Positions 1 through 64,000 of a stretch of 64,000 nt of DNA are shown piece by piece (positions within the stretch are counted from its first letter, which is position 1; each line of letters starts with the position of its first letter). The translations under genes and the position numbers were made by a program. The stretch is from the NCBI RefSeq assembly GCF_014643835.1, contig NZ_BMKD01000002.1, positions 124,001-188,000 of the forward strand, given 5' to 3'. The notes under the pieces were generated by a model that saw only the letters and a program-made list of their open reading frames with translations, did no database searches and was not told where the DNA came from. The DNA comes from Mucilaginibacter rubeus (GTDB lineage Bacteria > Bacteroidota > Bacteroidia > Sphingobacteriales > Sphingobacteriaceae).

Positions 1-1222
1 GCGACGCATCTTGCCTGTTGTTGAATGTATAGTACTGGTACGAAAAGGTGAGCAGCCTTTGCTTATTGCTTTTAAAACCCAGCTGGTAATTTAAACCGAC
101 ATTCAGGCCCCTGCCGCCTGCCGTATTGTTATTGTACAGGTCGTACCCTTCAACCATGTTGCCGGCTTCGTTCAAAACAGAACTTTGCGTGTTGATGCCG
201 TCCTGGTTATTTCCGTTAATATTGAATTGTCCCGAAATAAGGTTAAGACTGTCAATTTCGTAACTGATGCCAACTTCCGTATAGCCATTTTTGCCATCCC
301 ATTTCGCGGTGTTATTCTGGTTAAGGCTCGTAGGGTTGCTCCCGGTGGTAAGTCTCGAAATGGAACTGAGCACTTCGGGCGAATTGGAGATATTCCCGCC
401 AAAATAGCCTGATAGTTCCAGCTTGCCTTGTTTAGACGAAAATGACCCGCCCAATCGTGGGCCGCCTACCGGGAATACATGGCTAAGGTTTAGCGTGCCA
501 TTGTACCCGTTACTTATTTTTTTATTGGTCACTATATTAATAATCCCCGCCATTCCCTCGGCATCATACTTCGACGAAGGGTTGGTAATTACCTCGATGC
601 TTTGAATGGTTGACGCAGGCATACTTTTGAGGATATTCTTCGGATCGCGCTCCATCATACTTGATGGTTTACCGTTAACAAATATCCGGTAGCCGCTATT
701 TCCCTTTAAAAGGATGTTATCGTCACCGTCTACTGTTAACAAAGGCACTTTGCGCATCATCTCCAGTACACTGCTGCTTTTGCTGTCAGGGTCAGCCTTT
801 AAGTCGTAGATGAGTTTATCAACCTCCTGCTTAATGATAGGCCTGTCGGCCGTAATAGCCACCGTTTTAAGCTGTGTAGTTTGTGTGCCCAGGGCAATGC
901 TCCCCAGATTTATAGAGGGTTTATTATTATCTGTAAAATCAACAGGAAGTATTTTCGTCTTAAAACCAACACTGATCATCGAGAGAAGGTATTGTCCTGA
1001 TGGCAGCTTTTCAAACCGGAACGTGCCGTCGGTTTTAGTCACCGTGGTGCGGACTAACTGCTTTGCTTCGTTGCGCAGGTTTACGGTTACATAGGCAAGC
1101 GGTTGTTTCGATAGTGAATCCGTTGCGATGCCGTTTACCGCGAATAACGCCTGCCCCGCCTGCCCGAAGGCCGGGGCCATAACGATTGAAAATAAGATGA
1201 GGAGTAAGAGCTTTAGTTTCAT
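1..1222 (-). CDS. Outer-membrane beta-barrel family protein (TonB receptor-like), partial
   Basis: This is the N-terminal ~407 residues of a large outer-membrane receptor; the C-terminus lies beyond the left window edge. Reading leftward from the ATG at 1222, the protein has a signal peptide (MKLKLLLLILFSIVMAPAFG), a carboxypeptidase-regulatory-like beta-sandwich with the typical TDGTFRFEKLPSGQYLL stretch near residues 50-80, and a plug domain with LTVDGDDNILLKGNSGYRIF and EVITNPSSKYDAEGMAGIIN near 170-230. The plug signature and the short extension before it match the Bacteroidota OMP_b-brl_3 family rather than SusC. The substrate cannot be told. No stop codon interrupts the visible frame. 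No partner lipoprotein gene is next to it on the upstream side, so it looks like a stand-alone receptor. Confidence 0.85.
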   Translation of the reverse strand, partial: MKLKLLLLILFSIVMAPAFGQAGQALFAVNGIATDSLSKQPLAYVTVNLRNEAKQLVRTTVTKTDGTFRFEKLPSGQYLLSMISVGFKTKILPVDFTDNNKPSINLGSIALGTQTTQLKTVAITADRPIIKQEVDKLIYDLKADPDSKSSSVLEMMRKVPLLTVDGDDNILLKGNSGYRIFVNGKPSSMMERDPKNILKSMPASTIQSIEVITNPSSKYDAEGMAGIINIVTNKKISNGYNGTLNLSHVFPVGGPRLGGSFSSKQGKLELSGYFGGNISNSPEVLSSISRLTTGSNPTSLNQNNTAKWDGKNGYTEVGISYEIDSLNLISGQFNINGNNQDGINTQSSVLNEAGNMVEGYDLYNNNTAGGRGLNVGLNYQLGFKSNKQRLLTFSYQYYTFNNRQDAS

Positions 1223-1563
1223 GCTGATGTGATAGGTGAACTGTTTGACCATTAATCTTTTTGAGCCAATCTTAACCAGGCTACAAATCCTATAATACCA
1301 TGCAATACATAGTACTATAACCATAGGACTACCCCCCGAACGAATTTGTTACACCTATTTGAAATAAAAAATTTTAATAATGCTGTCGGGCTGACGTACC
1401 GGCATATATATGCCTGCCTTAAAACGGGTGCATTAGCCAAGTTTTATTAAAAAAAACCAGTAACCTAAGCCCATATTATTCACCGTACCGGCTTAATCGT
1501 GGAGATTTCGTTATTGATTGGGATTGCTTATGAAGTTCAGGATCCAACTAACGTTTTGGGCGT

Positions 1564-1588
1564 AACAGAAGCGATCACTTCTGTTTTA
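1564..1588 (+). terminator. Hairpin with T-run (AACAGAAG/CTTCTGTT)
   Basis: A perfect 8-bp stem (1564-1571 with 1578-1585) and a 6-base loop are followed on the plus strand by further T residues. There is no plus-strand gene just upstream, so it may act together with the neighbouring minus-strand terminator or block antisense reading. Confidence 0.45.
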
Positions 1589-1592
1589 TGCA

Positions 1593-1630
1593 TAAAATGC
1601 CCCCAAATAGTGTCTAACTTTTTGGGGGCA
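1593..1630 (-). terminator. Rho-independent-type terminator of the permease transcript
   Basis: A perfect 10-bp stem, TGCCCCCAAA (1598-1607) with TTTGGGGGCA (1621-1630), is followed on the minus strand by TTTTATG. It lies about 80 bases downstream of the permease stop codon and is the strongest terminator in this gap. Confidence 0.75.
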
Positions 1631-1684
1631 GTAAATTTAAAACGGGCCCTTCACCGGGCTGTTACTTTGCCTTTTATGGTAATG

Positions 1685-1720
1685 AGAATGCAACACCCTG
1701 TAATGAGGGTGTTATTCTCC
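1685..1720 (-). other. Interrupted hairpin spanning the permease stop codon
   Basis: AACACCCT (1692-1699) pairs with AGGGTGTT (1706-1713), and an outer GAGAAT/ATTCTC pair extends the stem after a 2-base bulge. The stop codon of the permease (1712-1714) lies within the structure. There is no T-run, so it may stabilise the mRNA 3' end or take part in termination with the next hairpin. Confidence 0.5.
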
Positions 1721-4078
1721 TTTCAAACTTTTTACCGGATTTGTTAATGCAGCCTTGATTGCCTGGTAGCTTACTGTCAAAACAGAGATCAGCAATGTCA
1801 GCGCGGCGGCGATTACAAATACCCAGATATTAATAGAGATCCGGTAACTATATCCTTTCAACCATTGGAACATTAAATACCAGGCTATTGGCGCCGCAAT
1901 GCAAAATGAGATTGCGACCAGCTTCAGAAAATCCCTGGAAAGCAGTGTGGTCACACTGGCAACTGATGCGCCAAGCACTTTTCTGATGCCAATTTCTTTG
2001 ATACGGTTCTGCGCCATGTAAGCCGCCAGGCCAAAAAGTCCGAGACAGGATATAACGATTGTCAATCCGGCAAACAGGCTGGCCAAAGTCCCGATACGCT
2101 GCTCATCGCCAAACTTCTTGGCGTACTCCTGGTCAACAAAACTATATTCAAACGGGTAATCCGGGTTGTATTTCTTAAATACAGCTTCGGCGCGGCGCAG
2201 GTTTTCTTTTGTCGAATTAGCGTTATTAAGCTTGTAGTGAATGATATTGAACCAGGAACTGGGGCCTTCAATCAGCATATGTTGTACAGGTTCATAAGGC
2301 GAACTGATGATAAAGTCTTTGATAACTCCAACAATATGCCATGTTTTGATGTCTTTACCTTCGCCCTGGGTAACTAATTTACCAACAGGATCTTTCAGGT
2401 TCATGACCTTCACCGAAGCTTCATTCACCAGCATGGCTGTTGAATCCGTCGGATAGTTTACCGGGTCGATATCCCTGCCTGCAACAAGCTTAAGGCCCAT
2501 GGTTTTAATAAGGCTTCCGTCCGAAGTGTAAATAATAAAATCAACCTTGTTCTTGGGCTGTGAACCTGGCCAGTTAAAACCCCAGCTATCGCTGTATCGC
2601 TGGGTTATAGGCGAATTTGTTCTGGACACCGAAGTCGCGGCGCCACTGGAAAGCAATTCATTTCTGATGGATTGATAGTGCTTCGCGATTTCGCCGGACA
2701 TAAATGTGTAAACAAGGTTATCTTTTTTATACCCCGTATCCCTGTCCTGGGCGTATTGTAATTGCTGGCGGATAATGATGGTACAAATGATCAATACCAC
2801 CGCAAAAGTAAACTGAATAACCACCAGCAATTTACGTGGTGTAACCAAAGCATTTGCCGCCTTAAAAGTACCTTTCAGTACAGCTACGGGCTTGAATGAA
2901 GACAGGTACAATGCAGGATAGCTTCCCGAAATAACACCGGTAACCAGTATAAATCCAATTGCGGTGAGCCAAAAATAGGGATTGCTATATGGTACATATA
3001 GTTGCTTTTGGGTAAGCTGGTTGAAACCCGACATACTGATTTGTACGATGACGATGGCAAAAATACCGGCAATAAGTGCAATCAAAACAGATTCACCTAA
3101 AAACTGCCAGATTAACGACCCCCTTAATGCGCCTACTGTTTTACGGATGCCCACCTCCCTTGCACGTGTCTCGCTCCTGGCCGTACTTAAATTCATGAAA
3201 TTTATACAAGCAATGACGAGGATCAGAACAGCGATCAGTGAAAATACCCTGACCCGTTCAATTCTCCCACCGACTATCACCCCATCCTTAAACTGCGAAT
3301 ACAGGTGCCATTTGGCTGCGGGGTGCAAAAACTGCTGAATATCTTTGGTATCGGAATGGTTCCTGGTAAAGTTCAGCACGGCGGCATCAGCATGAGCTTC
3401 CGTTACGCCGGGTTTTAAAAGAACAAACGTTTGAATGGAGTTATTGCCCCAGTATTCATCATCCTGCCCTATCTTTTTTAGATATGACCAGGGAATAAGG
3501 TATTCAAAATCAAATCGGGTATTATTCGGGAGGCTTTTCATCACACCCGTCACTTTAAAATAAGCGTTACTATCTATTTTAACCGTTTTGCCGAGCGCAT
3601 TTTCCTCTCCGAAAAGTTTCTTTGAAAATTTTTCAGTGATAACTATGCTATGAAGGTCGTTCAAAGCGGTTTTGGGGTCTCCATTGATTAATGGAAAACT
3701 GAACATGGAAAGAAAATCCGGATCAGTAAAATCGCCGGTTGCAGTCAAACGTTTGTCGCCAATGCTAAACAAAAAACTGGCATCAGTTACCCTGGCTACT
3801 TTTTCCAGTTGCGGTAACTCTGCTTTCATCACCTTACCCATGATTTTAGGCGTGGTTTCCCAGCTCCATAATTTACCGTCAAATTTCGAGCGGTTATATA
3901 CAGAATAAAGCCGATCCCGTTTTTCATGGAACTGATCATAGCTAACCTCATTCTGGATCCACAACAAAATCAGCGCTGCGCTGGCCATGCCGATGGTCAA
4001 TCCGAGGATATTGATCAGGGAGAATGTTTTTTGACGTAAGAGGTTGCGCCAGGTAATCTTTAAGTAGTTTTTTAACAT
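1712..4078 (-). CDS. ABC transporter permease, FtsX/MacB-like, two FtsX domains
   Basis: This 788-residue inner-membrane protein belongs to the large Bacteroidota FtsX permease group. An N-terminal membrane helix (about residues 20-43, INILGLTIGMASAALILLWI) is followed by a MacB-type periplasmic domain (about 50-250). A first FtsX helix bundle spans about 280-420 and contains FMNLSTARSETRAREVGIRK. A second periplasmic domain follows (about 440-650), then a second FtsX bundle (about 670-788, AQNRIKEIGIRKVLGAS). The family moves lipoproteins, peptides or drugs, or transmits mechanical signals, with an ATPase encoded elsewhere; no ATPase gene is adjacent. The length is usual for the family. The ATG at 4078 directly precedes the canonical MLKNYLKITWRNLLRQK start. 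The substrate is unknown. Confidence 0.9.
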   Translation of the reverse strand: MLKNYLKITWRNLLRQKTFSLINILGLTIGMASAALILLWIQNEVSYDQFHEKRDRLYSVYNRSKFDGKLWSWETTPKIMGKVMKAELPQLEKVARVTDASFLFSIGDKRLTATGDFTDPDFLSMFSFPLINGDPKTALNDLHSIVITEKFSKKLFGEENALGKTVKIDSNAYFKVTGVMKSLPNNTRFDFEYLIPWSYLKKIGQDDEYWGNNSIQTFVLLKPGVTEAHADAAVLNFTRNHSDTKDIQQFLHPAAKWHLYSQFKDGVIVGGRIERVRVFSLIAVLILVIACINFMNLSTARSETRAREVGIRKTVGALRGSLIWQFLGESVLIALIAGIFAIVIVQISMSGFNQLTQKQLYVPYSNPYFWLTAIGFILVTGVISGSYPALYLSSFKPVAVLKGTFKAANALVTPRKLLVVIQFTFAVVLIICTIIIRQQLQYAQDRDTGYKKDNLVYTFMSGEIAKHYQSIRNELLSSGAATSVSRTNSPITQRYSDSWGFNWPGSQPKNKVDFIIYTSDGSLIKTMGLKLVAGRDIDPVNYPTDSTAMLVNEASVKVMNLKDPVGKLVTQGEGKDIKTWHIVGVIKDFIISSPYEPVQHMLIEGPSSWFNIIHYKLNNANSTKENLRRAEAVFKKYNPDYPFEYSFVDQEYAKKFGDEQRIGTLASLFAGLTIVISCLGLFGLAAYMAQNRIKEIGIRKVLGASVASVTTLLSRDFLKLVAISFCIAAPIAWYLMFQWLKGYSYRISINIWVFVIAAALTLLISVLTVSYQAIKAALTNPVKSLKGE

Positions 4079-4375
4079 ATGATCAGGCTTTAATAACCAT
4101 AAGACGCCGGCATTAAGATTTTAGTTGCACTGTTTTTCTTTTTTCTGCTAAAACAAAAATCGCGGTATTGCACAACATCGTAATACATTGTTTATAATGT
4201 TTACATCAGAAATTATAAACCGGCCTATGTTTGATTAAATAATATTTCCCCATTAATTTCCGATTAATTTAGGATATTTACCAATACAGTAATAATTGAT
4301 GCCGGTAACGAATCGAACTATGTATTGATAAAAGTCCGATGTACCAATTACGCTTATTGTAAAAAACTAATACCA

Positions 4376-4663
4376 ATGACAACTTTAACAGAATTTAAAG
4401 CATCATTAAATTTAGAACAGCCTGTTAACGGGCTCTCTGCACAGCTAAAAAGCCTTTGGTTTGATGGTAAAGGCGACTGGCATCAGGCGCATGCACAGGT
4501 TGATCATCTGACGGATCAGGCATCGGCTTGGGTCCATGCCTATTTGCACCGTAAAGAAGGTGATATTGGAAATGCTGACTACTGGTATAGCAAAGCGCGG
4601 CAGGTGCGCCCCAACCTTTCTTTGGAAGAGGAATGGGAGCAATTGGTATTGCAATTCCTTTGA
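4376..4663 (+). CDS. Small conserved-looking hypothetical protein
   Basis: This is a 95-residue soluble protein rich in Trp, His and Ala (GDWHQAHAQVDHLTDQASAW, then HAYLHRKEGDIGNADYWYSK). The helical pattern with a WYSKARQ segment resembles a single tetratricopeptide-like hairpin, but I cannot assign a family. I chose the ATG at 4376; a TTG 51 bases upstream would add 17 poorly conserved-looking residues. It converges with dnaE2, whose stop lies about 100 bases away. It has no signal peptide or membrane segment. The function is unknown. Confidence 0.65.
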   Translation: MTTLTEFKASLNLEQPVNGLSAQLKSLWFDGKGDWHQAHAQVDHLTDQASAWVHAYLHRKEGDIGNADYWYSKARQVRPNLSLEEEWEQLVLQFL

Positions 4664-4766
4664 TCGATAAAACTTACCATATCCCTTTTACAGGCACAGC
4701 AAGACAATTATATAACAATAGTTGCCATTGAGTTTATTAAAAGCCTTATTAATGATAAGCTCTTCA

Positions 4767-7700
4767 TCAATGAAAATTCCTGCCCTTATGAAAGGCGCTC
4801 TTATTGGGGATATTTCGCGGACCAGGTGAAGGCATCGAGGTTTCATCCCCCCTGGACAGGCTCAGCAAAGAAGGCTGTTCATCTGGCACAGCCGTCAGTT
4901 TGCCCAATAAAGAATTGAGATTATAACAGCGGCGTACCACCACATGGATCACTTCGCCCTCAACCTGTAAATGCCCATCTACCAGGAGCAGTTGCGACTG
5001 AACGATCTCTTTGCGGTATTTGTCAAAAAACTTACCCCAAACCACAAGATTGGCAAAGCCGGTTTCATCTTTGATAGTTACGAATACCACGCCTTTGGCC
5101 GTCCCCGGCCGCTGCCGCACGGTGATCATCCCGGCAACACGAATTTTTTCGCCATTTTTTAACGATTGGATCCGATTGAGCGGTATAACCTGCAGCCGGT
5201 TTAAATCTTCCCGCACAAAACTTACCGGGTGCGCTTTAATGGATAAGCCGGTAGAAGCGAAATCCTGTACCACGTGCTCACCCGCGGTCATTAGCGGTAA
5301 TTCAATTTGCTCACCTGCGCTGGCCGAAGGCAAACTTTCCAGCAAGGCCACGGGGCGGTCGCCTAAAGCGGCTACTTCCCAAAGCGCCTGCCTGCGGTCG
5401 AGGCCGATAGAGCGGAATGCATCCGCATCAGCCAGTTTCTCCAAAGCTGCCTGCGAAATCCCAACATTTGACAAATCGATAATATGTTGATAAGGTGCAT
5501 TCTCAACCAGGATATTCATTTCTTCTTCTTTTAGCCCTTTCACCAACCGGAAACCCAAGCGTAATATCTTATATTTTCCGGCCTGTTCTTCCAGCGAATG
5601 ATCCCAGGCCGAATAATTAATATCCACGCCACGAACAAAAACACCATGCCCGCGTGCATCGTCCACGATCTCAGCGGGCTGATAAAAGCCCATCGGCTGG
5701 CTATTGAGCAAAGCGGCGGCAAAAGCATCCGGATAATAATACTTCAGCCAGGAAGATATATAAACCAGCAGCGCAAAAGAAGCGGCATGGCTTTCGGGGA
5801 AACCATAACCCTCAAAACCTTGTAACTGCTTAAATACCCGCCTCGAAAAATCTTCCTCATAACCACGCGCTACCATACCCTCCACCAGTTTCTTTTCGTA
5901 CAGGTATAACTTGCCATTCGCTTTAAAAGTCGCCATGCTCCGGCGCAGCTCATCAGCCTCGGCCGGTGTAAAGCCTGCAGCAACAATAGCGATCTCCATC
6001 GCTTGTTCCTGAAAAAGCGGAACGCCTAACGTCCGGCCTAAAATATCTTCCAGTTCCGTTGATGGATACACTACCTGTTCTTCGCCATTACGCCTGCGCA
6101 GGTAAGGATGCACCATATCACCCTGTATTGGACCGGGTCGCACGATAGCCACCTCGATCACGAGGTCATAAAAACATTGAGGCCTCAGTCTTGGCAGCAT
6201 AGACATTTGCGCCCGGCTCTCAATCTGGAATACCCCAAGTGTATCCGCATGACCTATCATTTCATAAACTTTGGGGTCGTCCTGCGGGATATTGGCTAAG
6301 GTAAGCTTTCGGCCATAATGTTGTTTTATCAGGTCAAATGCTTTGCGGATCATGGTCAGCATACCCAATCCTAAAACATCCACTTTCAAAATGCCCAACG
6401 CTTCCAGGTCATCTTTGTTCCATTCCAGTTGGGTTCGGTTCTCCATGCGGGCATTGAGCACAGGGCACAGGTCGGATAGTTTGTTATCGGTAATAACAAA
6501 GCCACCGGTATGCTGACCCAATTGCCGCGGGAAACCCATCAGCAGTGTCGTCAATTCCAGTACTTTGTATATCAACGGATCGCCCGGGTTAAGCCCCTGT
6601 TCCTGCAAACGCTTTTCATCAAAACCTTCTTCACTGAAATCCCATATCGTACCACCGATACGTTTAATTGTATCTTCAGATAAGCCCATCGCTTTGCCCA
6701 CATCACGAATTGCTCCTTTATGCCGCTCCTGCGTAACGGTAGCTACAATAGCCGCGTGTTCCCGGCCATAATCCTCATAAATATACTGGATGATTTCCTC
6801 GCGGCGTTCATGCTCGAAATCCACATCGATGTCAGGCCATTCCTCGCGTGCATCCGACATAAAACGGGAAAAAAGCAAACGTGACTTCATCGGGTCGACC
6901 GCCGTAATGCGCAAACAATAACATACCGTTGAGTTGGCTGCAGAACCCCTGCCCTGGTGCAAGATTTCGAGTTCTTCTGCTTTCCGGGTGTATTTATATA
7001 CACGGAGAAAATAAGGCGCCAGCCTGCGCTTTTCGATAAAGGCCAGTTCAAAATCAATCTGCTTACCTATTTTAGGCGGTATATGCTCACCATAACGTTC
7101 ATGTGCACCTTCCCACGTGTATTTTTTTAACCTTTCCTGTGGTGTTAATCCGTCAAAGATCTTTTCTTCCGGCTCAATGTATTTTAATTCGTCCAGCGAA
7201 AAAGTACAGGCTTCGGCAATAGCAAGTGCATTTTCAATGGATTCCGGATATTGCCTGAAGATCCGGTGTATTTCTTCAATAGGTTTCAGGTAGCGTTCCG
7301 CATTCTGATGCAGCCGGTATCCCGCGTTGTGGATAGTGCATTTCTCCCGGATACAGGTCAATACATCCTGTAGTTCCCTCCTGTTCGGTTCATGATAATG
7401 CACATCACCGGCAGCAACCAAAGGTATACCCATACCGGCTAACCTGTGCAGCCGTTTGGCATCATCGCCGTTGTAAGAACGTAGGGCAGCCAAGTATAAG
7501 GCATTCCCGAAAGCTTGTTTATATTCTGCTACTGCTGTTTTAAACTCATCTGCAAAATCAAACCGCGCGTTGAGCTCATCGGGCGGAATTATGATAAACA
7601 GGATGCCTTCCCGGTGTTCATACACATCTGCTTTATATAAATAGCATTCACCTTTTTCAGCGCGCAGATTACCCCTGGTGAGCAAGGCCGAAAGCCGGCC

Positions 7701-7958
7701 ATAAGCAGCAAGATCAGTAGGATAAGCCAGCAGACCCGGCCCATCCAGCAAGTCCAGGCGACAAGCGGGAATAAATTGTACAGGTAGTTTTTTTGCGGCA
7801 ATATGCGCCCGGACAATACAGGCCAGGCTATTCCGGTCGGTAACCGCTATGGCCGTATAACCATGAACCACAGCCTGCTCAACCAGTTCCTCCGGGTGAG
7901 ATCCACCGCGCAGGAAGCTGAAATTGGAGGTACAATATAATTCCGCGTATTTCATCAT
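4767..7958 (-). CDS. dnaE2: Error-prone DNA polymerase III alpha subunit (DnaE2/ImuC)
   Basis: A C-family DNA polymerase of about 1063 residues that performs mutagenic lesion bypass with ImuA and ImuB. The N-terminus KYAELYCTSNFSFLRGGSHP begins the PHP domain and is the DnaE2 signature. The palm follows, with GRGSAANS near residue 340 and the catalytic aspartates in PDIDVDF near 375-381. A C-terminal OB fold (VAGMITVRQRPGTAKG) precedes a basic tail. The start at 7958 is chosen because its ATG overlaps the imuB stop as TGATG, which suggests translational coupling; an ATG at 7985 would add nine unrelated residues. It is the last gene of the imuA-imuB-dnaE2 operon. I am very sure of the family. 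It is distinct from the replicative DnaE1, which should be encoded elsewhere. Confidence 0.95.
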   Translation of the reverse strand: MMKYAELYCTSNFSFLRGGSHPEELVEQAVVHGYTAIAVTDRNSLACIVRAHIAAKKLPVQFIPACRLDLLDGPGLLAYPTDLAAYGRLSALLTRGNLRAEKGECYLYKADVYEHREGILFIIIPPDELNARFDFADEFKTAVAEYKQAFGNALYLAALRSYNGDDAKRLHRLAGMGIPLVAAGDVHYHEPNRRELQDVLTCIREKCTIHNAGYRLHQNAERYLKPIEEIHRIFRQYPESIENALAIAEACTFSLDELKYIEPEEKIFDGLTPQERLKKYTWEGAHERYGEHIPPKIGKQIDFELAFIEKRRLAPYFLRVYKYTRKAEELEILHQGRGSAANSTVCYCLRITAVDPMKSRLLFSRFMSDAREEWPDIDVDFEHERREEIIQYIYEDYGREHAAIVATVTQERHKGAIRDVGKAMGLSEDTIKRIGGTIWDFSEEGFDEKRLQEQGLNPGDPLIYKVLELTTLLMGFPRQLGQHTGGFVITDNKLSDLCPVLNARMENRTQLEWNKDDLEALGILKVDVLGLGMLTMIRKAFDLIKQHYGRKLTLANIPQDDPKVYEMIGHADTLGVFQIESRAQMSMLPRLRPQCFYDLVIEVAIVRPGPIQGDMVHPYLRRRNGEEQVVYPSTELEDILGRTLGVPLFQEQAMEIAIVAAGFTPAEADELRRSMATFKANGKLYLYEKKLVEGMVARGYEEDFSRRVFKQLQGFEGYGFPESHAASFALLVYISSWLKYYYPDAFAAALLNSQPMGFYQPAEIVDDARGHGVFVRGVDINYSAWDHSLEEQAGKYKILRLGFRLVKGLKEEEMNILVENAPYQHIIDLSNVGISQAALEKLADADAFRSIGLDRRQALWEVAALGDRPVALLESLPSASAGEQIELPLMTAGEHVVQDFASTGLSIKAHPVSFVREDLNRLQVIPLNRIQSLKNGEKIRVAGMITVRQRPGTAKGVVFVTIKDETGFANLVVWGKFFDKYRKEIVQSQLLLVDGHLQVEGEVIHVVVRRCYNLNSLLGKLTAVPDEQPSLLSLSRGDETSMPSPGPRNIPNKSAFHKGRNFH

Positions 7959-9457
7959 CAGGCAAAAAATCCGTGTAAATACCATTGGGCACCTCCGCCA
8001 TCATAATGCCCTGATCGGAACAGCCAATAACGGCCCCCATGCTCATCCTCCACCATATAATAGTCGCGGTGCTCACCTTTGTCCAGCCACCATTCCCGTT
8101 CAATACGTTCCGGGCCGTCTGCTTTATCCACAACATGGCGCTTACCCTTATAGATAAATATTTTTGGCGGATAATCCGGCAATAAAGCCATAACTTCAAT
8201 GGCTTCCGGTTTGCTGAGCAAGCGTATTGGTCTTGGCTTGTCAGCCCGCCAGCCGGCCAGCGAGATATCTTTGAGTGAAAGAGCGGGCCGGATGGAACGT
8301 TCGGGCCAGTAATGCTCGGCAGGCAGGTAGCGCATAATCCTTTCGGGGCCGATCTTTCCGGCAATCCGGTCAAGCAGCTCGGCCAGTGCGGTATCCTGCA
8401 AGCCCGGATCATCCACCCATAGCTTTTCCTGCAAGGGGTCGATATCTTCTACTTTTTGTGCTTCCAGCAGAAACAGCTCAATACCCAAAGCAGGTTCAAT
8501 CTTGCTGATCTGTAAACCAAAGAGCTTGAATAAATGGGAAACACTATGTGAGCCACGCGTGGTTGTTATCTCCGCTTGTACCATTTTACCATCAATCCGG
8601 AAACATTTCAGCACGGCCTTACGCACACCTTTTCCTTCAGCTTGCAAGCGGCTACATAGGCCTTGCAATAGTTTTTCAATGCCAATTTCTATGGCTTTGT
8701 CCGTTCGTACCGGCTCCAGGCAGGGCAGCCGCTCAACATAAGGCACGGGCGGGATAATCGGGGTCAGGTATTCATCAGTAGTACCCAAAGCCTGGGCAAG
8801 CCTTAACAAAAAGCCTTCACCAAAACGCCTGCGCAGCACAGTACGCGGCATGATCATAAAATTTTTAACATACCGGAAGCCGAGTTTATACAGTTTGTCC
8901 AGTATTTCCGGTTCCAACCGGAGGGCGGCCGGAGAAAGACCGGCAATGGCTTCCGCCTGCCCGCCGCTTTCAATAATGGGCCTGATCTTACCATACCGGG
9001 CAATGGCCCAGGCTGCGCCAACAGTATCGGCAATAGCGGCCCGTGCATCGTAGCCCATACCCCTTAATTTAAGTACAACAGTTTTTAAATATCCTTTTTC
9101 ACCACCCCATAGGTGTGCACAGCCGGAAATATCAAGGGTCAAACCATCGGGCAGGTCAATAGCCACAACCGGTGTATAGCGGATGCACCACAAACCCAAA
9201 TGCCGGAGCAGCTTACTTTCCTGACCTAACGGAAAATCAATAACCTGTAAATTGGTGGTAATCGCTTTGGCATCTGCTGCCGGCATTCCTGTACGAACAC
9301 CTTGTGCTTCGGCTTCGGGATTAGCTGCCCTGACGATCATACGGTTATGTTCGGGCACAACCAGCACAAAGGGCTGATCTTTTAATTCCGGCTGCCGGAG
9401 TGTCAGCCAGTCTGTCACCAGGTGACGAAACCAAATAGCCATATACCTGTGCTGCAT
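7958..9457 (-). CDS. imuB: ImuB, inactive Y-family polymerase-like mutasome subunit
   Basis: A 499-residue Y-family polymerase homologue that is thought to act as the adaptor of the ImuA-ImuB-DnaE2 mutasome. The first acidic motif expected in active Y-family polymerases is absent: the N-terminus reads MAIWFRHLVTDW. The second motif is replaced by LTLDISGCAHLWGGE (about 106-120), the pattern seen in ImuB proteins. QEKLW at 343-347 could be the beta-clamp-binding peptide. The C-terminus (ADGPERIEREWWL, RDYYMVEDEHGGRYWLFR, LHGFFA) is the family's conserved tail. It starts three bases after the imuA stop and overlaps dnaE2 by one base. The second methionine (residue 6) is an alternative start. 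Confidence 0.93.
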   Translation of the reverse strand: MQHRYMAIWFRHLVTDWLTLRQPELKDQPFVLVVPEHNRMIVRAANPEAEAQGVRTGMPAADAKAITTNLQVIDFPLGQESKLLRHLGLWCIRYTPVVAIDLPDGLTLDISGCAHLWGGEKGYLKTVVLKLRGMGYDARAAIADTVGAAWAIARYGKIRPIIESGGQAEAIAGLSPAALRLEPEILDKLYKLGFRYVKNFMIMPRTVLRRRFGEGFLLRLAQALGTTDEYLTPIIPPVPYVERLPCLEPVRTDKAIEIGIEKLLQGLCSRLQAEGKGVRKAVLKCFRIDGKMVQAEITTTRGSHSVSHLFKLFGLQISKIEPALGIELFLLEAQKVEDIDPLQEKLWVDDPGLQDTALAELLDRIAGKIGPERIMRYLPAEHYWPERSIRPALSLKDISLAGWRADKPRPIRLLSKPEAIEVMALLPDYPPKIFIYKGKRHVVDKADGPERIEREWWLDKGEHRDYYMVEDEHGGRYWLFRSGHYDGGGAQWYLHGFFA

Positions 9458-9460
9458 AAC

Positions 9461-10195
9461 TCACCCCGCTTTCCGTTTAAATGGTTTAGCTGTTTGCTCT
9501 TTTTCCACCTGTTTGAATTTACCTTCTGCCCATTCTATGATCCAGGTACCCGGATGCCCGTTACGGACACGTAATAGTTCTACCTCCCAGCGCGGAAAAC
9601 CAAGACCAGGCAAACCGTCTACCGGCTCGCTCGGCAAAGGTTTCACCTGCCACCGGGCAGCGCAAGCTGTTGAACCGACCTTTTTAACGGCATTACGCAG
9701 CACAAACCCGGTAACATGACTTTGCTCAACAACCAGCTGAAGTCTGCGCGATTGTTTAAAATCCAATTCCCGCGCTTCTGCCACAACCGCGGCAAGCCCT
9801 GCGCATTTCAGCGCTTCTTCCATTACCCATAAAGCTTCCTGGTCTTTGGTCACCCGGATAAAGATCAAACGGCTGGGTTCTATACCAAAGCCGCTTAATG
9901 CCGGTGGGAAGATGTTTCCGGTGAGGCTGATCCATAAGCAGGCCCCGCCATTTTGCATAAACACGGAGAGCAGGCCGCTAATCAATCCGCTGGAAGCAGT
10001 AGCCTGTTCGGTGGTACTGCAAACCAGTTCATGCACTGCACCTAAAGGAAAAACGCCGTTGGGGAAAGCCGTTTCCACTGCCCCCAAGCCTACCAATCCC
10101 TGCGTACCTGCAGGCGGCGGCCTATAGCCCTCCCATTGCAAAATATTCTTTTGCAGACTGTTAATCAGCGCTTTTCGGTCGTGTGCCGTTTCCAT
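9461..10195 (-). CDS. imuA: ImuA, RecA-like mutasome protein
   Basis: First gene of the mutasome operon; a 244-residue RecA/SulA-like protein. It has the ImuA layout: a basic N-terminal helix (DRKALINSLQKNILQWEG), then the FPLGAVHELVCSTTEQATAS stretch in place of a full Walker A motif, LIFIRVTKDQEALWVMEEAL near residue 115, and a short C-terminal domain ending in a lysine-rich tail. The ATG at 10195 is preferred over a TTG at 10222, because the latter would lie inside the predicted operator/promoter. In other bacteria ImuA recruits or regulates the mutasome; the exact role in this phylum is not known to me. Promoter and operator are described separately. Confidence 0.88.
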   Translation of the reverse strand: METAHDRKALINSLQKNILQWEGYRPPPAGTQGLVGLGAVETAFPNGVFPLGAVHELVCSTTEQATASSGLISGLLSVFMQNGGACLWISLTGNIFPPALSGFGIEPSRLIFIRVTKDQEALWVMEEALKCAGLAAVVAEARELDFKQSRRLQLVVEQSHVTGFVLRNAVKKVGSTACAARWQVKPLPSEPVDGLPGLGFPRWEVELLRVRNGHPGTWIIEWAEGKFKQVEKEQTAKPFKRKAG

Positions 10196-10199
10196 CGTG

Positions 10200-10227
10200 T
10201 TTGTACCAAATAGGGAGTACAAATTTA
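10200..10227 (-). promoter_or_regulatory. Putative SOS-type operator overlapping the imuA promoter
   Basis: A perfect inverted repeat, TTTGTAC (10200-10206), ten bases, GTACAAA (10217-10223), sits just upstream of the imuA ATG. On the minus strand TAAATTTG (10227-10220) is an 8/8 match to the Bacteroidota -7 consensus TAnnTTTG and shares four bases with one arm of the repeat. A repressor bound here would block the promoter. The predicted transcript would start about 15-20 bases before the ATG. The identity of the binding protein (LexA-like?) is inference; no clear -33 TTG is visible. Confidence 0.65.
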
Positions 10228-10252
10228 ATGCTAAAAATATTAGTATTTTATA

Positions 10253-10260
10253 TATCTTTG
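10253..10260 (+). promoter_or_regulatory. -7 promoter box for the small gene and alkB
   Basis: TATCTTTG matches the Bacteroidota -7 consensus TAnnTTTG in all fixed positions and lies 15 bases before the ATG at 10275. The leader would be only a few bases long. No good -33 TTG is seen. It is divergent from imuA, with the operator palindrome about 30 bases upstream. Confidence 0.5.
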
Positions 10261-10274
10261 AGAAAAAATTTCAA

Positions 10275-10556
10275 ATGCAGGAATTGTTGGTCAAAACGTA
10301 TTTAAAAAGCGAGGCTAAAGCCTGGCTTAAATACCGCGATGGTTCACGTGAAGTGGTGAAAATTGTACCGGATACAGCGCAAAAGCACGCTGTACAATGC
10401 TATGAGATCTATACGGCTTATGATCAGCCACCCGTTTACATGGGCCGTATTTTATTTGACGCGAAGGGCTATTGGATATACGACGGCGATGTACTGCAAC
10501 CAGAAGAACAGGAACAATTGGCCCATTTTATCACAACTTATGTGGAAAGGATTTAG
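10275..10556 (+). CDS. Hypothetical 93-residue protein preceding alkB
   Basis: A small soluble protein beginning MQELLVKTYLKSEAKAWLKY, with alternating beta-strand-like segments (REVVKIVPD, YMGRILFDAKGYWIYDGDVL) and an acidic, glutamine-rich C-terminal helix. I do not recognise a family. The ATG at 10275 fits the -7 box at 10253-10260; an upstream GTG at 10197 would lie inside the operator. Its stop codon is two bases before the alkB ATG, so the two genes are very likely co-transcribed and possibly translationally coupled. Its position between the mutasome operon and alkB suggests a link to the DNA-damage response; that is inference from context only. Confidence 0.75.
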   Translation: MQELLVKTYLKSEAKAWLKYRDGSREVVKIVPDTAQKHAVQCYEIYTAYDQPPVYMGRILFDAKGYWIYDGDVLQPEEQEQLAHFITTYVERI

Positions 10557-10558
10557 TG

Positions 10559-11146
10559 ATGGAACAATTGACATTATTTGCCGAAACCGGGCAAAGTAAA
10601 GGATTGCCTAAGGATTTGCTGGAATACCAGCCCGGTTTAATTGATCCGGCAACGGGTGACTGGCTGTTAGAAAAACTGATCAGGGAAACACCCTGGAAAC
10701 AAACAACACAAAAACTTTGGGATAAGGAATACCTGACACCGAGGCTCACCTGCTGGTATGGAGACACAGACCGGATCGCAGGAACACTCCCCTGGACACC
10801 GGAACTGCAAACTATCCGGGGCATGGTAGAACCTTTAGCGGGTATTACCTTCAACAGCGTATTACTGAACTACTATCGTGATGGAAATGATTCCGTAACC
10901 TGGCATAGTGACAAAGAAAGCATTATGGGCAGTCAGCCAATTATTGTTTCGGTAAGCCTGGGGCAGGTGCGCAGTTTTGACATCCGCAATAAAGTTAATC
11001 ACAAAGAACATTACTCCGTCAGGCTCGGGCATGGTTCATTCCTGCTGATGAAATCAGGATTGCAGGAGTATTGGGAACACCGGATTGCCAAGTCTAACAA
11101 ATTAATGAAAGCGAGGGTAAACCTCACCTTTCGTTTGGTGATTTAG
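10559..11146 (+). CDS. alkB: AlkB-type alkylated-DNA repair dioxygenase
   Basis: A 195-residue Fe(II)/2-oxoglutarate dioxygenase predicted to remove methyl groups from alkylated bases oxidatively. The iron ligands are visible as the HxD pair in VTWHSDKE (H116, D118) and the distal histidine in YWEHRIAK (H174). The 2-oxoglutarate-binding arginine is in ARVNLTFR (R192). LLNYYRDGNDSV just before the HxD motif is typical of AlkB/ALKBH2-like proteins. The start at 10559 is two bases after the stop of the preceding small gene; a longer in-frame reading from 10472 would overlap that gene and lacks homology-like sequence. The context with imuA-imuB-dnaE2 supports a role in DNA damage. Confidence 0.93.
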   Translation: MEQLTLFAETGQSKGLPKDLLEYQPGLIDPATGDWLLEKLIRETPWKQTTQKLWDKEYLTPRLTCWYGDTDRIAGTLPWTPELQTIRGMVEPLAGITFNSVLLNYYRDGNDSVTWHSDKESIMGSQPIIVSVSLGQVRSFDIRNKVNHKEHYSVRLGHGSFLLMKSGLQEYWEHRIAKSNKLMKARVNLTFRLVI

Positions 11147-11425
11147 CCCGTTGATATTTGCTCAAACTCATATTTATTCTTTACGAAAAAGTGCAGATAG
11201 CGGCTTTTCACCCGTGAGGATCTCAGTTCCTTATAAACACTTTCAGGAACGTTCTTATACAGGCAGGCTTCAATTTGACGATTATAGCGGTCATCTTTCT
11301 TTCCAAATATCCTGTAATTTTCACCCCCTATCAGATGATCAATTAATTATAGAACCGCATTTGAGCAGTTTGATATCTTCACATATCTTCATCGCAACGG
11401 CAAATAAGATTCATATCTTTAGCCA

Positions 11426-12004
11426 ATGAGCCACGATGCTTTCTTCCAAAAAATAAAAACGTACGCTGAACTCTCACCGCAGGCCGAAGCGGCATGGACG
11501 GCTTTGCTCCGCGAAAATACTTACAACAAGGGCGATTATTTTGTTACCGAGGGCCAGGTACCTAAAAAGGTGGCTTTTGTTGTAAATGGATTAATGTATC
11601 AATACTACGCTGCCGAAAACGGCGATATGGTGGTTAAATATTTCTTCCCCGAAAACCGGATTGCCGGTTCCATGACAGCAACGCTCACACAGTCGGCGGG
11701 TAATTTTACCATAAAAGCCCTTGAGGATACAGATGTGCTCGAATACAATTTTATGGAATTTAAGAAACTCGTTACCATTTATCCCGATATTGCCGCTTTT
11801 TATATCCGCTACATGGAACAGCATTGGATAATTGAAAAGGAACCTTATGAAGTGTCGCTGCGATATGAATCGGCTAAAACCAATTACGATAATTTCCTCC
11901 GCAAATATCCTGGTTTAGTGAAAAGGCTAAAGAAACAGCACATTGCCGCCTATCTCGGCATTACCCCAACGCAGCTAAGCCGCATATTTTTTGCGAATAA
12001 GTGA
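11426..12004 (+). CDS. Crp/Fnr-family transcriptional regulator
   Basis: A 192-residue regulator. The N-terminal cyclic-nucleotide-binding-type beta-barrel spans about residues 25-115 (NKGDYFVTEGQVPKKVAFVV, then LMYQYYAAENGDMVVKYFF). A long helix follows (about 115-140), then a C-terminal winged helix with KKQHIAAYLGITPTQLSRIF as the recognition helix (about 168-188). The cAMP-contacting Arg-Ser signature of true CRP is not visible and there are no Fnr cysteines, so the ligand is unknown. This matches the many short Crp/Fnr proteins of Bacteroidota. TATCTTTA at 11414-11421 is close to a -7 box but sits almost on the ATG. It is followed by a VOC gene on the same strand, which it may control. 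Confidence 0.88.
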   Translation: MSHDAFFQKIKTYAELSPQAEAAWTALLRENTYNKGDYFVTEGQVPKKVAFVVNGLMYQYYAAENGDMVVKYFFPENRIAGSMTATLTQSAGNFTIKALEDTDVLEYNFMEFKKLVTIYPDIAAFYIRYMEQHWIIEKEPYEVSLRYESAKTNYDNFLRKYPGLVKRLKKQHIAAYLGITPTQLSRIFFANK

Positions 12005-12096
12005 AGATTTTTCGCTTTTCTCAACATATGTAAATTTAAAAAAAAAACGGTTGCCGCAACTTTGTGCCATCAATAACAATTAAAAAATTTAAAATC

Positions 12097-12501
12097 ATGG
12101 CAACAAAAATTTTCATCAACCTGCCTGTTAAAGACCTGGAGCGGTCAAAGGCATTTTTCAGCGGTCTTGGCTACAGCTTTAATCCACAATTTACCGACGA
12201 CAAGGCGGCCTGCATGGTGGTAAGCGAGCATATTTATGTAATGATGCTTGTAGAAAGCTATTTTAAAACCTTCACCAAAAAAGAAGTAAACGACGCACAC
12301 CTGGCAACTGAAGTATTGCTGGCGCTTGATGCAGCCTCGCGCGAGGAAGTGCAGCAAACCATAACAAAAGCAACCGGGCTTGGAGGCTCCATTTATGCCG
12401 AACCTCAAGATTACGGATGGATGTACCAGCATAGCTTTGCAGATCCGGATGGGCACCAATGGGAAATTGTTTACATGGACGCAGCGAATATGCCGAATTG
12501 A
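12097..12501 (+). CDS. VOC-superfamily (glyoxalase/bleomycin-resistance fold) protein
   Basis: A 134-residue single-domain protein of the vicinal-oxygen-chelate superfamily. It opens with the typical ATKIFINLPVKDLERSKAFF and closes with SFADPDGHQWEIVYMD, where the terminal glutamate of the family's metal site would be. PhnB/glyoxalase-like proteins of this size are usually metal-binding or substrate-sequestering, and the specific activity cannot be predicted. The ATG at 12097 is chosen because homology begins there; the GTG 33 bases upstream adds a basic stretch without domain sequence. CAACTTTG at 12057-12064 is a 7/8 match to the -7 box, so it may have its own promoter downstream of the Crp/Fnr gene. 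Confidence 0.88.
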   Translation: MATKIFINLPVKDLERSKAFFSGLGYSFNPQFTDDKAACMVVSEHIYVMMLVESYFKTFTKKEVNDAHLATEVLLALDAASREEVQQTITKATGLGGSIYAEPQDYGWMYQHSFADPDGHQWEIVYMDAANMPN

Positions 12502-12513
12502 GATTGAGGCCTG

Positions 12514-12553
12514 ATCCTCTCTGTGGCTAATTTTACCATAGAGGGGATTTTTT
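12514..12553 (+). terminator. Terminator after the VOC gene
   Basis: ATCCTCTCTGTGG (12514-12526) pairs with CCATAGAGGGGAT (12536-12548), a 13-bp stem with two G-T pairs, followed directly by a run of T. It lies 13 bases after the VOC stop codon and separates it from the convergent response-regulator gene. Confidence 0.8.
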
Positions 12554-12589
12554 GAATTTAGCTTAAAATAAGTTTATAACCAAAATGCT

Positions 12590-13288
12590 TTATGATAACC
12601 GCAATACTTTAAATACCAGCTCCCTATAACTGTTCCCTATCGGAACTTCCGTAGTGCCGAATTCTATTACATTACCTTTAATACTGGTGATCTTGTCCAG
12701 ATTAATGATATAGGAACGATGTACCCGTATAAATCGTTTAGCCGGCAATCTTTCTTCCAGGATTTTCAGATGCATACCTGCAAGTAGCCGTTTACCGCCA
12801 CACAAATAAACAGAGCAAAAGTCACGTTCTGCCTGCACATAACTGATTTCATCAAAATTCACTTTTACCAGGCGGGTATCCTGCCTGAGAAAGATATACG
12901 GCGGCGGATCCAATTCTGGTTGATGCGAGACCAACCGCTCCTGCGCCCGCCGCACGGCCTGGTTAAACCGTTCAAAAGTGATCGGCTTCATCAGATAGTC
13001 CACAGAATTCAGTTCAAAACCCTCGACAGCATAACTGGAATAAGCAGTGGTAAAAATAACCAGCGGCGGATTAGGTAATGAACGAAAAAACTCTATTCCG
13101 GTAATTACGGGCATTTTGATGTCCAGGAAAATCAGATCGACAACATGTTCATAAAGCGCCTCGTAAGCCTCATTCGCATTGCGGCAGCTTTTTATCAAAG
13201 CAATTTCCGACAGGCGCTCGATATACGTTTCCAATATACTTCTTGCAATGGGTTCATCTTCAACGATGAGGCAACTCAGTTTTTTCAT
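12590..13288 (-). CDS. LytTR-family response regulator
   Basis: A 232-residue two-component regulator. The receiver domain occupies residues 1-125, with acidic pocket residues in IVEDEP (E10, D11), the phospho-acceptor D56 in LIFLDIKMP, the conserved Thr in FTTAYS and the Lys in YLMKP. The LytTR DNA-binding domain (about 140-232) shows ISYVQAERDFCSVYL and RFIRVHRSYIINLDKI, both typical. It overlaps the upstream kinase gene by four bases (ATGA), so the pair is translationally coupled. Target genes are unknown; the two CPBP protease genes further upstream are on the same strand. Confidence 0.95.
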   Translation of the reverse strand: MKKLSCLIVEDEPIARSILETYIERLSEIALIKSCRNANEAYEALYEHVVDLIFLDIKMPVITGIEFFRSLPNPPLVIFTTAYSSYAVEGFELNSVDYLMKPITFERFNQAVRRAQERLVSHQPELDPPPYIFLRQDTRLVKVNFDEISYVQAERDFCSVYLCGGKRLLAGMHLKILEERLPAKRFIRVHRSYIINLDKITSIKGNVIEFGTTEVPIGNSYRELVFKVLRLS

Positions 13289-14388
13289 GTCAGCTCAATA
13301 GATAAGATGGCGTTATAAACGCCGTCAGCAAAATTATCTTCGTACCAATACTTGCCGGGGTAATACATTTCTAAACGTTTTTTAAGGTTGCCCAGCCCTA
13401 TACCTCCGTTTTGCTGCATCCGTTCCCGATGGTCCACAACATTGTCAGATGTAAAACGCAAACGACCGTCAGTGACATCCAGAAAGAAATGAATACGAGC
13501 TCCCGGTTCATCAGGAGAAAACTTGAACGCGTTTTCAACCAGCGGCATGAGTAAAAGCGGCGGTATTTCATATGTCTTGGAATCCACAGCAATATCCACT
13601 ATGACCCCGGTGTCATTCAGGCGTACTTTTTCCAGTTCTATGTAATTTTGTATCAGCTTGATCTCGCTTTGCAAAGGCATAAATGCTTCATTGGATTCAT
13701 AAAGCATATAGCGCAGCATCTCAGACAAGCGAGCGACCAACCCGGCAGACCGTTCCTGGTTACCTTGCAGTATCAAGCCGTAAATGTTATTCATCGAATT
13801 GAATAAAAAGTGGGGATTGAGCTGCGCTTTAAGAAAGTTAAATTCCAGCTCCAGGTTGTCTTTTGCAAGCTGTAAAGCTTTTAGTTGCGATCGCCAGGCG
13901 TTAACCGCCAGCTTCAGGCATAACGGAATACTCAGTGTCAGCAAAAGGCCAAATGGGGTGCCCAGGCTAAGCAGGCGCTTCAGTACAATGTTAATGAGAC
14001 CGGATTGTACCAGGACAAAATATTGCGGCTGATCTTTCTGCAAACTGAGCAAGCAGCCGGAACAGGTCCTGAGCAAAGCCTGCTCTGCTACCGCCTCGAT
14101 CAATGTGTATCCGCATAACAAACCTAAAAATGAGAAAGTAAAATGAAAATATTGCTTACGTTGCAACAGCTTCCATAGCGGACCTGTCATCAGATAAAAT
14201 ACAGCCGCGATAAGCAAGGTACTGCTTAGGTTCAGCAGGAAAACAATACTAAAAGATAAGCCGCTATAAACGTTGAAGGTAATCAGCGTGAGGTATAGCC
14301 TAACTATAAGCAGTACAAGCCAGAATAAAAGGTGCACCATTTTGCGGTACCCGGGCCGGGAGGTGTATAGAGCAAAGCTTTGAAACAT
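13285..14388 (-). CDS. LytS-type sensor histidine kinase
   Basis: A 367-residue membrane kinase. Four or so hydrophobic segments (about residues 18-165) form the sensor. The His_kinase region then begins with KAQLNPHFLFNSMNNIYGLI, where H193 is the phosphorylation site, and an ATPase domain follows with LLLMPLVENAFKFS (N-box) and GGIGLGNLKKRLEMYY (G-box). This is the usual architecture of the Bacteroidota LytS/YehU group. A pair of cysteines (RTCSGC, about residues 108-112) in a predicted extracytoplasmic or membrane-edge loop may matter for sensing; that is speculation. It is coupled to the LytTR regulator by an ATGA overlap. Confidence 0.93.
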   Translation of the reverse strand: MFQSFALYTSRPGYRKMVHLLFWLVLLIVRLYLTLITFNVYSGLSFSIVFLLNLSSTLLIAAVFYLMTGPLWKLLQRKQYFHFTFSFLGLLCGYTLIEAVAEQALLRTCSGCLLSLQKDQPQYFVLVQSGLINIVLKRLLSLGTPFGLLLTLSIPLCLKLAVNAWRSQLKALQLAKDNLELEFNFLKAQLNPHFLFNSMNNIYGLILQGNQERSAGLVARLSEMLRYMLYESNEAFMPLQSEIKLIQNYIELEKVRLNDTGVIVDIAVDSKTYEIPPLLLMPLVENAFKFSPDEPGARIHFFLDVTDGRLRFTSDNVVDHRERMQQNGGIGLGNLKKRLEMYYPGKYWYEDNFADGVYNAILSIELT

Positions 14389-14496
14389 TGTTATTTAAAG
14401 TTGGCTTATCTTTGTCAATTACACAACATAAATCAACAGAGCGGTGTTTTTAGTCAACGAGCAGGGTTGCGGGGCAACAAAAGATCAATTATGCTA

Positions 14497-15267
14497 TCAT
14501 GATTGAACCGATCGTTTGTAATAATAAGCGATGGCCAAACCGGCAAATAACGCGGCACCGACAAAAACGGACAAGCCTATAACTTCAGATAACGCTTCCC
14601 TGCCCGCCGTGATCCTTTGGGTAAAGATGCCAGCATCACCTTTGCCTCCCCAGCACCACTGTCCCATATTCCACGCTGTATGCAGGCCAAGCGGAAGTCC
14701 AATTCCTTTACTTTTAAGAGCCGCATAGCCAAATAGCAAGGCCCCGGTTCCTGAACCGATCAACGCCATCCACCAGTTCATTCCTCCCCAGATGTGCTCA
14801 AAAACAAACAAGGCGGCAATAAACAATTGCGCTGAGCCTGCTCCAAAGCGGTCGGCAAGACTACGTAAAGCATAAGACCTGAACACAAGTTCTTCGCGGC
14901 AGGAGATCAACGTAAAAAGCAGCATATGCAGACCGATAACATGCGGATCAAAGGCGTTAAATTGAAGCTTCACGTAACCCATAATCATCAGTATGCCCGG
15001 TTGCAGGCATGACATCAGCAGCCCGGCGAGAAATCCGGTAATTATACGGCCCGGGCTTCCTTTGTCAGGAATAGTACCTGCTTCGGTTAGCGGTATGGCC
15101 CGCAGCCTGCAAAATATGATCACCAATAAAAAGGTAAAAAGCGCGGCGGTTGCCATTGCGATATGCGAGGCATATTTCTCTCCAAAACCTTTAGCCCAAA
15201 GATCGGATAAGATAAATACGCATACTGTCAAAACGTAGAACAGTAAAGTTTGCAAGATAACCTTCAT
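14497..15267 (-). CDS. CPBP-family intramembrane metalloprotease
   Basis: A 256-residue polytopic membrane protein of the CAAX-protease/bacteriocin-processing family. All three motifs are present: EELVFR (E125, E126, R130), FVFEH (F154, H158) and HTAWN (H196, N200). About seven or eight hydrophobic segments are visible. Members cleave or mature peptides within the membrane, or give immunity to bacteriocins; the substrate here is unknown. The gene starts four bases downstream of a second CPBP gene, forming a two-gene unit just upstream of the LytS/LytTR pair. Confidence 0.88.
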   Translation of the reverse strand: MKVILQTLLFYVLTVCVFILSDLWAKGFGEKYASHIAMATAALFTFLLVIIFCRLRAIPLTEAGTIPDKGSPGRIITGFLAGLLMSCLQPGILMIMGYVKLQFNAFDPHVIGLHMLLFTLISCREELVFRSYALRSLADRFGAGSAQLFIAALFVFEHIWGGMNWWMALIGSGTGALLFGYAALKSKGIGLPLGLHTAWNMGQWCWGGKGDAGIFTQRITAGREALSEVIGLSVFVGAALFAGLAIAYYYKRSVQS

Positions 15268-15271
15268 GGTG

Positions 15272-16090
15272 CTAAATGGATTGAGGAGATGAAGTTAAGG
15301 GTACCGTGCTTATCCTCATTCTTTGTTTAAGTAACCACAAGACTGCCATTGTACATAAGACAACACCCAAATATGGGCCGATTATGTATAGCGAACTATA
15401 ATGTTTAGGATCACCATCCACCGTGATAATCGTCCTCCCTGCAGCGCCTGCTGTTCGGGGGATCAACGCCTGAGCATAGTTCCATCCCACGTGCAAACCT
15501 ATTGGCAGCGCTAAGTTGCGGGTATATAGATAAGCCATCCCGAACAAAACCGATCCCAACCCTGTCGTCAACATAGCCATCAAAATAGTTTGCATGTCCA
15601 TTGTACTGTTTACATGCATCAAACCAAAAGGTATCGCAATGATGAGCTGTGCTTTCCAGGCTCCATAGTGACTGTTCAGCGTCTGGAAAGGATATCCGCG
15701 AAAAGCAAATTCCTGCACAAACACCGACCACAGGTTTGCCAGAAAGCACATCAGCAGGAACATGATGTCAGGCGACGAGTTGAAATGCCATTTGTCGCCG
15801 GTGAGATAAACGGTTATCATCGCCGTGACGATTAACATTAAAATGCCGCCCACGGTTCCGCATAGTAACTGAAGCCAATTACTGCTACACACCGGAATAA
15901 AATTTAGCGTCTTTAGTGTTTTCCCTTCTGCCCATAGCAACAGCCAGCTTATTAGCAATGAGACGGCCATATAAAAGGACAGATCATTTAACGCGGGAAC
16001 AGCGTCTGCGACGAACCTGGCGGCGGTAAGCAAAACAAAATAAAGAAATACTTTTAGCCATGCCGGGAGATTACAAATGATGGTTTTCAT
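15272..16090 (-). CDS. CPBP-family membrane protein with substituted first catalytic Glu
   Basis: A 272-residue polytopic protein paralogous to the next gene. The family motifs read QEFAFRG (Q126, E127, R131), FGLMH (F155, H159) and HVGWN. The first glutamate of the usual EExxxR pair is a glutamine, encoded by a clear CAG codon, which in characterised Rce1-type enzymes would remove a key catalytic residue. It may therefore be inactive, altered, or an immunity/chaperone-like partner of its neighbour. The ATG at 16090 is preferred over a TTG at 16105. The four-base gap to the downstream CPBP gene points to co-expression. Confidence 0.85.
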   Translation of the reverse strand: MKTIICNLPAWLKVFLYFVLLTAARFVADAVPALNDLSFYMAVSLLISWLLLWAEGKTLKTLNFIPVCSSNWLQLLCGTVGGILMLIVTAMITVYLTGDKWHFNSSPDIMFLLMCFLANLWSVFVQEFAFRGYPFQTLNSHYGAWKAQLIIAIPFGLMHVNSTMDMQTILMAMLTTGLGSVLFGMAYLYTRNLALPIGLHVGWNYAQALIPRTAGAAGRTIITVDGDPKHYSSLYIIGPYLGVVLCTMAVLWLLKQRMRISTVPLTSSPQSI

Positions 16091-16105
16091 GTTTTTTTTA
16101 GGCAA

Positions 16106-16432
16106 ATAGCATGAAAAGTCACCTGTAAGGAAAAAATATCGACCAAGTAGTTCTTTTTTTCGGCAAATGCTACATTCCTGGCAATGAACGACACCTGGAT
16201 TTTTTTCTAAATTGATTTACCGGCTAGTGATACAATTAGTAAAAGCAACTTAGCATAAGTGCTGATAATTGTCGGATAAGTTATGCTATTACACTTTATG
16301 ACCGAATACCTAAGGAATAAGCCCGGATACTATACTTCCGGGCCTTATTCCTTAAAAACTGTTGACCGGGCGAATGAACTTACGTAACATCAGATCGAAC
16401 ATTCCATGGATCGTTCTTACAAACAACCAATT
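16106..16432. other. Intergenic gap with one strong terminator
   Basis: No gene is seen. The left part should carry the promoter of the CPBP pair, but no perfect TAnnTTTG box was found. The right part holds a long hairpin, listed separately, about 80 bases beyond the last gene of the SusC/SusD operon. Confidence 0.6.
16311..16354 (-). terminator. Long hairpin ending the SusC/SusD operon
   Basis: TAAGGAATAAGCCCGG (16311-16326) pairs with CCGGGCCTTATTCCTTA (16338-16354), a 16-bp stem with a single bulged base and an 11-base loop. There is no long T-run, but the stem is by far the strongest in the area and lies just past the last operon gene. Confidence 0.7.
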
Positions 16433-17260
16433 TTACGGCTGCTTTTTATTAACCGTCCACTCAGCCATCTGGAAGTCACGACTGCCATTATTAGTCTTAA
16501 TGCTTATCCTATAAAACTTATAAGCCACATTGTTATTAAAGTGATATAGGATGCGCTGAAAGCGGTTGGCAAAAACTTCGTTGTTCTTGCTGTGCAGGTT
16601 TATCCAGCGTATACCGTCCTCAGAACCCTGGAGGATCCATCCTTTCGGGTCACGGGTGGGCGAATCATTTGCAGATGTCATGGTATAGGCTCCTGCAACG
16701 GCAGGTGTTTTAAGCTCATATTTCATCACCAGGTCGCCGGAGAACCCCGATTGGAAAAACTTGGTATTCGGATCACCGTCAACCACTTTTAGTGACCCCT
16801 CGTTTGCATTTGGGCCGCCCCCATTGTCGCGTGATACAGTCAATGTACCGCCTATGGTAGCAAAGTAACTTTCACCAACCTTGGTGCGGTCAAAATTAGG
16901 GTCGGCAACGTTCAATATTATTTCCCGCGCAGCTGAATATCCCTGTGAATTTCTGGCCGTTAATGTTACGTGATATAAGCCATCAAAGGCATACCTATGC
17001 TTCGGTGCTTTTTCTGCCGACGTGCTATCGTCGCCGAATTGCCACAGGATATCTTTATAATTGATGGATGTACTGGTGAACTGATAGCTTAAAAAATCAA
17101 CGCTATCTGTTCGTGCCACTGTGAAACCTGCGATGGGTCTGGGCTCATCCGGTTCGGGTTGGGGCGCAGGCTTATCTTTTTTACACCCGGCAAACAACAG
17201 GGCTACTGTTGAAAATACCGAGATAATATGCAATATTTTTTTCATGTCCTTAATTTTCAT
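16433..17260 (-). CDS. PKD plus discoidin-like (F5/8 type C) lipoprotein
   Basis: Last gene of the eleven-gene operon; a 275-residue predicted surface lipoprotein. The lipobox LFAGC gives C26, followed by KKDK. A PKD domain (about 42-118) is shown by ILWQFGDDSTSAEKAPKHRY and GLYHVTLTARN. A C-terminal discoidin-like sandwich (about 130-272) contains GGTLTVSRDNGGGPNANEGS, VVDGDPNTKFF, GWILQGSEDGIRWINL and YRISIK. The latter module is clearly paralogous to the C-terminus of the fasciclin protein at 28711-29820. Such domains bind carbohydrate or protein, and no enzyme motif is present. A start at 17245 (MKKILHI) is also possible. It probably acts in ligand capture at the cell surface. Confidence 0.87.
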   Translation of the reverse strand: MKIKDMKKILHIISVFSTVALLFAGCKKDKPAPQPEPDEPRPIAGFTVARTDSVDFLSYQFTSTSINYKDILWQFGDDSTSAEKAPKHRYAFDGLYHVTLTARNSQGYSAAREIILNVADPNFDRTKVGESYFATIGGTLTVSRDNGGGPNANEGSLKVVDGDPNTKFFQSGFSGDLVMKYELKTPAVAGAYTMTSANDSPTRDPKGWILQGSEDGIRWINLHSKNNEVFANRFQRILYHFNNNVAYKFYRISIKTNNGSRDFQMAEWTVNKKQP

Positions 17261-17272
17261 TGATCAATTGGC

Positions 17273-18709
17273 TTAAGGGGCGGGGAATAATTGGCTTTGT
17301 GGTACTATTCTTCTGCCGTTGATGCCGGCCGATGGAACTTCAAAAGTTAAACGGGCGCGCTGGCCACCCACGTTTTCGCGATGATCTGCTTCTATTTTAT
17401 AGCGTTTACCGCGTTCCAAGAAAATTTTGGCAGTACGGCTATCCTTATCCCACTCGGTAGTGAAATCATTAATAATGGCCTTGCCGTCTATATATAATCT
17501 TGATCCGTCGTCCCATTCGTTCTGCCAGAACACGTATTCACCCCGAACGGGGGCAAGGAACTCGCCAGTCCACCTGGTGGAGAAATTATCATGACTTATA
17601 CCTGGTATAGCGGCTTGCCAAACCCCGTCATTAGGCCAATCAATAGTAGGTTCTATTTGTACAAGATCGGGCTTTCTGCCATCAAAATCAAGCAATTGAT
17701 TGTTTGAAAAGTATTCCGCTTTTAAGCCCGTTCCGTTTCCGGTTATGTAAGAGTTATTATCAAGATTAACCTCTGGCTGTACCAAAACGATCAACTTGCT
17801 TTTTGTTGGATGCAAGATGTGTTTTGACGGATTAACCAAACTCACCACAAAACCAAAACGTTTATTGGCAACTATATTGGCATCAAAAACAGGCCATCCT
17901 ATTGATAAGCGCACCACCGCTGTACTGGCGTTGGAATTTACCCTAATCAGGGTATCAATAGAAAATTGATCGGGGTTAAGTGCTATAGTGTTATCAGGCA
18001 GCACTTTTTTACTTACCAAAGTTGTAATGGTATCCATGTTTAATTTTACATGAACATTAAACGCGCCGGCCGGTACACCCGCCATGTTTATGGTTAATGG
18101 AATGGTGATACCTGCCGGTGATGTTGTATAGTTTTTTTGATAATCAACATCCATAATACCACCGCCATTCAAAAGCGACACATAATGAATATCACTTTCT
18201 TTAATAAACTTTTTGGTATCAAGCACCACCAGGATATTTGATTGCGACCCTTTGATTTGATTGCCCTTGCCGGGATCAGTAAGTTTAAATGCAAAAGCTA
18301 CGTTTTTACCATAATTAGCCTCAATGGCCGATAACCTGACGCTGGCAACGGCAGTGGCGGTATCTGACCCAAATGCTACGTTGATTACGCCGGGATAATC
18401 AATTGCACCCGCAGGTAATATTACAGTATTTTTAAGTGTACCATTTGCTATTAGTTTGGTTACCGTATCATTATTAAATGTTATACCAACCTGGAATGCT
18501 TTGGTTGCCGGTCCTGATAAGGATATTTTAAATGGAACTTTAACTATTTCGTTACCGGCAGTTGCATCACCAGTATTGGCTCCTGCGCCGGAAACGTTTC
18601 TGTCGGTGTTTTGAATTGGCTTCAGCTCATCAAGATCATTTTGCTTGCAGGCTCCCGCTATCAGGACAATTAACCCGATAAACAAGATATATCTGTATTT
18701 TTTCATCAT
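17273..18709 (-). CDS. DUF1735-like repeats plus PA14 domain lipoprotein
   Basis: A 478-residue predicted surface lipoprotein (lipobox IAGAC, C21). Two similar beta-sandwich repeats (about 55-165 and 190-310) each carry a VTKLIANG- or ITTLVSKK-type turn, an LPAGAIDYPG/LNPDQFSIDT strand and a closing LVVLDT/LIVLVQ strand. This is the pattern of the BT_3987-like/DUF1735 modules of SusD loci. A PA14 domain (about 325-475) shows GTGLKAEYFSNNQL, FSTRWTGEFLAPVRGEYVFW and DDGSRLYIDGKAI. PA14 is a known carbohydrate-binding insert in hydrolases and adhesins. No catalytic motif is visible. I chose the ATG at 18709; a TTG directly precedes it. Confidence 0.87.
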   Translation of the reverse strand: MMKKYRYILFIGLIVLIAGACKQNDLDELKPIQNTDRNVSGAGANTGDATAGNEIVKVPFKISLSGPATKAFQVGITFNNDTVTKLIANGTLKNTVILPAGAIDYPGVINVAFGSDTATAVASVRLSAIEANYGKNVAFAFKLTDPGKGNQIKGSQSNILVVLDTKKFIKESDIHYVSLLNGGGIMDVDYQKNYTTSPAGITIPLTINMAGVPAGAFNVHVKLNMDTITTLVSKKVLPDNTIALNPDQFSIDTLIRVNSNASTAVVRLSIGWPVFDANIVANKRFGFVVSLVNPSKHILHPTKSKLIVLVQPEVNLDNNSYITGNGTGLKAEYFSNNQLLDFDGRKPDLVQIEPTIDWPNDGVWQAAIPGISHDNFSTRWTGEFLAPVRGEYVFWQNEWDDGSRLYIDGKAIINDFTTEWDKDSRTAKIFLERGKRYKIEADHRENVGGQRARLTFEVPSAGINGRRIVPQSQLFPAP

Positions 18710-18739
18710 CAAATAATTTAGTTTATAATGGTTAGCTTT

Positions 18740-20440
18740 TTACTGGTCAAGCCAAACGCGGCCGTCAAGCCCCCAGGCCTGCCTGTTAGGTATTCTGAAC
18801 CAGTTTATTATTTGCGCCGGGATATCTGCCGTTTGCGGAACAAATATGGCCAGTGCCCCTGCCGGCGGCGGGCAGATCAGATCATTAAAATCTTCCCATT
18901 GATAAGGGCCTTTTAATTGAAAGTCGCGGGCCTGCGGGCCAATATCCCTGATCTTGTCGCCCTGGCCATCTGTGCCCGGCCAGTATGCTGCCAAAAAGGT
19001 ATAATAAGGATGACCTTCGCTAATGGATGTTTCGCAGGCATAATTTCCAATCACGGCATCGGGTACGTCGACCTTGAAAAATCTGATGTCGGTTACATAC
19101 ACATCAGGTGTACCATGCCCGTTACCGTTTAAATAGCCCAACTTCAACGGGCTGTGGTTGCTTAAACTTCCCGATGCGGTTATCTCCAATTCATTATTGA
19201 AAACCCCGTCGGTGTAGGTTCTGATATATCGCTTGCCTGCGCGTATCTCACATTTAACCGAAAGGTTTTGCCATCTGCCTTTTTGAAGGTCGCCGCCACG
19301 GCATTGATGATAATCACCATCCTTAGTGCCCCGGTATTCGAAATACCAGTAGGCGTCTTCGAGGTAAATTACCCAGCCAACTCCCGGGTGACCTGCTGAC
19401 CACTCCGGTCTTTTACCCAGGATACTTGGCCAAAAGAATTTATCCTCATTCTTCTTAACTTTTAGCTCGATGGTGAACTTGGTAGTATCATCGATGTTAA
19501 AGATATCAGCTGTATCTATCTCGGCTCTCACCCCCGTATCTTTCAAACGTACTGTGCGCCCCAAATACCTGTTGCCGGTAAATGGTTTACCTATTACTCT
19601 TTGTTTATATTTTGGATTGTAATAGATAGTAAATGTATTGGCGGCGGTGTTACTGAAAACTGTATTATCGTTCTCGTTAGCCGGGATATTAAATTTACCA
19701 CCACCGCTCGACGCAATCACTACCAGCCAATCTTCATTGGCATAATTTTTCCTTTTTTTCAGGGCATTAACAATCTCACCTACATAACCGTCAAATTTTT
19801 CGATAGAAGCTTTGTACTGCGACGATGAATTGTCGAATCCGTATTTGGCACCTGCTTCTTTAATATCATTAAAATGGCCAACTATCAATTGTGCCGTGTC
19901 GGTATTCAGGTCATTAACTACAGCCGTTTTAATTTGCTCATCAGTACTATACAACTCGCTTACTGCAGCACCCTGTGTTAACTTATTTTTAAAAATAGCC
20001 GAGGAAGAAAAAGAAACGATTTTGGCATTTGGTCTTTCTTCTTTTATCCTTTCAAAAAACACAGGATAAGTTGCCAGATTATTGCCGGCAAAATCATCCG
20101 ACAAGATCTTGTGCTTTTCTTTTTTTACGCCGGTTAGCATATTGGCCCAGTTGCTTACATCGCGGGTCGAGTCCGGATCGCTCAATGCAACCCAACTGTA
20201 AATTGAACTGGGCAGTAATGCTTTAATATTAGGCACATTGGCGCTATTTACTGATGAGCCCCGTGCCCCGTCAACAATCAGGTACAAAACCTTACGTTCG
20301 CCGGATGTTGCTTTGGCCGTGTCAGTATAATTTTTATCGGGCAGCGTGCGCACAAAATCCTTATTACATGATATTGTTGCGACAGCCAATGCACAAATAA
20401 TTGAAAAAATGATCTGTTTGTATTTTTTCCTGTTCTGCAT
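18740..20440 (-). CDS. Degenerate alkaline-phosphatase-superfamily plus LamG lipoprotein
   Basis: A 566-residue lipoprotein (lipobox TISC, C25). The N-terminal part follows the phosphodiesterase/alkaline-phosphatase fold: VLYLIVDGAR (D57) matches the first metal-ligand strand and NMLTGVKKEKHKI matches the segment after the nucleophile. The later metal-binding motifs are changed: where DxxGHxxG is expected the protein reads DIKEAGAKYG (192-201), and where SDHGG is expected it reads ASSGGG (243-248). It is probably not an active phosphatase. A LamG/concanavalin-like domain follows (about 293-462). The C-terminal PAQIINWFRIPNRQAWGLDG resembles the closing segment of the phosphatase fold, so LamG may be inserted. 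The tail may correspond to DUF4983 (from memory). Likely a binding protein. Confidence 0.8.
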   Translation of the reverse strand: MQNRKKYKQIIFSIICALAVATISCNKDFVRTLPDKNYTDTAKATSGERKVLYLIVDGARGSSVNSANVPNIKALLPSSIYSWVALSDPDSTRDVSNWANMLTGVKKEKHKILSDDFAGNNLATYPVFFERIKEERPNAKIVSFSSSAIFKNKLTQGAAVSELYSTDEQIKTAVVNDLNTDTAQLIVGHFNDIKEAGAKYGFDNSSSQYKASIEKFDGYVGEIVNALKKRKNYANEDWLVVIASSGGGKFNIPANENDNTVFSNTAANTFTIYYNPKYKQRVIGKPFTGNRYLGRTVRLKDTGVRAEIDTADIFNIDDTTKFTIELKVKKNEDKFFWPSILGKRPEWSAGHPGVGWVIYLEDAYWYFEYRGTKDGDYHQCRGGDLQKGRWQNLSVKCEIRAGKRYIRTYTDGVFNNELEITASGSLSNHSPLKLGYLNGNGHGTPDVYVTDIRFFKVDVPDAVIGNYACETSISEGHPYYTFLAAYWPGTDGQGDKIRDIGPQARDFQLKGPYQWEDFNDLICPPPAGALAIFVPQTADIPAQIINWFRIPNRQAWGLDGRVWLDQ

Positions 20441-20470
20441 TTCTTTATAGATTATAAGTTCAATTAAAAT

Positions 20471-22081
20471 TTATTCGATGGTAACGCGTATGATATTGCT
20501 AACCTGGGTATTATCAAAACGGTCAAAGCCACCAATCAGCAATAATGCCCGCTTACCATCAGTCGATTTGGTTTCAATAATATCAGACAATGTACCTGAA
20601 AATGGTCCGGTAGTATTGTAATTCCCGGCCAGTTCACCTTTGGTATTTAGTACCATGAAACCATTGCGGGTAACATTATTATACTTTTTAAAGCTGCCGC
20701 TAACTACTACCAGTCCATCATTAAGCTGGCGGGCAAAACCAGGATAGCCTCCCTCAAATGTTTTAGCTACGAAAGTTTGATCAAGACTACCATCCAGGTT
20801 AACCAGCGCCATGCTGACGGCCGGTTTACCATCGTATGTTCTGAAGATCCCTGTTATCAGGTATTTTTTGGTTACAGGGTTGTACGTTAAAGATGAGATG
20901 CTATTATCGGTACCTGTTCCGGTTTTAAATGAATCATCAATGGTGCCATTGGGGCTCAAACGAACCAGCCGCCCCGCTGTTTTTTGGTCAAACGTGGTAA
21001 AACTTCCAAACAGCACCAGTTTTTCCAGTTGATCAGCATCGGTATGCATGTACGAGTCAACAGGGCCATTTGCCGAAGGCAGGCCTTTGTTTGTCGCTAT
21101 GTTAAAACGATAGGTTTTGTCAAGTGTCCCATCCAGGTTAAAACGGGCTATTTGCCGGATCTCCGTACTGTCAAGAATCACCGTATCGCGGGTAAAATCA
21201 TGATTATGTTCAGTATAAACCCGTCTTACATAATATCTGAAACTCCCTGTTGCCAGTATTTTGTTCTGATGCTTGTATATTTTAGATATATAGTCGTTAG
21301 TACCGCCGTTAAACTTCGGAAAATATTTGGTTGTATCTGTTTGGGATGGGCGCCTGTAGGTTTTTACGCCAATGGTATCAATACTGCCATCAACATTTAA
21401 TGTGGTAATATTACTGATGTTTTCTGTGCGCTGATTGTAGCCGCTAAATCCTCCGGCTATCACATATTTTCCGCCGAGTTCTATTACTCTCGATAATAAT
21501 CCGTTTGCTGCCTTACCTGTCCGGAACGTGCGGTCAAATTCACCATCAGCCGATGTTCTTACAATGCGGTTAAGCGGGGTAATGATCCCTTTATTATCAT
21601 AATTGGTAAACCAACCCAGCACCAGGTTCCGGCCATCGGCAAGAGGATACACCTGGTTTACATTGCCATTTGCTCCGGCAGTTGCCCGGAAAGAAGGATC
21701 GATATTAATTAATCCGGATACCTTAAATAGCGGCCCAAGTACTAACTGATCGTCAATTGCTATTGACGTAATACCTGTGCTGCCAAATGGCGGAACTTTT
21801 ACCTTAATAGTTGATTCTGTTACCTCGGTAACCTGACCGGGTTCGCCATTAAACATGAACTTTATTTTGCCTTTATAAGGAATAAGTCCGGTGGCTTTGA
21901 ATGTTACCTCGGTACCCACCGTCCCATTTGCCGGTGCAGGTATTGCGTCACGGCTAAGGATGACGCCCAACGGCGGCTTTCCTTCCCCATAGGGGTCAGA
22001 ATAAACTGTTTTATCCTTTTTGCAAGCTGCAATTATGAGCACCAGCAGGATAAACGTGATGATATAGTTAAATCTTCTCAT
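20471..22081 (-). CDS. IPT/TIG domain plus delta-60-type beta-propeller lipoprotein
   Basis: A 536-residue predicted surface lipoprotein with lipobox IIAAC (C20) followed by KKDK. An IPT/TIG immunoglobulin-like domain (about 40-125) shows ANGTVGTEVTFKATGLIPYK and ESTIKVKVPPFGSTG. The rest (about 130-536) is made of repeats of the type VRTSADGEFDRTFRTG, FNLDGTLDKTYRFN, LSPNGTIDDSFKTGTG and VNLDGSLDQTFVAK, which are delta-60-like blades of a beta-propeller. Family annotation in related genomes may be DUF5008 (from memory). No catalytic residues can be named. The ATG at 22081 is preferred over a TTG at 22087. It sits mid-operon, 35 bases after the fasciclin gene. Confidence 0.85.
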   Translation of the reverse strand: MRRFNYIITFILLVLIIAACKKDKTVYSDPYGEGKPPLGVILSRDAIPAPANGTVGTEVTFKATGLIPYKGKIKFMFNGEPGQVTEVTESTIKVKVPPFGSTGITSIAIDDQLVLGPLFKVSGLINIDPSFRATAGANGNVNQVYPLADGRNLVLGWFTNYDNKGIITPLNRIVRTSADGEFDRTFRTGKAANGLLSRVIELGGKYVIAGGFSGYNQRTENISNITTLNVDGSIDTIGVKTYRRPSQTDTTKYFPKFNGGTNDYISKIYKHQNKILATGSFRYYVRRVYTEHNHDFTRDTVILDSTEIRQIARFNLDGTLDKTYRFNIATNKGLPSANGPVDSYMHTDADQLEKLVLFGSFTTFDQKTAGRLVRLSPNGTIDDSFKTGTGTDNSISSLTYNPVTKKYLITGIFRTYDGKPAVSMALVNLDGSLDQTFVAKTFEGGYPGFARQLNDGLVVVSGSFKKYNNVTRNGFMVLNTKGELAGNYNTTGPFSGTLSDIIETKSTDGKRALLLIGGFDRFDNTQVSNIIRVTIE

Positions 22082-22122
22082 ATTCAATTTATTATCATTG
22101 AAAGAATATTATTAATAATGTT

Positions 22123-22857
22123 TTACTCAGAATGGTGAAGGCCTGCAAAGTATATTTCCTCATAAAAGTCGTACCGGTTAAACCCGAAATAGGCTCCGTC
22201 ATATTGCAGGGTATGTACTATCCCGTTCGTAGGTTTGATATCAGACGACGAAACCTTATTCCCGAAAACCACGTTTTGCGCATTATTGATGTCATAGATA
22301 TAACTGATTACCAATGTACGCGAACCAATGTATTTGATGTTATTCGCGTCGTCATATATCACACCAATGTTCACCACATCGCCGCTGTATGAATAATAAA
22401 GCGCTCCGGGATACTGATTTTGCAGGTTAAAATCTATTTGCGGATAATCTTTAAGCCGGTTGATCCCCTTGAACATATACCGTTGCAGATATTTTTTCCA
22501 TATGGCAGAGTCGATGTCCGACAGCTTTTTCACGGTATCACGGCCGGCCTCGTACAAAAATTGATTTAAAGAGCCCCTGGTTTTGTAGTCACCTATCGTT
22601 CTTTTTATAACATCATCGTCTGGTGCAAAAAAGGTAAAATCACTTTTACGGAATGTTTCTTCCATACCGGCCAGTTTTACGATCTGGGCAATGGTATCAA
22701 ACGGTACTGCTTTATCCTGCAGGTATTGAAGCATATCGGCAGGGTAATCGGCCTTAGCTTTACCTCCGTCTTTATAATACTCATCGCGTTTACAACCGGT
22801 AAGCACCAGTAAAAACCCGGCAAAAACAATAATTATATTTTTCATATTTCTTATCAT
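22123..22857 (-). CDS. Fasciclin-domain lipoprotein
   Basis: A 244-residue lipoprotein (lipobox LTGC, C22, followed by KRDE) with one fasciclin-type domain. The H1-like motif is TFFAPDDDVIKRTI (about residues 75-88). The domain closes with IKPTNGIVHTLQYD (about 205-220), the typical NGxxHxI end box. Fasciclin domains mediate adhesion in eukaryotes and in bacteria occur in surface proteins of SusC/SusD loci. An internal ATG at 22845 is an equally good start. It follows susD by 17 bases. The role is presumably ligand presentation to the SusC/SusD pair upstream; that is inference. Confidence 0.87.
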   Translation of the reverse strand: MIRNMKNIIIVFAGFLLVLTGCKRDEYYKDGGKAKADYPADMLQYLQDKAVPFDTIAQIVKLAGMEETFRKSDFTFFAPDDDVIKRTIGDYKTRGSLNQFLYEAGRDTVKKLSDIDSAIWKKYLQRYMFKGINRLKDYPQIDFNLQNQYPGALYYSYSGDVVNIGVIYDDANNIKYIGSRTLVISYIYDINNAQNVVFGNKVSSSDIKPTNGIVHTLQYDGAYFGFNRYDFYEEIYFAGLHHSE

Positions 22858-22874
22858 TACTTTTTAGGAATAGG

Positions 22875-24398
22875 TTAATTACCTCCGTTAACCCAGTACA
22901 TGTTTAATGACATAAATGGGTTATTGGCCAACGCGTTACTACTAATTGGCCATGTCCAGGCACCACGGTTAAATTTGTCCAGCGTCAATACGTTATATGA
23001 CCACTCACTGTTCATAATCCTGCGGGTACGCACCAGGTCAAAGTAATGGTGCCCCTCGCCCATCAGTTCCCGCGATCTCTCCAGGAAAATAAAATCCTTA
23101 AGGTCTTGTCCGCCGCCACCGGTATAGCGCGAAGCTTCGGCCCTGTCCCTCACTTTATTCAGCAGGGCAATAGCCTGGTCATCCTGACCAAGTTCGGCCA
23201 GTGCTTCTGCGCAGAGCAGTATTTCACCGGCATATCTGAATATCATAAAGGTGTTGTCAGGATTGGCGTCCTCTTCGCCGGTTGCAAATGAATTTTGAGC
23301 AAATTTGAGCATCATGAACTTTCCGTTATCGGCGTAGATGTCTGAATTAAACCAGGTTGTAGCGCGCTTGTCAGCCGTACCTGAATATAGTTTTTGCATA
23401 TACTCGGCCCTGAAATAGGCGAAGCTTATACGGTGCGTATATTCCGGCCTTTTATATGGATAATGCAGAAACATATCGCCAATAGGGGCAACATTGGTGT
23501 TTTGATCGCCATAGTTTATACTGCGATAAAACTCAAACAAACTCTCGTCCGACCGGCCTTTGATAACCGTGGCCCATTCATTGATGGGTAACAGCCTGTA
23601 AGCATTGCTCTTAATCAATTCCTGCCCAAGGTCTGCAGTCTCCTGGTAGTACTTGGTTGCATTGGGTTTGTCGAAACCAGCATTCCACATGTTCATGTTC
23701 ATGATAAGCGCGATAACGCTGCCCCTGCTTGCACGTACCCCTTTTAAAGCCGGGTCAGAATAAGTCCAAGGCAAACCGTCCTTATATTTTTTAAGGTCGG
23801 CGATGCTTTTGTTTAAAACAGATACCATGTTTTCGCGCGGTAAAGCTGTTGAATGGTAAGCATCGGTATAATAAGGAACGTCGCCATAAAGCCTTACCAT
23901 AAAGAAGTATGCAAGCCCGCGTATAAAAGCCGCTTCGCCCTCAAACTGTTTTTTTTCGCTGTCTGATACGCCAGGCACACCTGCTTCCAGTTTCGAGATG
24001 AGGATGTTGGCACTTTGTATTACCTGGTAATAACCTGTCCAATCGGTGATGCGATAAAAATTGTAAAAATTCCAGGGCGGATTTCCGTTGATAAGCCCAA
24101 GCAGGTCATTCCGGCCTAACACCTCTACATATGCTCGTGCGGGCCCGTTATCTGCCTGAGGTTCAGATAAAACCTCTCCCGAACGGTATTCGCCCGTAGC
24201 ACCAATAAAATGCGTTTCATTGATCTTGCCAAAAAATGTTCTTGACATATCATAAATATTGGCCACAACGTCATCTTTCGATTGGTAAAAGTTATTCCCT
24301 GTTAGTTTATCAATGGGTTGTACGTTCAGAAACTTTTTACAGGCTGGTAAACACAAGCTTGCTGCCGCTGCTAAAATGTATATAACACTTTTTTTCAT
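22875..24398 (-). CDS. SusD/RagB-family outer-membrane lipoprotein (second pair)
   Basis: A 507-residue surface lipoprotein that forms the lid of the SusC transporter encoded just upstream. The lipobox is LPAC (C20), followed by KKFLNVQPIDKLTGNNFYQS, the standard SusD opening. The TPR-like helical core shows EGEAAFIRGLAYFFMVRLYGDVPYY (in the 160s), and the C-terminal SusD region has ILLCAEALAELGQDDQAIALLNKVRDRA (residues in the 410s) and ERSRELMGEGHHYFDLVRTR. It ends with the WP...NPFM segment typical of the family. The ligand is not predictable from sequence. Spacing to susC is 11 bases. Confidence 0.95.
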   Translation of the reverse strand: MKKSVIYILAAAASLCLPACKKFLNVQPIDKLTGNNFYQSKDDVVANIYDMSRTFFGKINETHFIGATGEYRSGEVLSEPQADNGPARAYVEVLGRNDLLGLINGNPPWNFYNFYRITDWTGYYQVIQSANILISKLEAGVPGVSDSEKKQFEGEAAFIRGLAYFFMVRLYGDVPYYTDAYHSTALPRENMVSVLNKSIADLKKYKDGLPWTYSDPALKGVRASRGSVIALIMNMNMWNAGFDKPNATKYYQETADLGQELIKSNAYRLLPINEWATVIKGRSDESLFEFYRSINYGDQNTNVAPIGDMFLHYPYKRPEYTHRISFAYFRAEYMQKLYSGTADKRATTWFNSDIYADNGKFMMLKFAQNSFATGEEDANPDNTFMIFRYAGEILLCAEALAELGQDDQAIALLNKVRDRAEASRYTGGGGQDLKDFIFLERSRELMGEGHHYFDLVRTRRIMNSEWSYNVLTLDKFNRGAWTWPISSNALANNPFMSLNMYWVNGGN

Positions 24399-24409
24399 GA
24401 TCTTGAGTT

Positions 24410-27400
24410 TTATTTACTTGTATTGAGTTCAATATTTAAACCTAAATTATATGTACGCGGTACCGGGTACCCGCTTGATATATCCCGGCCCAGAGAAGTT
24501 ACGTTTTCGGGGTTGGGGCCATTATATCCCGAAAATGTGATCAGGTTATTGGTTGAGAAATAAACCCTAACGTTATTGAACCCGAACCTTCGTACAAACT
24601 TTTTGTCAAACATGTAGGATAGAGTAACCGTGTTGATCTTCAGGTATGAGCCTTCTTCCTGCCACAAATTTTGATCGGAACGAAGTGGCTTTATCTGATT
24701 GAACCTCGAAAACGCATAGGGATTAGGATACTTGGATTGATCACCCGGTTTTCGCCATATATCCAGATCGTCCAATGGAACTGCTGCCAGCAGGGCATAA
24801 GGATCTTTCATGATCGACAACCTGTCTGATAACGCGTTATTTAATATCGTTCTCTTGGCGGTATAGGAGGCATAAATATTTAATCCAAAATTTTTGTAGT
24901 TGATATTTGTCGATATACCACCGGTAATTAAAGGTTGTGAGTTACCGGTTATCTCATAATCCCGGTCATCGAGGATGTAATCGCCGTTAACATCTTTAAA
25001 CCTCGGGTCGCCGCCTTTAAAGGCAAGCCCACCGGTTTGATATTTTTTACCGGTTACAGGGTCTACCGGTACATCACCATCGGTTGAATAAACACCCTGG
25101 TTAATCAGCAGGTAGTTTGACAATGTATTTTTACCTACCCTGAAAACAATGTGCTGATAGTTATTATAATCAAATTTGATGTATTGTCCGTTGTATTCGG
25201 CAGGTAACCTCAATAGGTAATCGCGGTTAATGGCGCCGTTAAATGATACCGTCCAGTTAAAATCCTTGGCGGTTAAAGGCCTTACCGTTACCATCAGCTC
25301 ATACCCATAATCGGCAATGGATACGTCATTGCTGGATTTTTTCTGAAAACCTGTACTATTAGGTAAAAGCCTGTCAAACAACAAGTTATCAACCTTTTTG
25401 TAATAAGTGTCAAAAGTCAGGTCGACTTTACCCTGCAAAATCGTCATGTCAAACCCAAGGTTGTACTGCGTAGTTGTAGTAGGCTTTAATGCCGGGTTAG
25501 GCACAAATTCATAATTAATACCAATGGTTGGATTGTTGTTGAAATTACCATTAAGGTTATACAAACCATAAATACTTTGCAAACTGCCGGTTGGTACGAT
25601 ATTTTGGCCCCAGGTTAACCTTAAACCTCCTGAAGTGAGCCAATCCCAATTTTTAAACCAGTTTTCCTTGTAGTAATTCCACCTGAAACCGGCTGCAGGA
25701 TTTTTGGAATACGGATTCTCTAAGCCGTTTGAGGATGTACCATCTAAGCGGTATGATAACTCCAGTACATACTTCTTTTTATAATCGTAGTTAAAGGAGC
25801 CTGCGAATGAAGCGATGGTGGCATTTTTAAAGTTTGACAATACACCTCCGCCTCTTGAGTTATATGGGTCGGACCCTACTGGCCCCTGCAATTGATCATT
25901 AGGTATACGGTTTTGCCTGATGATACCGCTTTGGCCGCCTTGTTTATATATTTCATTAAACGTATTAATGAATATGGTGTGGTCGGCGCTGAATGTTTTG
26001 GCATAAGTAAGTGCGTTACGGTTGTATAATGTGAAATTACGGCCCTCATAATCATATACCTGCGCAAACTGAGCATTTGCAGCTGCGGGCGTGAAGGTTG
26101 ATTCGGCATCTGAGGTATAATCATAACTGATGCTTGAGGATAGCGCCAATCCCGGTATAAACTCATAACGACCATCAATATTGGTACGGATATTTCTTGT
26201 ACTGTTACTGTTTTGGGTTTGTAAAGCTGATGTTACGCCATCTGGTGAAAGATAAAATGAAGGAGGCGGCAGCAGTGTAGATGCCTGACCGTTCGAGGCC
26301 ACTCCTTGTTGCAGTAAGCCCACACCATTACCCTTAGCCTGGCTTCCCAACGAGCCGAACAATGAACCAAAGAACCTGAATTTGTCATTTGGCTTAAACT
26401 CCATATTCATATTCAGGTTATACCTGTCGAAACCGGTGTTTTTGATCACGCCTTTTTCCGAATAAAGCCCCATGTTCACTTTGTAGTTAAAGCGGTCGTT
26501 GCCACCGTCTAAGGCTACGTTATGGCTTTGGTTATGTGTTGTGCCATAAAAAATGGACTGCCAGTTTGTTGAGTTATTCCAATATGCGTTCAAACTATCA
26601 GCCAGGAAACCGGTTTGCCCCAATTTCCTTAACTCATCAATAATTGTTGCATTGGATAATATCTGCTGAATTTTTGCCCGGCGTTCGGAATTACCACCCA
26701 GTGTTGCGCGCAGCTGTGGGACGGCGTTAACGAAGAAGTTGCCCGTATACCTTACCCGGGGTACTTTAGAATTTCCTCGCTTGGTAGTTATGATGATTAC
26801 GCCATAAGCCCCCCTTGATCCGTACATGGAAGTTGCCTGCGCATCCTTCATGATCTGTATGCTTTGGATATCCTCTACCGGGATCAATGATAACGGGCTT
26901 ACCCCCGGCCCCTGCGTTTGAAAACCAAACTCAGCAGCCTTATCCGCATCTAAAGGTACCCCATCAATAATATACAGGGGGGATGTAGGTTGCAGGAACG
27001 ATTCACTGCCACTGCCTGATACACTCAGGGCTGATAAACCACGCACCTGAACGGAGCCCCTGAAACCTGGAGCACCAGTATTGTTCTGAACGTTTAAACC
27101 AGCTACTTTTCCTTGCAGCAGGTTTTCGACGTTTGATGCCGGCACATCCTGGATGTCCTTTTGGGTTAAGGTAACCGCAGCGCCTGGTGATGATTCTTTA
27201 TTCCTGTTTTGGTAGGCCACAATAATTACTTCATTAAGGCCTTTTTTGTCTTCAGTCAGCGTTACAGTTATGTTTTTTTGCCCGGGTTCAAGTTTTACTT
27301 TTTCCGTAACAAAACCTACAAACGTAAAAGTAAGTGTGCTGTTAGCCGGTACAGAAACGGTAAACTTTCCCTTATAATCAGTTTGTATCAGGCCTTTACT

Positions 27401-27556
27401 GCCCATATAGATATTTACACCGGGTAAAATTTTATTGGTAGCTTTTTCAACTACCGTACCGGTAACCGTTATATTTTGTGCTTGTGCATGAACATCTGCA
27501 CAGAATAAGATCGTGCAAACAGCAAGCACTATATAAAATAGTATGTGTTTTCTCAT
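24410..27556 (-). CDS. SusC/RagA-family TonB-linked outer-membrane protein (second pair)
   Basis: A 1048-residue TonB-dependent transporter. A signal peptide (ends near DVHAQA) precedes a carboxypeptidase-regulatory-like domain (about 28-110, ITVTGTVVEKATNKILPGVN). A plug domain follows (about 125-255) with LLQGKVAGLNVQNNTGAPG, YIIDGVPLD and IMKDAQATSMYGSRGAYGVI, the SusC signatures. A 22-strand-type beta-barrel then ends in TYNLGLNIELNTSK. It would import a bulky ligand captured by the adjacent SusD protein using TonB energy. The length is normal. Its ligand is unknown, because the operon lacks recognisable glycoside hydrolases, proteases or lyases. Confidence 0.96.
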   Translation of the reverse strand: MRKHILFYIVLAVCTILFCADVHAQAQNITVTGTVVEKATNKILPGVNIYMGSKGLIQTDYKGKFTVSVPANSTLTFTFVGFVTEKVKLEPGQKNITVTLTEDKKGLNEVIIVAYQNRNKESSPGAAVTLTQKDIQDVPASNVENLLQGKVAGLNVQNNTGAPGFRGSVQVRGLSALSVSGSGSESFLQPTSPLYIIDGVPLDADKAAEFGFQTQGPGVSPLSLIPVEDIQSIQIMKDAQATSMYGSRGAYGVIIITTKRGNSKVPRVRYTGNFFVNAVPQLRATLGGNSERRAKIQQILSNATIIDELRKLGQTGFLADSLNAYWNNSTNWQSIFYGTTHNQSHNVALDGGNDRFNYKVNMGLYSEKGVIKNTGFDRYNLNMNMEFKPNDKFRFFGSLFGSLGSQAKGNGVGLLQQGVASNGQASTLLPPPSFYLSPDGVTSALQTQNSNSTRNIRTNIDGRYEFIPGLALSSSISYDYTSDAESTFTPAAANAQFAQVYDYEGRNFTLYNRNALTYAKTFSADHTIFINTFNEIYKQGGQSGIIRQNRIPNDQLQGPVGSDPYNSRGGGVLSNFKNATIASFAGSFNYDYKKKYVLELSYRLDGTSSNGLENPYSKNPAAGFRWNYYKENWFKNWDWLTSGGLRLTWGQNIVPTGSLQSIYGLYNLNGNFNNNPTIGINYEFVPNPALKPTTTTQYNLGFDMTILQGKVDLTFDTYYKKVDNLLFDRLLPNSTGFQKKSSNDVSIADYGYELMVTVRPLTAKDFNWTVSFNGAINRDYLLRLPAEYNGQYIKFDYNNYQHIVFRVGKNTLSNYLLINQGVYSTDGDVPVDPVTGKKYQTGGLAFKGGDPRFKDVNGDYILDDRDYEITGNSQPLITGGISTNINYKNFGLNIYASYTAKRTILNNALSDRLSIMKDPYALLAAVPLDDLDIWRKPGDQSKYPNPYAFSRFNQIKPLRSDQNLWQEEGSYLKINTVTLSYMFDKKFVRRFGFNNVRVYFSTNNLITFSGYNGPNPENVTSLGRDISSGYPVPRTYNLGLNIELNTSK

Positions 27557-27576
27557 GGTGATAAGTTTTAATTCGG

Positions 27577-28707
27577 TTATTCGTCTTCAAACTTTGGATT
27601 GTCCTTCAAAAAATGGAACACTATCTCCCAGTCGCCTTTTTTGTATATAGCGAAATCTATCCCGAAGCTTGCCACTACCCTACTGCCGCCAAAACCAATT
27701 CGCGAATATTTAAATTCGGCATGGTCCCTGGTTCCTCCTGGGGCATATACAGTTGGTATTTCCACTAAAGGAATAGGATAGGCAACATCGTATTGTACAT
27801 ATGTTGCAGTTTTTTGCATGTTAAAGCCATGTACTATTTTATCCCAGGTAGTTTCGTTAAACAGGGCCGGATTCATCTCTACTGAGTCTTTGTTCAGAAA
27901 CTTGAACCTTAACGAATTTCCCGTACCGCCGGTAAACGGACGGATATAAACCACCACATCCTTTTTTTCGTCATTACTCTGCAGCGGAATGTCGGTTACC
28001 TGGCCTATTACCCCGTTTAAAAATGGCCTGAGGTAGTTTCGGCTGGCCGGATTATAAGGCGTTTTGGGATGAGGCGCAGGCAGGCCGGAGTAAATGTTAA
28101 AGTCGTCAGAAGGTTCATAAGGGCGCTCGCGGAAAGGGCGTACCTGCAGGTCGCGAATTATAGTACTGCCACCCGTGTTGGTTATCTTTATGTCAAAATA
28201 GCGCGTATCCTGCGGAAAATTGGTACTATCAGACGGCCTGGGCTTGATCAGCTCATTATTGGAAGAAGCCCACATAATAAACTCGCCCGATGAGCGCACT
28301 TCAAATAAGGGGTGATCTTCCAGCTTGCGTTTTGCCTCTATCTCGGCCAGGCTCTTTTCAAGCCCGTTATAGGGCGCTGTCCATACATAGGTTGGTCTTT
28401 TTTGAAAAAGATCTGTAACAGGCTTACCGTCGCCAAAACGCGCGTTGATGATCTCAAACTTTAACGGCTGGGTTGAGTTATCTCCATTAAACCCGCCCAT
28501 CAAAGTGGTTCGGCCTAAAATCGGTTCAAAAACTTTATTGCTGTAGTTTACATTCGAACTCAGATAATCTTTTTCATCGGGAATGCCATACATCTTCTTG
28601 CAACTACTGAACGCGACTGCAGCAAATAGTAGAGCTACAGATCCCATTTTTATGAATGTTTGCATCTCTTTTCGTTTTTTTAATGTATTGATATTTTGAT
28701 CTTCCAT
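27577..28707 (-). CDS. SusC/D-locus lipoprotein, DUF5007-like
   Basis: A 376-residue lipoprotein with lipobox FSSC followed by KKMYGIPDEKDYLS. The body is beta-rich with no motif I can tie to an enzyme. It includes paired strands such as RYFDIKITNTGGSTIIRDLQ and KDVVVYIRPFTGGTG and a closing KGDWEIVFHFLKDNPKF. From memory it resembles DUF5007, a family found only beside SusC/SusD genes; this is not verified. The annotated start is three bases after the upstream gene's stop; an internal ATG at 28665 would give a cleaner signal peptide. It lies between the two SusC/SusD sets and is presumably a surface accessory binding protein. Confidence 0.7.
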   Translation of the reverse strand: MEDQNINTLKKRKEMQTFIKMGSVALLFAAVAFSSCKKMYGIPDEKDYLSSNVNYSNKVFEPILGRTTLMGGFNGDNSTQPLKFEIINARFGDGKPVTDLFQKRPTYVWTAPYNGLEKSLAEIEAKRKLEDHPLFEVRSSGEFIMWASSNNELIKPRPSDSTNFPQDTRYFDIKITNTGGSTIIRDLQVRPFRERPYEPSDDFNIYSGLPAPHPKTPYNPASRNYLRPFLNGVIGQVTDIPLQSNDEKKDVVVYIRPFTGGTGNSLRFKFLNKDSVEMNPALFNETTWDKIVHGFNMQKTATYVQYDVAYPIPLVEIPTVYAPGGTRDHAEFKYSRIGFGGSRVVASFGIDFAIYKKGDWEIVFHFLKDNPKFEDE

Positions 28708-28710
28708 GCC

Positions 28711-29820
28711 TTATTTTACTTTATTGATGGTCCATTCGGCCAGTTGGAAAAGGCCCCCGTCACGCAGCTCGGAAATATCCACCCGGTAGAACTTATAAGC
28801 GGTGGTGTTAGGGCACCTGAAAACTTTGGTCTGGTATCGTTCTTCGAAGAAGAAGTTACTCCGGCGATCTAACTCCGTCCAGGTTTTGCCGTCATTTGAG
28901 CCTTCATAAGTCCAGGCCCTGGGGTCGCGTTCAGGTGCATCATTGGCAGATGTGAGCGTATACACCCCTGATACGGCAGGCTCATTTAGCTCAAACTGCA
29001 TCCATAACCGTCCCTGAAGTTCGGCCAGGAACTTGGTGTGATCATCGCCGTCAATTACTTTTTTAGAGCCTTCGCCATTATCCGGACCGCCATTGTTATC
29101 TCTCAAAACGGTAAGCTTGCCACCTATCAGGGTCATTAGGTTTGGCGGTGGCGGAACAAAGGTTAATCGGGATACAAATTCATCAAAACCGAAAATGTGA
29201 TCGGGACTTACCACATGAACAATACCATTTTTGGTGCTGATATTATTGGAGCCGGTAGTAGTGGTTGACCAGTTTCTGATAAACTTGCTGCGTTTGGTAT
29301 TGCTAAACTCTATAAGATCCGGGCCGCCACCGGTAAGGCCGGAAGCTGATATTTTGGAAACCTTGCCATGCATAGGATATCCGAAACGTACGCTGAAAAG
29401 ATCAAGCCCGTCCTGCAGCAGCAGGGAATCAGTTGTACGTTTACCCCTGATAATATAATATGAAACCATGGTGTCCAACTGCACGCCATCAATTTTTGCC
29501 AAAAACAGCGGATCTTTGTCGCTTTGCCTTCTTAATGTATTCAGGTTATTAATTGCCAGCTGAAAACTTGGATTAGTAACCGCAAAAAGGGTAACATTGC
29601 TGTCCATGAGCGTTTGCTGAAGTCCCATCCGGTTGACTACCGCCAATAATGAATCATATACACCGGGTTTGCTTTTTAAATACTCATAAGTATTACCCGC
29701 AAATTTTGAGTTGGTGCCTGTAGCGTCATGGTAGCCGCCATCCTTTTTGCAGGCAGTTTGCAACAGGGCTGCAATCAACACCGGCGTTAAGGCACTCATA
29801 TATTTTTTTAACTTTTTCAT
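28711..29820 (-). CDS. Fasciclin plus discoidin-like domain lipoprotein
   Basis: A 369-residue lipoprotein (lipobox QTAC, C24, then KKDGG). The fasciclin domain (about 40-218) shows YLKSKPGVYDSLLAVVNRMG, TLFAVTNPSFQLAI and NGIVHVVSPDHIFGF. After a proline-rich hinge (FVPPPPN) comes a discoidin-like module (about 232-368) with GGKLTVLRDNNGGPDNGEGS, VIDGDDHTKFL, YEGSNDGKTWTEL and FYRVDIS. This module is paralogous to the one in the last gene of the operon (16433-17260), so one ligand type is probably bound at both ends of the system. It is 11 bases from the SusD gene upstream. No enzyme motif is present. Confidence 0.88.
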   Translation of the reverse strand: MKKLKKYMSALTPVLIAALLQTACKKDGGYHDATGTNSKFAGNTYEYLKSKPGVYDSLLAVVNRMGLQQTLMDSNVTLFAVTNPSFQLAINNLNTLRRQSDKDPLFLAKIDGVQLDTMVSYYIIRGKRTTDSLLLQDGLDLFSVRFGYPMHGKVSKISASGLTGGGPDLIEFSNTKRSKFIRNWSTTTTGSNNISTKNGIVHVVSPDHIFGFDEFVSRLTFVPPPPNLMTLIGGKLTVLRDNNGGPDNGEGSKKVIDGDDHTKFLAELQGRLWMQFELNEPAVSGVYTLTSANDAPERDPRAWTYEGSNDGKTWTELDRRSNFFFEERYQTKVFRCPNTTAYKFYRVDISELRDGGLFQLAEWTINKVK

Positions 29821-29831
29821 ATATGGTCAGT

Positions 29832-31373
29832 TTATTTCCAGAATGGGTTTTGGGTTAACAGATTGTTTTGAGCGATGAGCTTACGCGAAACAGGCCAGTA
29901 TATCCCCTGCGAATTGATGAGTTTCATGAATGCCGGGTTGTTTTGCTTGATTTTATTATAGCGTACCAGGTCATACCAGCGATGTCCCTCTCCCATCAAT
30001 TCGCGATGGCGCTCCTTAAATATCAAATCAATAATGTCCTGGTCGCTGTCTATCGTAAGATCTCCCATCCCCCGGCGGGTCATGATATTAAAAACTTCAT
30101 TTTCGGCCCCGTTCACATCCCCTAAAACAGCCAATGCCTCGGCCCGGAGTAATACGATATCCTCTATCCTTGTAAAGATCAAAGCACTGGTGAAGTATCG
30201 GAAGTTAGGATCAGAAACGCCCCCCAGTATCACTTTTATTTTGCTAAAAATGGGGTACTTGCCATTGATATTGGTGAAGTATCTTTCGGTACGGGGCTGA
30301 CCAAGCGTATCTATACTAAAGCGCTCATCCTTGGGCATGTCAAATATTTTCAGGATAGTATCCTTAGGCATGTAGATATCCGGCACTTTTTTATTCACCA
30401 CAGGTTCGGCCAGGGTTAACTCTTCCAGGTGGCCTGTTACCGATCCGTCAATATGGCCCCAGTCAGAGTTAAAACCAAACATCTGGCTGGTGTTTTTATT
30501 GAAAAAGAACCCGTTTGATTTGGTCAGATCTTCTGTGCTTTGAAAATTGATGCCGCTTTTACCATAATTATCTTCAACAAACTTGGTATAGGTAGCTACA
30601 TCGGTATAGTTACCTTGCCAGGCAGCCAAATGAGCCAGGACCGCATAGGCTGAGTTCTTCGTGGCTAAAGCACCTCCCCAGCGGGTAGCATCTTCATTAT
30701 AATAATTGCCGGGCTGCTGCACATCGTTGTTACTGTATACAAACGGCAGGTCGGCTGCGGCCTTAAGCATTTCCTGCTGCGCCCATACTAATATTTTGCT
30801 GCCACTTTCGCGGGGTTGATTTTCAAACTTGCCATCGTGGGATGAGGTAATGAATGGTACATCTCCCCAAATCCTTACCATATAGAAATAGGTAAAGGCC
30901 CTTAAAAAACGTACCTGGGCAACATCAACTATCAAATAGTTTTCTGTATAGCGCTTATCGGCAGCTTTTACATCGCCAATACGTTCAAGGAAGATATTCG
31001 CAGCATTAATTATGGCGTAAAATCTTGTCCAGTCGCTCAAGGCCTCAACAGTTGGATATGAGGCGTTGAGCTGATTACTTGCAATTGCTTTCAGGTCCTG
31101 CCGGTTCGGACTAATAAATTCGCCTGTACGTACATCGCCATAAAGCCAGTGACCATCGTTGTCAGATAAGGCTGCTCGGGTAAGTGCATACACTCCTAAT
31201 AAGCCTGCACGTGCATCTTCAAGCTTATTCCACATGTTTTTTTCGCCCACAACCCTTGTTGAATCAATATCCAGGGTTTTATTACAGCTTGTTATTGCCG
31301 CAGTAAACAGGATCAGGACGATACATAATGTCTTTTTCATTTTTACAACATGATTTTTGTGATCGTTTTTCAT
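29832..31373 (-). CDS. SusD/RagB-family outer-membrane lipoprotein (first pair)
   Basis: A 513-residue lipoprotein, partner of the SusC-like protein just upstream. The lipobox is AITSC followed by NKTLDIDSTRVVGEKNMW. The helical SusD core shows YLIVDVAQVRFLRAFTYFYM and VRIWGDVPFI. The C-terminal part has IVLLRAEALAVLGDVNGAEN, FKERHRELMGEGHRWYDLVR and a final LTQNPFWK. The reading start at 31373 lies one base after the susC stop (TGATATGA), which suggests coupling; an ATG at 31340 (MKKTLC) would give a more typical signal peptide and may be the true start. Ligand unknown. Confidence 0.94.
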   Translation of the reverse strand: MKNDHKNHVVKMKKTLCIVLILFTAAITSCNKTLDIDSTRVVGEKNMWNKLEDARAGLLGVYALTRAALSDNDGHWLYGDVRTGEFISPNRQDLKAIASNQLNASYPTVEALSDWTRFYAIINAANIFLERIGDVKAADKRYTENYLIVDVAQVRFLRAFTYFYMVRIWGDVPFITSSHDGKFENQPRESGSKILVWAQQEMLKAAADLPFVYSNNDVQQPGNYYNEDATRWGGALATKNSAYAVLAHLAAWQGNYTDVATYTKFVEDNYGKSGINFQSTEDLTKSNGFFFNKNTSQMFGFNSDWGHIDGSVTGHLEELTLAEPVVNKKVPDIYMPKDTILKIFDMPKDERFSIDTLGQPRTERYFTNINGKYPIFSKIKVILGGVSDPNFRYFTSALIFTRIEDIVLLRAEALAVLGDVNGAENEVFNIMTRRGMGDLTIDSDQDIIDLIFKERHRELMGEGHRWYDLVRYNKIKQNNPAFMKLINSQGIYWPVSRKLIAQNNLLTQNPFWK

Positions 31374-31374
31374 A

Positions 31375-34300
31375 TCATAATTCCATTTTTACACCCAGGG
31401 TATATGTTCGTGGTATAGGCAGGCCGTAACCGGTATCATAGCCATCATAATTCACCAATTCAGGGTCCTGACCGGTATAAGGGGTTATGGTGAACACATT
31501 ATTTGCCGTGGCATATACATAAAACCTGGTTAGCTTGATTTTCTTTAAGCGCATTGCTTTGGTTAGGTCATACCCAATGGAAACGGTTCTTAATTTCAGG
31601 AATGAAGCATTTTCAAGAAAAAGGTCCTGATCAACGCGATATGGGATAACGGTACTCCATGGGTTATACAATTGATATTTGTTGTAGTCGCCTCGTTTTT
31701 CCCAGAAGGTGATCTCCTTAACAGAGTTTACATCGCTGTTACCTTCCCGGTTAATAAAATCAAAGCGGTTGGCCATTTCCTGGTGTATAAGGTCGCGCCC
31801 CAGGTTGAAATAGAGATTGACATTTAAATTCCAGTTGCCATATCTGAAATTATTATCATATCCACCTGAAATTTTTGGTAAAGCATGTCCCTTTAATACT
31901 TTATCGTTATTATCAATTACGTTGTCGCCATTGATATCACGCCATCTGGGATCGCCGGCATGCAGGGCGAGGCCATTGTACTTAAGTGGCTGCCCATTTA
32001 CAACTGGTATTTCGCTTTCCGATTTATAAATGCCATCATTTACCAGTAACCAATACTGATCAACCGGGCTGCCTACTTTTAAAAGCCTGTCGTTAACAAT
32101 GATTTGATTTAAGCCCCTTGGCAATGCTTTGAGCTTATTGGCATTATGATTTAAATTCAGGGAAGATGTCCATCCAAATTTTGTATTTCGGATGATATTG
32201 GCAGATACAGATACATCTATACCGGTATTGTTTACAGCCATACCGCTCTCAATCGACTGCTTATACCCATACTCCGCAAAAGCGGGAATACCTATCAGCA
32301 AATTCTTTTCCTGTTTCAGGTACCAATCAACCGAAAGGTGCAAACGGTTATTAAGAAAACCGGCATCTGCGCCTATATTAAGCTGATTAGAATATGACCA
32401 TGGTATGCCATAACCTATCCAACCGGTAGAGTAAGGCCTGGTAAGCACACCAAAAGCGTTATAGCCAGGCACGGTTAAGTTACCAGTATACCCTACCGAT
32501 GCTGTATACTGAGGCCCCTGTGCATAGTTGTCAAAGGCATTAAGACGACCGATCCTCCCTGCGCTTGCACGCAAAATAAGGTCGTTTATAATAGTGCTAT
32601 TATCTAATACCTCCTTCTTAATGTTCCAGGCTGCAGATAATACCGGCGAATAGAACCACCGGCTGGTAGGCTGAGCGTTTGATGATCCATCTGCGCGTAC
32701 TGTTGCCGAGAGGAAGTATTTTTCTTTGAATGAATAATCGGTCTTGGCATAAAACGAAACCAGGTTATGCTTGATCTTATCCAGAAAACGGAATGTTAAC
32801 TCGCGTGGAAAGGCTGTTGGGTTGAGATAATTATCGTTGTCAGATCCGTCTGGGTTTTTTGGGTTCGAATCCAGCAGATCTATCTTAATATAGTCATTTA
32901 CACCTTTGTAGGCATAGGCGTTGCTATATTTATAAATGTCCCATTGGGTTGATTGACCAAGCTCAAAATGGAAATCGTTTACTTTATTTACTGTCAGATC
33001 ATAGGTTGCCCTGTTATCTGCCATTATCCTTTGGCTAAAGCCAAAATAATTGGAAGCATAGCTGTTGCCCTGCAAAAGCGTGCGCGCATAAAACACATCG
33101 CGGTAGCCTTCATTATAATCTAAATTGAAGGTGGTTACGAATTTAAATTTTCCGAGATCGATACCTATTTTGGCATAGCCGTCAACAATATTTGTTTTGT
33201 TGTTATCGAAGCCTTTTTTGTACTGCGCCAGGTAGTCGGCATAAAATTCTTTGTTTGGTGGTAGCGGGGCGCTGAGATCTGGAAAATAGTTGATCTGGGC
33301 AAATCTGTCGCGTAGATATCTGTTTCGTTGCCGCTCAATCCGGTTGGCGTTTACCATAGCCGAAAAAAGAAGCCATTTGATAGGTTTCATATTAATGTTG
33401 AACATGGCGCTATATCGGTTTAGCACTGTTCCATCAGCAACACCATTATTCTTCAGATCCCCCAATGAGAAACGGAAGTTAGCACGATCTGTACCCCCGG
33501 AAATACCGAAGTTAATACCATAAACTGCAGCATTACGATAGTAAAGATCGCTCCAGTCTGATTTCCCGCTATAAACATTGTTTAATGAATCGCTTAGGTA
33601 GATGGGATAGTTCTCATCATCAGAGTATCTGCCATTGGTAGTATAAAGGTCGTAAAAACGCTGTCTGAAAGCATTTTCATACTTACCGTTTATAGTGGTT
33701 ACATGCGGCCGCTGTGCCAAACCTATATACGAATCAAAAGTGATGCTTTTGGCAGCGATAGGAGTTTTAGAGGTTAATACAATAACTCCATTAACAGCGC
33801 GGGGCCCATAAACCGCCGTGGCCGACAGATCTTTTAACACTTCAACCGAGGCTATATTATTCATATCAATACCAGCAAATGGGTTGGTGGCTGTTCCCAT
33901 CCTGTTATAGTTATATAGCTGTATATCATATGCAAACGGGTGTTCTGTTACAAGCGGAATACCATCCAGTACAACCAGTGGCTGCGATTGGTAAACATCT
34001 CTTGGAGAAAGAAGCGGCATGGGCGCCCCTCTCATAAACATATTTTGAACGGTACCGGGTTCGCCCGAAGGTTCCTGTATATACAGCCCTGCAAATTGCC
34101 CTTTTAACAATTGCTGCAGGGAAACAGCCGGGAATTTGGATAGATCATAAGGCTTTTTGGTAACACTATCTGCCAGCTTATTATAAAGGGTATGCTTTAT
34201 AATAATATTTATGCTGTCTTTTAATAATGAATCTTTTGCCGTTGTATCCTTACGGATATAGGTTTTATAAAAAACAGAACGTTTTACTTTGCTTTTTTTA

Positions 34301-34383
34301 CCCTCATTCCCCTTAGCTAAGCCTGTAAGTGCATTTGTGGTTATTGCTGCGAAAACCACAAAGCACAGCCATAAGTATCGCAT
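31375..34383 (-). CDS. SusC/RagA-like TonB-linked protein lacking the N-terminal regulatory domain (first pair)
   Basis: First gene of the operon, 1002 residues. A signal peptide (about 1-24) is followed by a short charged linker (KNEGKKSKVKRSVFYK) and then, from about residue 80, directly by the plug: LQQLLKGQFAGLYIQEPSGE, PLVVLDGIPL and VEVLKDLSATAVYGPRAVNG. The carboxypeptidase-regulatory-like domain that normally precedes the plug is missing. The beta-barrel ends in PIPRTYTLGVKMEL as usual. It pairs with the SusD protein immediately downstream. The transporter of the second pair, at 24410-27556, has the normal architecture, so the two may couple to TonB or to lipoproteins differently. A likely promoter box lies about 160 bases upstream. 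Confidence 0.93.
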   Translation of the reverse strand: MRYLWLCFVVFAAITTNALTGLAKGNEGKKSKVKRSVFYKTYIRKDTTAKDSLLKDSINIIIKHTLYNKLADSVTKKPYDLSKFPAVSLQQLLKGQFAGLYIQEPSGEPGTVQNMFMRGAPMPLLSPRDVYQSQPLVVLDGIPLVTEHPFAYDIQLYNYNRMGTATNPFAGIDMNNIASVEVLKDLSATAVYGPRAVNGVIVLTSKTPIAAKSITFDSYIGLAQRPHVTTINGKYENAFRQRFYDLYTTNGRYSDDENYPIYLSDSLNNVYSGKSDWSDLYYRNAAVYGINFGISGGTDRANFRFSLGDLKNNGVADGTVLNRYSAMFNINMKPIKWLLFSAMVNANRIERQRNRYLRDRFAQINYFPDLSAPLPPNKEFYADYLAQYKKGFDNNKTNIVDGYAKIGIDLGKFKFVTTFNLDYNEGYRDVFYARTLLQGNSYASNYFGFSQRIMADNRATYDLTVNKVNDFHFELGQSTQWDIYKYSNAYAYKGVNDYIKIDLLDSNPKNPDGSDNDNYLNPTAFPRELTFRFLDKIKHNLVSFYAKTDYSFKEKYFLSATVRADGSSNAQPTSRWFYSPVLSAAWNIKKEVLDNSTIINDLILRASAGRIGRLNAFDNYAQGPQYTASVGYTGNLTVPGYNAFGVLTRPYSTGWIGYGIPWSYSNQLNIGADAGFLNNRLHLSVDWYLKQEKNLLIGIPAFAEYGYKQSIESGMAVNNTGIDVSVSANIIRNTKFGWTSSLNLNHNANKLKALPRGLNQIIVNDRLLKVGSPVDQYWLLVNDGIYKSESEIPVVNGQPLKYNGLALHAGDPRWRDINGDNVIDNNDKVLKGHALPKISGGYDNNFRYGNWNLNVNLYFNLGRDLIHQEMANRFDFINREGNSDVNSVKEITFWEKRGDYNKYQLYNPWSTVIPYRVDQDLFLENASFLKLRTVSIGYDLTKAMRLKKIKLTRFYVYATANNVFTITPYTGQDPELVNYDGYDTGYGLPIPRTYTLGVKMEL

Positions 34384-35423
34384 AATGAATGGATCTTTTA
34401 GATTGTAAAATAATTTTTGATTTAACGGGCCATGTGCTTTTATGCCTGCAAACGAGTTATGCAGATGACATGCACCTTTAGATTAAGTAGAATGTAATTC
34501 TTTTTCCATAGCGCTGATTTACAAGCGAAAAGAACAGAAATCAAAAATAACCGGCAGGAATATTTTTGATAGCGGCGCATAGTTATACACCCCCGGGTTT
34601 GCCATCAAAAATGACCATACCCAAGCGTTCTTTTCACTTTTGGTGATTAGGTTAATTAATAAAATTTTTGATACCTAAAATCTCAACAAGAGATTTTTTC
34701 GAAGGATCAACCCTGTCAGATGATGGGCTTCTGAAAGATGTGGTACAGGTAAATCATGTTTTTCATGTCAGTGATATTGGTTAATTTAATGATTACATAA
34801 ATCTCAAAACAAGCAGTTCAGGTAGCTTAAACGATTAAGTAATAAAGTATTTTTCACAATTGGTTTTAACAAATATAATTAAGAAAAACGTTTTACCAAG
34901 TAATATCAAAAAAATAATAAACTTTTATTATTTCAAATAGTAACAATCGATCCCTATTGAAAAAATGACAAAAAAAGTAACAAAAATTTTAAGTTTTTTT
35001 ACAAAATATCAATAATGCAGCCGGTAAAATCCTGATAAAATGTTAAAAAATCATGTGCCAACCAATTAAAATCAGCCATAAAATGTAAGAATTACATTTT
35101 TAATTAGGTACTGCAACCCGCACTTCATATTCTTGCCCCCGGCAATCGGTCTTTTCCTTTCTTTATTTCCATGTTGCTTGTTCACTTTCTGCGAGTTAAG
35201 TCATCAGGATATAAGCTGCACACCGCTTCCCGGCGTCGCCATCATTCACCTTTGGAAATATTAAAACGCGGGGAAATTAGGCCGGACAGACGGACATCCA
35301 CCGGTAAACCAATCATGTATATATTGATAAGATTGAAAAATTTATAGCCGCCGGAATAGCATACCGAAAAATTAAATAAAAACCGGGCAAAAGATAAAAT
35401 TATTGTAATGGGGTTATAGCATC
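34384..35423. other. 1-kb AT-rich intergenic region upstream of the SusC/SusD operon
   Basis: No gene, RNA gene or transposon remnant was recognised. The left third (34400-34680) carries five copies of ATTTTTGA, listed separately. The middle (about 34800-35100) is very AT-rich with long A and T runs. The right part (35100-35400) has mixed composition and no open frame of note. Because the operons on both sides run leftward, the left end serves as control region for the 18-kb operon and the right end as the 3' flank of the oxidoreductase operon. Confidence 0.6.
34413..34671 (-). promoter_or_regulatory. Cluster of ATTTTTGA boxes and possible promoter of the SusC/SusD operon
   Basis: ATTTTTGA or its complement occurs at 34413-34420, 34541-34548, 34562-34569, 34605-34612 and 34664-34671. 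Two copies form a perfect inverted repeat, TCAAAAATA (34541-34549), 11 bases, TATTTTTGA (34561-34569). The left arm read on the minus strand gives TATTTTTG, a full match to the -7 consensus TAnnTTTG, about 160 bases before the first ATG. No -33 TTG is obvious. The density looks higher than expected even for AT-rich DNA, so an activator or repressor site is plausible. Confidence 0.45.
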
Positions 35424-35672
35424 TTATTTTGTTACTCTTGGGCCCGAAGGCAAAAAATACAACCAGCCAAAACCGATTAAGAAAAGAATTGATGAGGCGA
35501 TAAAAGATGGGAAGGCTATATCTGTATTTTTTTCCAATGCGTTATTTAGCGCGGTGTACAATAGCCATACCTGGATACTCACATTTAATATCAGGATCAT
35601 GATCAATGCCAGCATGAGTGTGTTGGTTTTATTAGGATGTGCCTGATTTTGGGCTTCGCGGAAATTACTCAT
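35424..35672 (-). CDS. Small two-helix membrane protein of the oxidoreductase operon
   Basis: An 82-residue protein with two membrane helices (about residues 19-43, TLMLALIMILILNVSIQVWLL by eye, and 53-73, PSFIASSILFLIGFGWLYF by eye) joined by a short polar loop. From memory this resembles DUF6755, small membrane proteins found beside nitrate-reductase-like genes; I could not verify this. It is the last gene of the five-gene operon, 34 bases after the Rieske gene, and probably stabilises or anchors the complex. No metal-binding motif is visible. Confidence 0.7.
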   Translation of the reverse strand: MSNFREAQNQAHPNKTNTLMLALIMILILNVSIQVWLLYTALNNALEKNTDIAFPSFIASSILFLIGFGWLYFLPSGPRVTK

Positions 35673-35706
35673 AACTTAATTATAATGTTTGTAAAGGTTA
35701 ATGACC

Positions 35707-36243
35707 TTATGATCTGGATTGACGATTCGGATCTGGTTTGTCGTTATCAGGTTTAAAATCTTTGACGTATACTTCTTCCCCTTTAATCACTACAGTTAAA
35801 CGGGGTAACGGCCGGGGTGGTGGGCCGGCAAGCACTTCGCCGGTAAAAGCGTCGAACAAACCATTATGACAAGGGCATTCAATTTTTCCGCTGCCGGGTT
35901 TATAAAAAACCGCGCAGGATAAATGGGTGCATTTTTGTTCGTAAGCCCTAAACTCATCATTTTCCATACGAATAAGGATATAAGGAATAGTACTGCCATT
36001 GATCACAAACGAGCGGGTCCCCCCTACCGGAAGCTCGTGCTTCTTACAAACAAAGTGTTCACCCACCATTTTATCCGGTGGAAAAAAATTAGCTTTTATG
36101 GCAACATACCCGCTTCCAACGGCCAACCCACCAGATACGAGGCATAAAAATTTTGCAAAATCACGTCGGCTTACCTGGGTAGATTCAAGCTGATAGACCG
36201 GAAAATCTTCTTTCCAGTGATTATCCTTTTTATCTGTGGCCAT
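35707..36243 (-). CDS. Rieske [2Fe-2S] protein with Tat-type signal
   Basis: A 178-residue electron-transfer subunit. The Rieske cluster ligands are in CTHLSC (first Cys and His) and CPCHNG (second Cys and His), about residues 110-135; the additional cysteines match the disulfide pair of bc1-type Rieske proteins. The N-terminal region contains SRRDFAKFL (about 25-33) followed by a hydrophobic segment, a twin-arginine-type signal or anchor. That would place the cluster on the periplasmic side, as in bc1 or arsenite-oxidase Rieske proteins. GPPPRPLPRLTV is the usual Pro loop region. It follows the ferredoxin gene by eight bases and is part of the molybdoenzyme operon. Confidence 0.93.
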   Translation of the reverse strand: MATDKKDNHWKEDFPVYQLESTQVSRRDFAKFLCLVSGGLAVGSGYVAIKANFFPPDKMVGEHFVCKKHELPVGGTRSFVINGSTIPYILIRMENDEFRAYEQKCTHLSCAVFYKPGSGKIECPCHNGLFDAFTGEVLAGPPPRPLPRLTVVIKGEEVYVKDFKPDNDKPDPNRQSRS

Positions 36244-36251
36244 AAATAATG

Positions 36252-36821
36252 TCAGTCTATAATTAATGAAGTACTTCCTTTGGGCATCATGATGTTTACT
36301 TTGGTGCTCACACTTTCTTTTCCGAAAATAAAATTGTTAACAGGAGTACTGTTTGGGCGCATCTTTGCAATTTCTTCTCTTGTACCATAATACAGTGCCT
36401 GTGTTGGGCAAACGGTGGCACACATCGGTTTTTTTCCGGCGCTGGTTCTGTCGTAACACATATTACATTTCATCATCAGGTCATAAGCCTCATCTTTTTT
36501 AGGGACGCCGAAAGGGCATGCCATTACGCAGTTTGAACAGCCTATACACCGTGCTGTATTGGCGGTGTGCACTACGCCAAACTCATCTTTCGTTATAGCA
36601 TCTGCCGGACAAACGTTAGCGCAAACAGGATCGTCACAATGCATACAAACCTGTACGGTGGTTTGTACGGTAACGGCGCGATCAATATAATTGACATGGA
36701 TCATAGATTCGTGACCGTTTGTTTCACACTCTGAACAAGCCATTTCACAAGCTTTGCATCCAATACATCTTTGCATATCTACAAAGAATTCCTGTTCTGT
36801 TCTGTAATTGGTTACGGGCAT
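36252..36821 (-). CDS. Four-cluster [4Fe-4S] ferredoxin subunit (DmsB/NrfC/NarH-like)
   Basis: A 189-residue iron-sulfur protein with four cysteine groups typical of the electron-transfer subunit of molybdopterin oxidoreductases: CIGCKACEMAC (about 19-29), CMHCDDPVCANVCP (about 60), CIGCSNCVMACP (about 93) and CNMCYDRTSAGKKPMCATVCP read as CNMC...C...C (about 120). Each group supplies ligands shared between clusters. There is no signal peptide, so it is cytoplasmic or exported together with a partner. It would carry electrons between the membrane subunit and the catalytic subunit. It lies 26 bases downstream of the molybdoenzyme gene. Confidence 0.94.
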   Translation of the reverse strand: MPVTNYRTEQEFFVDMQRCIGCKACEMACSECETNGHESMIHVNYIDRAVTVQTTVQVCMHCDDPVCANVCPADAITKDEFGVVHTANTARCIGCSNCVMACPFGVPKKDEAYDLMMKCNMCYDRTSAGKKPMCATVCPTQALYYGTREEIAKMRPNSTPVNNFIFGKESVSTKVNIMMPKGSTSLIID

Positions 36822-36847
36822 ATCTTATAATTTCGGGTTACAATTTA

Positions 36848-39064
36848 TTAAATACTCGCATACGCGCCTGACGCCGTTGATGGCGGCGATATAACACCCA
36901 AAGGCTTCAGGTTACAGGCACAAACTTTAAACTCCGGGATTTTTGATACCGGATCAAGTGTTGCCGGGGTAAACTGATTTGCCGACTTTTTGCCAGGCCA
37001 ATGGTAAGGCAAAAAAACAGTGTCGGTGCGGATAGTCTCTACAATATTGGCAGGAAACTCATCTGTGCCTCGACGGGTAGATACCTGCACCAGTTCATTT
37101 TGTTTAATTCCATATTTCCGGGCAAGTTCCGGGTGTATTTCTAATTTAGGTTCAGGATACAAATCAACCAGTTTACCTATCCTGCGGGTTTGCGTTCCGC
37201 TCAGGTATTGAGATACAACCCTGCCGGTTGTTAATATTATCGGGTATTCTTCATCTGTAATTTCACCGGGATCCCGGTAAGTCACCGGGTTAAAGTGGGC
37301 TTTACCGTCGGGAGTCGCAAATTTTTTATCTTCCCATAAGCGCGGTGTACCCGGATGATCCAAAGTAGGGCAAGGCCAGAAAACGCCCATTGTGTCTTCA
37401 ATTTTTTGGTAAGTAATACCATAATAATCCGCAGTGCCGCCTTTTGAAGCAACCCTTAACTCATTGAATAACTCTTCGCTGTTACGATAAGTGAATTTAT
37501 CTTCGGCACCAAGTCTTTTTGCCAATTCCAATATGATGGATGTATCGCTGCGTGCATGTCCCGGCGGGTTCACGGCTTTGCGGATTCGAACTACACGGCC
37601 TTCGGCGGTAGTAACCGTTCCTTCCTCTTCTTCCTGTAACGATCCCGCCAGAATAATATCAGCATGACGGGCGGTTTCATTCATAAAAAAATCAATGCAA
37701 ACATAAAACTCCAGTTTCTCCAGCGCTTCGCGCACATAATTATTATTAGGCAGAGAAACCAACGGATTAAAACAAATAGATAGCAGCCCTTTTACTTCGC
37801 CCCGGTGAATGGCCTCAATAAGTTCGTAGGCGGTGTAACCTTTGCCGGGCATATCTTTTTCATCAATCCCCCAAACCCCGGCTATATACTTTCGGTGTTC
37901 AGGATTGGTAATATCACGATTTCCCGGCAGCTGATCACATTTGTGGCCATGCTCTCTCCCCCCCTGTCCGTTTCCCTGGCCTGTAATAGTACCATAGCCG
38001 CAATATGGCTTACCAATACGGCCGGTTGCCAGGACAATATTGATACAGCCAAGCACATTATCTACACCTTTTGAATGATGTTCAATACCTCTGGCGTGTA
38101 ACAAAAAGCTTGTTTTTGCTTTGCCCCACCATTGTGCTGCCAGTTCAATTTTCGCTTTTTCAATACCGGTAATTTCTTCGGCCCATTCCAGCGTGTAATC
38201 CTTAACAGCTGCCAATGCCTTATCAAAATCTGTGGTATGGTTGTCAATAAAATCATGATCGAGCATATCATGATCGGCCAGGTATTTAAGTATTGCGCCG
38301 TACAAAGCGGAGTCGGTTCCGGGCCTGACCGGTAAATGCAGGTCGGCGGTCCTGGCCAGTGGAATTACCCTGGGGTCAACCACGATTAATTTTGCCCCAT
38401 GGTCCCGCGCACGCCAAACCCAGTGTGTTAAAGTCGGAAAGGTTTCGCTGATGTTAGCGCCCGCTACAATAATCACTTCTGCCTTCTCCAGGTCGGCATA
38501 CGTATTTGAGGTACGGTCGAGTCCGAAAGCTTTTTTATTGCCGGCTCCCGCGCTAACCATACATAAACGACCATTATAATCTAAATTGGCGGTTTTTAAT
38601 GCTACCCGCGCAAACTTACCCATCAGGTAGCTTTTTTCATTGGTAAGCGAAACTCCCGACAGCACAGAAAAAGCGTTCTTTCCGTATTTTTCCTGTATCC
38701 GTTTTATTTCAGCCACGGTTTTATCCATCGCTTCATCCCACGAAACCGGAGTAAAGCCTACGCCTTCATTGCGTTGCAAGGGCTGTAAAATCCTGTCTGG
38801 ATGATTGTTCTGCATATATCGTTGTACGCCTTTTGGGCATAAACGTCCCTGGTTAAAAGGGAACTCCTCCCAGGGATCAAAACCAACCACTTTATCATTT
38901 TTAACCAATAGCTTTATACCACACTGCATTCCGCAGAAACAGCAGTGTGTTTTTACCGCTTTATCCGGCTCATCACGGCCGGCAAAACCTTCACGGGGAG
39001 GATAATTTAAATGCGGGCCAAACTGTTCTATAAGCTTTTCGGGCGAAACTGGTAAATGGGCCAT
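36848..39064 (-). CDS. Molybdopterin oxidoreductase, nitrate-reductase-like (NasA/NarB type)
   Basis: The catalytic subunit, 738 residues, binds bis-MGD and one [4Fe-4S] cluster. The cluster motif is CCFCGMQC (C41, C44, C48) with C76 in GRLCPKG. The likely molybdenum ligand is C168 in [10 protein letters not shown], as in assimilatory and periplasmic nitrate reductases. Later conserved segments include [34 protein letters not shown] and the C-terminal dinucleotide-binding [17 protein letters not shown]. There is no Tat signal, so it should be cytoplasmic. The nearest types are NarB/NasA, but the accessory subunits here (Rieske, NarI-like) are unusual for an assimilatory enzyme. Nitrate is the best guess; other oxyanions remain possible. 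Confidence 0.88.
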
Positions 39065-39100
39065 AAATTTGTATTCTATGTTAAATTACTACTGCGTCAA

Positions 39101-40168
39101 TTAACCGAAAAGGTTACCTCCATTTTGCTGCCTGGCCTTAAGATGAGCCATTGCCAACCTTGAGCGCTTCCCCTCGGGGCTCAGATCAAGGTGCGATGTT
39201 CCATCCTCAAGTGTAAAGTCAAAGCCTAATTCTTTGGTTACAATTTTCAAGTCGTTTATATGCAACTGAGTAGCAAATTCCTTGTGGGTATGAGGGCATA
39301 TCGCCATACCCCTTTTTATGCCTTCCTTTTTGTAAATATGAGCGCCTATCTGGGCCGGCCGTTGTATAATATGAAAAAACTTACCAAACGGAATCCAGAT
39401 AAGAAACATAATAACTGTTATAGCATGGGTTACGGCCATATAATCATATGCAATGCCTTTCATATATTCATAACCATAGCTCAAGCCCAGGCCGGTAACA
39501 GCGATAGCTAAAAGCAGTATTAACGGCAGCAAATCACCCTCAAAAGTTTGCGTAGCAACTAAACCGGCATTAGTGAGGCGACGACGCATAAATATCAATA
39601 CGCCGGCAATAACTAACCACGAGCACCAGTAAAGGGCCTTAAAAATCACAAAAGCCACAAATGAACCAAGTGCAAATTCAAACATTTTGAATCCGAAGAA
39701 ATGGGCTTCATACATGTGCACACTTGAGGGGTTTATACTCGTGGCGGGGTTCATGGTAAAATTTATCCAACCAAAGGTTAACGGAAAAGTAACGCAGAAA
39801 GCCATTGTGCAACCTGTTGCCATTAAAAAATGGCCTATCCACCGGCTCCGCCCGCGGGGATAAATAAACTTTTGGAAGCCAATATTTTGTATAAACTCTT
39901 TTGCAAATGAAATAACATGTAAAAATATCTTCCCGGTAAAAAAAAACTGAAAGGTGCGCTTAAAATACATCCAGGTAGGTGGCCGTTGCAACCATACGGT
40001 ATAACGGTAAACTATTCCGAAAAAAGCGAACACAGTTCCGAATAAATAAATAATTAATGCGGGGTCGAAATTTTGAAGCTTACGTGAGCCATAAAAAACG
40101 AACGAGATTAACAATAAGGAAACTCCTGTAGCTATAAATAGGGCCTTTTTATTAAGAGACATATCCAT
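39101..40168 (-). CDS. NarI/DsrM-like membrane subunit
   Basis: A 355-residue integral membrane protein with about six or seven hydrophobic segments. Histidines lie at helix ends (FTGKIFLHVISF, GRSRWIGHFLMATG, MYEAHFFGFKMFEF, MAVTHAITVIMFLIWIPFGK followed by FFHII). The last segment strongly resembles the haem-b-binding helix of NarI/DsrM-type quinol-oxidising subunits. A soluble C-terminal tail of about 80 residues (GMAICPHTHKEFATQL onward) is not part of typical NarI. First gene of the operon, 36 bases before the molybdoenzyme gene. It would take electrons from quinol and pass them on. Haem content is inferred, not shown. Confidence 0.75.
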   Translation of the reverse strand: MDMSLNKKALFIATGVSLLLISFVFYGSRKLQNFDPALIIYLFGTVFAFFGIVYRYTVWLQRPPTWMYFKRTFQFFFTGKIFLHVISFAKEFIQNIGFQKFIYPRGRSRWIGHFLMATGCTMAFCVTFPLTFGWINFTMNPATSINPSSVHMYEAHFFGFKMFEFALGSFVAFVIFKALYWCSWLVIAGVLIFMRRRLTNAGLVATQTFEGDLLPLILLLAIAVTGLGLSYGYEYMKGIAYDYMAVTHAITVIMFLIWIPFGKFFHIIQRPAQIGAHIYKKEGIKRGMAICPHTHKEFATQLHINDLKIVTKELGFDFTLEDGTSHLDLSPEGKRSRLAMAHLKARQQNGGNLFG

Positions 40169-40230
40169 CTGCTAATTGTATTACGAAGTATGATAATTGC
40201 CGGTTTCACTAAGCCGGATTAGATTTTCAC

Positions 40231-40238
40231 CAAAAATA
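40231..40238 (-). promoter_or_regulatory. -7 box of the oxidoreductase operon
   Basis: On the minus strand TATTTTTG matches the Bacteroidota -7 consensus TAnnTTTG in every fixed position and lies about 63 bases upstream of the NarI-like gene. No clear -33 TTG and no FNR-type palindrome (TTGATnnnnATCAA) is seen in the 264-base divergent region. Confidence 0.45.
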
Positions 40239-40432
40239 TACAGCTATTTCTGATGCGGGTTTTCCTGGTTTCTGTTTGTTATTATAATATGCCGTGGCTA
40301 TTATAAAACATTTAAAAATACAAAAAAAACAGGTTCTTGTATCGGTTTTAATTACATTAGACTATATTCTTCAATAATTACCTTTTATTAATGCCTCTTT
40401 ATCTCCTGTTATCATAAACTTATTACGAAAAT

Positions 40433-41509
40433 ATGGAAGCTCAGCATACAGCACTACCACCTAAACCAGGCGAACCGATTACGGGCCACTCACTCCAAAC
40501 TTTTTTTCCGGGTTACTTTGCTTTGGTAATGGCAACCGGGATAGTTTCGGTTGGTGCCTTTTTATATAATATGAAACAGGTTGCCAACATCTTGTTATGT
40601 GCTAACGTTATTTTTTATATTGTGCTTTGGGCTGTGCTCATATTCAGGGCAATTAAATACCCTACAGATGTATGGAAAGATATAAGCAGTTCCTCGCGTG
40701 GAGTTACTTTTTTAACCATTGTTGCCGCGAATAATGTTTTAGGGAACCAGTTTGGCTTAATGACCTCCTATAAAGATGTAGCCATTTTTTTATGGGAATT
40801 TGGCATCGTACTCTGGGTGATGATTACTTACACCTTTTTTATTGTGATCACCGCCAAAGAACCTAAACAAGGAGTGGAAGCGAGTTTAAGCGGTGCCTGG
40901 CTGCTCATTGTCGTAGCCACCGAATCTGTAGCTGTGCTGGGGGCTATTATTGCCGGTGAAATGGTTCATAAGGATGTTATTATTTTTATATCGTTTTGCG
41001 CTTTCCTCATTGGTGCAATGCACTATATGGTATTTATATCGTTAATTATATACCGCTGGCTTTTTATAAGCATGAAAGCGGAATTGCTAACCCCTCCATA
41101 TTGGATAAATATGGGTGCCGTAGCCATCACCACGCTGGCGGGTTCTCGTTTATTGATGTATTCACATAATAATGAATGGATAAGCGGCATTAGCTATTTT
41201 TTACCCGGGCTCACGGTTTTTTTCTGGGCGTTTGCCACCTGGTGGATCCCGATCCTGTTTTTACTACCTATATGGCGGCATATCATACAAAAGGTTCCTG
41301 TGAAATATGATCCCCAATATTGGTCGCTCGTTTTTCCGGCCGGTATGTACGCCGTCGCTACCTTTAATTTTTCCAAGGCGCTTGATCTCCCGTTTATCCT
41401 GCCCATTTCCAATATCTTTATTTATTTTTCAATTACAGCATGGGTGATTGTTTTTGCAGGAATGTTAAGAGAGTTCATCCGTTTTTTGTATTCAGAAAAG
41501 AGCCTTTAA
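40433..41509 (+). CDS. TDT-family (TehA/SLAC1-like) anion transporter
   Basis: A 358-residue protein with about ten membrane helices. The opening GHSLQTFFPGYFALVMATGI is the hallmark of the tellurite-resistance/dicarboxylate transporter family, whose plant members (SLAC1) conduct nitrate and chloride and whose fungal members (Ssu1) export sulfite. Other family-typical stretches are GAWLLIVVATESVAVLGAII and FAFATWWIPILF read near residues 255-280. It is divergent from the molybdoenzyme operon and may move its substrate or product (nitrate, nitrite or a sulfur oxyanion); this link rests on gene context. No signal for tellurite resistance is present nearby. Confidence 0.88.
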   Translation: MEAQHTALPPKPGEPITGHSLQTFFPGYFALVMATGIVSVGAFLYNMKQVANILLCANVIFYIVLWAVLIFRAIKYPTDVWKDISSSSRGVTFLTIVAANNVLGNQFGLMTSYKDVAIFLWEFGIVLWVMITYTFFIVITAKEPKQGVEASLSGAWLLIVVATESVAVLGAIIAGEMVHKDVIIFISFCAFLIGAMHYMVFISLIIYRWLFISMKAELLTPPYWINMGAVAITTLAGSRLLMYSHNNEWISGISYFLPGLTVFFWAFATWWIPILFLLPIWRHIIQKVPVKYDPQYWSLVFPAGMYAVATFNFSKALDLPFILPISNIFIYFSITAWVIVFAGMLREFIRFLYSEKSL

Positions 41510-41885
41510 ATATTTCAAAAACTTAAGTATAAAGGCATTGCTTTATTCTAAACTCAAAAGCAACGGAAAGGTAAACAATCAATAATAGTTAAAATCTGTT
41601 TTGGAAAAAGCGGCTAAGATTGTCCGGAGTTTTTTATTTAAAGGTCATTGTAATGTTTTGGCATAATTAACCGTATTGGTAATCAAATTGTATTTTTTTT
41701 ATTAAACTTTAAAAAAGGTTTTGAAATTTCAAAAAAAAGCCGATAATTGCCATCGAAATATCAGAAAACCCGAGCTATTGATTAAAGATTCGCATCTGGA
41801 TACGATGCACCGGTCAATATTAACAGAAAGATATTTTAATATTACCATTTGGTTAATTTATTAGTTTCCTAAACCTTTCTTTTTG
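41510..41885. other. Intergenic region upstream of the polysaccharide locus
   Basis: This 376-base gap holds no gene. It should contain the promoter for wzi, but I found no perfect TAnnTTTG box close to its start. No JUMPstart-like element or UpxY/RfaH-type antiterminator gene is visible. Confidence 0.5.
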
Positions 41886-43559
41886 ATGAGCATCCGTATA
41901 ACTATCCGATCCTTATATATTGTAATTTTACTATCCTTCACTGCTGCGTTAAAAGGCTATAGTCAAACCATACCAGTTGGAAGCTATGCTGAGGAGCTAT
42001 TACGCAGGGATCAGGTAGCAGGAAATACAAACAGTACATCATCACTTGTTATCAGGCCATTAGCTTCAACTATTGCTGATCCTGCGCTTCAGCCATTAAT
42101 TTCGAGCCATGAGTATATAAAATTCAATTTCATGGGCATGCCATCGGGTTTACGCATCCTTCCGTTTAACTGGTTAAATGAATACAACGTGAACCGTCCC
42201 TTTGGCTACAATAATTCCTCATTGTATCCCAATGCAGGCTATCAAAGCATGCTTAGTGGCGGCTTTTGGTTAAAAGCCGGAATTCTCAACGTACAGATAA
42301 GACCTGAGCTGGTTTACGCGCAAAATAAAAACTTTTCAACTTTTGCAGATGTACAGGCCCGAAACAATTCGCCGGCACTCATGGGTGCTTATTTTGGCCA
42401 AATCAATGGTATTGATGCACCCGAACGATTTGGTACATCTTCTCTAAAACATCTTTATCCCGGGCAATCAAAAATCACTTTGACGTATAAAAGCATTGAA
42501 GCCGGCGTATCTACAGAAAACTTGTGGTGGGGACCAGGAATAAGAAATTCAATCATGATGAGCAATTCGGCCCCTGGCTTTTTCCATTGGACCTTTAATT
42601 CAACCAAACCCGTTAAAACACTGGTTGGCTCATTTGAGTGGCAGATCATAGGAGGCAACCTAAAACAATCGGGCTTTGCACCAGACGATGTAAGCAAACT
42701 TATATACGGCAGCAATTTATATAGCCCCAAACCTAAAGTTACAAGGTATATTTCGGCCTACAGTGTGAACTGGCAGCCTAAATGGCTAAAGGGTTTATAC
42801 CTTGGCCTTTCCGCTTATGACTATCTTGACAAAGACTCTCTTTATCATAATAAAAACATTATCCGTAAAGTAATTCCGGTTATTACCGGCTCTTCACTTA
42901 AGGCGAATGACATCAACAACGGACAAAACGGCGACCAACAGGATTTTGCTTACGCACTCAATATCAGGCAGCTGCTACCTTTATACAAAGCTGAAATTTA
43001 CTTTGAATGGGCTCGTAACGACCGCACCGGAAGTATTTCTGACTTTTTACAGGAACCCGAGCATTCATCAGCATATACCTTTGGCGGACGCAAACTGTTT
43101 GAACTTAGCCGGGGAGGCTTTATCCAAATTAAATCGGAAATAACACAGTTGCAAAGAGCGCCAACCTATTTGCTGCGCGACGAACCTTCATGGTATATCC
43201 ATTCGCAAAGCCCGAGAGACGGTTATACCAATTATGGCAGATACATAGGTGCCGGAATCGGGCCGGGTGGAAACAGTTTTATTTTTGATATAAGTTACCT
43301 CAAAAATTACAACTCATATGGCCTTATGCTGGAAAGACAGTTACATAACAACGATCTGTATTACCAGGCTTTTACTGAAGCCAGAATAAGCAATCTTCAC
43401 TGGGTAGATCTTGCAGGTACATTTTATGCTAATCATAAATTTAAAAACTACCTGCTCTCGGCCGAAGCTACGCCTGTTTACACATTGAACTATGAATACA
43501 GAAATGGTTCGAGCTTTAATTTACATGCCAAGATTAACCTTACTTATTTTTTTAATTAA
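41886..43559 (+). CDS. Wzi-family capsule assembly outer-membrane protein
   Basis: A 557-residue protein of the Caps_assemb_Wzi family. A signal peptide (about 1-26, ending KGYSQ) precedes an 18-strand-type beta-barrel. The diagnostic segment is NLWWGPGIRNSIMMSNSAPG (about 210-230), with GPGGNSFIFDISYLKNYNSY further on and a C-terminal LHAKINLTYFFN strand. Wzi anchors or organises capsule polysaccharide on the outer surface. The ATG at 41886 is used; a TTG directly before it is less likely. First gene of the polysaccharide block, 161 bases upstream of the Wza-like gene. Confidence 0.9.
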   Translation: MSIRITIRSLYIVILLSFTAALKGYSQTIPVGSYAEELLRRDQVAGNTNSTSSLVIRPLASTIADPALQPLISSHEYIKFNFMGMPSGLRILPFNWLNEYNVNRPFGYNNSSLYPNAGYQSMLSGGFWLKAGILNVQIRPELVYAQNKNFSTFADVQARNNSPALMGAYFGQINGIDAPERFGTSSLKHLYPGQSKITLTYKSIEAGVSTENLWWGPGIRNSIMMSNSAPGFFHWTFNSTKPVKTLVGSFEWQIIGGNLKQSGFAPDDVSKLIYGSNLYSPKPKVTRYISAYSVNWQPKWLKGLYLGLSAYDYLDKDSLYHNKNIIRKVIPVITGSSLKANDINNGQNGDQQDFAYALNIRQLLPLYKAEIYFEWARNDRTGSISDFLQEPEHSSAYTFGGRKLFELSRGGFIQIKSEITQLQRAPTYLLRDEPSWYIHSQSPRDGYTNYGRYIGAGIGPGGNSFIFDISYLKNYNSYGLMLERQLHNNDLYYQAFTEARISNLHWVDLAGTFYANHKFKNYLLSAEATPVYTLNYEYRNGSSFNLHAKINLTYFFN

Positions 43560-43657
43560 TGAACAATTTTAGCCCATTTTTTTAGTTTATCGATCAACAC
43601 ACCAGTTATACTACAAATTAAAAAAATCACTTTACCCCCTGAAATGGGAAATTGGTT

Positions 43658-43665
43658 TACTTTTG
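43658..43665 (+). promoter_or_regulatory. -7 box upstream of the polysaccharide export gene
   Basis: TACTTTTG matches TAnnTTTG fully and lies about 55 bases before the ATG at 43721, in the 161-base gap after wzi. A separate promoter for the export/biosynthesis genes is therefore plausible. No -33 TTG at the expected distance. Confidence 0.4.
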
Positions 43666-43720
43666 CAGAAAATATTATCATTTATTGGAGTGCTATTTTA
43701 TACTCTGATGACTTTCACAC

Positions 43721-46204
43721 ATGAACAGACTTCGCTTTCTTATATTTTTAATTGCTGTACTCAGTTTCGGAGCAGTTACTAATATTACCGCCCAAACCAA
43801 CTTACAAAACATTTCCTCAATTAATGTCGACGATATTTCAGATCAGCAACTGATTCAGCTGTTACAGCAAGCTCAAAAATCAGGATTAACCGACGCTGAG
43901 TTACTACAGCAAGCTCAAAGCCGGGGAATGTCAGCCGCACAGGTTCAAAAGTTAGAACTTCGTATAAAAAAATTAAGGACCAAAAGCAACGAATCATCCA
44001 ATACCAGACCCGATTCGACACTTACACAGCAAGGAAGGCAACTTAATTATAAACCAGATACTACTGATACCCTTTACACCAATAAAGATTTATTTGAAAG
44101 CTTAAAGCCCAAAATTTTTGGCGCCGATATTTTTAAAAATAAAAACAGTTCATTTGAACCCAACCTTAAACTGGCTACCCCTCTAAATTATATTGTTGGG
44201 CCTAATGACCAGCTTAACATAAATGTTTACGGCAGCTCGTTGGTGAACTGGAAACTGGAAGTATCCCCCGAAGGAAATATAAACATTCCGGGGGTTGGCA
44301 TTTTAAATGTTGGAAGTAAAACTATTGAACAAGCTACGGCCTTGATAAAAAGCAGGCTTGCAGCTAACAACTATGCGGTTGGCCGCGGTACAAGCGTACA
44401 GGTTACCCTCGGTAATATCCGGAGTATCCAGGTAATTATCATAGGGCAGGTAGCTAAACCAGGCACTTATACCCTGCCCTCTCTCGCTACCGTTTTTAAT
44501 GCATTATATATGGCAGGCGGCCCCAACGATAATGGTAGTTTAAGGCAGATAGAGGTGATCAGGAATAACCGCATTATCAGGCACCTGGATGTTTATGATT
44601 TTTTGTTAAAAGGCGATCAGAAAAACAACATTACCCTACAGGATCAGGACATTGTACGCGTACCAACGTACCGGACCAGGGTGCAGCTTGTTGGTGAGAT
44701 TAAAATACCTGCCTTGTTTGAAGTTTTGCCGGGAGAAAGCCTGGATAACATTATAACTTATGCCGGTGGTTTTACTGATAGCGCATATACTGCCAGGATC
44801 AAAGTATCGCAGGTAAGTGATCAGCAGCGCAAAATAACGGATGTGTTGGAAGCCGATTATAAAAACTACATTCCGTTAAGGGGCGATAAGTATACTATTG
44901 AATCTATTATATACCGGTTTGAAAACCGGGTAGTAATAAAAGGAGCGGTTTTCCGGCCTGGTGATTATGAACTGCAAAGCGGGTTAACACTACTGCAGCT
45001 AATTGACAAAGCTGCGGGATTAAAAGAAGACGCTTTTACCGAACGCGGTACAATTACCCGCCTAAAGCCGGATAACAGTACCGAAATAATGGGATTTAAT
45101 GTTAAGGACGTTATCAATAAATCTGTAAATATCCCCTTGCAGCGTGAAGATATTGTTAACATCTCATCCATATTTGATTTAAGGGATAAATACACCGTTA
45201 CTATTAATGGTAATGTAAGGAAACCAGGAAAGTTTGCTTTTTCAGAAAACATGAAAGTAGAAGACCTGATTTTAAAAGCCGGCGGTTTTGCCGAAGGCGC
45301 AAGTACAAACCGTATTGAAGTAGCCCGGAGGATAACCGATGCCGATCCTTCATCTAAAAACAGTTCAGTATCGCAGGTTTTTAGCGTTAATATTGACGGT
45401 AAACTAAAACCGGCAGACGCTAACTTTGTGCTTACCCCCTTTGATATTGTTTCGGTATATAGCCTGCCCGGATATGAAAAGCAAAAAACAGTAAAGGTTG
45501 AGGGCGAAGTTTTATACCCTGGCTCCTATACCATCAAAAGTAAAAACGAAAAAATATCCGACCTGATTGCCAGGGCTGGCGGTCTTACCGCCTCGGCCGA
45601 TGCAGCGGGTGGTTCGCTAAAACGCGATAATTTTGCAATACTGGGTATCGATAAAAACAAAGCAGATACTGCATCAGTAAATGCTGAACGCTCGGCCCGG
45701 ATCAACAGGTTAAAACAATCATACAAAGATTCGACAAACATCGCGACCGATACTACACAACTAAGAAATAACTATGTAGGTATTGAATTGGATAAGATCC
45801 TGAAATCACCAGGATCAAAAACCGACCTGCTTCTGGAGAATGGCGACGTTATAAGGGTTCCGAAACAGCAGCAGGTTGTGCGTGTTAATGGCCAGGTACT
45901 TTATCCAAGTGCCGTGGTGTTTGACAAATCAAAATCATTTAATGATTTTGTTTCAAATGCTGGTGGTTACGGTCCCGATGCGTTAAGACGTGGTGCCTAT
46001 GTGGTTTATCCAAACGGAACTGTAAAAGGCACACGTAAATTCCTGTTTTTTAATAACCATCCTTCGGTGAAACCGGGTAGCGAAATATATGTTCCTAAGA
46101 AATCTGAGGGTAAAGGCAATACTGCCCAAACAATTTTAGGATTTACTACAGGGCTGGCTTCATTAGGTGCTATTATTTTGGGGATCTTAAGTTTGAATAA
46201 ATAA
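43721..46204 (+). CDS. Polysaccharide export protein with multiple SLBB domains (Wza-like)
   Basis: An 827-residue export-channel protein. After a signal peptide (about 1-24) comes a Gln-rich helical region (about 30-85). The Poly_export domain follows (about 145-235, LNYIVGPNDQLNINVYGS), then a series of about six SLBB-type repeats. Repeat starts include IIGQVAKPGTYTLPSLATVF, LVGEIKIPALFEVLPGESLD, IKGAVFRPGDYELQSGLTLL, INGNVRKPGKFAFSENMKVE and VEGEVLYPGSYTIKSKNEKI. The protein ends in a hydrophobic helix (about 800-824), comparable to the membrane-spanning C-terminal helix of Wza. The expanded SLBB set is normal for Bacteroidota. It works with Wzi and the Wzz-like protein next to it to pass polymer across the envelope. 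Confidence 0.92.
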   Translation: MNRLRFLIFLIAVLSFGAVTNITAQTNLQNISSINVDDISDQQLIQLLQQAQKSGLTDAELLQQAQSRGMSAAQVQKLELRIKKLRTKSNESSNTRPDSTLTQQGRQLNYKPDTTDTLYTNKDLFESLKPKIFGADIFKNKNSSFEPNLKLATPLNYIVGPNDQLNINVYGSSLVNWKLEVSPEGNINIPGVGILNVGSKTIEQATALIKSRLAANNYAVGRGTSVQVTLGNIRSIQVIIIGQVAKPGTYTLPSLATVFNALYMAGGPNDNGSLRQIEVIRNNRIIRHLDVYDFLLKGDQKNNITLQDQDIVRVPTYRTRVQLVGEIKIPALFEVLPGESLDNIITYAGGFTDSAYTARIKVSQVSDQQRKITDVLEADYKNYIPLRGDKYTIESIIYRFENRVVIKGAVFRPGDYELQSGLTLLQLIDKAAGLKEDAFTERGTITRLKPDNSTEIMGFNVKDVINKSVNIPLQREDIVNISSIFDLRDKYTVTINGNVRKPGKFAFSENMKVEDLILKAGGFAEGASTNRIEVARRITDADPSSKNSSVSQVFSVNIDGKLKPADANFVLTPFDIVSVYSLPGYEKQKTVKVEGEVLYPGSYTIKSKNEKISDLIARAGGLTASADAAGGSLKRDNFAILGIDKNKADTASVNAERSARINRLKQSYKDSTNIATDTTQLRNNYVGIELDKILKSPGSKTDLLLENGDVIRVPKQQQVVRVNGQVLYPSAVVFDKSKSFNDFVSNAGGYGPDALRRGAYVVYPNGTVKGTRKFLFFNNHPSVKPGSEIYVPKKSEGKGNTAQTILGFTTGLASLGAIILGILSLNK

Positions 46205-46245
46205 TTAATATCAACAGAAATTTTTCGGCTTAATTATGTTAATTA

Positions 46246-47328
46246 ATGGAAACTAACCCACATAATAGTACAGTTTCAAGTCAATCAGCGAACGATATTT
46301 CACTTGCCGATCTTGTTAAAAAAATTAAAAGCTTTACGCAATATCTTCGCAGTAAATTATTAATGATAGTTTTGACCGGGTTCCTGGGCTTAATCTTAGG
46401 TCTTGTATATAGCATATTCAAAAAGCCCGAGTACAGGGCGGTTTATACCTTTGTACTTGAGGAAGAAGAAAAGGGTGGACTTGGCCAATATGCAGGTTTG
46501 GCGTCATTGGCAGGCATTGATGTAAGCAGTGGTGGCGGCGGCATTTTTCATGGCGATAACATCCTTGAACTTTACAAATCACGTAACATGATTAGTAAAA
46601 CTTTGTTAAGCACGGCCATATTTAACGGCAAACCACAAAAACTTATCGACAGATATATTGAATTTAATAACCTTAGGAAAAAATGGGAAGATAAGTCCAC
46701 ATTGAAAAATATCAGCTTCAATGGAAATCCCGATTCATTTAACCGATTGCAGGATAGTATTATCATTGATTTAACTAAAACTATAAACAAAAGCGCACTT
46801 AACGTTGACAAACCAGACAAAAAACTTAGTATTATAGAAGTTGACGTATTTTCAAAAGATGAGTTATTTGCAAAAGAATTTGCCAATAATATAGTTAATA
46901 CAGTAAACAGTTTTTATGTGTTAACAAAAACTAAAAAGCAGCTTCAAAATGTAACTATACTTCAAAAGCAGGCGGATAGTGTCAAATCGATACTTAACAG
47001 CTCTATTGTAGGTGTTGCTTCCGCGGCAGATGCTTCACCAAATGCAAACCCGGCATTATCAATTTTAAGGGTCCCTTCGCAACGCAGGCAGATTGATGTT
47101 CAAACAAGCACCGCCGTTTATGCTGAAATAGTAAAAAATCTTGAATTATCTAAAATTCAACTCAGAAAGGAAACGCCGCTTATTCAAGCCATCGATACAC
47201 CGGTATTGCCTTTAATGGTAAGCAAACTGGGTAAAATCAAAGCCTCAATATTAGGTTTTATGGCCGGTGTTTTTTTGGCCTGCATGGGAGCTACTGTAAG
47301 GAAAATTTCCACTAAAATAATAAATTAA
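46246..47328 (+). CDS. Wzz-type chain-length determinant, no kinase domain
   Basis: A 360-residue inner-membrane polysaccharide co-polymerase. The Wzz domain opens with LRSKLLMIVLTGFLGLILGL, the first membrane helix (about 36-56). A large periplasmic region with coiled-coil segments (KQADSVKSILNSS) follows, and a second membrane helix near the C-terminus (KASILGFMAGVFLACMGATV, about 331-350). A glycine-rich stretch (DVSSGGGGIFHGDN, about 92-105) is typical of the Bacteroidota members. No Walker motifs or tyrosine-rich tail of a Wzc kinase follow, and no separate kinase gene is in the locus. It sets polymer length together with Wzy and Wza. Confidence 0.9.
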   Translation: METNPHNSTVSSQSANDISLADLVKKIKSFTQYLRSKLLMIVLTGFLGLILGLVYSIFKKPEYRAVYTFVLEEEEKGGLGQYAGLASLAGIDVSSGGGGIFHGDNILELYKSRNMISKTLLSTAIFNGKPQKLIDRYIEFNNLRKKWEDKSTLKNISFNGNPDSFNRLQDSIIIDLTKTINKSALNVDKPDKKLSIIEVDVFSKDELFAKEFANNIVNTVNSFYVLTKTKKQLQNVTILQKQADSVKSILNSSIVGVASAADASPNANPALSILRVPSQRRQIDVQTSTAVYAEIVKNLELSKIQLRKETPLIQAIDTPVLPLMVSKLGKIKASILGFMAGVFLACMGATVRKISTKIIN

Positions 47329-47331
47329 CAG

Positions 47332-47742
47332 ATGGTTGATAATTTTAATGCCCCCCAAATAATAAAACTTCCTCAGATATTGGATGAGAGAGGTAACCTT
47401 TCGTTTTTGGAGGAACACAACCATATCCCGTTTAAAATCGAACGGGTTTATTGGATATACGACGTGCCGGGTGGTGAAGAACGCGGCGGGCATGCCTATA
47501 AAGAAAACAGAGAATTTATTATCGCCTTATCCGGAAGCTTTGATGTGATATTAGATAATGGAAAAGAAATAAAAAGCTACTCATTAAACAGGTCATACTA
47601 TGGTTTATATGTACCTGAAGGAATTTGGAGGCATATGGAAAATTTTTCGACTAATTCATTGGCTTTTATTGCCGCGTCCACGGCTTATCAGGAAGATGAC
47701 TATATAAGAGATTACGAGGTATTTAAGCAAAATAAATCATGA
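47332..47742 (+). CDS. FdtA/QdtA-like sugar 3,4-ketoisomerase, copy 1 (HAY variant)
   Basis: A 136-residue cupin. The family converts dTDP-4-keto-6-deoxyglucose to the 3-keto form, the step before amination in the Fuc3NAc/Qui3NAc pathways. Typical parts are LPQILDERGNLSFLE (about 13-27), RVYWIYDVPGGEERGGHAY and IIALSGSFDVILDNG. The active-site pair that normally reads HAH is HAY here, whereas the next gene keeps HAH, so this copy may be altered in activity or stereochemistry. It starts three bases after the Wzz stop and overlaps copy 2 by four bases (ATGA). Confidence 0.85.
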   Translation: MVDNFNAPQIIKLPQILDERGNLSFLEEHNHIPFKIERVYWIYDVPGGEERGGHAYKENREFIIALSGSFDVILDNGKEIKSYSLNRSYYGLYVPEGIWRHMENFSTNSLAFIAASTAYQEDDYIRDYEVFKQNKS

Positions 47743-48155
47743 GAGCTTCGGTATACAATTGCAATGTAATTGAATTGAAAAAAATTCATAATAGAGCAGG
47801 AAATATTACATCTATTCATGGCTTATCAGAAATACCGTTTGATATTCAAAGGGTTTATTACCTATATGATGTTCCTGGCGGCGAAATACGCGGCGGGCAT
47901 GCCCATTATGGATTGCAACAACTAATTGTAGCAGCCAGTGGAAGCTTTGACGTGGTGATTGATGATGGCCATATGAAAAAAACAATTACGCTTAACAGGC
48001 CTAATTTTGGATTATATATAACGCCTGGCATTTGGCGCGATCTTGTCAATTTTTCATCTGGAGCGGTGCTTCTAGTTTTGGCATCCAATAAATATGATGA
48101 AAAAGATTATATCAGGGATTACCAAGAATACTTAAATCAAAAAAATGGCCTTTAA
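47739..48155 (+). CDS. fdtA: FdtA/QdtA-like sugar 3,4-ketoisomerase, copy 2
   Basis: A 138-residue cupin paralogous to the preceding gene. It carries the full motif [20 protein letters not shown] followed by FDVVIDDG, with both active-site histidines. The role is isomerisation of dTDP-4-keto-6-deoxyglucose before amination by the aminotransferase two genes downstream. The gene symbol rests on the classic order isomerase, acetyltransferase, aminotransferase; QdtA cannot be excluded because galacto and gluco products are hard to tell apart by eye. It overlaps the next gene by 11 bases. Confidence 0.87.
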
Positions 48156-48696
48156 TATTCATCGCTTGGCTGATGTTCAGTCCAATAATATAGGTAACAA
48201 TACTTCAATATGGCAGTTTTGTGTGATACTGAAAGACGCCGTAATTGGTTCAAATGTTAATATTAATTGTAATTGTTTTTTAGAGAATGATGTAATAATT
48301 GGTAATAATGTTACGATTAAATCTGGCGTGCAAATATGGGACGGGATAACAATAGAAGATAATGTATTTATTGGCCCCAATGCTACATTTACTAATGATC
48401 TGATACCTCGCTCAAAAATCTATCCTGAAGAATTTAAAAGAACACTTATAAAAAAAGGTGCTTCTATTGGTGCAAATGCCACTATTGTTGCCGGTATCGA
48501 GATAGGCGAGTTTTCATTTATCGGAGCAGGTAGTGTTGTTACTAAATCTATCCCACCTTATACAGTTTGGTACGGTAATCCGGCTGTTCACAAAGGCTAC
48601 ATTACCCAAAATGCAAAAATTTTAGATATAAATTTATTGGATAAAGAAAGCAATATTCAATATGTTTTTGATGGATATAAACCTGTTATAAAATGA
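48145..48696 (+). CDS. Left-handed beta-helix sugar N-acetyltransferase (FdtC/QdtC-like)
   Basis: A 183-residue hexapeptide-repeat acyltransferase. Repeats such as [20 protein letters not shown], then [15 protein letters not shown], and [20 protein letters not shown] build the beta-helix. The end [20 protein letters not shown] is the standard closing motif of the family. It should acetylate the 3-amino group of the dTDP-sugar made by its neighbours. It overlaps the FdtA-like gene by 11 bases and the aminotransferase gene by four (ATGA), so the set is tightly coupled. Acyl donor and exact sugar are inferred from context. Confidence 0.87.
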
Positions 48697-49790
48697 TTAA
48701 GTTTTTAGATCTGCTGGCAATTAATAAACAACATAAAGAGGAATTGAAGAAAGCGTTTGAGCGTGTTTTGGATTCGGGCTGGTATATAATGGGCAATGAA
48801 TTAAAGAAATTCGAAACCGAGTTTGCAACGTATTGCGGAGCTAAGCACGCAATAGGCGTGGCCAACGGGCTGGATGCATTAATTTTAATTATCAGGGCCT
48901 ATAAAGAGATGGGGATATTTCAGGACGGTGATGAAATTATTGTACCTGCCAATACCTATATAGCCAGTATTTTGGCCATATCTGCTAATAATTTAGTTCC
49001 TGTGTTGGTTGAGCCTAATATCGATACTTATAATATTGACCCTGCACTAATTGAATCTCACATAACAGCAAAAACAAAAGCTATTTTGCCGGTTCATCTA
49101 TATGGCCAACTGTGTGATATGAAGTCAATAAATGCTATTGCCCAAAAACATCAGTTAAAAGTAATTGAAGATAGTGCACAAGCTCACGGCGCAACAAGCG
49201 ATGGCAAACGAGCGGGCAATTTTGGTGATGCCACTGGCTTTAGTTTTTATCCGGGTAAAAACTTAGGTGCCTTAGGGGATGCAGGTGCTATCACCACTAA
49301 TGATGATTCATTAAATGGATCTATACGGGCTTTACTAAATTATGGCTCACATAAAAAGTATGAAAACCTATATAAAGGAGTTAACAGCCGTTTAGATGAG
49401 TTACAGGCTGCTTTATTAAGCATTAAATTAAAAACACTTGATCAGGAAACAGCAACTAAAAGAGCAATAGCAAATCGTTACCTGGCGGAAATAAACAATG
49501 GTAAAATTATTTTACCAAAAGTGGCTGAACAAAGTGCACATGTTTGGCATTTATTTGTGGTAAGAACAGATGCGCGTGGGCATTTACAGCAGTATCTTAC
49601 AGATAAAGGCATTCAAACAGTTATTCATTATCCTATACCCCCTCATCAGCAAGAGGCTTATAAAGAGTGGAACCACTTGAGTTATCCAATAAGCGAAATG
49701 ATTCATCGTGAAGTTTTAAGTTTGCCTTTAAGCCCCGTATTAAAGCCCGAAGAGGTTGATTACATTATAGAAAGCATAAATGAATATTAA
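48693..49790 (+). CDS. fdtB: DegT/DnrJ/EryC1 sugar aminotransferase (FdtB-like)
   Basis: A 365-residue PLP-dependent aminotransferase acting on a nucleotide-linked 3-keto sugar. The family start [20 protein letters not shown] is followed by [17 protein letters not shown] and the PLP-contacting [11 protein letters not shown]. The Schiff-base lysine is in [18 protein letters not shown] (about residue 188). The C-terminal [12 protein letters not shown] and [18 protein letters not shown] are typical. Together with FdtA and FdtC-like proteins it completes dTDP-3-acetamido-3,6-dideoxyhexose synthesis from dTDP-4-keto-6-deoxyglucose, which must come from RmlA/RmlB encoded elsewhere. Confidence 0.9.
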
Positions 49791-49827
49791 AGAAGTTTTA
49801 AAGGAAAACATCATTTAATCAGAGCAC

Positions 49828-51075
49828 TTGAAACTTATAAAGACTTCTTTTTTTTCGGCTATAATTACTTTTATTCGCATCGCTTCAGGCTTTGTCGCAA
49901 GCAAAGTTGTGGCTTTATTTACCGGTCCGGCTGGTATAGCGCTAATTGGACAATTTTCTAATTTTATAACCATCGCTTTAACATTTGCTAATGGCGCAAT
50001 TAATACGGGTGTAATAAAATATACTGCAGAATTTGAGGGGGATGAACAGCAATTAAAAACACTATTTAGTACAGCGTTTAAAATAAGTGTAGCTTGCTCG
50101 GCCATATTTGGCTTAGTGTTACTTTGCATAGCAACTTATATTTCTCAATGGTTATTTCATTCATCACTCTATATAAATCCGCTACGTGTTTTGGGTGTTA
50201 CTATTATTTTATATGCCCTTAATTCGTTATTGATCTCGATTTTAAACGGAAAAAAGGAAATAAAAAAATACACCTTGGTCAATACGATAGGTAGTATTGT
50301 TGGTTTAGTTTTTACAGTTGTATTAGTTTATTTTTATAAAATTACCGGTGCACTTTACGCTTTGGTTTTAGCCCAATCCATTGTATTCTTTGTCACCTTA
50401 ACAATGATTGTAAAAAGTAGCTGGTTTTCGAAATCTTATTTTAACCAGTCTTTTAACAAAGAAACAGCACGCAAACTATCAGGATTTAGCTTAATGGCTA
50501 TAGTTTCGGCTTTAACTGTACCTGTTTCGCAGATTATTCTGCGTAATATGGTAATTAATAAATTGGGGATGAACGATGCCGGTTATTGGCAGGGTATAAT
50601 GCGTATTTCTGATGGTTATCTGCTATTGGTTACTACCTCTTTAAGCACCTATTACTTGCCTAAGTTATCATCATTGAATAATGACGACGATCTGCGTAAA
50701 GAAATATACCACGGGTATAAAATTATACTTCCCGTCGTTTTTACAAGTTGTTTGCTCATTTACTGGCTGCGCTTCTTTATAACCCATATGTTATACTCCA
50801 AAGAATTTGAAGCCATGACCCAATTATTTGCATTTCAGTTAATTGGCGATTTTTTTAAAATGGCAGCGTGGATACTGGCTTACTTGATGTTAGCCAAAGC
50901 CATGACTAAGGCATTCATAATAACAGAAGTCGTATTCAGCGTAAGTTATGTTTTGTTAGGATATGTTTGCATACATTTGTTTAACCTAAACGGTATCACT
51001 ATAGCATTTGCAATTAATTATTTTATTTATTTAATAATTATGATTGCACTTTTCAGAAAATTATTGTTCAAATGA
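49828..51075 (+). CDS. wzx: Wzx-type O-antigen/oligosaccharide flippase
   Basis: A 415-residue protein with about twelve membrane helices, of the MVF/MATE-like flippase group. The start LIKTSFFSAIITFIRIASGF and VALFTGPAGIALIGQFSNFI closely follow the O-antigen translocase (WzxE-like) family. It moves the lipid-linked repeat unit across the inner membrane. The start codon is a TTG at 49828, the only start that keeps the conserved N-terminus, 37 bases after the aminotransferase stop. It overlaps the next glycosyltransferase gene by four bases. Confidence 0.92.
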   Translation: MKLIKTSFFSAIITFIRIASGFVASKVVALFTGPAGIALIGQFSNFITIALTFANGAINTGVIKYTAEFEGDEQQLKTLFSTAFKISVACSAIFGLVLLCIATYISQWLFHSSLYINPLRVLGVTIILYALNSLLISILNGKKEIKKYTLVNTIGSIVGLVFTVVLVYFYKITGALYALVLAQSIVFFVTLTMIVKSSWFSKSYFNQSFNKETARKLSGFSLMAIVSALTVPVSQIILRNMVINKLGMNDAGYWQGIMRISDGYLLLVTTSLSTYYLPKLSSLNNDDDLRKEIYHGYKIILPVVFTSCLLIYWLRFFITHMLYSKEFEAMTQLFAFQLIGDFFKMAAWILAYLMLAKAMTKAFIITEVVFSVSYVLLGYVCIHLFNLNGITIAFAINYFIYLIIMIALFRKLLFK

Positions 51076-51920
51076 AGTATCCTTTAGTATCCATCATCGT
51101 TCCTTGCTATAATCACGAAAAATATGTGTTTGGGGCTTTAAATAGTATCGCGGATGACACTTATCCCAACAAAGAAATTGTTGTTATTAATGATGGCTCC
51201 ACTGATAATTCAAATAATGTAATAAACCAGTGGATAAACAGGCATGAAGCTATTGTATCGATAAAGTATATAAATCGCGAAAATAAGGGACTTTGTGCCA
51301 CGCTTAATGAATTATTACGATTATCAAAAGGTAAATATATATTGCCTCTTGCAAGCGATGACGCATTATATGGTGATACAATTACTAAGAGAGTTGAAAT
51401 ATTAGAAGAAAATGAAAGCACAGGAAAGCTGGTGTTGGTTAGTGACGCTTTAGTAATTGATGGGGATAATAAAGTTATCCTGCAAAGTTCTATGGCTGAA
51501 TACAACTCAGGAAATAAATCAAAGTATGAAACGGAAGAAGGGATAATGGAAGAGGTTATAAAAAATCCTTCAATCTCCGGTGCAACAAGTTTGCTTAATA
51601 GAAAGATATTTGACATAGTTGGTTATTACCCAGAAGATTTGAAAGCGGAGGATTGGTATTTTTATCAGAGAGCTGCTGCAAATAAAGCCGTATTATTTTG
51701 GAACCAGCCGGTTTCTTTGTACCGTGTCCATTCAGCAAATACATCAGGATTAGCAACACCTATAGGGAAGCAATTAGCCCTACATAAAAGTGTAATAAAA
51801 ACATACTATCGTAATTACAGCAAGTTTCCACAAAGTAAGTTTAAAATACAGGCTTTAATTCAGCTTTTAAAATTTGTTATTATTTACAATAGATTAAAAA
51901 TAAAGGCTCTTCTGAAATAG
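51072..51920 (+). CDS. Family 2 glycosyltransferase
   Basis: A 282-residue GT-A-fold transferase. It opens YPLVSIIVPCYNHEKYVFGA and contains IVVINDGSTDNSNNVI (about 35-52) and the nucleotide-sugar/metal motif region LPLASDDALYGD (about 92-103). The later AEDWYFYQRAA (about 192-202) corresponds to the family's ED catalytic area. It adds one sugar to the lipid-linked repeat unit on the cytoplasmic face. Donor and acceptor cannot be predicted. It is coupled to the flippase by an ATGA overlap, and a 75-base gap follows it. Confidence 0.9.
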   Translation: MKYPLVSIIVPCYNHEKYVFGALNSIADDTYPNKEIVVINDGSTDNSNNVINQWINRHEAIVSIKYINRENKGLCATLNELLRLSKGKYILPLASDDALYGDTITKRVEILEENESTGKLVLVSDALVIDGDNKVILQSSMAEYNSGNKSKYETEEGIMEEVIKNPSISGATSLLNRKIFDIVGYYPEDLKAEDWYFYQRAAANKAVLFWNQPVSLYRVHSANTSGLATPIGKQLALHKSVIKTYYRNYSKFPQSKFKIQALIQLLKFVIIYNRLKIKALLK

Positions 51921-51995
51921 CTTTCGCTGCTTCAAAAGAGCTTGTAAGTTGATATTCGGTAAATAGATTATATTATAACTAACATTTGACGTTGG

Positions 51996-52601
51996 GTGAA
52001 ATTATACACGAAATTTAAATATTTGATTTATTACCTATTTGTTTATCCATATTATAAAGTGGTATTTAAACGCATAGGTCATCGTTCCAAAATTATCTCA
52101 CCGCTTAAAATCGATGGCTATTCAAACATTTCTATCGGGAACAGGGTTAACATTGAATACAAAACCTGGCTTGCCGCAGTCGCGCATACCAATTCGCCAA
52201 CCTGCGTTTTAATTATTGAAGATGGCGCAAGCATCGGGCACTTCAATCACCTCTATGCGACGTCAAAAATTCGCATCGGCAAAAAGGTACTAACTGCTGA
52301 TAGGGTTTATATTACCGATAATCTCCATTCTTATAAGGATGTCACCAAGGCCATAATGGATCAGCCAATTCAGCAGATAAACGAAGTTGAAATAGGCGAA
52401 GGAGCCTGGATTGGTGAAAACGCATGTATTATTGGCGCAAGTATTGGAAAAGGTTGCGTTATAGGTGCTAATAGCGTGGTAACAAAAGACATTCCTGATT
52501 ACTGCGTGGCGGTAGGTGCGCCCGCTAAAATAATTAAGCGGTACAACTTTGAGTTAAATGAATGGCTAAAAACAGCCCCCGATGGGAGTTTCATTAATTG
52601 A
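51996..52601 (+). CDS. Hexapeptide-repeat acyltransferase (WcaF/NodL-like)
   Basis: A 201-residue left-handed beta-helix transferase. After a short hydrophobic N-terminus (YLIYYLFVYPYYKVVFKRIG) come repeats such as ISIGNRVNIEYKTWLAAV, LIIEDGASIGHFNHLYAT and VEIGEGAWIGENACIIGA. The closing VTKDIPDYCVAVGAPAKIIK is typical of O-acetyltransferases of this group. It probably acetylates a sugar of the repeat unit. The reading start is a GTG at 51996 (MKLYTKF); no better ATG precedes the conserved part. It is distinct from the FdtC-like enzyme at 48145. Confidence 0.85.
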   Translation: MKLYTKFKYLIYYLFVYPYYKVVFKRIGHRSKIISPLKIDGYSNISIGNRVNIEYKTWLAAVAHTNSPTCVLIIEDGASIGHFNHLYATSKIRIGKKVLTADRVYITDNLHSYKDVTKAIMDQPIQQINEVEIGEGAWIGENACIIGASIGKGCVIGANSVVTKDIPDYCVAVGAPAKIIKRYNFELNEWLKTAPDGSFIN

Positions 52602-52624
52602 AACGGCTTTAAACTAATATAAAT

Positions 52625-53764
52625 ATGAATAAAGTACTAATTACAGGCGGAGCAGGTTTTATTGGAAGTAACCTTGCATTATTGTTATTAAGCAAAGGTT
52701 TTGAGGTTACTGTTCTTGATAATCTATCGCCCCAGATCCATGGCGATAATGCGGAGAATGAGTCGCCGTTATATTTGGCTATTAAAGATAAAGTTAACTT
52801 TATAAAGGGTAGTGTAACTTCAAGAGCAGACTGGGAAAAGGTTATTGCAGGGCACAACGTTATTGTGCACTACGCGGCTGAAACCGGCACAGGCCAGTCT
52901 ATGTATGAAATTGCACGATATACCGAGGTTAATATTCAAGGTACTGCCTTGATGCTTGATATCTTGGCCAACAGCACCCACCAGGTTAAAAAGGTCGTTA
53001 TAGCATCCTCCCGATCTATTTATGGAGAGGGTAAATACTATGCCGAAGATCTGGATCGATATGTTTACCCGGAGCACCGTACATCGGCCTATATGGATGG
53101 CGGAGATTTTGAAGTAAAACATCCTGGTTATTCAAAAGCGTTAAAGCTTGTAGCTACTGACGAAAATTCAAAGATCCATCCATCATCGGTATACGGTATT
53201 ACCAAACAAAACCAGGAACAAATGATCATGACAGTTTGCCCAACTATCGGCATTGCTCCGGTAGCTTTCAGGTATCAAAATGTATACGGACCCGGCCAGT
53301 CATTATCAAATCCTTATACAGGCATTCTTTCGATATTTTCTACACTTATAAAAAACAACAAAGGGATAAATGTTTTTGAAGATGGAAAAGAGAGTAGAGA
53401 TTTTGTATTTATTGATGACGTTGTTAATGCCACTTATTTAGGTATTATAAATGATAAAGCCGATGGACATGTTTTTAATGTTGGTGCTGGCGTGGCAACA
53501 GATGTGCTTACAGTTGCCAAAACATTAATAAAGCAATACAGCATTGAAGTACCGCTTAATATATCAGGCAACTATCGCCTTGGCGATATCAGGCATAATT
53601 ATGCTGATTTAACTAAGATTAACAAAACGCTTGGGTTTGTTCCTTCCGTTAATTTTGAAACTGGCATTGCCAGGTTTGTTAAATGGGTTAACGGGCAGCA
53701 GGTAAACGCAGGTAAATACGAAGATTCGATTGCCGAAATGAAAGAGAAAGGTCTTTTTAAATAA
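52625..53764 (+). CDS. NAD-dependent sugar epimerase (dTDP-L-rhamnose 4-epimerase-like)
   Basis: A 379-residue extended short-chain dehydrogenase. The Rossmann start VLITGGAGFIGSNLALLLLS gives the GxxGxxG motif. The long insert between ASSRSIYGEG and the catalytic PSSVYGITKQNQEQ (YxxxK, about residue 195-199), and the HGDN region near residue 40, recall WbiB-type dTDP-L-rhamnose 4-epimerases that make 6-deoxy-L-talose; UDP-glucose/galacturonate epimerases are an alternative. VFINVGAGVA-type C-terminal motifs are present as HVFNVGAGVATDV. If the rhamnose assignment is right, the polymer contains L-rhamnose or 6-deoxy-L-talose. It begins 23 bases after the acyltransferase gene. Confidence 0.82.
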   Translation: MNKVLITGGAGFIGSNLALLLLSKGFEVTVLDNLSPQIHGDNAENESPLYLAIKDKVNFIKGSVTSRADWEKVIAGHNVIVHYAAETGTGQSMYEIARYTEVNIQGTALMLDILANSTHQVKKVVIASSRSIYGEGKYYAEDLDRYVYPEHRTSAYMDGGDFEVKHPGYSKALKLVATDENSKIHPSSVYGITKQNQEQMIMTVCPTIGIAPVAFRYQNVYGPGQSLSNPYTGILSIFSTLIKNNKGINVFEDGKESRDFVFIDDVVNATYLGIINDKADGHVFNVGAGVATDVLTVAKTLIKQYSIEVPLNISGNYRLGDIRHNYADLTKINKTLGFVPSVNFETGIARFVKWVNGQQVNAGKYEDSIAEMKEKGLFK

Positions 53765-53767
53765 ATT

Positions 53768-54649
53768 ATGGCAAAACTTGGTTTAGTAACTGTGCTGTTT
53801 AACAGCGAAAAAGTATTACCTGGCTTTTTTAAAAGTATTGGAGGGCAATCTTTTACCGATTACCATTTATATCTCATAGATAATAACCCTAACGAGCAAT
53901 CTGATGCCTTGATACAATCACTTGCAAAAAACAATAATGTTACAGCATTTACCTACATCAAAAACAACGCAAATGTAGGCGTGGCAAAAGGTAATAACCA
54001 GGGCATTGAATTATCTATAAAAGACGGATCGACCCATACATTGTTACTTAATAATGATATTGAATTTTATCAGCCAAATCTGTTACTGGATTTATTAAAC
54101 CATTCGGTACAAAAGAACGACGCTATCGTTATCCCCAAGATCTTTTTCTTTGATAACAAAAAAGTGCAGGTGGCCGGAGCTAAGTTCCTATTATACAAGG
54201 GCACAACCGTTGGTATTGGTGAAGGAGCCGATGACGCACCACAATATTGCGTTGAAAAATATGTTGATTTTGCTCCAACCTGTTTCGCCCTGTTTAATAA
54301 TGAAGTATTTGAAACTGTTGGGCTGATGGACGAAAAGTATTTTGTTTATTACGACGATACAGATTTTATGTACAGGGCTCACTATTTGTACGGATATAAG
54401 ATCAAACTATTACCACAGTTACATATCTATCATAAAGAAAGCTCATCTACAGGCGGCGACAGAACTTTGTTCTCCATATTTTATGGTACACGAAACAGGA
54501 TTTATTTCATAAGAAAAAACTTTAAAGGGTTACAGTTTTTAAGTTCATTATCCTATACACTGACAACAAGGGCACTGCGGTACATTCAATTTAATGCTGG
54601 TCAAAGGGGCCAGCTTTTAAAAGGGCTGCGCGAAGGATTTAAGTTATAA
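53768..54649 (+). CDS. Family 2 glycosyltransferase (rhamnosyltransferase-like)
   Basis: A 293-residue GT-A transferase. The N-terminus KLGLVTVLFNSEKVLPGFFK and HLYLIDNNPNEQSDALIQ give the nucleotide-binding strands. NANVGVAKGNNQGIEL (about 65-80) and LLLNNDIEFYQPN (about 92-104, DxD-like motif) are the hallmarks of the WbbL/RfbF rhamnosyltransferase group. DEKYFVYYDDTDFMYRAH (about 195-212) holds the catalytic acid region. It starts three bases after the epimerase stop, consistent with transfer of that epimerase's product or of L-rhamnose; this is inference. Confidence 0.9.
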   Translation: MAKLGLVTVLFNSEKVLPGFFKSIGGQSFTDYHLYLIDNNPNEQSDALIQSLAKNNNVTAFTYIKNNANVGVAKGNNQGIELSIKDGSTHTLLLNNDIEFYQPNLLLDLLNHSVQKNDAIVIPKIFFFDNKKVQVAGAKFLLYKGTTVGIGEGADDAPQYCVEKYVDFAPTCFALFNNEVFETVGLMDEKYFVYYDDTDFMYRAHYLYGYKIKLLPQLHIYHKESSSTGGDRTLFSIFYGTRNRIYFIRKNFKGLQFLSSLSYTLTTRALRYIQFNAGQRGQLLKGLREGFKL

Positions 54650-54665
54650 TTTTTTTAATATTAAA

Positions 54666-56021
54666 ATGACCACTGCAATAAAGGACCGTAGTTTTAAGGA
54701 TAGCGTTATTGTACTGATAGTGCTCCTGATAGGCTTCCAATCGTTTCCTATCATTAAAGTGGGTGGTGTGTTTAAAATATATGAGTTATTGGCTTTAATA
54801 CTTCTTTTCACAGAAATAGCTTTCATCGAGAAATTTAAATTTGCTAATAGCGTATCATTGGCGGCTTGCTGTTTTTTTGTATTGTCGCCAATTATTAGTT
54901 ATATCTGTTCCAATTTATTTCTGGGATATCCAAGCGGCTTTTATTATAAATATCCGGATGCAGCATCGTTCAAGTTTAACTACTATGTATTTCCTTTCCT
55001 TCAGCTCATTTATATGTTTTTCAATTTCACGGCATTTAATGCCATTTCAATTTCAAAATATATTTATGATCACTTTGAAGTAATCTTAAAAAGAATTGTG
55101 TTAATAGGTACGTTTATTGCTTTTTGTTCGCTATTTGCACTATTTGTTAAAGATATCATCATATTGTTGCCTTCTTTTATTCAAAACAAAACTTATTACG
55201 ATTTCCGTAGCTCGGGCTTTTCGCAGGAGCCAAGCTTTTATATTTTATACCAGGCTTGGATTTGTTTGATAGGTTGGTATACAAAGCCTCTTTTTAAAAC
55301 CTATAGCTGGTATTTGATCATGGCCATTAATGTTTCGTCATTATTGCTAACATTCTCAACTGCAATGTTTGGCTTTGCACTTATTTTGGGCAGCTCCGTT
55401 TTTCTTTTTAAATCTCCAATTAGAATTAAACTGGGAATAATTTTCGTTATAGCAGTTTTATTATTGCTGGGGTATATAGCATTACTTTATTTTGATCTCT
55501 ATCCTGTTTTTGAATACATATTTGTATCCAAACTATCGGGTTTTTTTTCAATACCAGAAACCACCACTGACAGTGGCAGCTATAGAAGCTACACTTCATC
55601 AATAGGTATCCGGATTTTCAAAGATCATTGGCTTACAGGCGTCGGCGTTGGCAATAGTATATATTACATGTATATATATGAATTTAAAATGGGCATCAGA
55701 GAGTTTGGAGAAATGCTTAGCCCCGGTATATTTCCCCAAAATTCCTTCTCGAGTGTTTTGGCTGATCAGGGTATTGTTGGCGGGCTGTCATTTTTAGCAT
55801 TTTTAGGTGGAGCTTTAAGGAAATTTTGGATCAATAAAAACAAAAGCCGTTATAACCAAATGTTTTTACTCGGTACGCTTTTTAATTTTTTAGCGATGCT
55901 TTCCATAGCGCCCACCTATTCCCTGTATTTGTGGGTTTTTATTGCCCTGGGGTTGTGTTTTATAAAGTATTTCAACGTAGAACAAAGTAACATAAGCGGA
56001 ATGGCCAGCAAACTGACCTAA
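54666..56021 (+). CDS. wzy: O-antigen polymerase (Wzy-like)
   Basis: A 451-residue membrane protein with about eleven or twelve hydrophobic helices and a large polar loop in the C-terminal half (about 295-360, IPETTTDSGSYRSYTSSIGI then FKDHWLTGVGVGNS). This is the usual layout of the O-antigen ligase/polymerase superfamily. The loop holds an RSYTSSIGIRIFKDHWLTGV stretch of the type seen in Wzy_C domains. As the only such protein in the locus it is taken to be the polymerase that joins repeat units in the periplasm. Sequence divergence of Wzy makes the symbol tentative. Confidence 0.85.
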   Translation: MTTAIKDRSFKDSVIVLIVLLIGFQSFPIIKVGGVFKIYELLALILLFTEIAFIEKFKFANSVSLAACCFFVLSPIISYICSNLFLGYPSGFYYKYPDAASFKFNYYVFPFLQLIYMFFNFTAFNAISISKYIYDHFEVILKRIVLIGTFIAFCSLFALFVKDIIILLPSFIQNKTYYDFRSSGFSQEPSFYILYQAWICLIGWYTKPLFKTYSWYLIMAINVSSLLLTFSTAMFGFALILGSSVFLFKSPIRIKLGIIFVIAVLLLLGYIALLYFDLYPVFEYIFVSKLSGFFSIPETTTDSGSYRSYTSSIGIRIFKDHWLTGVGVGNSIYYMYIYEFKMGIREFGEMLSPGIFPQNSFSSVLADQGIVGGLSFLAFLGGALRKFWINKNKSRYNQMFLLGTLFNFLAMLSIAPTYSLYLWVFIALGLCFIKYFNVEQSNISGMASKLT

Positions 56022-56072
56022 GCTATCAGGCAGCTAAATAATAGTCCACGGTTAAATGAATTATAGAAAAAA

Positions 56073-57179
56073 ATGAAGGAAAAGATTTTATTGGTTGATC
56101 AATATAACAAAATTGGAGGAGGGCAAAGTGTTTTGATCAATCTCATCAATTCTTTTAACCATTTAGGCTTTGATTGTACGGTGGCTATTCCCCAAGGAGG
56201 GTACATTGAAAGCCAGGTAAATAATTTGAACTTTCATTATCTCCCCGATCTTAAATTAACTAATAAAAAGAAAACCGTATTCGATTCTTTAAAGTTGTTT
56301 TTTCACTATGCGGGCATCTTAGGTATGGTTAAAAAGGTACGGGAATCAGATATTATTTATGTTAACGGGCCCCGTTATTTTATCTTTTTTTATTTTATTT
56401 CGTTTTTTATCCGACGTAAGTTTATCTATCACGTCCATCTTGATTTTTCCAACGTTGGGAAATTTGTTTTAAAATTATTGTGTAATCAGTCCAACACTTT
56501 TGCATTAGTATTTACTTCCCATTTTTTATCAAGCGGATTTTCAAATTACATAGGCTTAAGCAATACTGCAGCCAACAAAAAACTACATGTGATTGAACCA
56601 GGCCTGACCGAAAAATATGAGGCGCTTAAATTTAATGACAGACTTAGCAGCAGTAGGCATCAATTTAATTTCGTCTCCATAGGTAGGGTTTATCCGGGTA
56701 AGGGTTTTGATTTGATTGTTGAAGCCGCAAAAATCTACAATGATTATCAATTCTATATCATAGGAAATCCAGTTGAGGATTCATTAGCTTACTATGGATC
56801 TTTAAAAAACGATGCTCCGGCAAACGTACATTTTATAAAGGCATCAGATGATATCCCTCAATTGGTTAAGGAATACAATATTCATTTTGCTGTGGTTCCT
56901 TCAGATCTTAACGAGGCATTTGGCATTGTAGCAACCGAATTAATGATGTGTTCATGCATTACTTTCGTAAGAAACCGCGGAGGGTTAAAAGAAATATCAG
57001 TTAACACAGGAGCAATTCTGTTTGAAGACCGGGATACATTAATAACGGCAATAGCAGAAATAGTAACTTCGTTGAATGAATCGAAAAGCAATTTAGCTTT
57101 TAAACAATATAGCAATACTAAAAAATCATATAATTCGGCAGTATTTACCGAAAAATTAAAAAATCTGCTATCAGCTTAA
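56073..57179 (+). CDS. Family 4 glycosyltransferase
   Basis: A 368-residue GT-B-fold transferase. The N-terminal domain begins KILLVDQYNKIGGGQSVLIN with the glycine-rich acceptor loop. The C-terminal domain has NFVSIGRVYPGKGFDLIVEA (about 195-215) and VPSDLNEAFGIVATELMMCS (about 272-291), the E(x7)E nucleotide-sugar motif. It retains the anomeric configuration of the donor sugar. An extra hydrophobic segment (about residues 103-118, RYFIFFYFISFFIRRK by eye) probably helps membrane association. The donor is not predictable. It starts 51 bases after the polymerase stop. Confidence 0.9.
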   Translation: MKEKILLVDQYNKIGGGQSVLINLINSFNHLGFDCTVAIPQGGYIESQVNNLNFHYLPDLKLTNKKKTVFDSLKLFFHYAGILGMVKKVRESDIIYVNGPRYFIFFYFISFFIRRKFIYHVHLDFSNVGKFVLKLLCNQSNTFALVFTSHFLSSGFSNYIGLSNTAANKKLHVIEPGLTEKYEALKFNDRLSSSRHQFNFVSIGRVYPGKGFDLIVEAAKIYNDYQFYIIGNPVEDSLAYYGSLKNDAPANVHFIKASDDIPQLVKEYNIHFAVVPSDLNEAFGIVATELMMCSCITFVRNRGGLKEISVNTGAILFEDRDTLITAIAEIVTSLNESKSNLAFKQYSNTKKSYNSAVFTEKLKNLLSA

Positions 57180-57209
57180 ACCTAATAACCACCAATTAAT
57201 TACATCACC

Positions 57210-58328
57210 TTGAAAGTTGCATTAGTACATGAATGGCTTACCGTAATTGGGGGCTCCGAAAACGTTTTTAAAGAAATTGCCGCATTATATCCCGATGCGG
57301 ATATTTATACGCTTGTAGCCCGCAAGGAAACCATTGTTAAGCTTGGCCTTTCCGGGCATAAGATAAACACTTCTTTTATTCAAAAACTGCCATTTGCAAA
57401 AACTAAATACCGGGCCTATCTGCCTTTATTTCCTTTGGCTATTGAGCAGTTTGATTTATCAGGTTATGATCTGATTATATCATCCTCACATGCTGTAGCT
57501 AAAGGAGCTTTAACCAATTCAAACCAAATACATATCTGTTATTGTCATTCGCCAATACGCTATGCCTGGGACTTGCACCATCAATATTTAAAAGAATCAG
57601 GGCTGGACAAAGGCTTAAAGGGTTTCATAGCAAAATATTTACTGCACCGCATCCGGCAGTGGGATATCATAAGCACCAACCGGGTCGATCATTTTATCGC
57701 TAATTCAAATTACATAGCCAGGCGAATTAAAAAGATCTATGGCCGTGAAAGTACAGTTATATACCCCAACGTGGCAACAGAAGATTTTTTACCTGTTTAT
57801 GAAAAAAAGGATTACTACGTTACCTGTTCACGGTTTGTTCCTTATAAAAAAATTGATTTGATTGTACAGGCTTTTGCCCAGATGCCTGATAAAAAATTAT
57901 TTGTTATTGGCGAAGGTCCTGATTTTAAAAAGGTGAGCAAATTAACTACCTCAAATACTACCTTACTTGGCTATCAACCATTTGATGTGCTTAAAAAATA
58001 CCTGGCCGAAGGTAAGGCGTTTGTGTTTGCAGCTGAAGAAGACTTTGGCATTTTACCTGTTGAAGCCCAAGCCTGTGGCACTCCTGTAATTGCCTTTGGT
58101 AAAGGGGGCGCGTTGGAAAGTGTTATCGAAAATAAAACAGGCATATTCTTCTATGAACAGTCTGCCGAAGCCATTAAAGAGGCCGTGGAGCGTTTCGAGG
58201 TTAACGAATCATTATTTAATTATAAAGAAATTACCCGGCACGCTTCTTCTTTTTCAACAGATATATTTAAAAATGAGCTATTTGTCCAAATTAATAATAA
58301 AACACAAAATAAAATAAAGAATAATTAG
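57210..58328 (+). CDS. Family 4 glycosyltransferase (WbaZ/mannosyltransferase-like)
   Basis: A 372-residue GT-B transferase. KVALVHEWLTVIGGSENVFK and ICYCHSPIRYAWDLHHQYL (about 109-127) are typical of the WbaZ-like mannosyltransferases. The donor domain shows VTCSRFVPYKKIDLIVQAF (about 203-222) and AAEEDFGILPVEAQACGTPV (about 273-292, E(x7)E). Mannose is therefore a possible component of the repeat unit, though specificity cannot be read from sequence. The start is a TTG at 57210; no ATG precedes the conserved N-terminus. A gap of about 120 bases with a new promoter follows. Confidence 0.9.
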   Translation: MKVALVHEWLTVIGGSENVFKEIAALYPDADIYTLVARKETIVKLGLSGHKINTSFIQKLPFAKTKYRAYLPLFPLAIEQFDLSGYDLIISSSHAVAKGALTNSNQIHICYCHSPIRYAWDLHHQYLKESGLDKGLKGFIAKYLLHRIRQWDIISTNRVDHFIANSNYIARRIKKIYGRESTVIYPNVATEDFLPVYEKKDYYVTCSRFVPYKKIDLIVQAFAQMPDKKLFVIGEGPDFKKVSKLTTSNTTLLGYQPFDVLKKYLAEGKAFVFAAEEDFGILPVEAQACGTPVIAFGKGGALESVIENKTGIFFYEQSAEAIKEAVERFEVNESLFNYKEITRHASSFSTDIFKNELFVQINNKTQNKIKNN

Positions 58329-58393
58329 TTTTTAATTGTAGCGTTCTTGATGAATACCCCGTAATTAAGTTTAACAAACATTGGTTTTATTTA

Positions 58394-58427
58394 AAAACGA
58401 TTCGTTTTAGTAAAATTGTTATATTTG
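58394..58427 (+). promoter_or_regulatory. Promoter with inverted repeat before the priming transferase
   Basis: TATATTTG (58420-58427) is a full match to TAnnTTTG, 22 bases before the ATG at 58450. Just upstream the perfect inverted repeat AAAACGA-T-TCGTTTT (58394-58408) covers the place where the -33 element should be. This looks like a promoter with an operator, which would let the last gene of the locus be controlled on its own. Confidence 0.55.
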
Positions 58428-58449
58428 CACAACTTAACCCTGATCGCAA

Positions 58450-59793
58450 ATGCGCTACTCTAAACTACTTCAGCCATTCACGTTTTTTTGTGATTTAATC
58501 TTATTAAATATTGCGCTGCAATGTGCTCACCTATTTATATTTGCATTCTATTCGTCAGAAATACAGTCGACTGATTTTTTACTATTAGTTAACTTAACCT
58601 GGATTACCATTGCTTCGGTAACTAAAAACTATATCATAAAGAGGCCCCTGATATTAAGTGACAATTTAAGCAAATTCATGTCCTCTATGGTGTACCACCT
58701 GGTAATGGTTCTGGGGATTGTTTATTTCTTTAAGCTGTATGAGATAAGCAGAATGGTGATGTTTTGCACATATCTTTTGTTTTTTATCTTCATAGTTGTT
58801 CAGCGCTCTCTAATCTTTTTCACACTCGATTATATTCGTAAAAAAGGCTATAATATTAAACATGTCATCATAATTGGCAATGTGGATATCGTTAACCGGG
58901 TAAAAAAATCATTTTCAAGGCATCCGGAGTACGGGTATAATTTTATTACCACCATACCCGAAGAAATGATTGAAAGCCTGCCCCATGAAATATTATTTGA
59001 GAAAATCCTTGAAGCCAGGCCGGATGAAGCATTTATATGCTACAAATTTATGGATCAGCTTTTATTAAATAAACTGGTTGACCTGGGCGATCAGCATTCC
59101 ATTAAAATTAAACTGGTTTCGGACCTTGTACTTGACAACAGCTATGCCAGCATCGTTAATTATGAAAATCTTCCTGTAATACAGCTCTCCTCTTCTATTG
59201 AGCTCAGCCTGAAGATTATTTTCTTCAAGCGTTGTTTCGACATTATGTTTTCCCTTTTGGTAATGATCCCAGGGCTTCCTGTGTTTATTGCGTTAGCTAT
59301 AGTAACTAAATTAACTTCAAAAGGCCCGGTTTTTTATCGCCAGGAAAGAATTGGCAGAAATCATAAACCTTTCAGAATGTACAAGTTCAGGAGCATGTAC
59401 GTAAACTCAGAGCAATCCGTGCCGATGCTATCAAAAGATAAAGATCCGCGGATTACGAAATGGGGTGTATTTTTACGCAAATCCAGGCTGGATGAATTAC
59501 CCCAGTTTTGGAATGTTTTAAAGGGCGATATGTCTATCGTTGGCCCCAGACCGGAGCGGCAGTATTTTATTGAACAACTCATAGAAGAATCGCCCAATTA
59601 CAAAAAATTATTAAAACTTAAACCCGGCCTCACTTCTATAGGGCAGGTAAATTATGGATATGCCGAAAATGTTCAGGAGATGCGTCACCGGGTTCGTTAT
59701 GATCTTATATATTTAAAAAACGTCAACTTTAATAACGACTTAAGTATAATTTTCCAAACTATAAAAGTGATGGTGCAACTTAAGGGAAAGTAA
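58450..59793 (+). CDS. Polyprenyl glycosylphosphotransferase (WcaJ-like priming enzyme)
   Basis: A 447-residue membrane enzyme that transfers a sugar-1-phosphate to undecaprenyl phosphate and so starts repeat-unit synthesis. Four N-terminal helices (about 10-125) precede a CoA-binding-like domain (HVIIIGNVDIVNRVKKSF, about 137-154). The C-terminal catalytic domain begins KRCFDIMFSLLVMIPGLPVF and contains GPVFYRQERIGRNHKPFRMY, KFRSMYVNSEQ, RKSRLDELPQFWNVLKGDMS and IVGPRPER, all diagnostic of the bacterial sugar transferase family. The sugar (glucose or galactose in relatives) is not certain. It has its own predicted promoter and is followed by a strong terminator. Confidence 0.94.
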   Translation: MRYSKLLQPFTFFCDLILLNIALQCAHLFIFAFYSSEIQSTDFLLLVNLTWITIASVTKNYIIKRPLILSDNLSKFMSSMVYHLVMVLGIVYFFKLYEISRMVMFCTYLLFFIFIVVQRSLIFFTLDYIRKKGYNIKHVIIIGNVDIVNRVKKSFSRHPEYGYNFITTIPEEMIESLPHEILFEKILEARPDEAFICYKFMDQLLLNKLVDLGDQHSIKIKLVSDLVLDNSYASIVNYENLPVIQLSSSIELSLKIIFFKRCFDIMFSLLVMIPGLPVFIALAIVTKLTSKGPVFYRQERIGRNHKPFRMYKFRSMYVNSEQSVPMLSKDKDPRITKWGVFLRKSRLDELPQFWNVLKGDMSIVGPRPERQYFIEQLIEESPNYKKLLKLKPGLTSIGQVNYGYAENVQEMRHRVRYDLIYLKNVNFNNDLSIIFQTIKVMVQLKGK

Positions 59794-59855
59794 ACATTAT
59801 TCTAAAACCCGGCACAACGATCTTCTCGAAGATATAATAAGTATTCAAAAGACAG

Positions 59856-59892
59856 AGCAGGATGGTAATGAAACCATCCTGCTTTATTTTTA
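59856..59892 (+). terminator. Terminator of the polysaccharide locus
   Basis: AGCAGGATGGT (59856-59866) pairs perfectly with ACCATCCTGCT (59873-59883), with a 6-base loop, followed by TTATTTTTAT. It lies 63 bases after the priming-transferase stop and separates the locus from the rhamnosidase gene. Confidence 0.9.
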
Positions 59893-59927
59893 TAAATCAA
59901 TTTACCGGTTACCCTACACATTAAATT

Positions 59928-62582
59928 ATGAGAACACCATTTCTTATTGGATGTTTTTTATTTTCATGGCTCACTACCTCGGCACAAGTGGTTTTAAAAA
60001 ATCTTTTAACCGAAAACCTGAAAAACCCAATTTGTATTGATGCACACAATCCGCGTTTTAGCTGGCAACTTGCAGAAAAAAATAATAGAGCCGTCGGCCA
60101 ACAAGCTTATGAAATACAAGTAGACTCAGCCTCGTTCAGCGAAAATAATACAACCCCGCTATGGTCGAGCGGAAAAATAATATCAAATCAATCAGTGTAC
60201 ATACCTTACCGCGGCAAAACGCTGCTATCATGCCATAAATATTTTTGGCGGGTAAGAATCTGGGATACCAACGGATTACGTTCAGCTTGGAGTGATCAGG
60301 CATTTTGGAAAATGGGCCTGCTATCTGCTTCTGACTGGCATGCCCAATGGATTAGGCCTGCCTTAATTGATACAGTTAACGCTCCCGCTCCTTTGTTGAG
60401 GACTAATTTTTCATTAAACAAAAAAATACGGGAGGCCACAGCTTATATAACTTCGCATGGCTTCTATGAAGCACAACTAAACGGGCATAAAGTAGGCGAT
60501 AGCTTCCTTACACCAGGATGGACAAGTTATAATAAAAGGTTACAATATCAGGCCTATGATGTTACAGCTCTGTTAGCCCAGGGAGAAAATGCCATGGGAA
60601 TTACACTTGGCAGCGGTTGGTATCGTAGTCCGCTGGGCCCATATACACCCAGAGCTAATTCTTATGGCGATAAAACAGCGGTTTTAATGGAGATGAGGAT
60701 CATCTTTACCGATGGCTCAGAGAAAATCATATCGTCAGATCAAAGCTGGAGATCATCTACAGGAGTTTTACAATTTGCCGAGATCTACAACGGTTGTATT
60801 ATTGATACGAGGTTAGAAAAACCAGGATGGGCAGGACCCGCTTTTGATGACCATGACTGGCATCCTGTGCGCATAATGCCATACACTAAAAACACCCTTA
60901 TTGCTACTTATAACGAACCCGTTAAGCAACATGAAACATTTAAGCCAATAAAGGTCATAACTACGCCACGCGGTGAAAAGGTGATTGATTTTGGTCAAAA
61001 TCTGGTGGGCTGGGTAAAAGTTACACTGAAAGGCCGTCCGGGAGACTCAATTAAAATTACTCACGCAGAAGTACTGGATAAAGCAGGCGAATTTTATACA
61101 GAGAATTTACGGGCGGCAAAGGCCGAAAACACTTATATACTAAAAGATACCGTAAAACGTACCTTTGAGCCGCAATTTAGCTGGCAGGGTTTCAGGTACA
61201 TTAAGGTTAGCGGTATAAAAGGTACATTAAATCCAGATGACTTTACCGCTGTAGCTGTTTATTCGGATATGAAAGCTACCGGAAGCTTTTTATGCTCCAA
61301 CCCCTTACTTAATCAATTGCAACACAATATCCAATGGGGGCAGAAAGGTAACTTTCTTGATGTACCAACAGATTGCCCGCAACGCGACGAGCGCTTGGGC
61401 TGGACAGGAGACGCGCAGGTATTTTCACGTACTGCAGCATTTAATATGGATGTTCACAATTTCTTTACCAAATGGCTCAGGGATGTAGCTGCCGATCAGT
61501 ATCCAGGCGGTAGTATCCCTTTTGTGGTTCCGGATGTGTTTACAAATGGCACAAATGAGGTGGGCGGCAGTTCAGGATGGGGAGACGTGGCAACCATCAT
61601 CCCATGGAATATGTATTTTGCATATGGAGACAAAAAGATTTTAGAAAACCAGTTTCAAAGCATGAAAGCCTGGGTTAATTATATCCAAAAGCAAACCAGG
61701 AACAATTTATGGGTAACGGGTAATCATTTTGGCGACTGGTTGTTTTATAGTGTGAATAACGACAGGGATGGTACATCTGCGATAACCAATAAATATCTTA
61801 TCGCACAATGCTTCTATGCATATTCAACCCAAATACTGATCAACAGCGCCAAAGTTTTAAACAAAACAACCGACGAGCAATATTATTCAAAGTTATTGCT
61901 CAAAATAAAACGGGCCTTTGTAAACGAATATGTTACCGCTAATGGCCTGATCTCATCAGATACCCAAACAGCATACATATTAGCTTTGGAATTTGATATG
62001 CTGCCGGTAAACTTGAGGCAGCAGGCTGCAGCGCGCCTTGTTAAAAACATCGGGCTATACCGGGATCACCTGACAACGGGTTTTTTAGGCACTCCTTATC
62101 TTTGTGATGCCCTGACCAGGTTCGGTTACGCCGACGTGGCGTACAAGTTATTATTGCAGGATACTTATCCTTCCTGGCTATACCCAATTAAACAGGGGGC
62201 TACTACTATTTGGGAAAGATGGGATGGTATCAGGACCGACGGCAGTTTTGAAGAGTCATCTATGAATTCTTATAATCATTACGCTTACGGGGCTATCGGC
62301 GATTGGATGTATCGCTATATTACAGGTATTACGCCTGCCGCACCAGCCTATAAAAAAATAACAATCAAACCGGTAATTGGCGGTGGGCTATCATGGGCCG
62401 AAGGAAAATACGACTGCCCGTACGGAACCATCTATAGTAAATGGCAAATCACAGATAAGAAATTAGATATGATGGTAACTGTTCCGCAAAATACAACAGC
62501 TGATATTTTTGTTCCCGATTTTTCAGGAAATAATTACAAAAAATTCACTGTGGGCCCCGGCAATTATCATTACAGCAGATGA
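59928..62582 (+). CDS. GH78 alpha-L-rhamnosidase, secreted
   Basis: An 884-residue glycoside hydrolase that releases terminal alpha-L-rhamnose. A signal peptide (about 1-20, LTTSAQ) precedes an N-terminal beta-sandwich (VVLKNLLTENLKNPICIDAH, PRFSWQLAE). A second sandwich (about 150-320) contains LNGHKVGDSFLTPGWTSYNK. The (alpha/alpha)6 catalytic domain begins near residue 450 and contains DVPTDCPQRDERLGWTGDAQ (general-acid region), SSGWGDVATIIPW and GATTIWERWDGI (base region). A C-terminal sandwich closes the protein. It lies directly behind the polysaccharide locus, but the terminator upstream makes it a separate unit; no promoter box was found. It may trim the cell's own rhamnose-containing polymer or act on plant glycans. 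Confidence 0.95.
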   Translation: MRTPFLIGCFLFSWLTTSAQVVLKNLLTENLKNPICIDAHNPRFSWQLAEKNNRAVGQQAYEIQVDSASFSENNTTPLWSSGKIISNQSVYIPYRGKTLLSCHKYFWRVRIWDTNGLRSAWSDQAFWKMGLLSASDWHAQWIRPALIDTVNAPAPLLRTNFSLNKKIREATAYITSHGFYEAQLNGHKVGDSFLTPGWTSYNKRLQYQAYDVTALLAQGENAMGITLGSGWYRSPLGPYTPRANSYGDKTAVLMEMRIIFTDGSEKIISSDQSWRSSTGVLQFAEIYNGCIIDTRLEKPGWAGPAFDDHDWHPVRIMPYTKNTLIATYNEPVKQHETFKPIKVITTPRGEKVIDFGQNLVGWVKVTLKGRPGDSIKITHAEVLDKAGEFYTENLRAAKAENTYILKDTVKRTFEPQFSWQGFRYIKVSGIKGTLNPDDFTAVAVYSDMKATGSFLCSNPLLNQLQHNIQWGQKGNFLDVPTDCPQRDERLGWTGDAQVFSRTAAFNMDVHNFFTKWLRDVAADQYPGGSIPFVVPDVFTNGTNEVGGSSGWGDVATIIPWNMYFAYGDKKILENQFQSMKAWVNYIQKQTRNNLWVTGNHFGDWLFYSVNNDRDGTSAITNKYLIAQCFYAYSTQILINSAKVLNKTTDEQYYSKLLLKIKRAFVNEYVTANGLISSDTQTAYILALEFDMLPVNLRQQAAARLVKNIGLYRDHLTTGFLGTPYLCDALTRFGYADVAYKLLLQDTYPSWLYPIKQGATTIWERWDGIRTDGSFEESSMNSYNHYAYGAIGDWMYRYITGITPAAPAYKKITIKPVIGGGLSWAEGKYDCPYGTIYSKWQITDKKLDMMVTVPQNTTADIFVPDFSGNNYKKFTVGPGNYHYSR

Positions 62583-62695
62583 CAGCAATCTATCTCTGAA
62601 AACCGGGCACTCCCGCTACATAAATGATGAAACCCGGCAGGTTCAAGTATCTATAAAAATCATATATTCGGTTATAATCAAATAAAATTGAATTT

Positions 62696-63334
62696 ATGGC
62701 TTTCGATATAGAAATCCTGGTCAGGTTTTTACTGGCCCTGTTGTGGGGCGGACTTGTAGGCGCCGAAAGAGAATACCATGGTAAAGCGGCCGGCTTCCGT
62801 ACTACCATCATGATATCTTTTGGCGCCTGTTTTTTCACGCTTATGTCAACAGCTATTGGAGCACCCGATAATGCAGACAGGATCGCTTCAAATGTGGTTA
62901 CGGGGATTGGGTTCCTTGGTGCCGGCGTTATTTTCAGAGGCGAAAACCGGGTTAATGGCATCACTACCGCAGCTACCATCTGGGCCGTTGCGGCAGTAGG
63001 CATGGGTATTGGGGCCGGTTACTACTTAGCTGCCGGGTTCGCCAGTATAATGATCCTGTTTATACTTTCCGTACTTCCTTTCTTTCAAAAGAAAATAGAT
63101 TATTATAACCAATCCAAAACATTTTATATTAAATGCCCGGTCTCGGCAAATGGTATCATGTTGTGCGAAGATATGATGACAGCTCACAAACTGAAATTCA
63201 GGATGATTAGGAGAGTCAGAGATGGCGACTATATGCTTTTAACATGGCAGCTTCACGGGCCTTCAGTTAAAATGGATCTGTTCATCAACTCAATTAACGA
63301 TATTCCCGTTATCGAACATTTTGAGTTTTCGTGA
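62696..63334 (+). CDS. MgtC/SapB-family membrane protein
   Basis: A 212-residue membrane protein. The MgtC domain (about 1-140) has four or five helices with LLWGGLVGAEREYHGKAAGF (residues in the 20s-30s), RTTIMISFGACFFTLMS and VTGIGFLGAGVIFRGENRVN, GITTAATIWAVAAVGMGIGA. The E-R pair and the GAGVI motif are family hallmarks. A soluble C-terminal ACT-like tail follows (about 140-212). Family members affect magnesium homeostasis, F-ATPase activity and, in pathogens, survival in host cells; the substrate question is unsettled. It has its own short upstream gap and is followed by a bidirectional terminator. Confidence 0.93.
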   Translation: MAFDIEILVRFLLALLWGGLVGAEREYHGKAAGFRTTIMISFGACFFTLMSTAIGAPDNADRIASNVVTGIGFLGAGVIFRGENRVNGITTAATIWAVAAVGMGIGAGYYLAAGFASIMILFILSVLPFFQKKIDYYNQSKTFYIKCPVSANGIMLCEDMMTAHKLKFRMIRRVRDGDYMLLTWQLHGPSVKMDLFINSINDIPVIEHFEFS

Positions 63335-63393
63335 TACCAATTGAAGCTTTAGAGCAGTTTGGAAATCGAAAAATAGCGGCTTTTTAGAATTAA

Positions 63394-63424
63394 AAAGGGT
63401 CACTCTTTTAAAGTGACCCTTTCA
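63394..63424. terminator. Bidirectional terminator between mgtC-like and araC-like genes
   Basis: AAAGGGTCACT (63394-63404) pairs perfectly with AGTGACCCTTT (63412-63422). On the minus strand a T-rich stretch (TTTTTAATT) follows, so it can end the AraC-type transcript as well as that of the MgtC-like gene. Confidence 0.75.
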
Positions 63425-63567
63425 GAACTTAGACAAAGTTCCTATATGGTGCACCTAACGGTACAGAATTCGAACCATTTTTTAAAGGATTTGGCTATCC
63501 TATGCGGGTTATCTGCCGTTTAAGAACTTTTAATAACACAAAGTGTCCTAAGAACAGTTGTTTCAAT

Positions 63568-64000
63568 TTATTTAGCTTTTGACAATTCACTTGGCGTAAA
63601 ACCAAATTGTTTTTTAAAGGCATATGAAAAGTGCGAGAGGTTTTCAAAACCCGTTTCCAAATAAATTTCAGAAGGTTTGCGATTCTTTTCAGCCAATTGG
63701 TATCGGGCGAGTTCAAGCCTTTTTTGCGTGAGCCATTTCTGAGGCGTTGTACCATACACTTTCTTAAAATCACGCTTAAAGGTTGTTAAACTTCGTCCTG
63801 TCAGATAACCGAATTTTTCTATGGGCATGTTAAACATATAGTTACGTTCCATAAACTCGACAAGGTTAATTTTATGCGGCTCTGAAAAATCGGATAAAAT
63901 ATGGTCCATACTATCATTTATAGATCGCAATATGGCTATCGCTTCCTGTATTTTCAACGCCGAAAGTTCGCGCGGTAATTTGTATTCCAGATCAAAATAA
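63568..64000 (-). CDS. AraC-family transcriptional regulator, N-terminus beyond window
   Basis: The C-terminal 143 residues of an AraC/XylS-type regulator; the frame stays open to the right edge (YFDLEYKLPRELSALKIQEA before the first helix), so the sensor domain lies outside. Two helix-turn-helix motifs are visible: MPIEKFGYLTGRSLTTFKRD and PSEIYLETGFENLSHFSYAF. The closing FKKQFGFTPSELSKAK is the family signature, and YGTTPQKWLTQKRLELARYQ links the two motifs. The internal TTG at 63957 should not be taken as the start. The target is unknown. Confidence 0.9.
   Translation of the reverse strand, partial: YFDLEYKLPRELSALKIQEAIAILRSINDSMDHILSDFSEPHKINLVEFMERNYMFNMPIEKFGYLTGRSLTTFKRDFKKVYGTTPQKWLTQKRLELARYQLAEKNRKPSEIYLETGFENLSHFSYAFKKQFGFTPSELSKAK

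Follow-up and report, generated by a model that had tools for sequence, protein, structure and literature searches.

The eleven-gene operon described here, located in a 64,000-nucleotide stretch of DNA of the soil bacterium Mucilaginibacter rubeus (the window), departs from the usual form of a familiar class of nutrient-uptake loci. It is built around a cassette of nine genes whose order is kept across three families of Bacteroidota. We interpret it with moderate confidence as an uptake locus of the polysaccharide-utilisation-locus (PUL) type whose cargo is most likely a peptide-attached glycan or fragments of such glycoproteins.

The operon spans positions 16433-34383 of the window, where eleven open reading frames (ORFs) lie on the minus strand with intergenic gaps of 1-35 bases. 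Four of them make up two SusC/SusD pairs, and the other seven are predicted lipoproteins. The first-pass annotation had described just this arrangement; the ORFs indeed lie at the coordinates that it gave, and the domain content follows from Pfam (run on all 11 genes) and NCBIfam (run on the 10 genes other than SusC1). The organism is close to M. gossypii, whose operon proteins are 97-99.7% identical to those of the window. The features are:

34384..34775, minus strand: operon leader; 16-codon ORF at 34716-34766; RNA predicted to fold (nine-leader alignment; seven-leader consensus fold)
31375..34383, minus strand: gene 11, SusC1, TonB-dependent transporter (Pfam: Plug 2e-13 only)
29832..31373, minus strand: gene 10, SusD1 lipoprotein (SusD_RagB 2e-17; SusD-like_3 1.6e-10)
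28711..29820, minus strand: gene 9, fasciclin and F5/8-C (discoidin-like) lipoprotein (Fasciclin 6.2e-06; F5_F8_type_C 1.4e-06)
27577..28707, minus strand: gene 8, DUF5007 lipoprotein (PF16398, 216 bits)
24410..27556, minus strand: gene 7, SusC2 with a CarbopepD_reg_2 N-terminal domain (TIGR04056 1.5e-197, 659 bits; Plug 1e-18)
22875..24398, minus strand: gene 6, SusD2 lipoprotein (SusD_RagB 7.3e-26)
22123..22857, minus strand: gene 5, fasciclin lipoprotein (Fasciclin 7.4e-06)
20471..22087, minus strand: gene 4, DUF5008 (IPT/TIG-like) and DUF5122 beta-propeller lipoprotein (DUF5008 2.4e-13; DUF5122 3.3e-25)
18740..20440, minus strand: gene 3, degenerate alkaline-phosphatase-superfamily (NPP/sulfatase fold) lipoprotein with DUF4983 at its end (Phosphodiest and DUF4983)
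17273..18712, minus strand: gene 2, PA14 lipoprotein (PA14 4.8e-15; 6qdi 1.5e-27)
16433..17260, minus strand: gene 1, PKD and F5/8-C lipoprotein (PKD_4 3.2e-11; F5_F8_type_C 2e-04, under cut-off)

Of the modules previously listed for the seven lipoproteins, two fasciclin, two F5/8-C, PA14, PKD, IPT/propeller and degenerate phosphatase were recovered, and DUF1735 was matched by no gene; gene 8 is a DUF5007 protein, and its putative N-terminal Ig-like domain has its nearest likeness in the SusE-like glycan-binding protein BT4661. Pfam found no CarboxypepD_reg N-terminal domain in SusC1. Lipoprotein status and surface location are predicted from lipobox-like N-termini read by eye in the window; a regular-expression count of lipoboxes over all loci was discarded because it matched SusC2 too. 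Sequence searches of solved structures returned no useful relative for DUF5007 or gene 3, and for gene 4 mainly designed trefoils, which we take as chance matches.

No CAZyme, sulfatase or peptidase was found in the operon by Pfam (11 genes) or by NCBIfam at cut-off (10 genes), in line with the first-pass statement that no degradative enzyme can be recognised. A xylosidase assignment for the PA14 protein was rejected, as the match to NF041776 covers the PA14 part only and reaches 42 bits against a cut-off of 1250. Gene 3 clearly belongs to the alkaline-phosphatase/NPP/sulfatase superfamily by fold (Phosphodiest at 43.8 bits, above the Pfam cut-off of 23) but keeps just one of six catalytic residues, D57, while the other columns hold D94, K194, A198, S245 and G246. 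These six columns comprise the nucleophile Thr/Ser plus the Asp, D...H and DH metal ligands, with a third His near the C terminus outside the comparison, and were set from six proteins of M. gossypii and M. gossypiicola that are predicted to belong to the superfamily; five of these keep all six residues and the sixth (L226) keeps two. On this catalytic-site comparison we reject an active hydrolase, NPP or alkaline phosphatase for gene 3 despite its clear fold and Pfam match, and we recognised no intact catalytic site among the eleven genes.

The absence of an adjacent regulator was likewise confirmed: no HTCS, SusR or ECF/anti-sigma gene adjoins the operon, which has a Rieske/4Fe-4S/molybdopterin cluster of redox enzymes upstream and two CPBP genes, then a LytTR/histidine-kinase pair, downstream. 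By the PUL criterion of adjacent susC and susD homologues, the operon contains two such pairs; a second criterion calls for an enzyme in the locus, where none was found, and we therefore class it with SusCD uptake operons of PUL type, apart from canonical PULs. An Rfam search of the leader gave nothing up to E 0.1. Across 38 genomes, the pattern of its short ORF has a single copy in each of G001, G014 and G018, always before this operon, with one two-mismatch match in G040, so a general SusC leader appears unlikely. We infer that the leader may regulate the operon.

The first nine operon genes form a fixed cassette in the order SusC1-SusD1-fasciclin-DUF5007-SusC2-SusD2-fasciclin-DUF5008/propeller-phosphatase-fold, with both SusC/SusD pairs and five of the other predicted lipoproteins. 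A gene order not conserved in relatives, which the first-pass annotation had named as a refuting finding, was not what we saw: among 79 distinct loci (80 of 81 relatives kept) in three families of Bacteroidota, 77 carry all nine genes in this order, and contig ends cut off the remaining two. Because these loci were fetched through DUF5007 alone, this order is more than chance. A SusC1 ORF is present in all 79 loci (split in L109), and in the family, 99 of 251 genomes have a strong DUF5007 match (E < 1e-40), the same 99 in which DUF5008 was found. In a SusC tree built from the window and 26 of the 79 loci, all SusC1 proteins fall in one group and all SusC2 proteins in another (SH-aLRT 100 and 93, respectively), a split left intact by one stray non-SusC row on a very long branch (single_G023_5). 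The two tail types described below divide in the same way within both groups, which indicates that the cassette travels as one unit. Distance correlations within the cassette are 0.94-0.99 (L085, L101, L102 and L109 dropped) and, being calculated without a control gene, partly reflect shared ancestry. Strong DUF5007 matches occur in 1 of 392 Bacteroidales genomes (Sunxiuqinia, the search centre) and weak ones in two more. No copy of the cassette was located in Bacteroides, where two Bacteroidaceae centres (families of 3 and 1 genomes), picked from an M60 search of Bacteroidales genomes with matches in 29 of 326, gave no match.

Two types of tail follow this cassette, namely a PA14 protein plus a PKD/F5-8 protein in the window's type and an M60 peptidase, usually with intact HExxH, plus a second phosphatase-fold gene in the sister type. 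Next to the phosphatase-fold gene on its downstream side, 58 of 79 loci have a PA14 homologue, the commoner tail, and 17 an M60 gene, with two unassigned and two at contig ends; the window is not of the M60 type, as its PA14 gene occupies the M60 place. M60 was found in 18 of 20 downstream regions that had been selected for high DUF5007 score, and 29 of 34 M60-matching ORFs keep HExxH...E. Pfam covered 23 of 25 and 31 of 40 tail proteins. GH29, GH84, GH35, GH2, GH27 and PL8 appear in some M60-type tails (among 25 of 35 families listed), and some PA14-type tails hold GH43, GH92, GH95, GH78 or GtaA. An HTCS-like gene comes after one M60-type locus, some loci carry non-glycan genes (MFS, luciferase-like, oxidoreductase, CstA), and 9 of 40 have no tail gene at all. 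Tail glycosidases vary by locus, and the M60 peptidase alone among the enzymes returns in a constant position.

These tails bear directly on the earlier proposal of a capture or adhesion apparatus. As weighed here, its binding modules would hold the cell to the surface of plants or fungi, and transport would be secondary. Seven binding-type lipoproteins and no recognised active enzyme in the operon would fit such a function, but 77 of 79 loci retain both SusCD pairs in full and a peptidase stands in place of the PA14/PKD tail in the sister type. As the sister M60, together with the glycosidases and the HTCS-like gene in relatives, indicates nutrient uptake, we consider adhesion improbable and do not retain this part of the first-pass interpretation. 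An ordinary oligosaccharide PUL is a possibility that we take seriously without favouring it; its CAZymes would be encoded elsewhere in the genome, and both SusCD pairs would import glycan oligosaccharides such as arabinogalactan side chains, with no role for peptides. The glycosidases following some relatives and the putative SusE-like domain of the DUF5007 protein speak for it, as does BT0268 of Bacteroides thetaiotaomicron, which passages of PMC6874557 and PMC5061871 present as an arabinogalactan-responsive susC. Against it, the one recurrent enzyme at a fixed place is a peptidase (17 of 79 loci), while the glycosidases differ from locus to locus.

Under the glycopeptide reading, the cargo could come from plant arabinogalactan-protein-like or other O-glycoproteins. 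This reading draws on the constancy of the cassette and the parallel split of both SusC groups, the M60 peptidase of the sister type, the glycosidases and HTCS-like gene in some relatives, the likeness of DUF5007 to a SusE-like protein, and the PUL5 and M60-bearing PULs of Bacteroides described below. The seven non-SusD lipoproteins would grip the substrate at the cell surface through their fasciclin, F5/8-C, PA14, Ig/SusE-like and propeller modules, the dead phosphatase would serve as a binding or scaffold module, and the two SusCD pairs may import two different products, or product sizes, of one substrate. In the M60 type, the peptidase would trim the glycoprotein at the surface, and the window's type would import fragments freed by other organisms or by enzymes whose genes lie elsewhere. 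We read the window's operon as an enzyme-free branch in which the cutting enzyme of the sister operons was lost or never present. A point against the glycopeptide reading is that this operon has no M60 or glycosidase and that no M60 match was found in the M. gossypii genome, so that glycopeptide cargo is attributed to it by analogy with the sister type. More speculatively, the co-travelling transporters might be joined by the dead phosphatase-fold lipoprotein as a shared substrate-binding or gating subunit, forming one surface complex that imports intact glycopeptides released by other enzymes or organisms. Further points that weigh against glycopeptides are the commoner PA14 type (58 of 79), the variable tail enzyme families, the tail-less loci (9 of 40) and the non-glycan tails.

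SusCD loci are usually read via their enzymes, and with no active enzyme recognised here that customary route to the substrate is closed. Two natural tails on one cassette, a peptidase in one and binding proteins in the other, offer a ready comparison for asking why there are two SusC/SusD pairs and what role a pseudophosphatase plays at the surface of a bacterium. Should glycopeptides prove to be the cargo, SusCD import would extend from glycans and peptides, as in RagAB, to conjugates.

RagAB of Porphyromonas gingivalis shows that SusCD systems can import peptides with no glycosidase in the operon, though it has one SusCD pair and no accessory lipoprotein set, unlike the window. A RagAB-type importer of a peptide, siderophore or other small molecule unrelated to glycans would match the lack of a CAZyme in our operon; we give it little credence, since F5/8-C, PA14 and SusE-like modules usually bind glycans and relatives carry glycosidases and an HTCS-like gene. 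A siderophore role is further disfavoured by same-named B. thetaiotaomicron genes that, in a table of PMC10434189, are lowered under iron depletion, if weakly (P values 0.007-0.18).

Single-unit relatives (G317, G588, G722 and G325) have a SusC-SusD-(fasciclin)-DUF5007-like run as in the cassette, with a fasciclin match in three of four (two of them weak), but differ in having one SusCD pair per run and weak DUF5007 matches (E 6e-4 to 2e-7); a GH127, GH95, GH63-like or DPP IV gene lies near these runs. The sister-type cassette resembles the B. thetaiotaomicron BT4240-50 (BT4244-M60L) and BT3013/BT3015 PULs in combining SusCD with an O-glycoprotein-directed M60, the latter PUL having no CAZymes (passages of PMC11992087), and 15 of 16 M60 O-glycopeptidases of B. 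caccae are given as PUL-associated in part of PMC13355702. The window's type differs from these PULs in lacking M60; for them, a term search of the main text of PMC11992087 found no fasciclin protein named, and its passages on them mention no twin SusCD or pseudophosphatase.

Searches of the open-licence PubMed Central literature gave, among the results listed, no account of a twin-SusCD operon with DUF5007, DUF5008 and fasciclin, and one may exist. BT0277 of B. thetaiotaomicron is a putative M60 peptidase. A table of PMC10434189 names BT0269-BT0275 as SusD, hypothetical, DUF5007, second SusD and DUF5124, and BT0277-BT0279 as carbohydrate-binding, alkaline-phosphatase-family and hypothetical; BT0268 belongs to PUL5 with BT0267 as HTCS (passages of PMC6874557). 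Unlike PUL5, the window has neither an HTCS alongside nor DUF5124. The likeness in product names suggests that the arabinogalactan PUL BT0268-BT0279 is a relative of the cassette, and the operon, which had been put forward as an undescribed system, is therefore not wholly undescribed.

The first-pass annotation had described an eleven-gene SusC/SusD operon, and profile searches bear this out (Pfam on all genes, NCBIfam on ten of the eleven): the genes share one strand, with intergenic gaps of 1 to 35 bases, and are transcribed from SusC1 onward in the order listed below.

The operon and other features of the window
35707-41509: upstream neighbours; genes for Rieske, 4Fe-4S and molybdopterin oxidoreductase proteins, one for a 355-aa product that matches no Pfam family, and SLAC1, the last divergent
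34384-34775, minus strand: operon leader, with a 16-codon ORF at 34716-34766
16433-34383, minus strand: operon; SusC1 (31375-34383), SusD1, fasciclin + F5/8-C, DUF5007, SusC2, SusD2, fasciclin, DUF5008 (IPT/TIG) + propeller, Phosphodiest + DUF4983 (phosphatase-fold), PA14, PKD + F5/8-C
12590-16105, all on one strand: downstream neighbours; tandem CPBP (Rce1-like) genes beside a LytTR response regulator/histidine kinase pair
4767-10222: genes of the DNA polymerase III alpha type and the impB/mucB family, and a third, of 253 aa, that matches no Pfam family; together they resemble an ImuA-ImuB-DnaE2 mutagenesis cassette

As also claimed, no regulator adjoins the operon, which is flanked by the redox genes and SLAC1 upstream and the CPBP genes downstream; the former look like a respiratory redox cluster, seen at M. 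gossypii alone among ten loci compared. All nine non-SusC products begin with a hydrophobic stretch, a cysteine, then K or N, then K, R or Q, and are thus lipoprotein-like by their N-termini and probably placed on the cell surface. A CarboxypepD_reg N-terminal domain was detected in SusC2 and not in SusC1. We set aside enzyme identities for the PA14 protein, whose PA14 part matches a xylosidase model below cut-off, and for the DUF5008/propeller protein, whose match to a radical-SAM maturase model is marginal (E 0.007, 15 bits against a cut-off of 425).

The SusCD operon is real, and it is both unusual and highly conserved. In the nearest genome of the collection, M. gossypii (G001), its proteins are 97-99.7% identical to those of the window, with the same genes lying upstream. 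Scanning 84,980 species genomes with two DUF5007 peptide patterns, a search to which loci without a close DUF5007 are invisible, returned 81 relatives; the 80 retained represent 79 distinct loci, in Mucilaginibacter, Pedobacter, Sphingobacterium, Niabella, Chitinophaga and Sunxiuqinia. The operon's nine leading genes are co-linear in 77 of these 79 loci found via DUF5007, and contig ends interrupt the other two (L085, L101). Two Niabella loci (L102, L109) keep the order with several ORFs split, by pseudogenisation or assembly error. Among 251 genomes drawn from the host family, DUF5007 occurs in 111 and DUF5008 in 99; the 99 genomes with strong DUF5007 matches are exactly those with DUF5008, the other 12 matches being weak. 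Outside the host family DUF5007 is rare: a phylum draw gave 5 of 392 genomes (four from the host family; two of the five weak), and a Bacteroidales draw gave 3 of 392, the one strong match being the Sunxiuqinia genome used as the draw's centre.

We take the nine-gene cassette, including both SusCD sets, to be one unit, judging from phylogeny and distances. In a tree of 27 SusC1 and 27 SusC2 sequences (26 diversity-chosen loci plus the window) with seven other rows, one branch sets off all SusC1 (SH-aLRT 100) and another all SusC2 (93). Across 75 loci the nine genes agree in their protein distances, with correlations of 0.94-0.99 and no control gene compared. Two types that differ in the genes behind the cassette separate in both subtrees (SH-aLRT 99 and 95 for SusC1, 99 and 99 for SusC2). 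Directly after the phosphatase-fold gene stands PA14, as in the window, in 58 of the 79 loci and an M60 peptidase in 17; the other four show an unassigned ORF (two fragmented Niabella loci) or a contig end (two). In 40 further downstream regions, 20 chosen for high DUF5007 score and 20 from the lower-score class, M60 came next in 18 of the former (split into two ORFs in L147; exceptions L160 and L165), always followed by a second phosphatase-fold gene (18/18), and PA14 is present in all 20 of the latter, 17 of which carry a PKD homologue. HExxH...E is retained in 29 of 34 M60-matching ORFs from these and earlier regions, some of them partial or outside operons. M. gossypiicola (G018) holds both types in one genome (L011-L012, L017-L018), a natural within-strain comparison. 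The active site of the phosphatase-fold protein is degenerate; in second copies from ten M60-type loci (L118, L120, L121, L123, L125, L129, L130, L132, L134, L136) the DHG-motif histidine is kept in seven and its aspartate in none, a decay pattern that, by these residues, differs from that of the first copy.

The leader is a candidate attenuation leader: it contains a terminator-like hairpin, and its RNA is predicted to fold (double changes at 10 of 79 pairs in seven sequences, with no control set). Its ORF, MKNxIYLYxxxxxxxx*, is present in seven of nine aligned Mucilaginibacter leaders (frame altered behind a kept start in L048, absent from L037), and 3 of 38 genomes contain the ORF start, a single copy each, before this operon.

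Tail genes, meaning co-directional genes after the operon with gaps of at most 450 bases, were absent from 9 of the 40 downstream regions. The PA14-type proteins (23 of 25 scanned) include GtaA (7), GH43 (3), GH95 (2), GH92 (2) and GH78 (1), besides further proteins, an MFS member and a luciferase-like one among them; those of the M60 type (31 of 40 scanned) include, among 25 of 35 families listed, GH84, GH29 and PL8 (2 each), GH2, GH35, GH27 and FecR (1 each), and non-glycan examples such as FAD oxidoreductase family (2) and CstA (1). GH29 also precedes the operon in L098 and L103, in Sunxiuqinia the second phosphatase copy is followed by an HTCS-like gene that runs off the region end, and single-unit relatives (SusC-SusD-(fasciclin)-DUF5007-like) have a GH127, GH95, GH63-like or DPP IV gene nearby. 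As these enzymes vary and their counts are set against no background rate, they lend no more than loose support to uptake of nutrients from glycoconjugates and name no single substrate. Most likely, the surface lipoproteins would bind a glycoprotein or fragments thereof, and both SusCD pairs would take in the products via TonB; the M60 type, and not the window's type, would cut the protein at the surface. The M. gossypii genome has no M60 match, so any cutting there would fall to other enzymes or other organisms.

Among published loci, one study lists BT0269-BT0275 as SusD, hypothetical, DUF5007, SusD and DUF5124 and BT0277-BT0279 as carbohydrate-binding, alkaline-phosphatase-family and hypothetical, with these listed genes down in iron-depleted cells at P 0.007-0.18 (PMC10434189). 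Two others give BT0268 as the arabinogalactan susC (PMC6874557, PMC5061871), and one of them names BT0267 as an HTCS (PMC6874557); general background to arabinogalactan PULs comes from PMC7533333 and PMC8406133. On M60 peptidases, one study describes an M60 O-glycoprotein PUL and mentions a PUL with M60 and without CAZymes (PMC11992087), and another places 15 of 16 M60 genes of B. caccae in PULs (PMC13355702).
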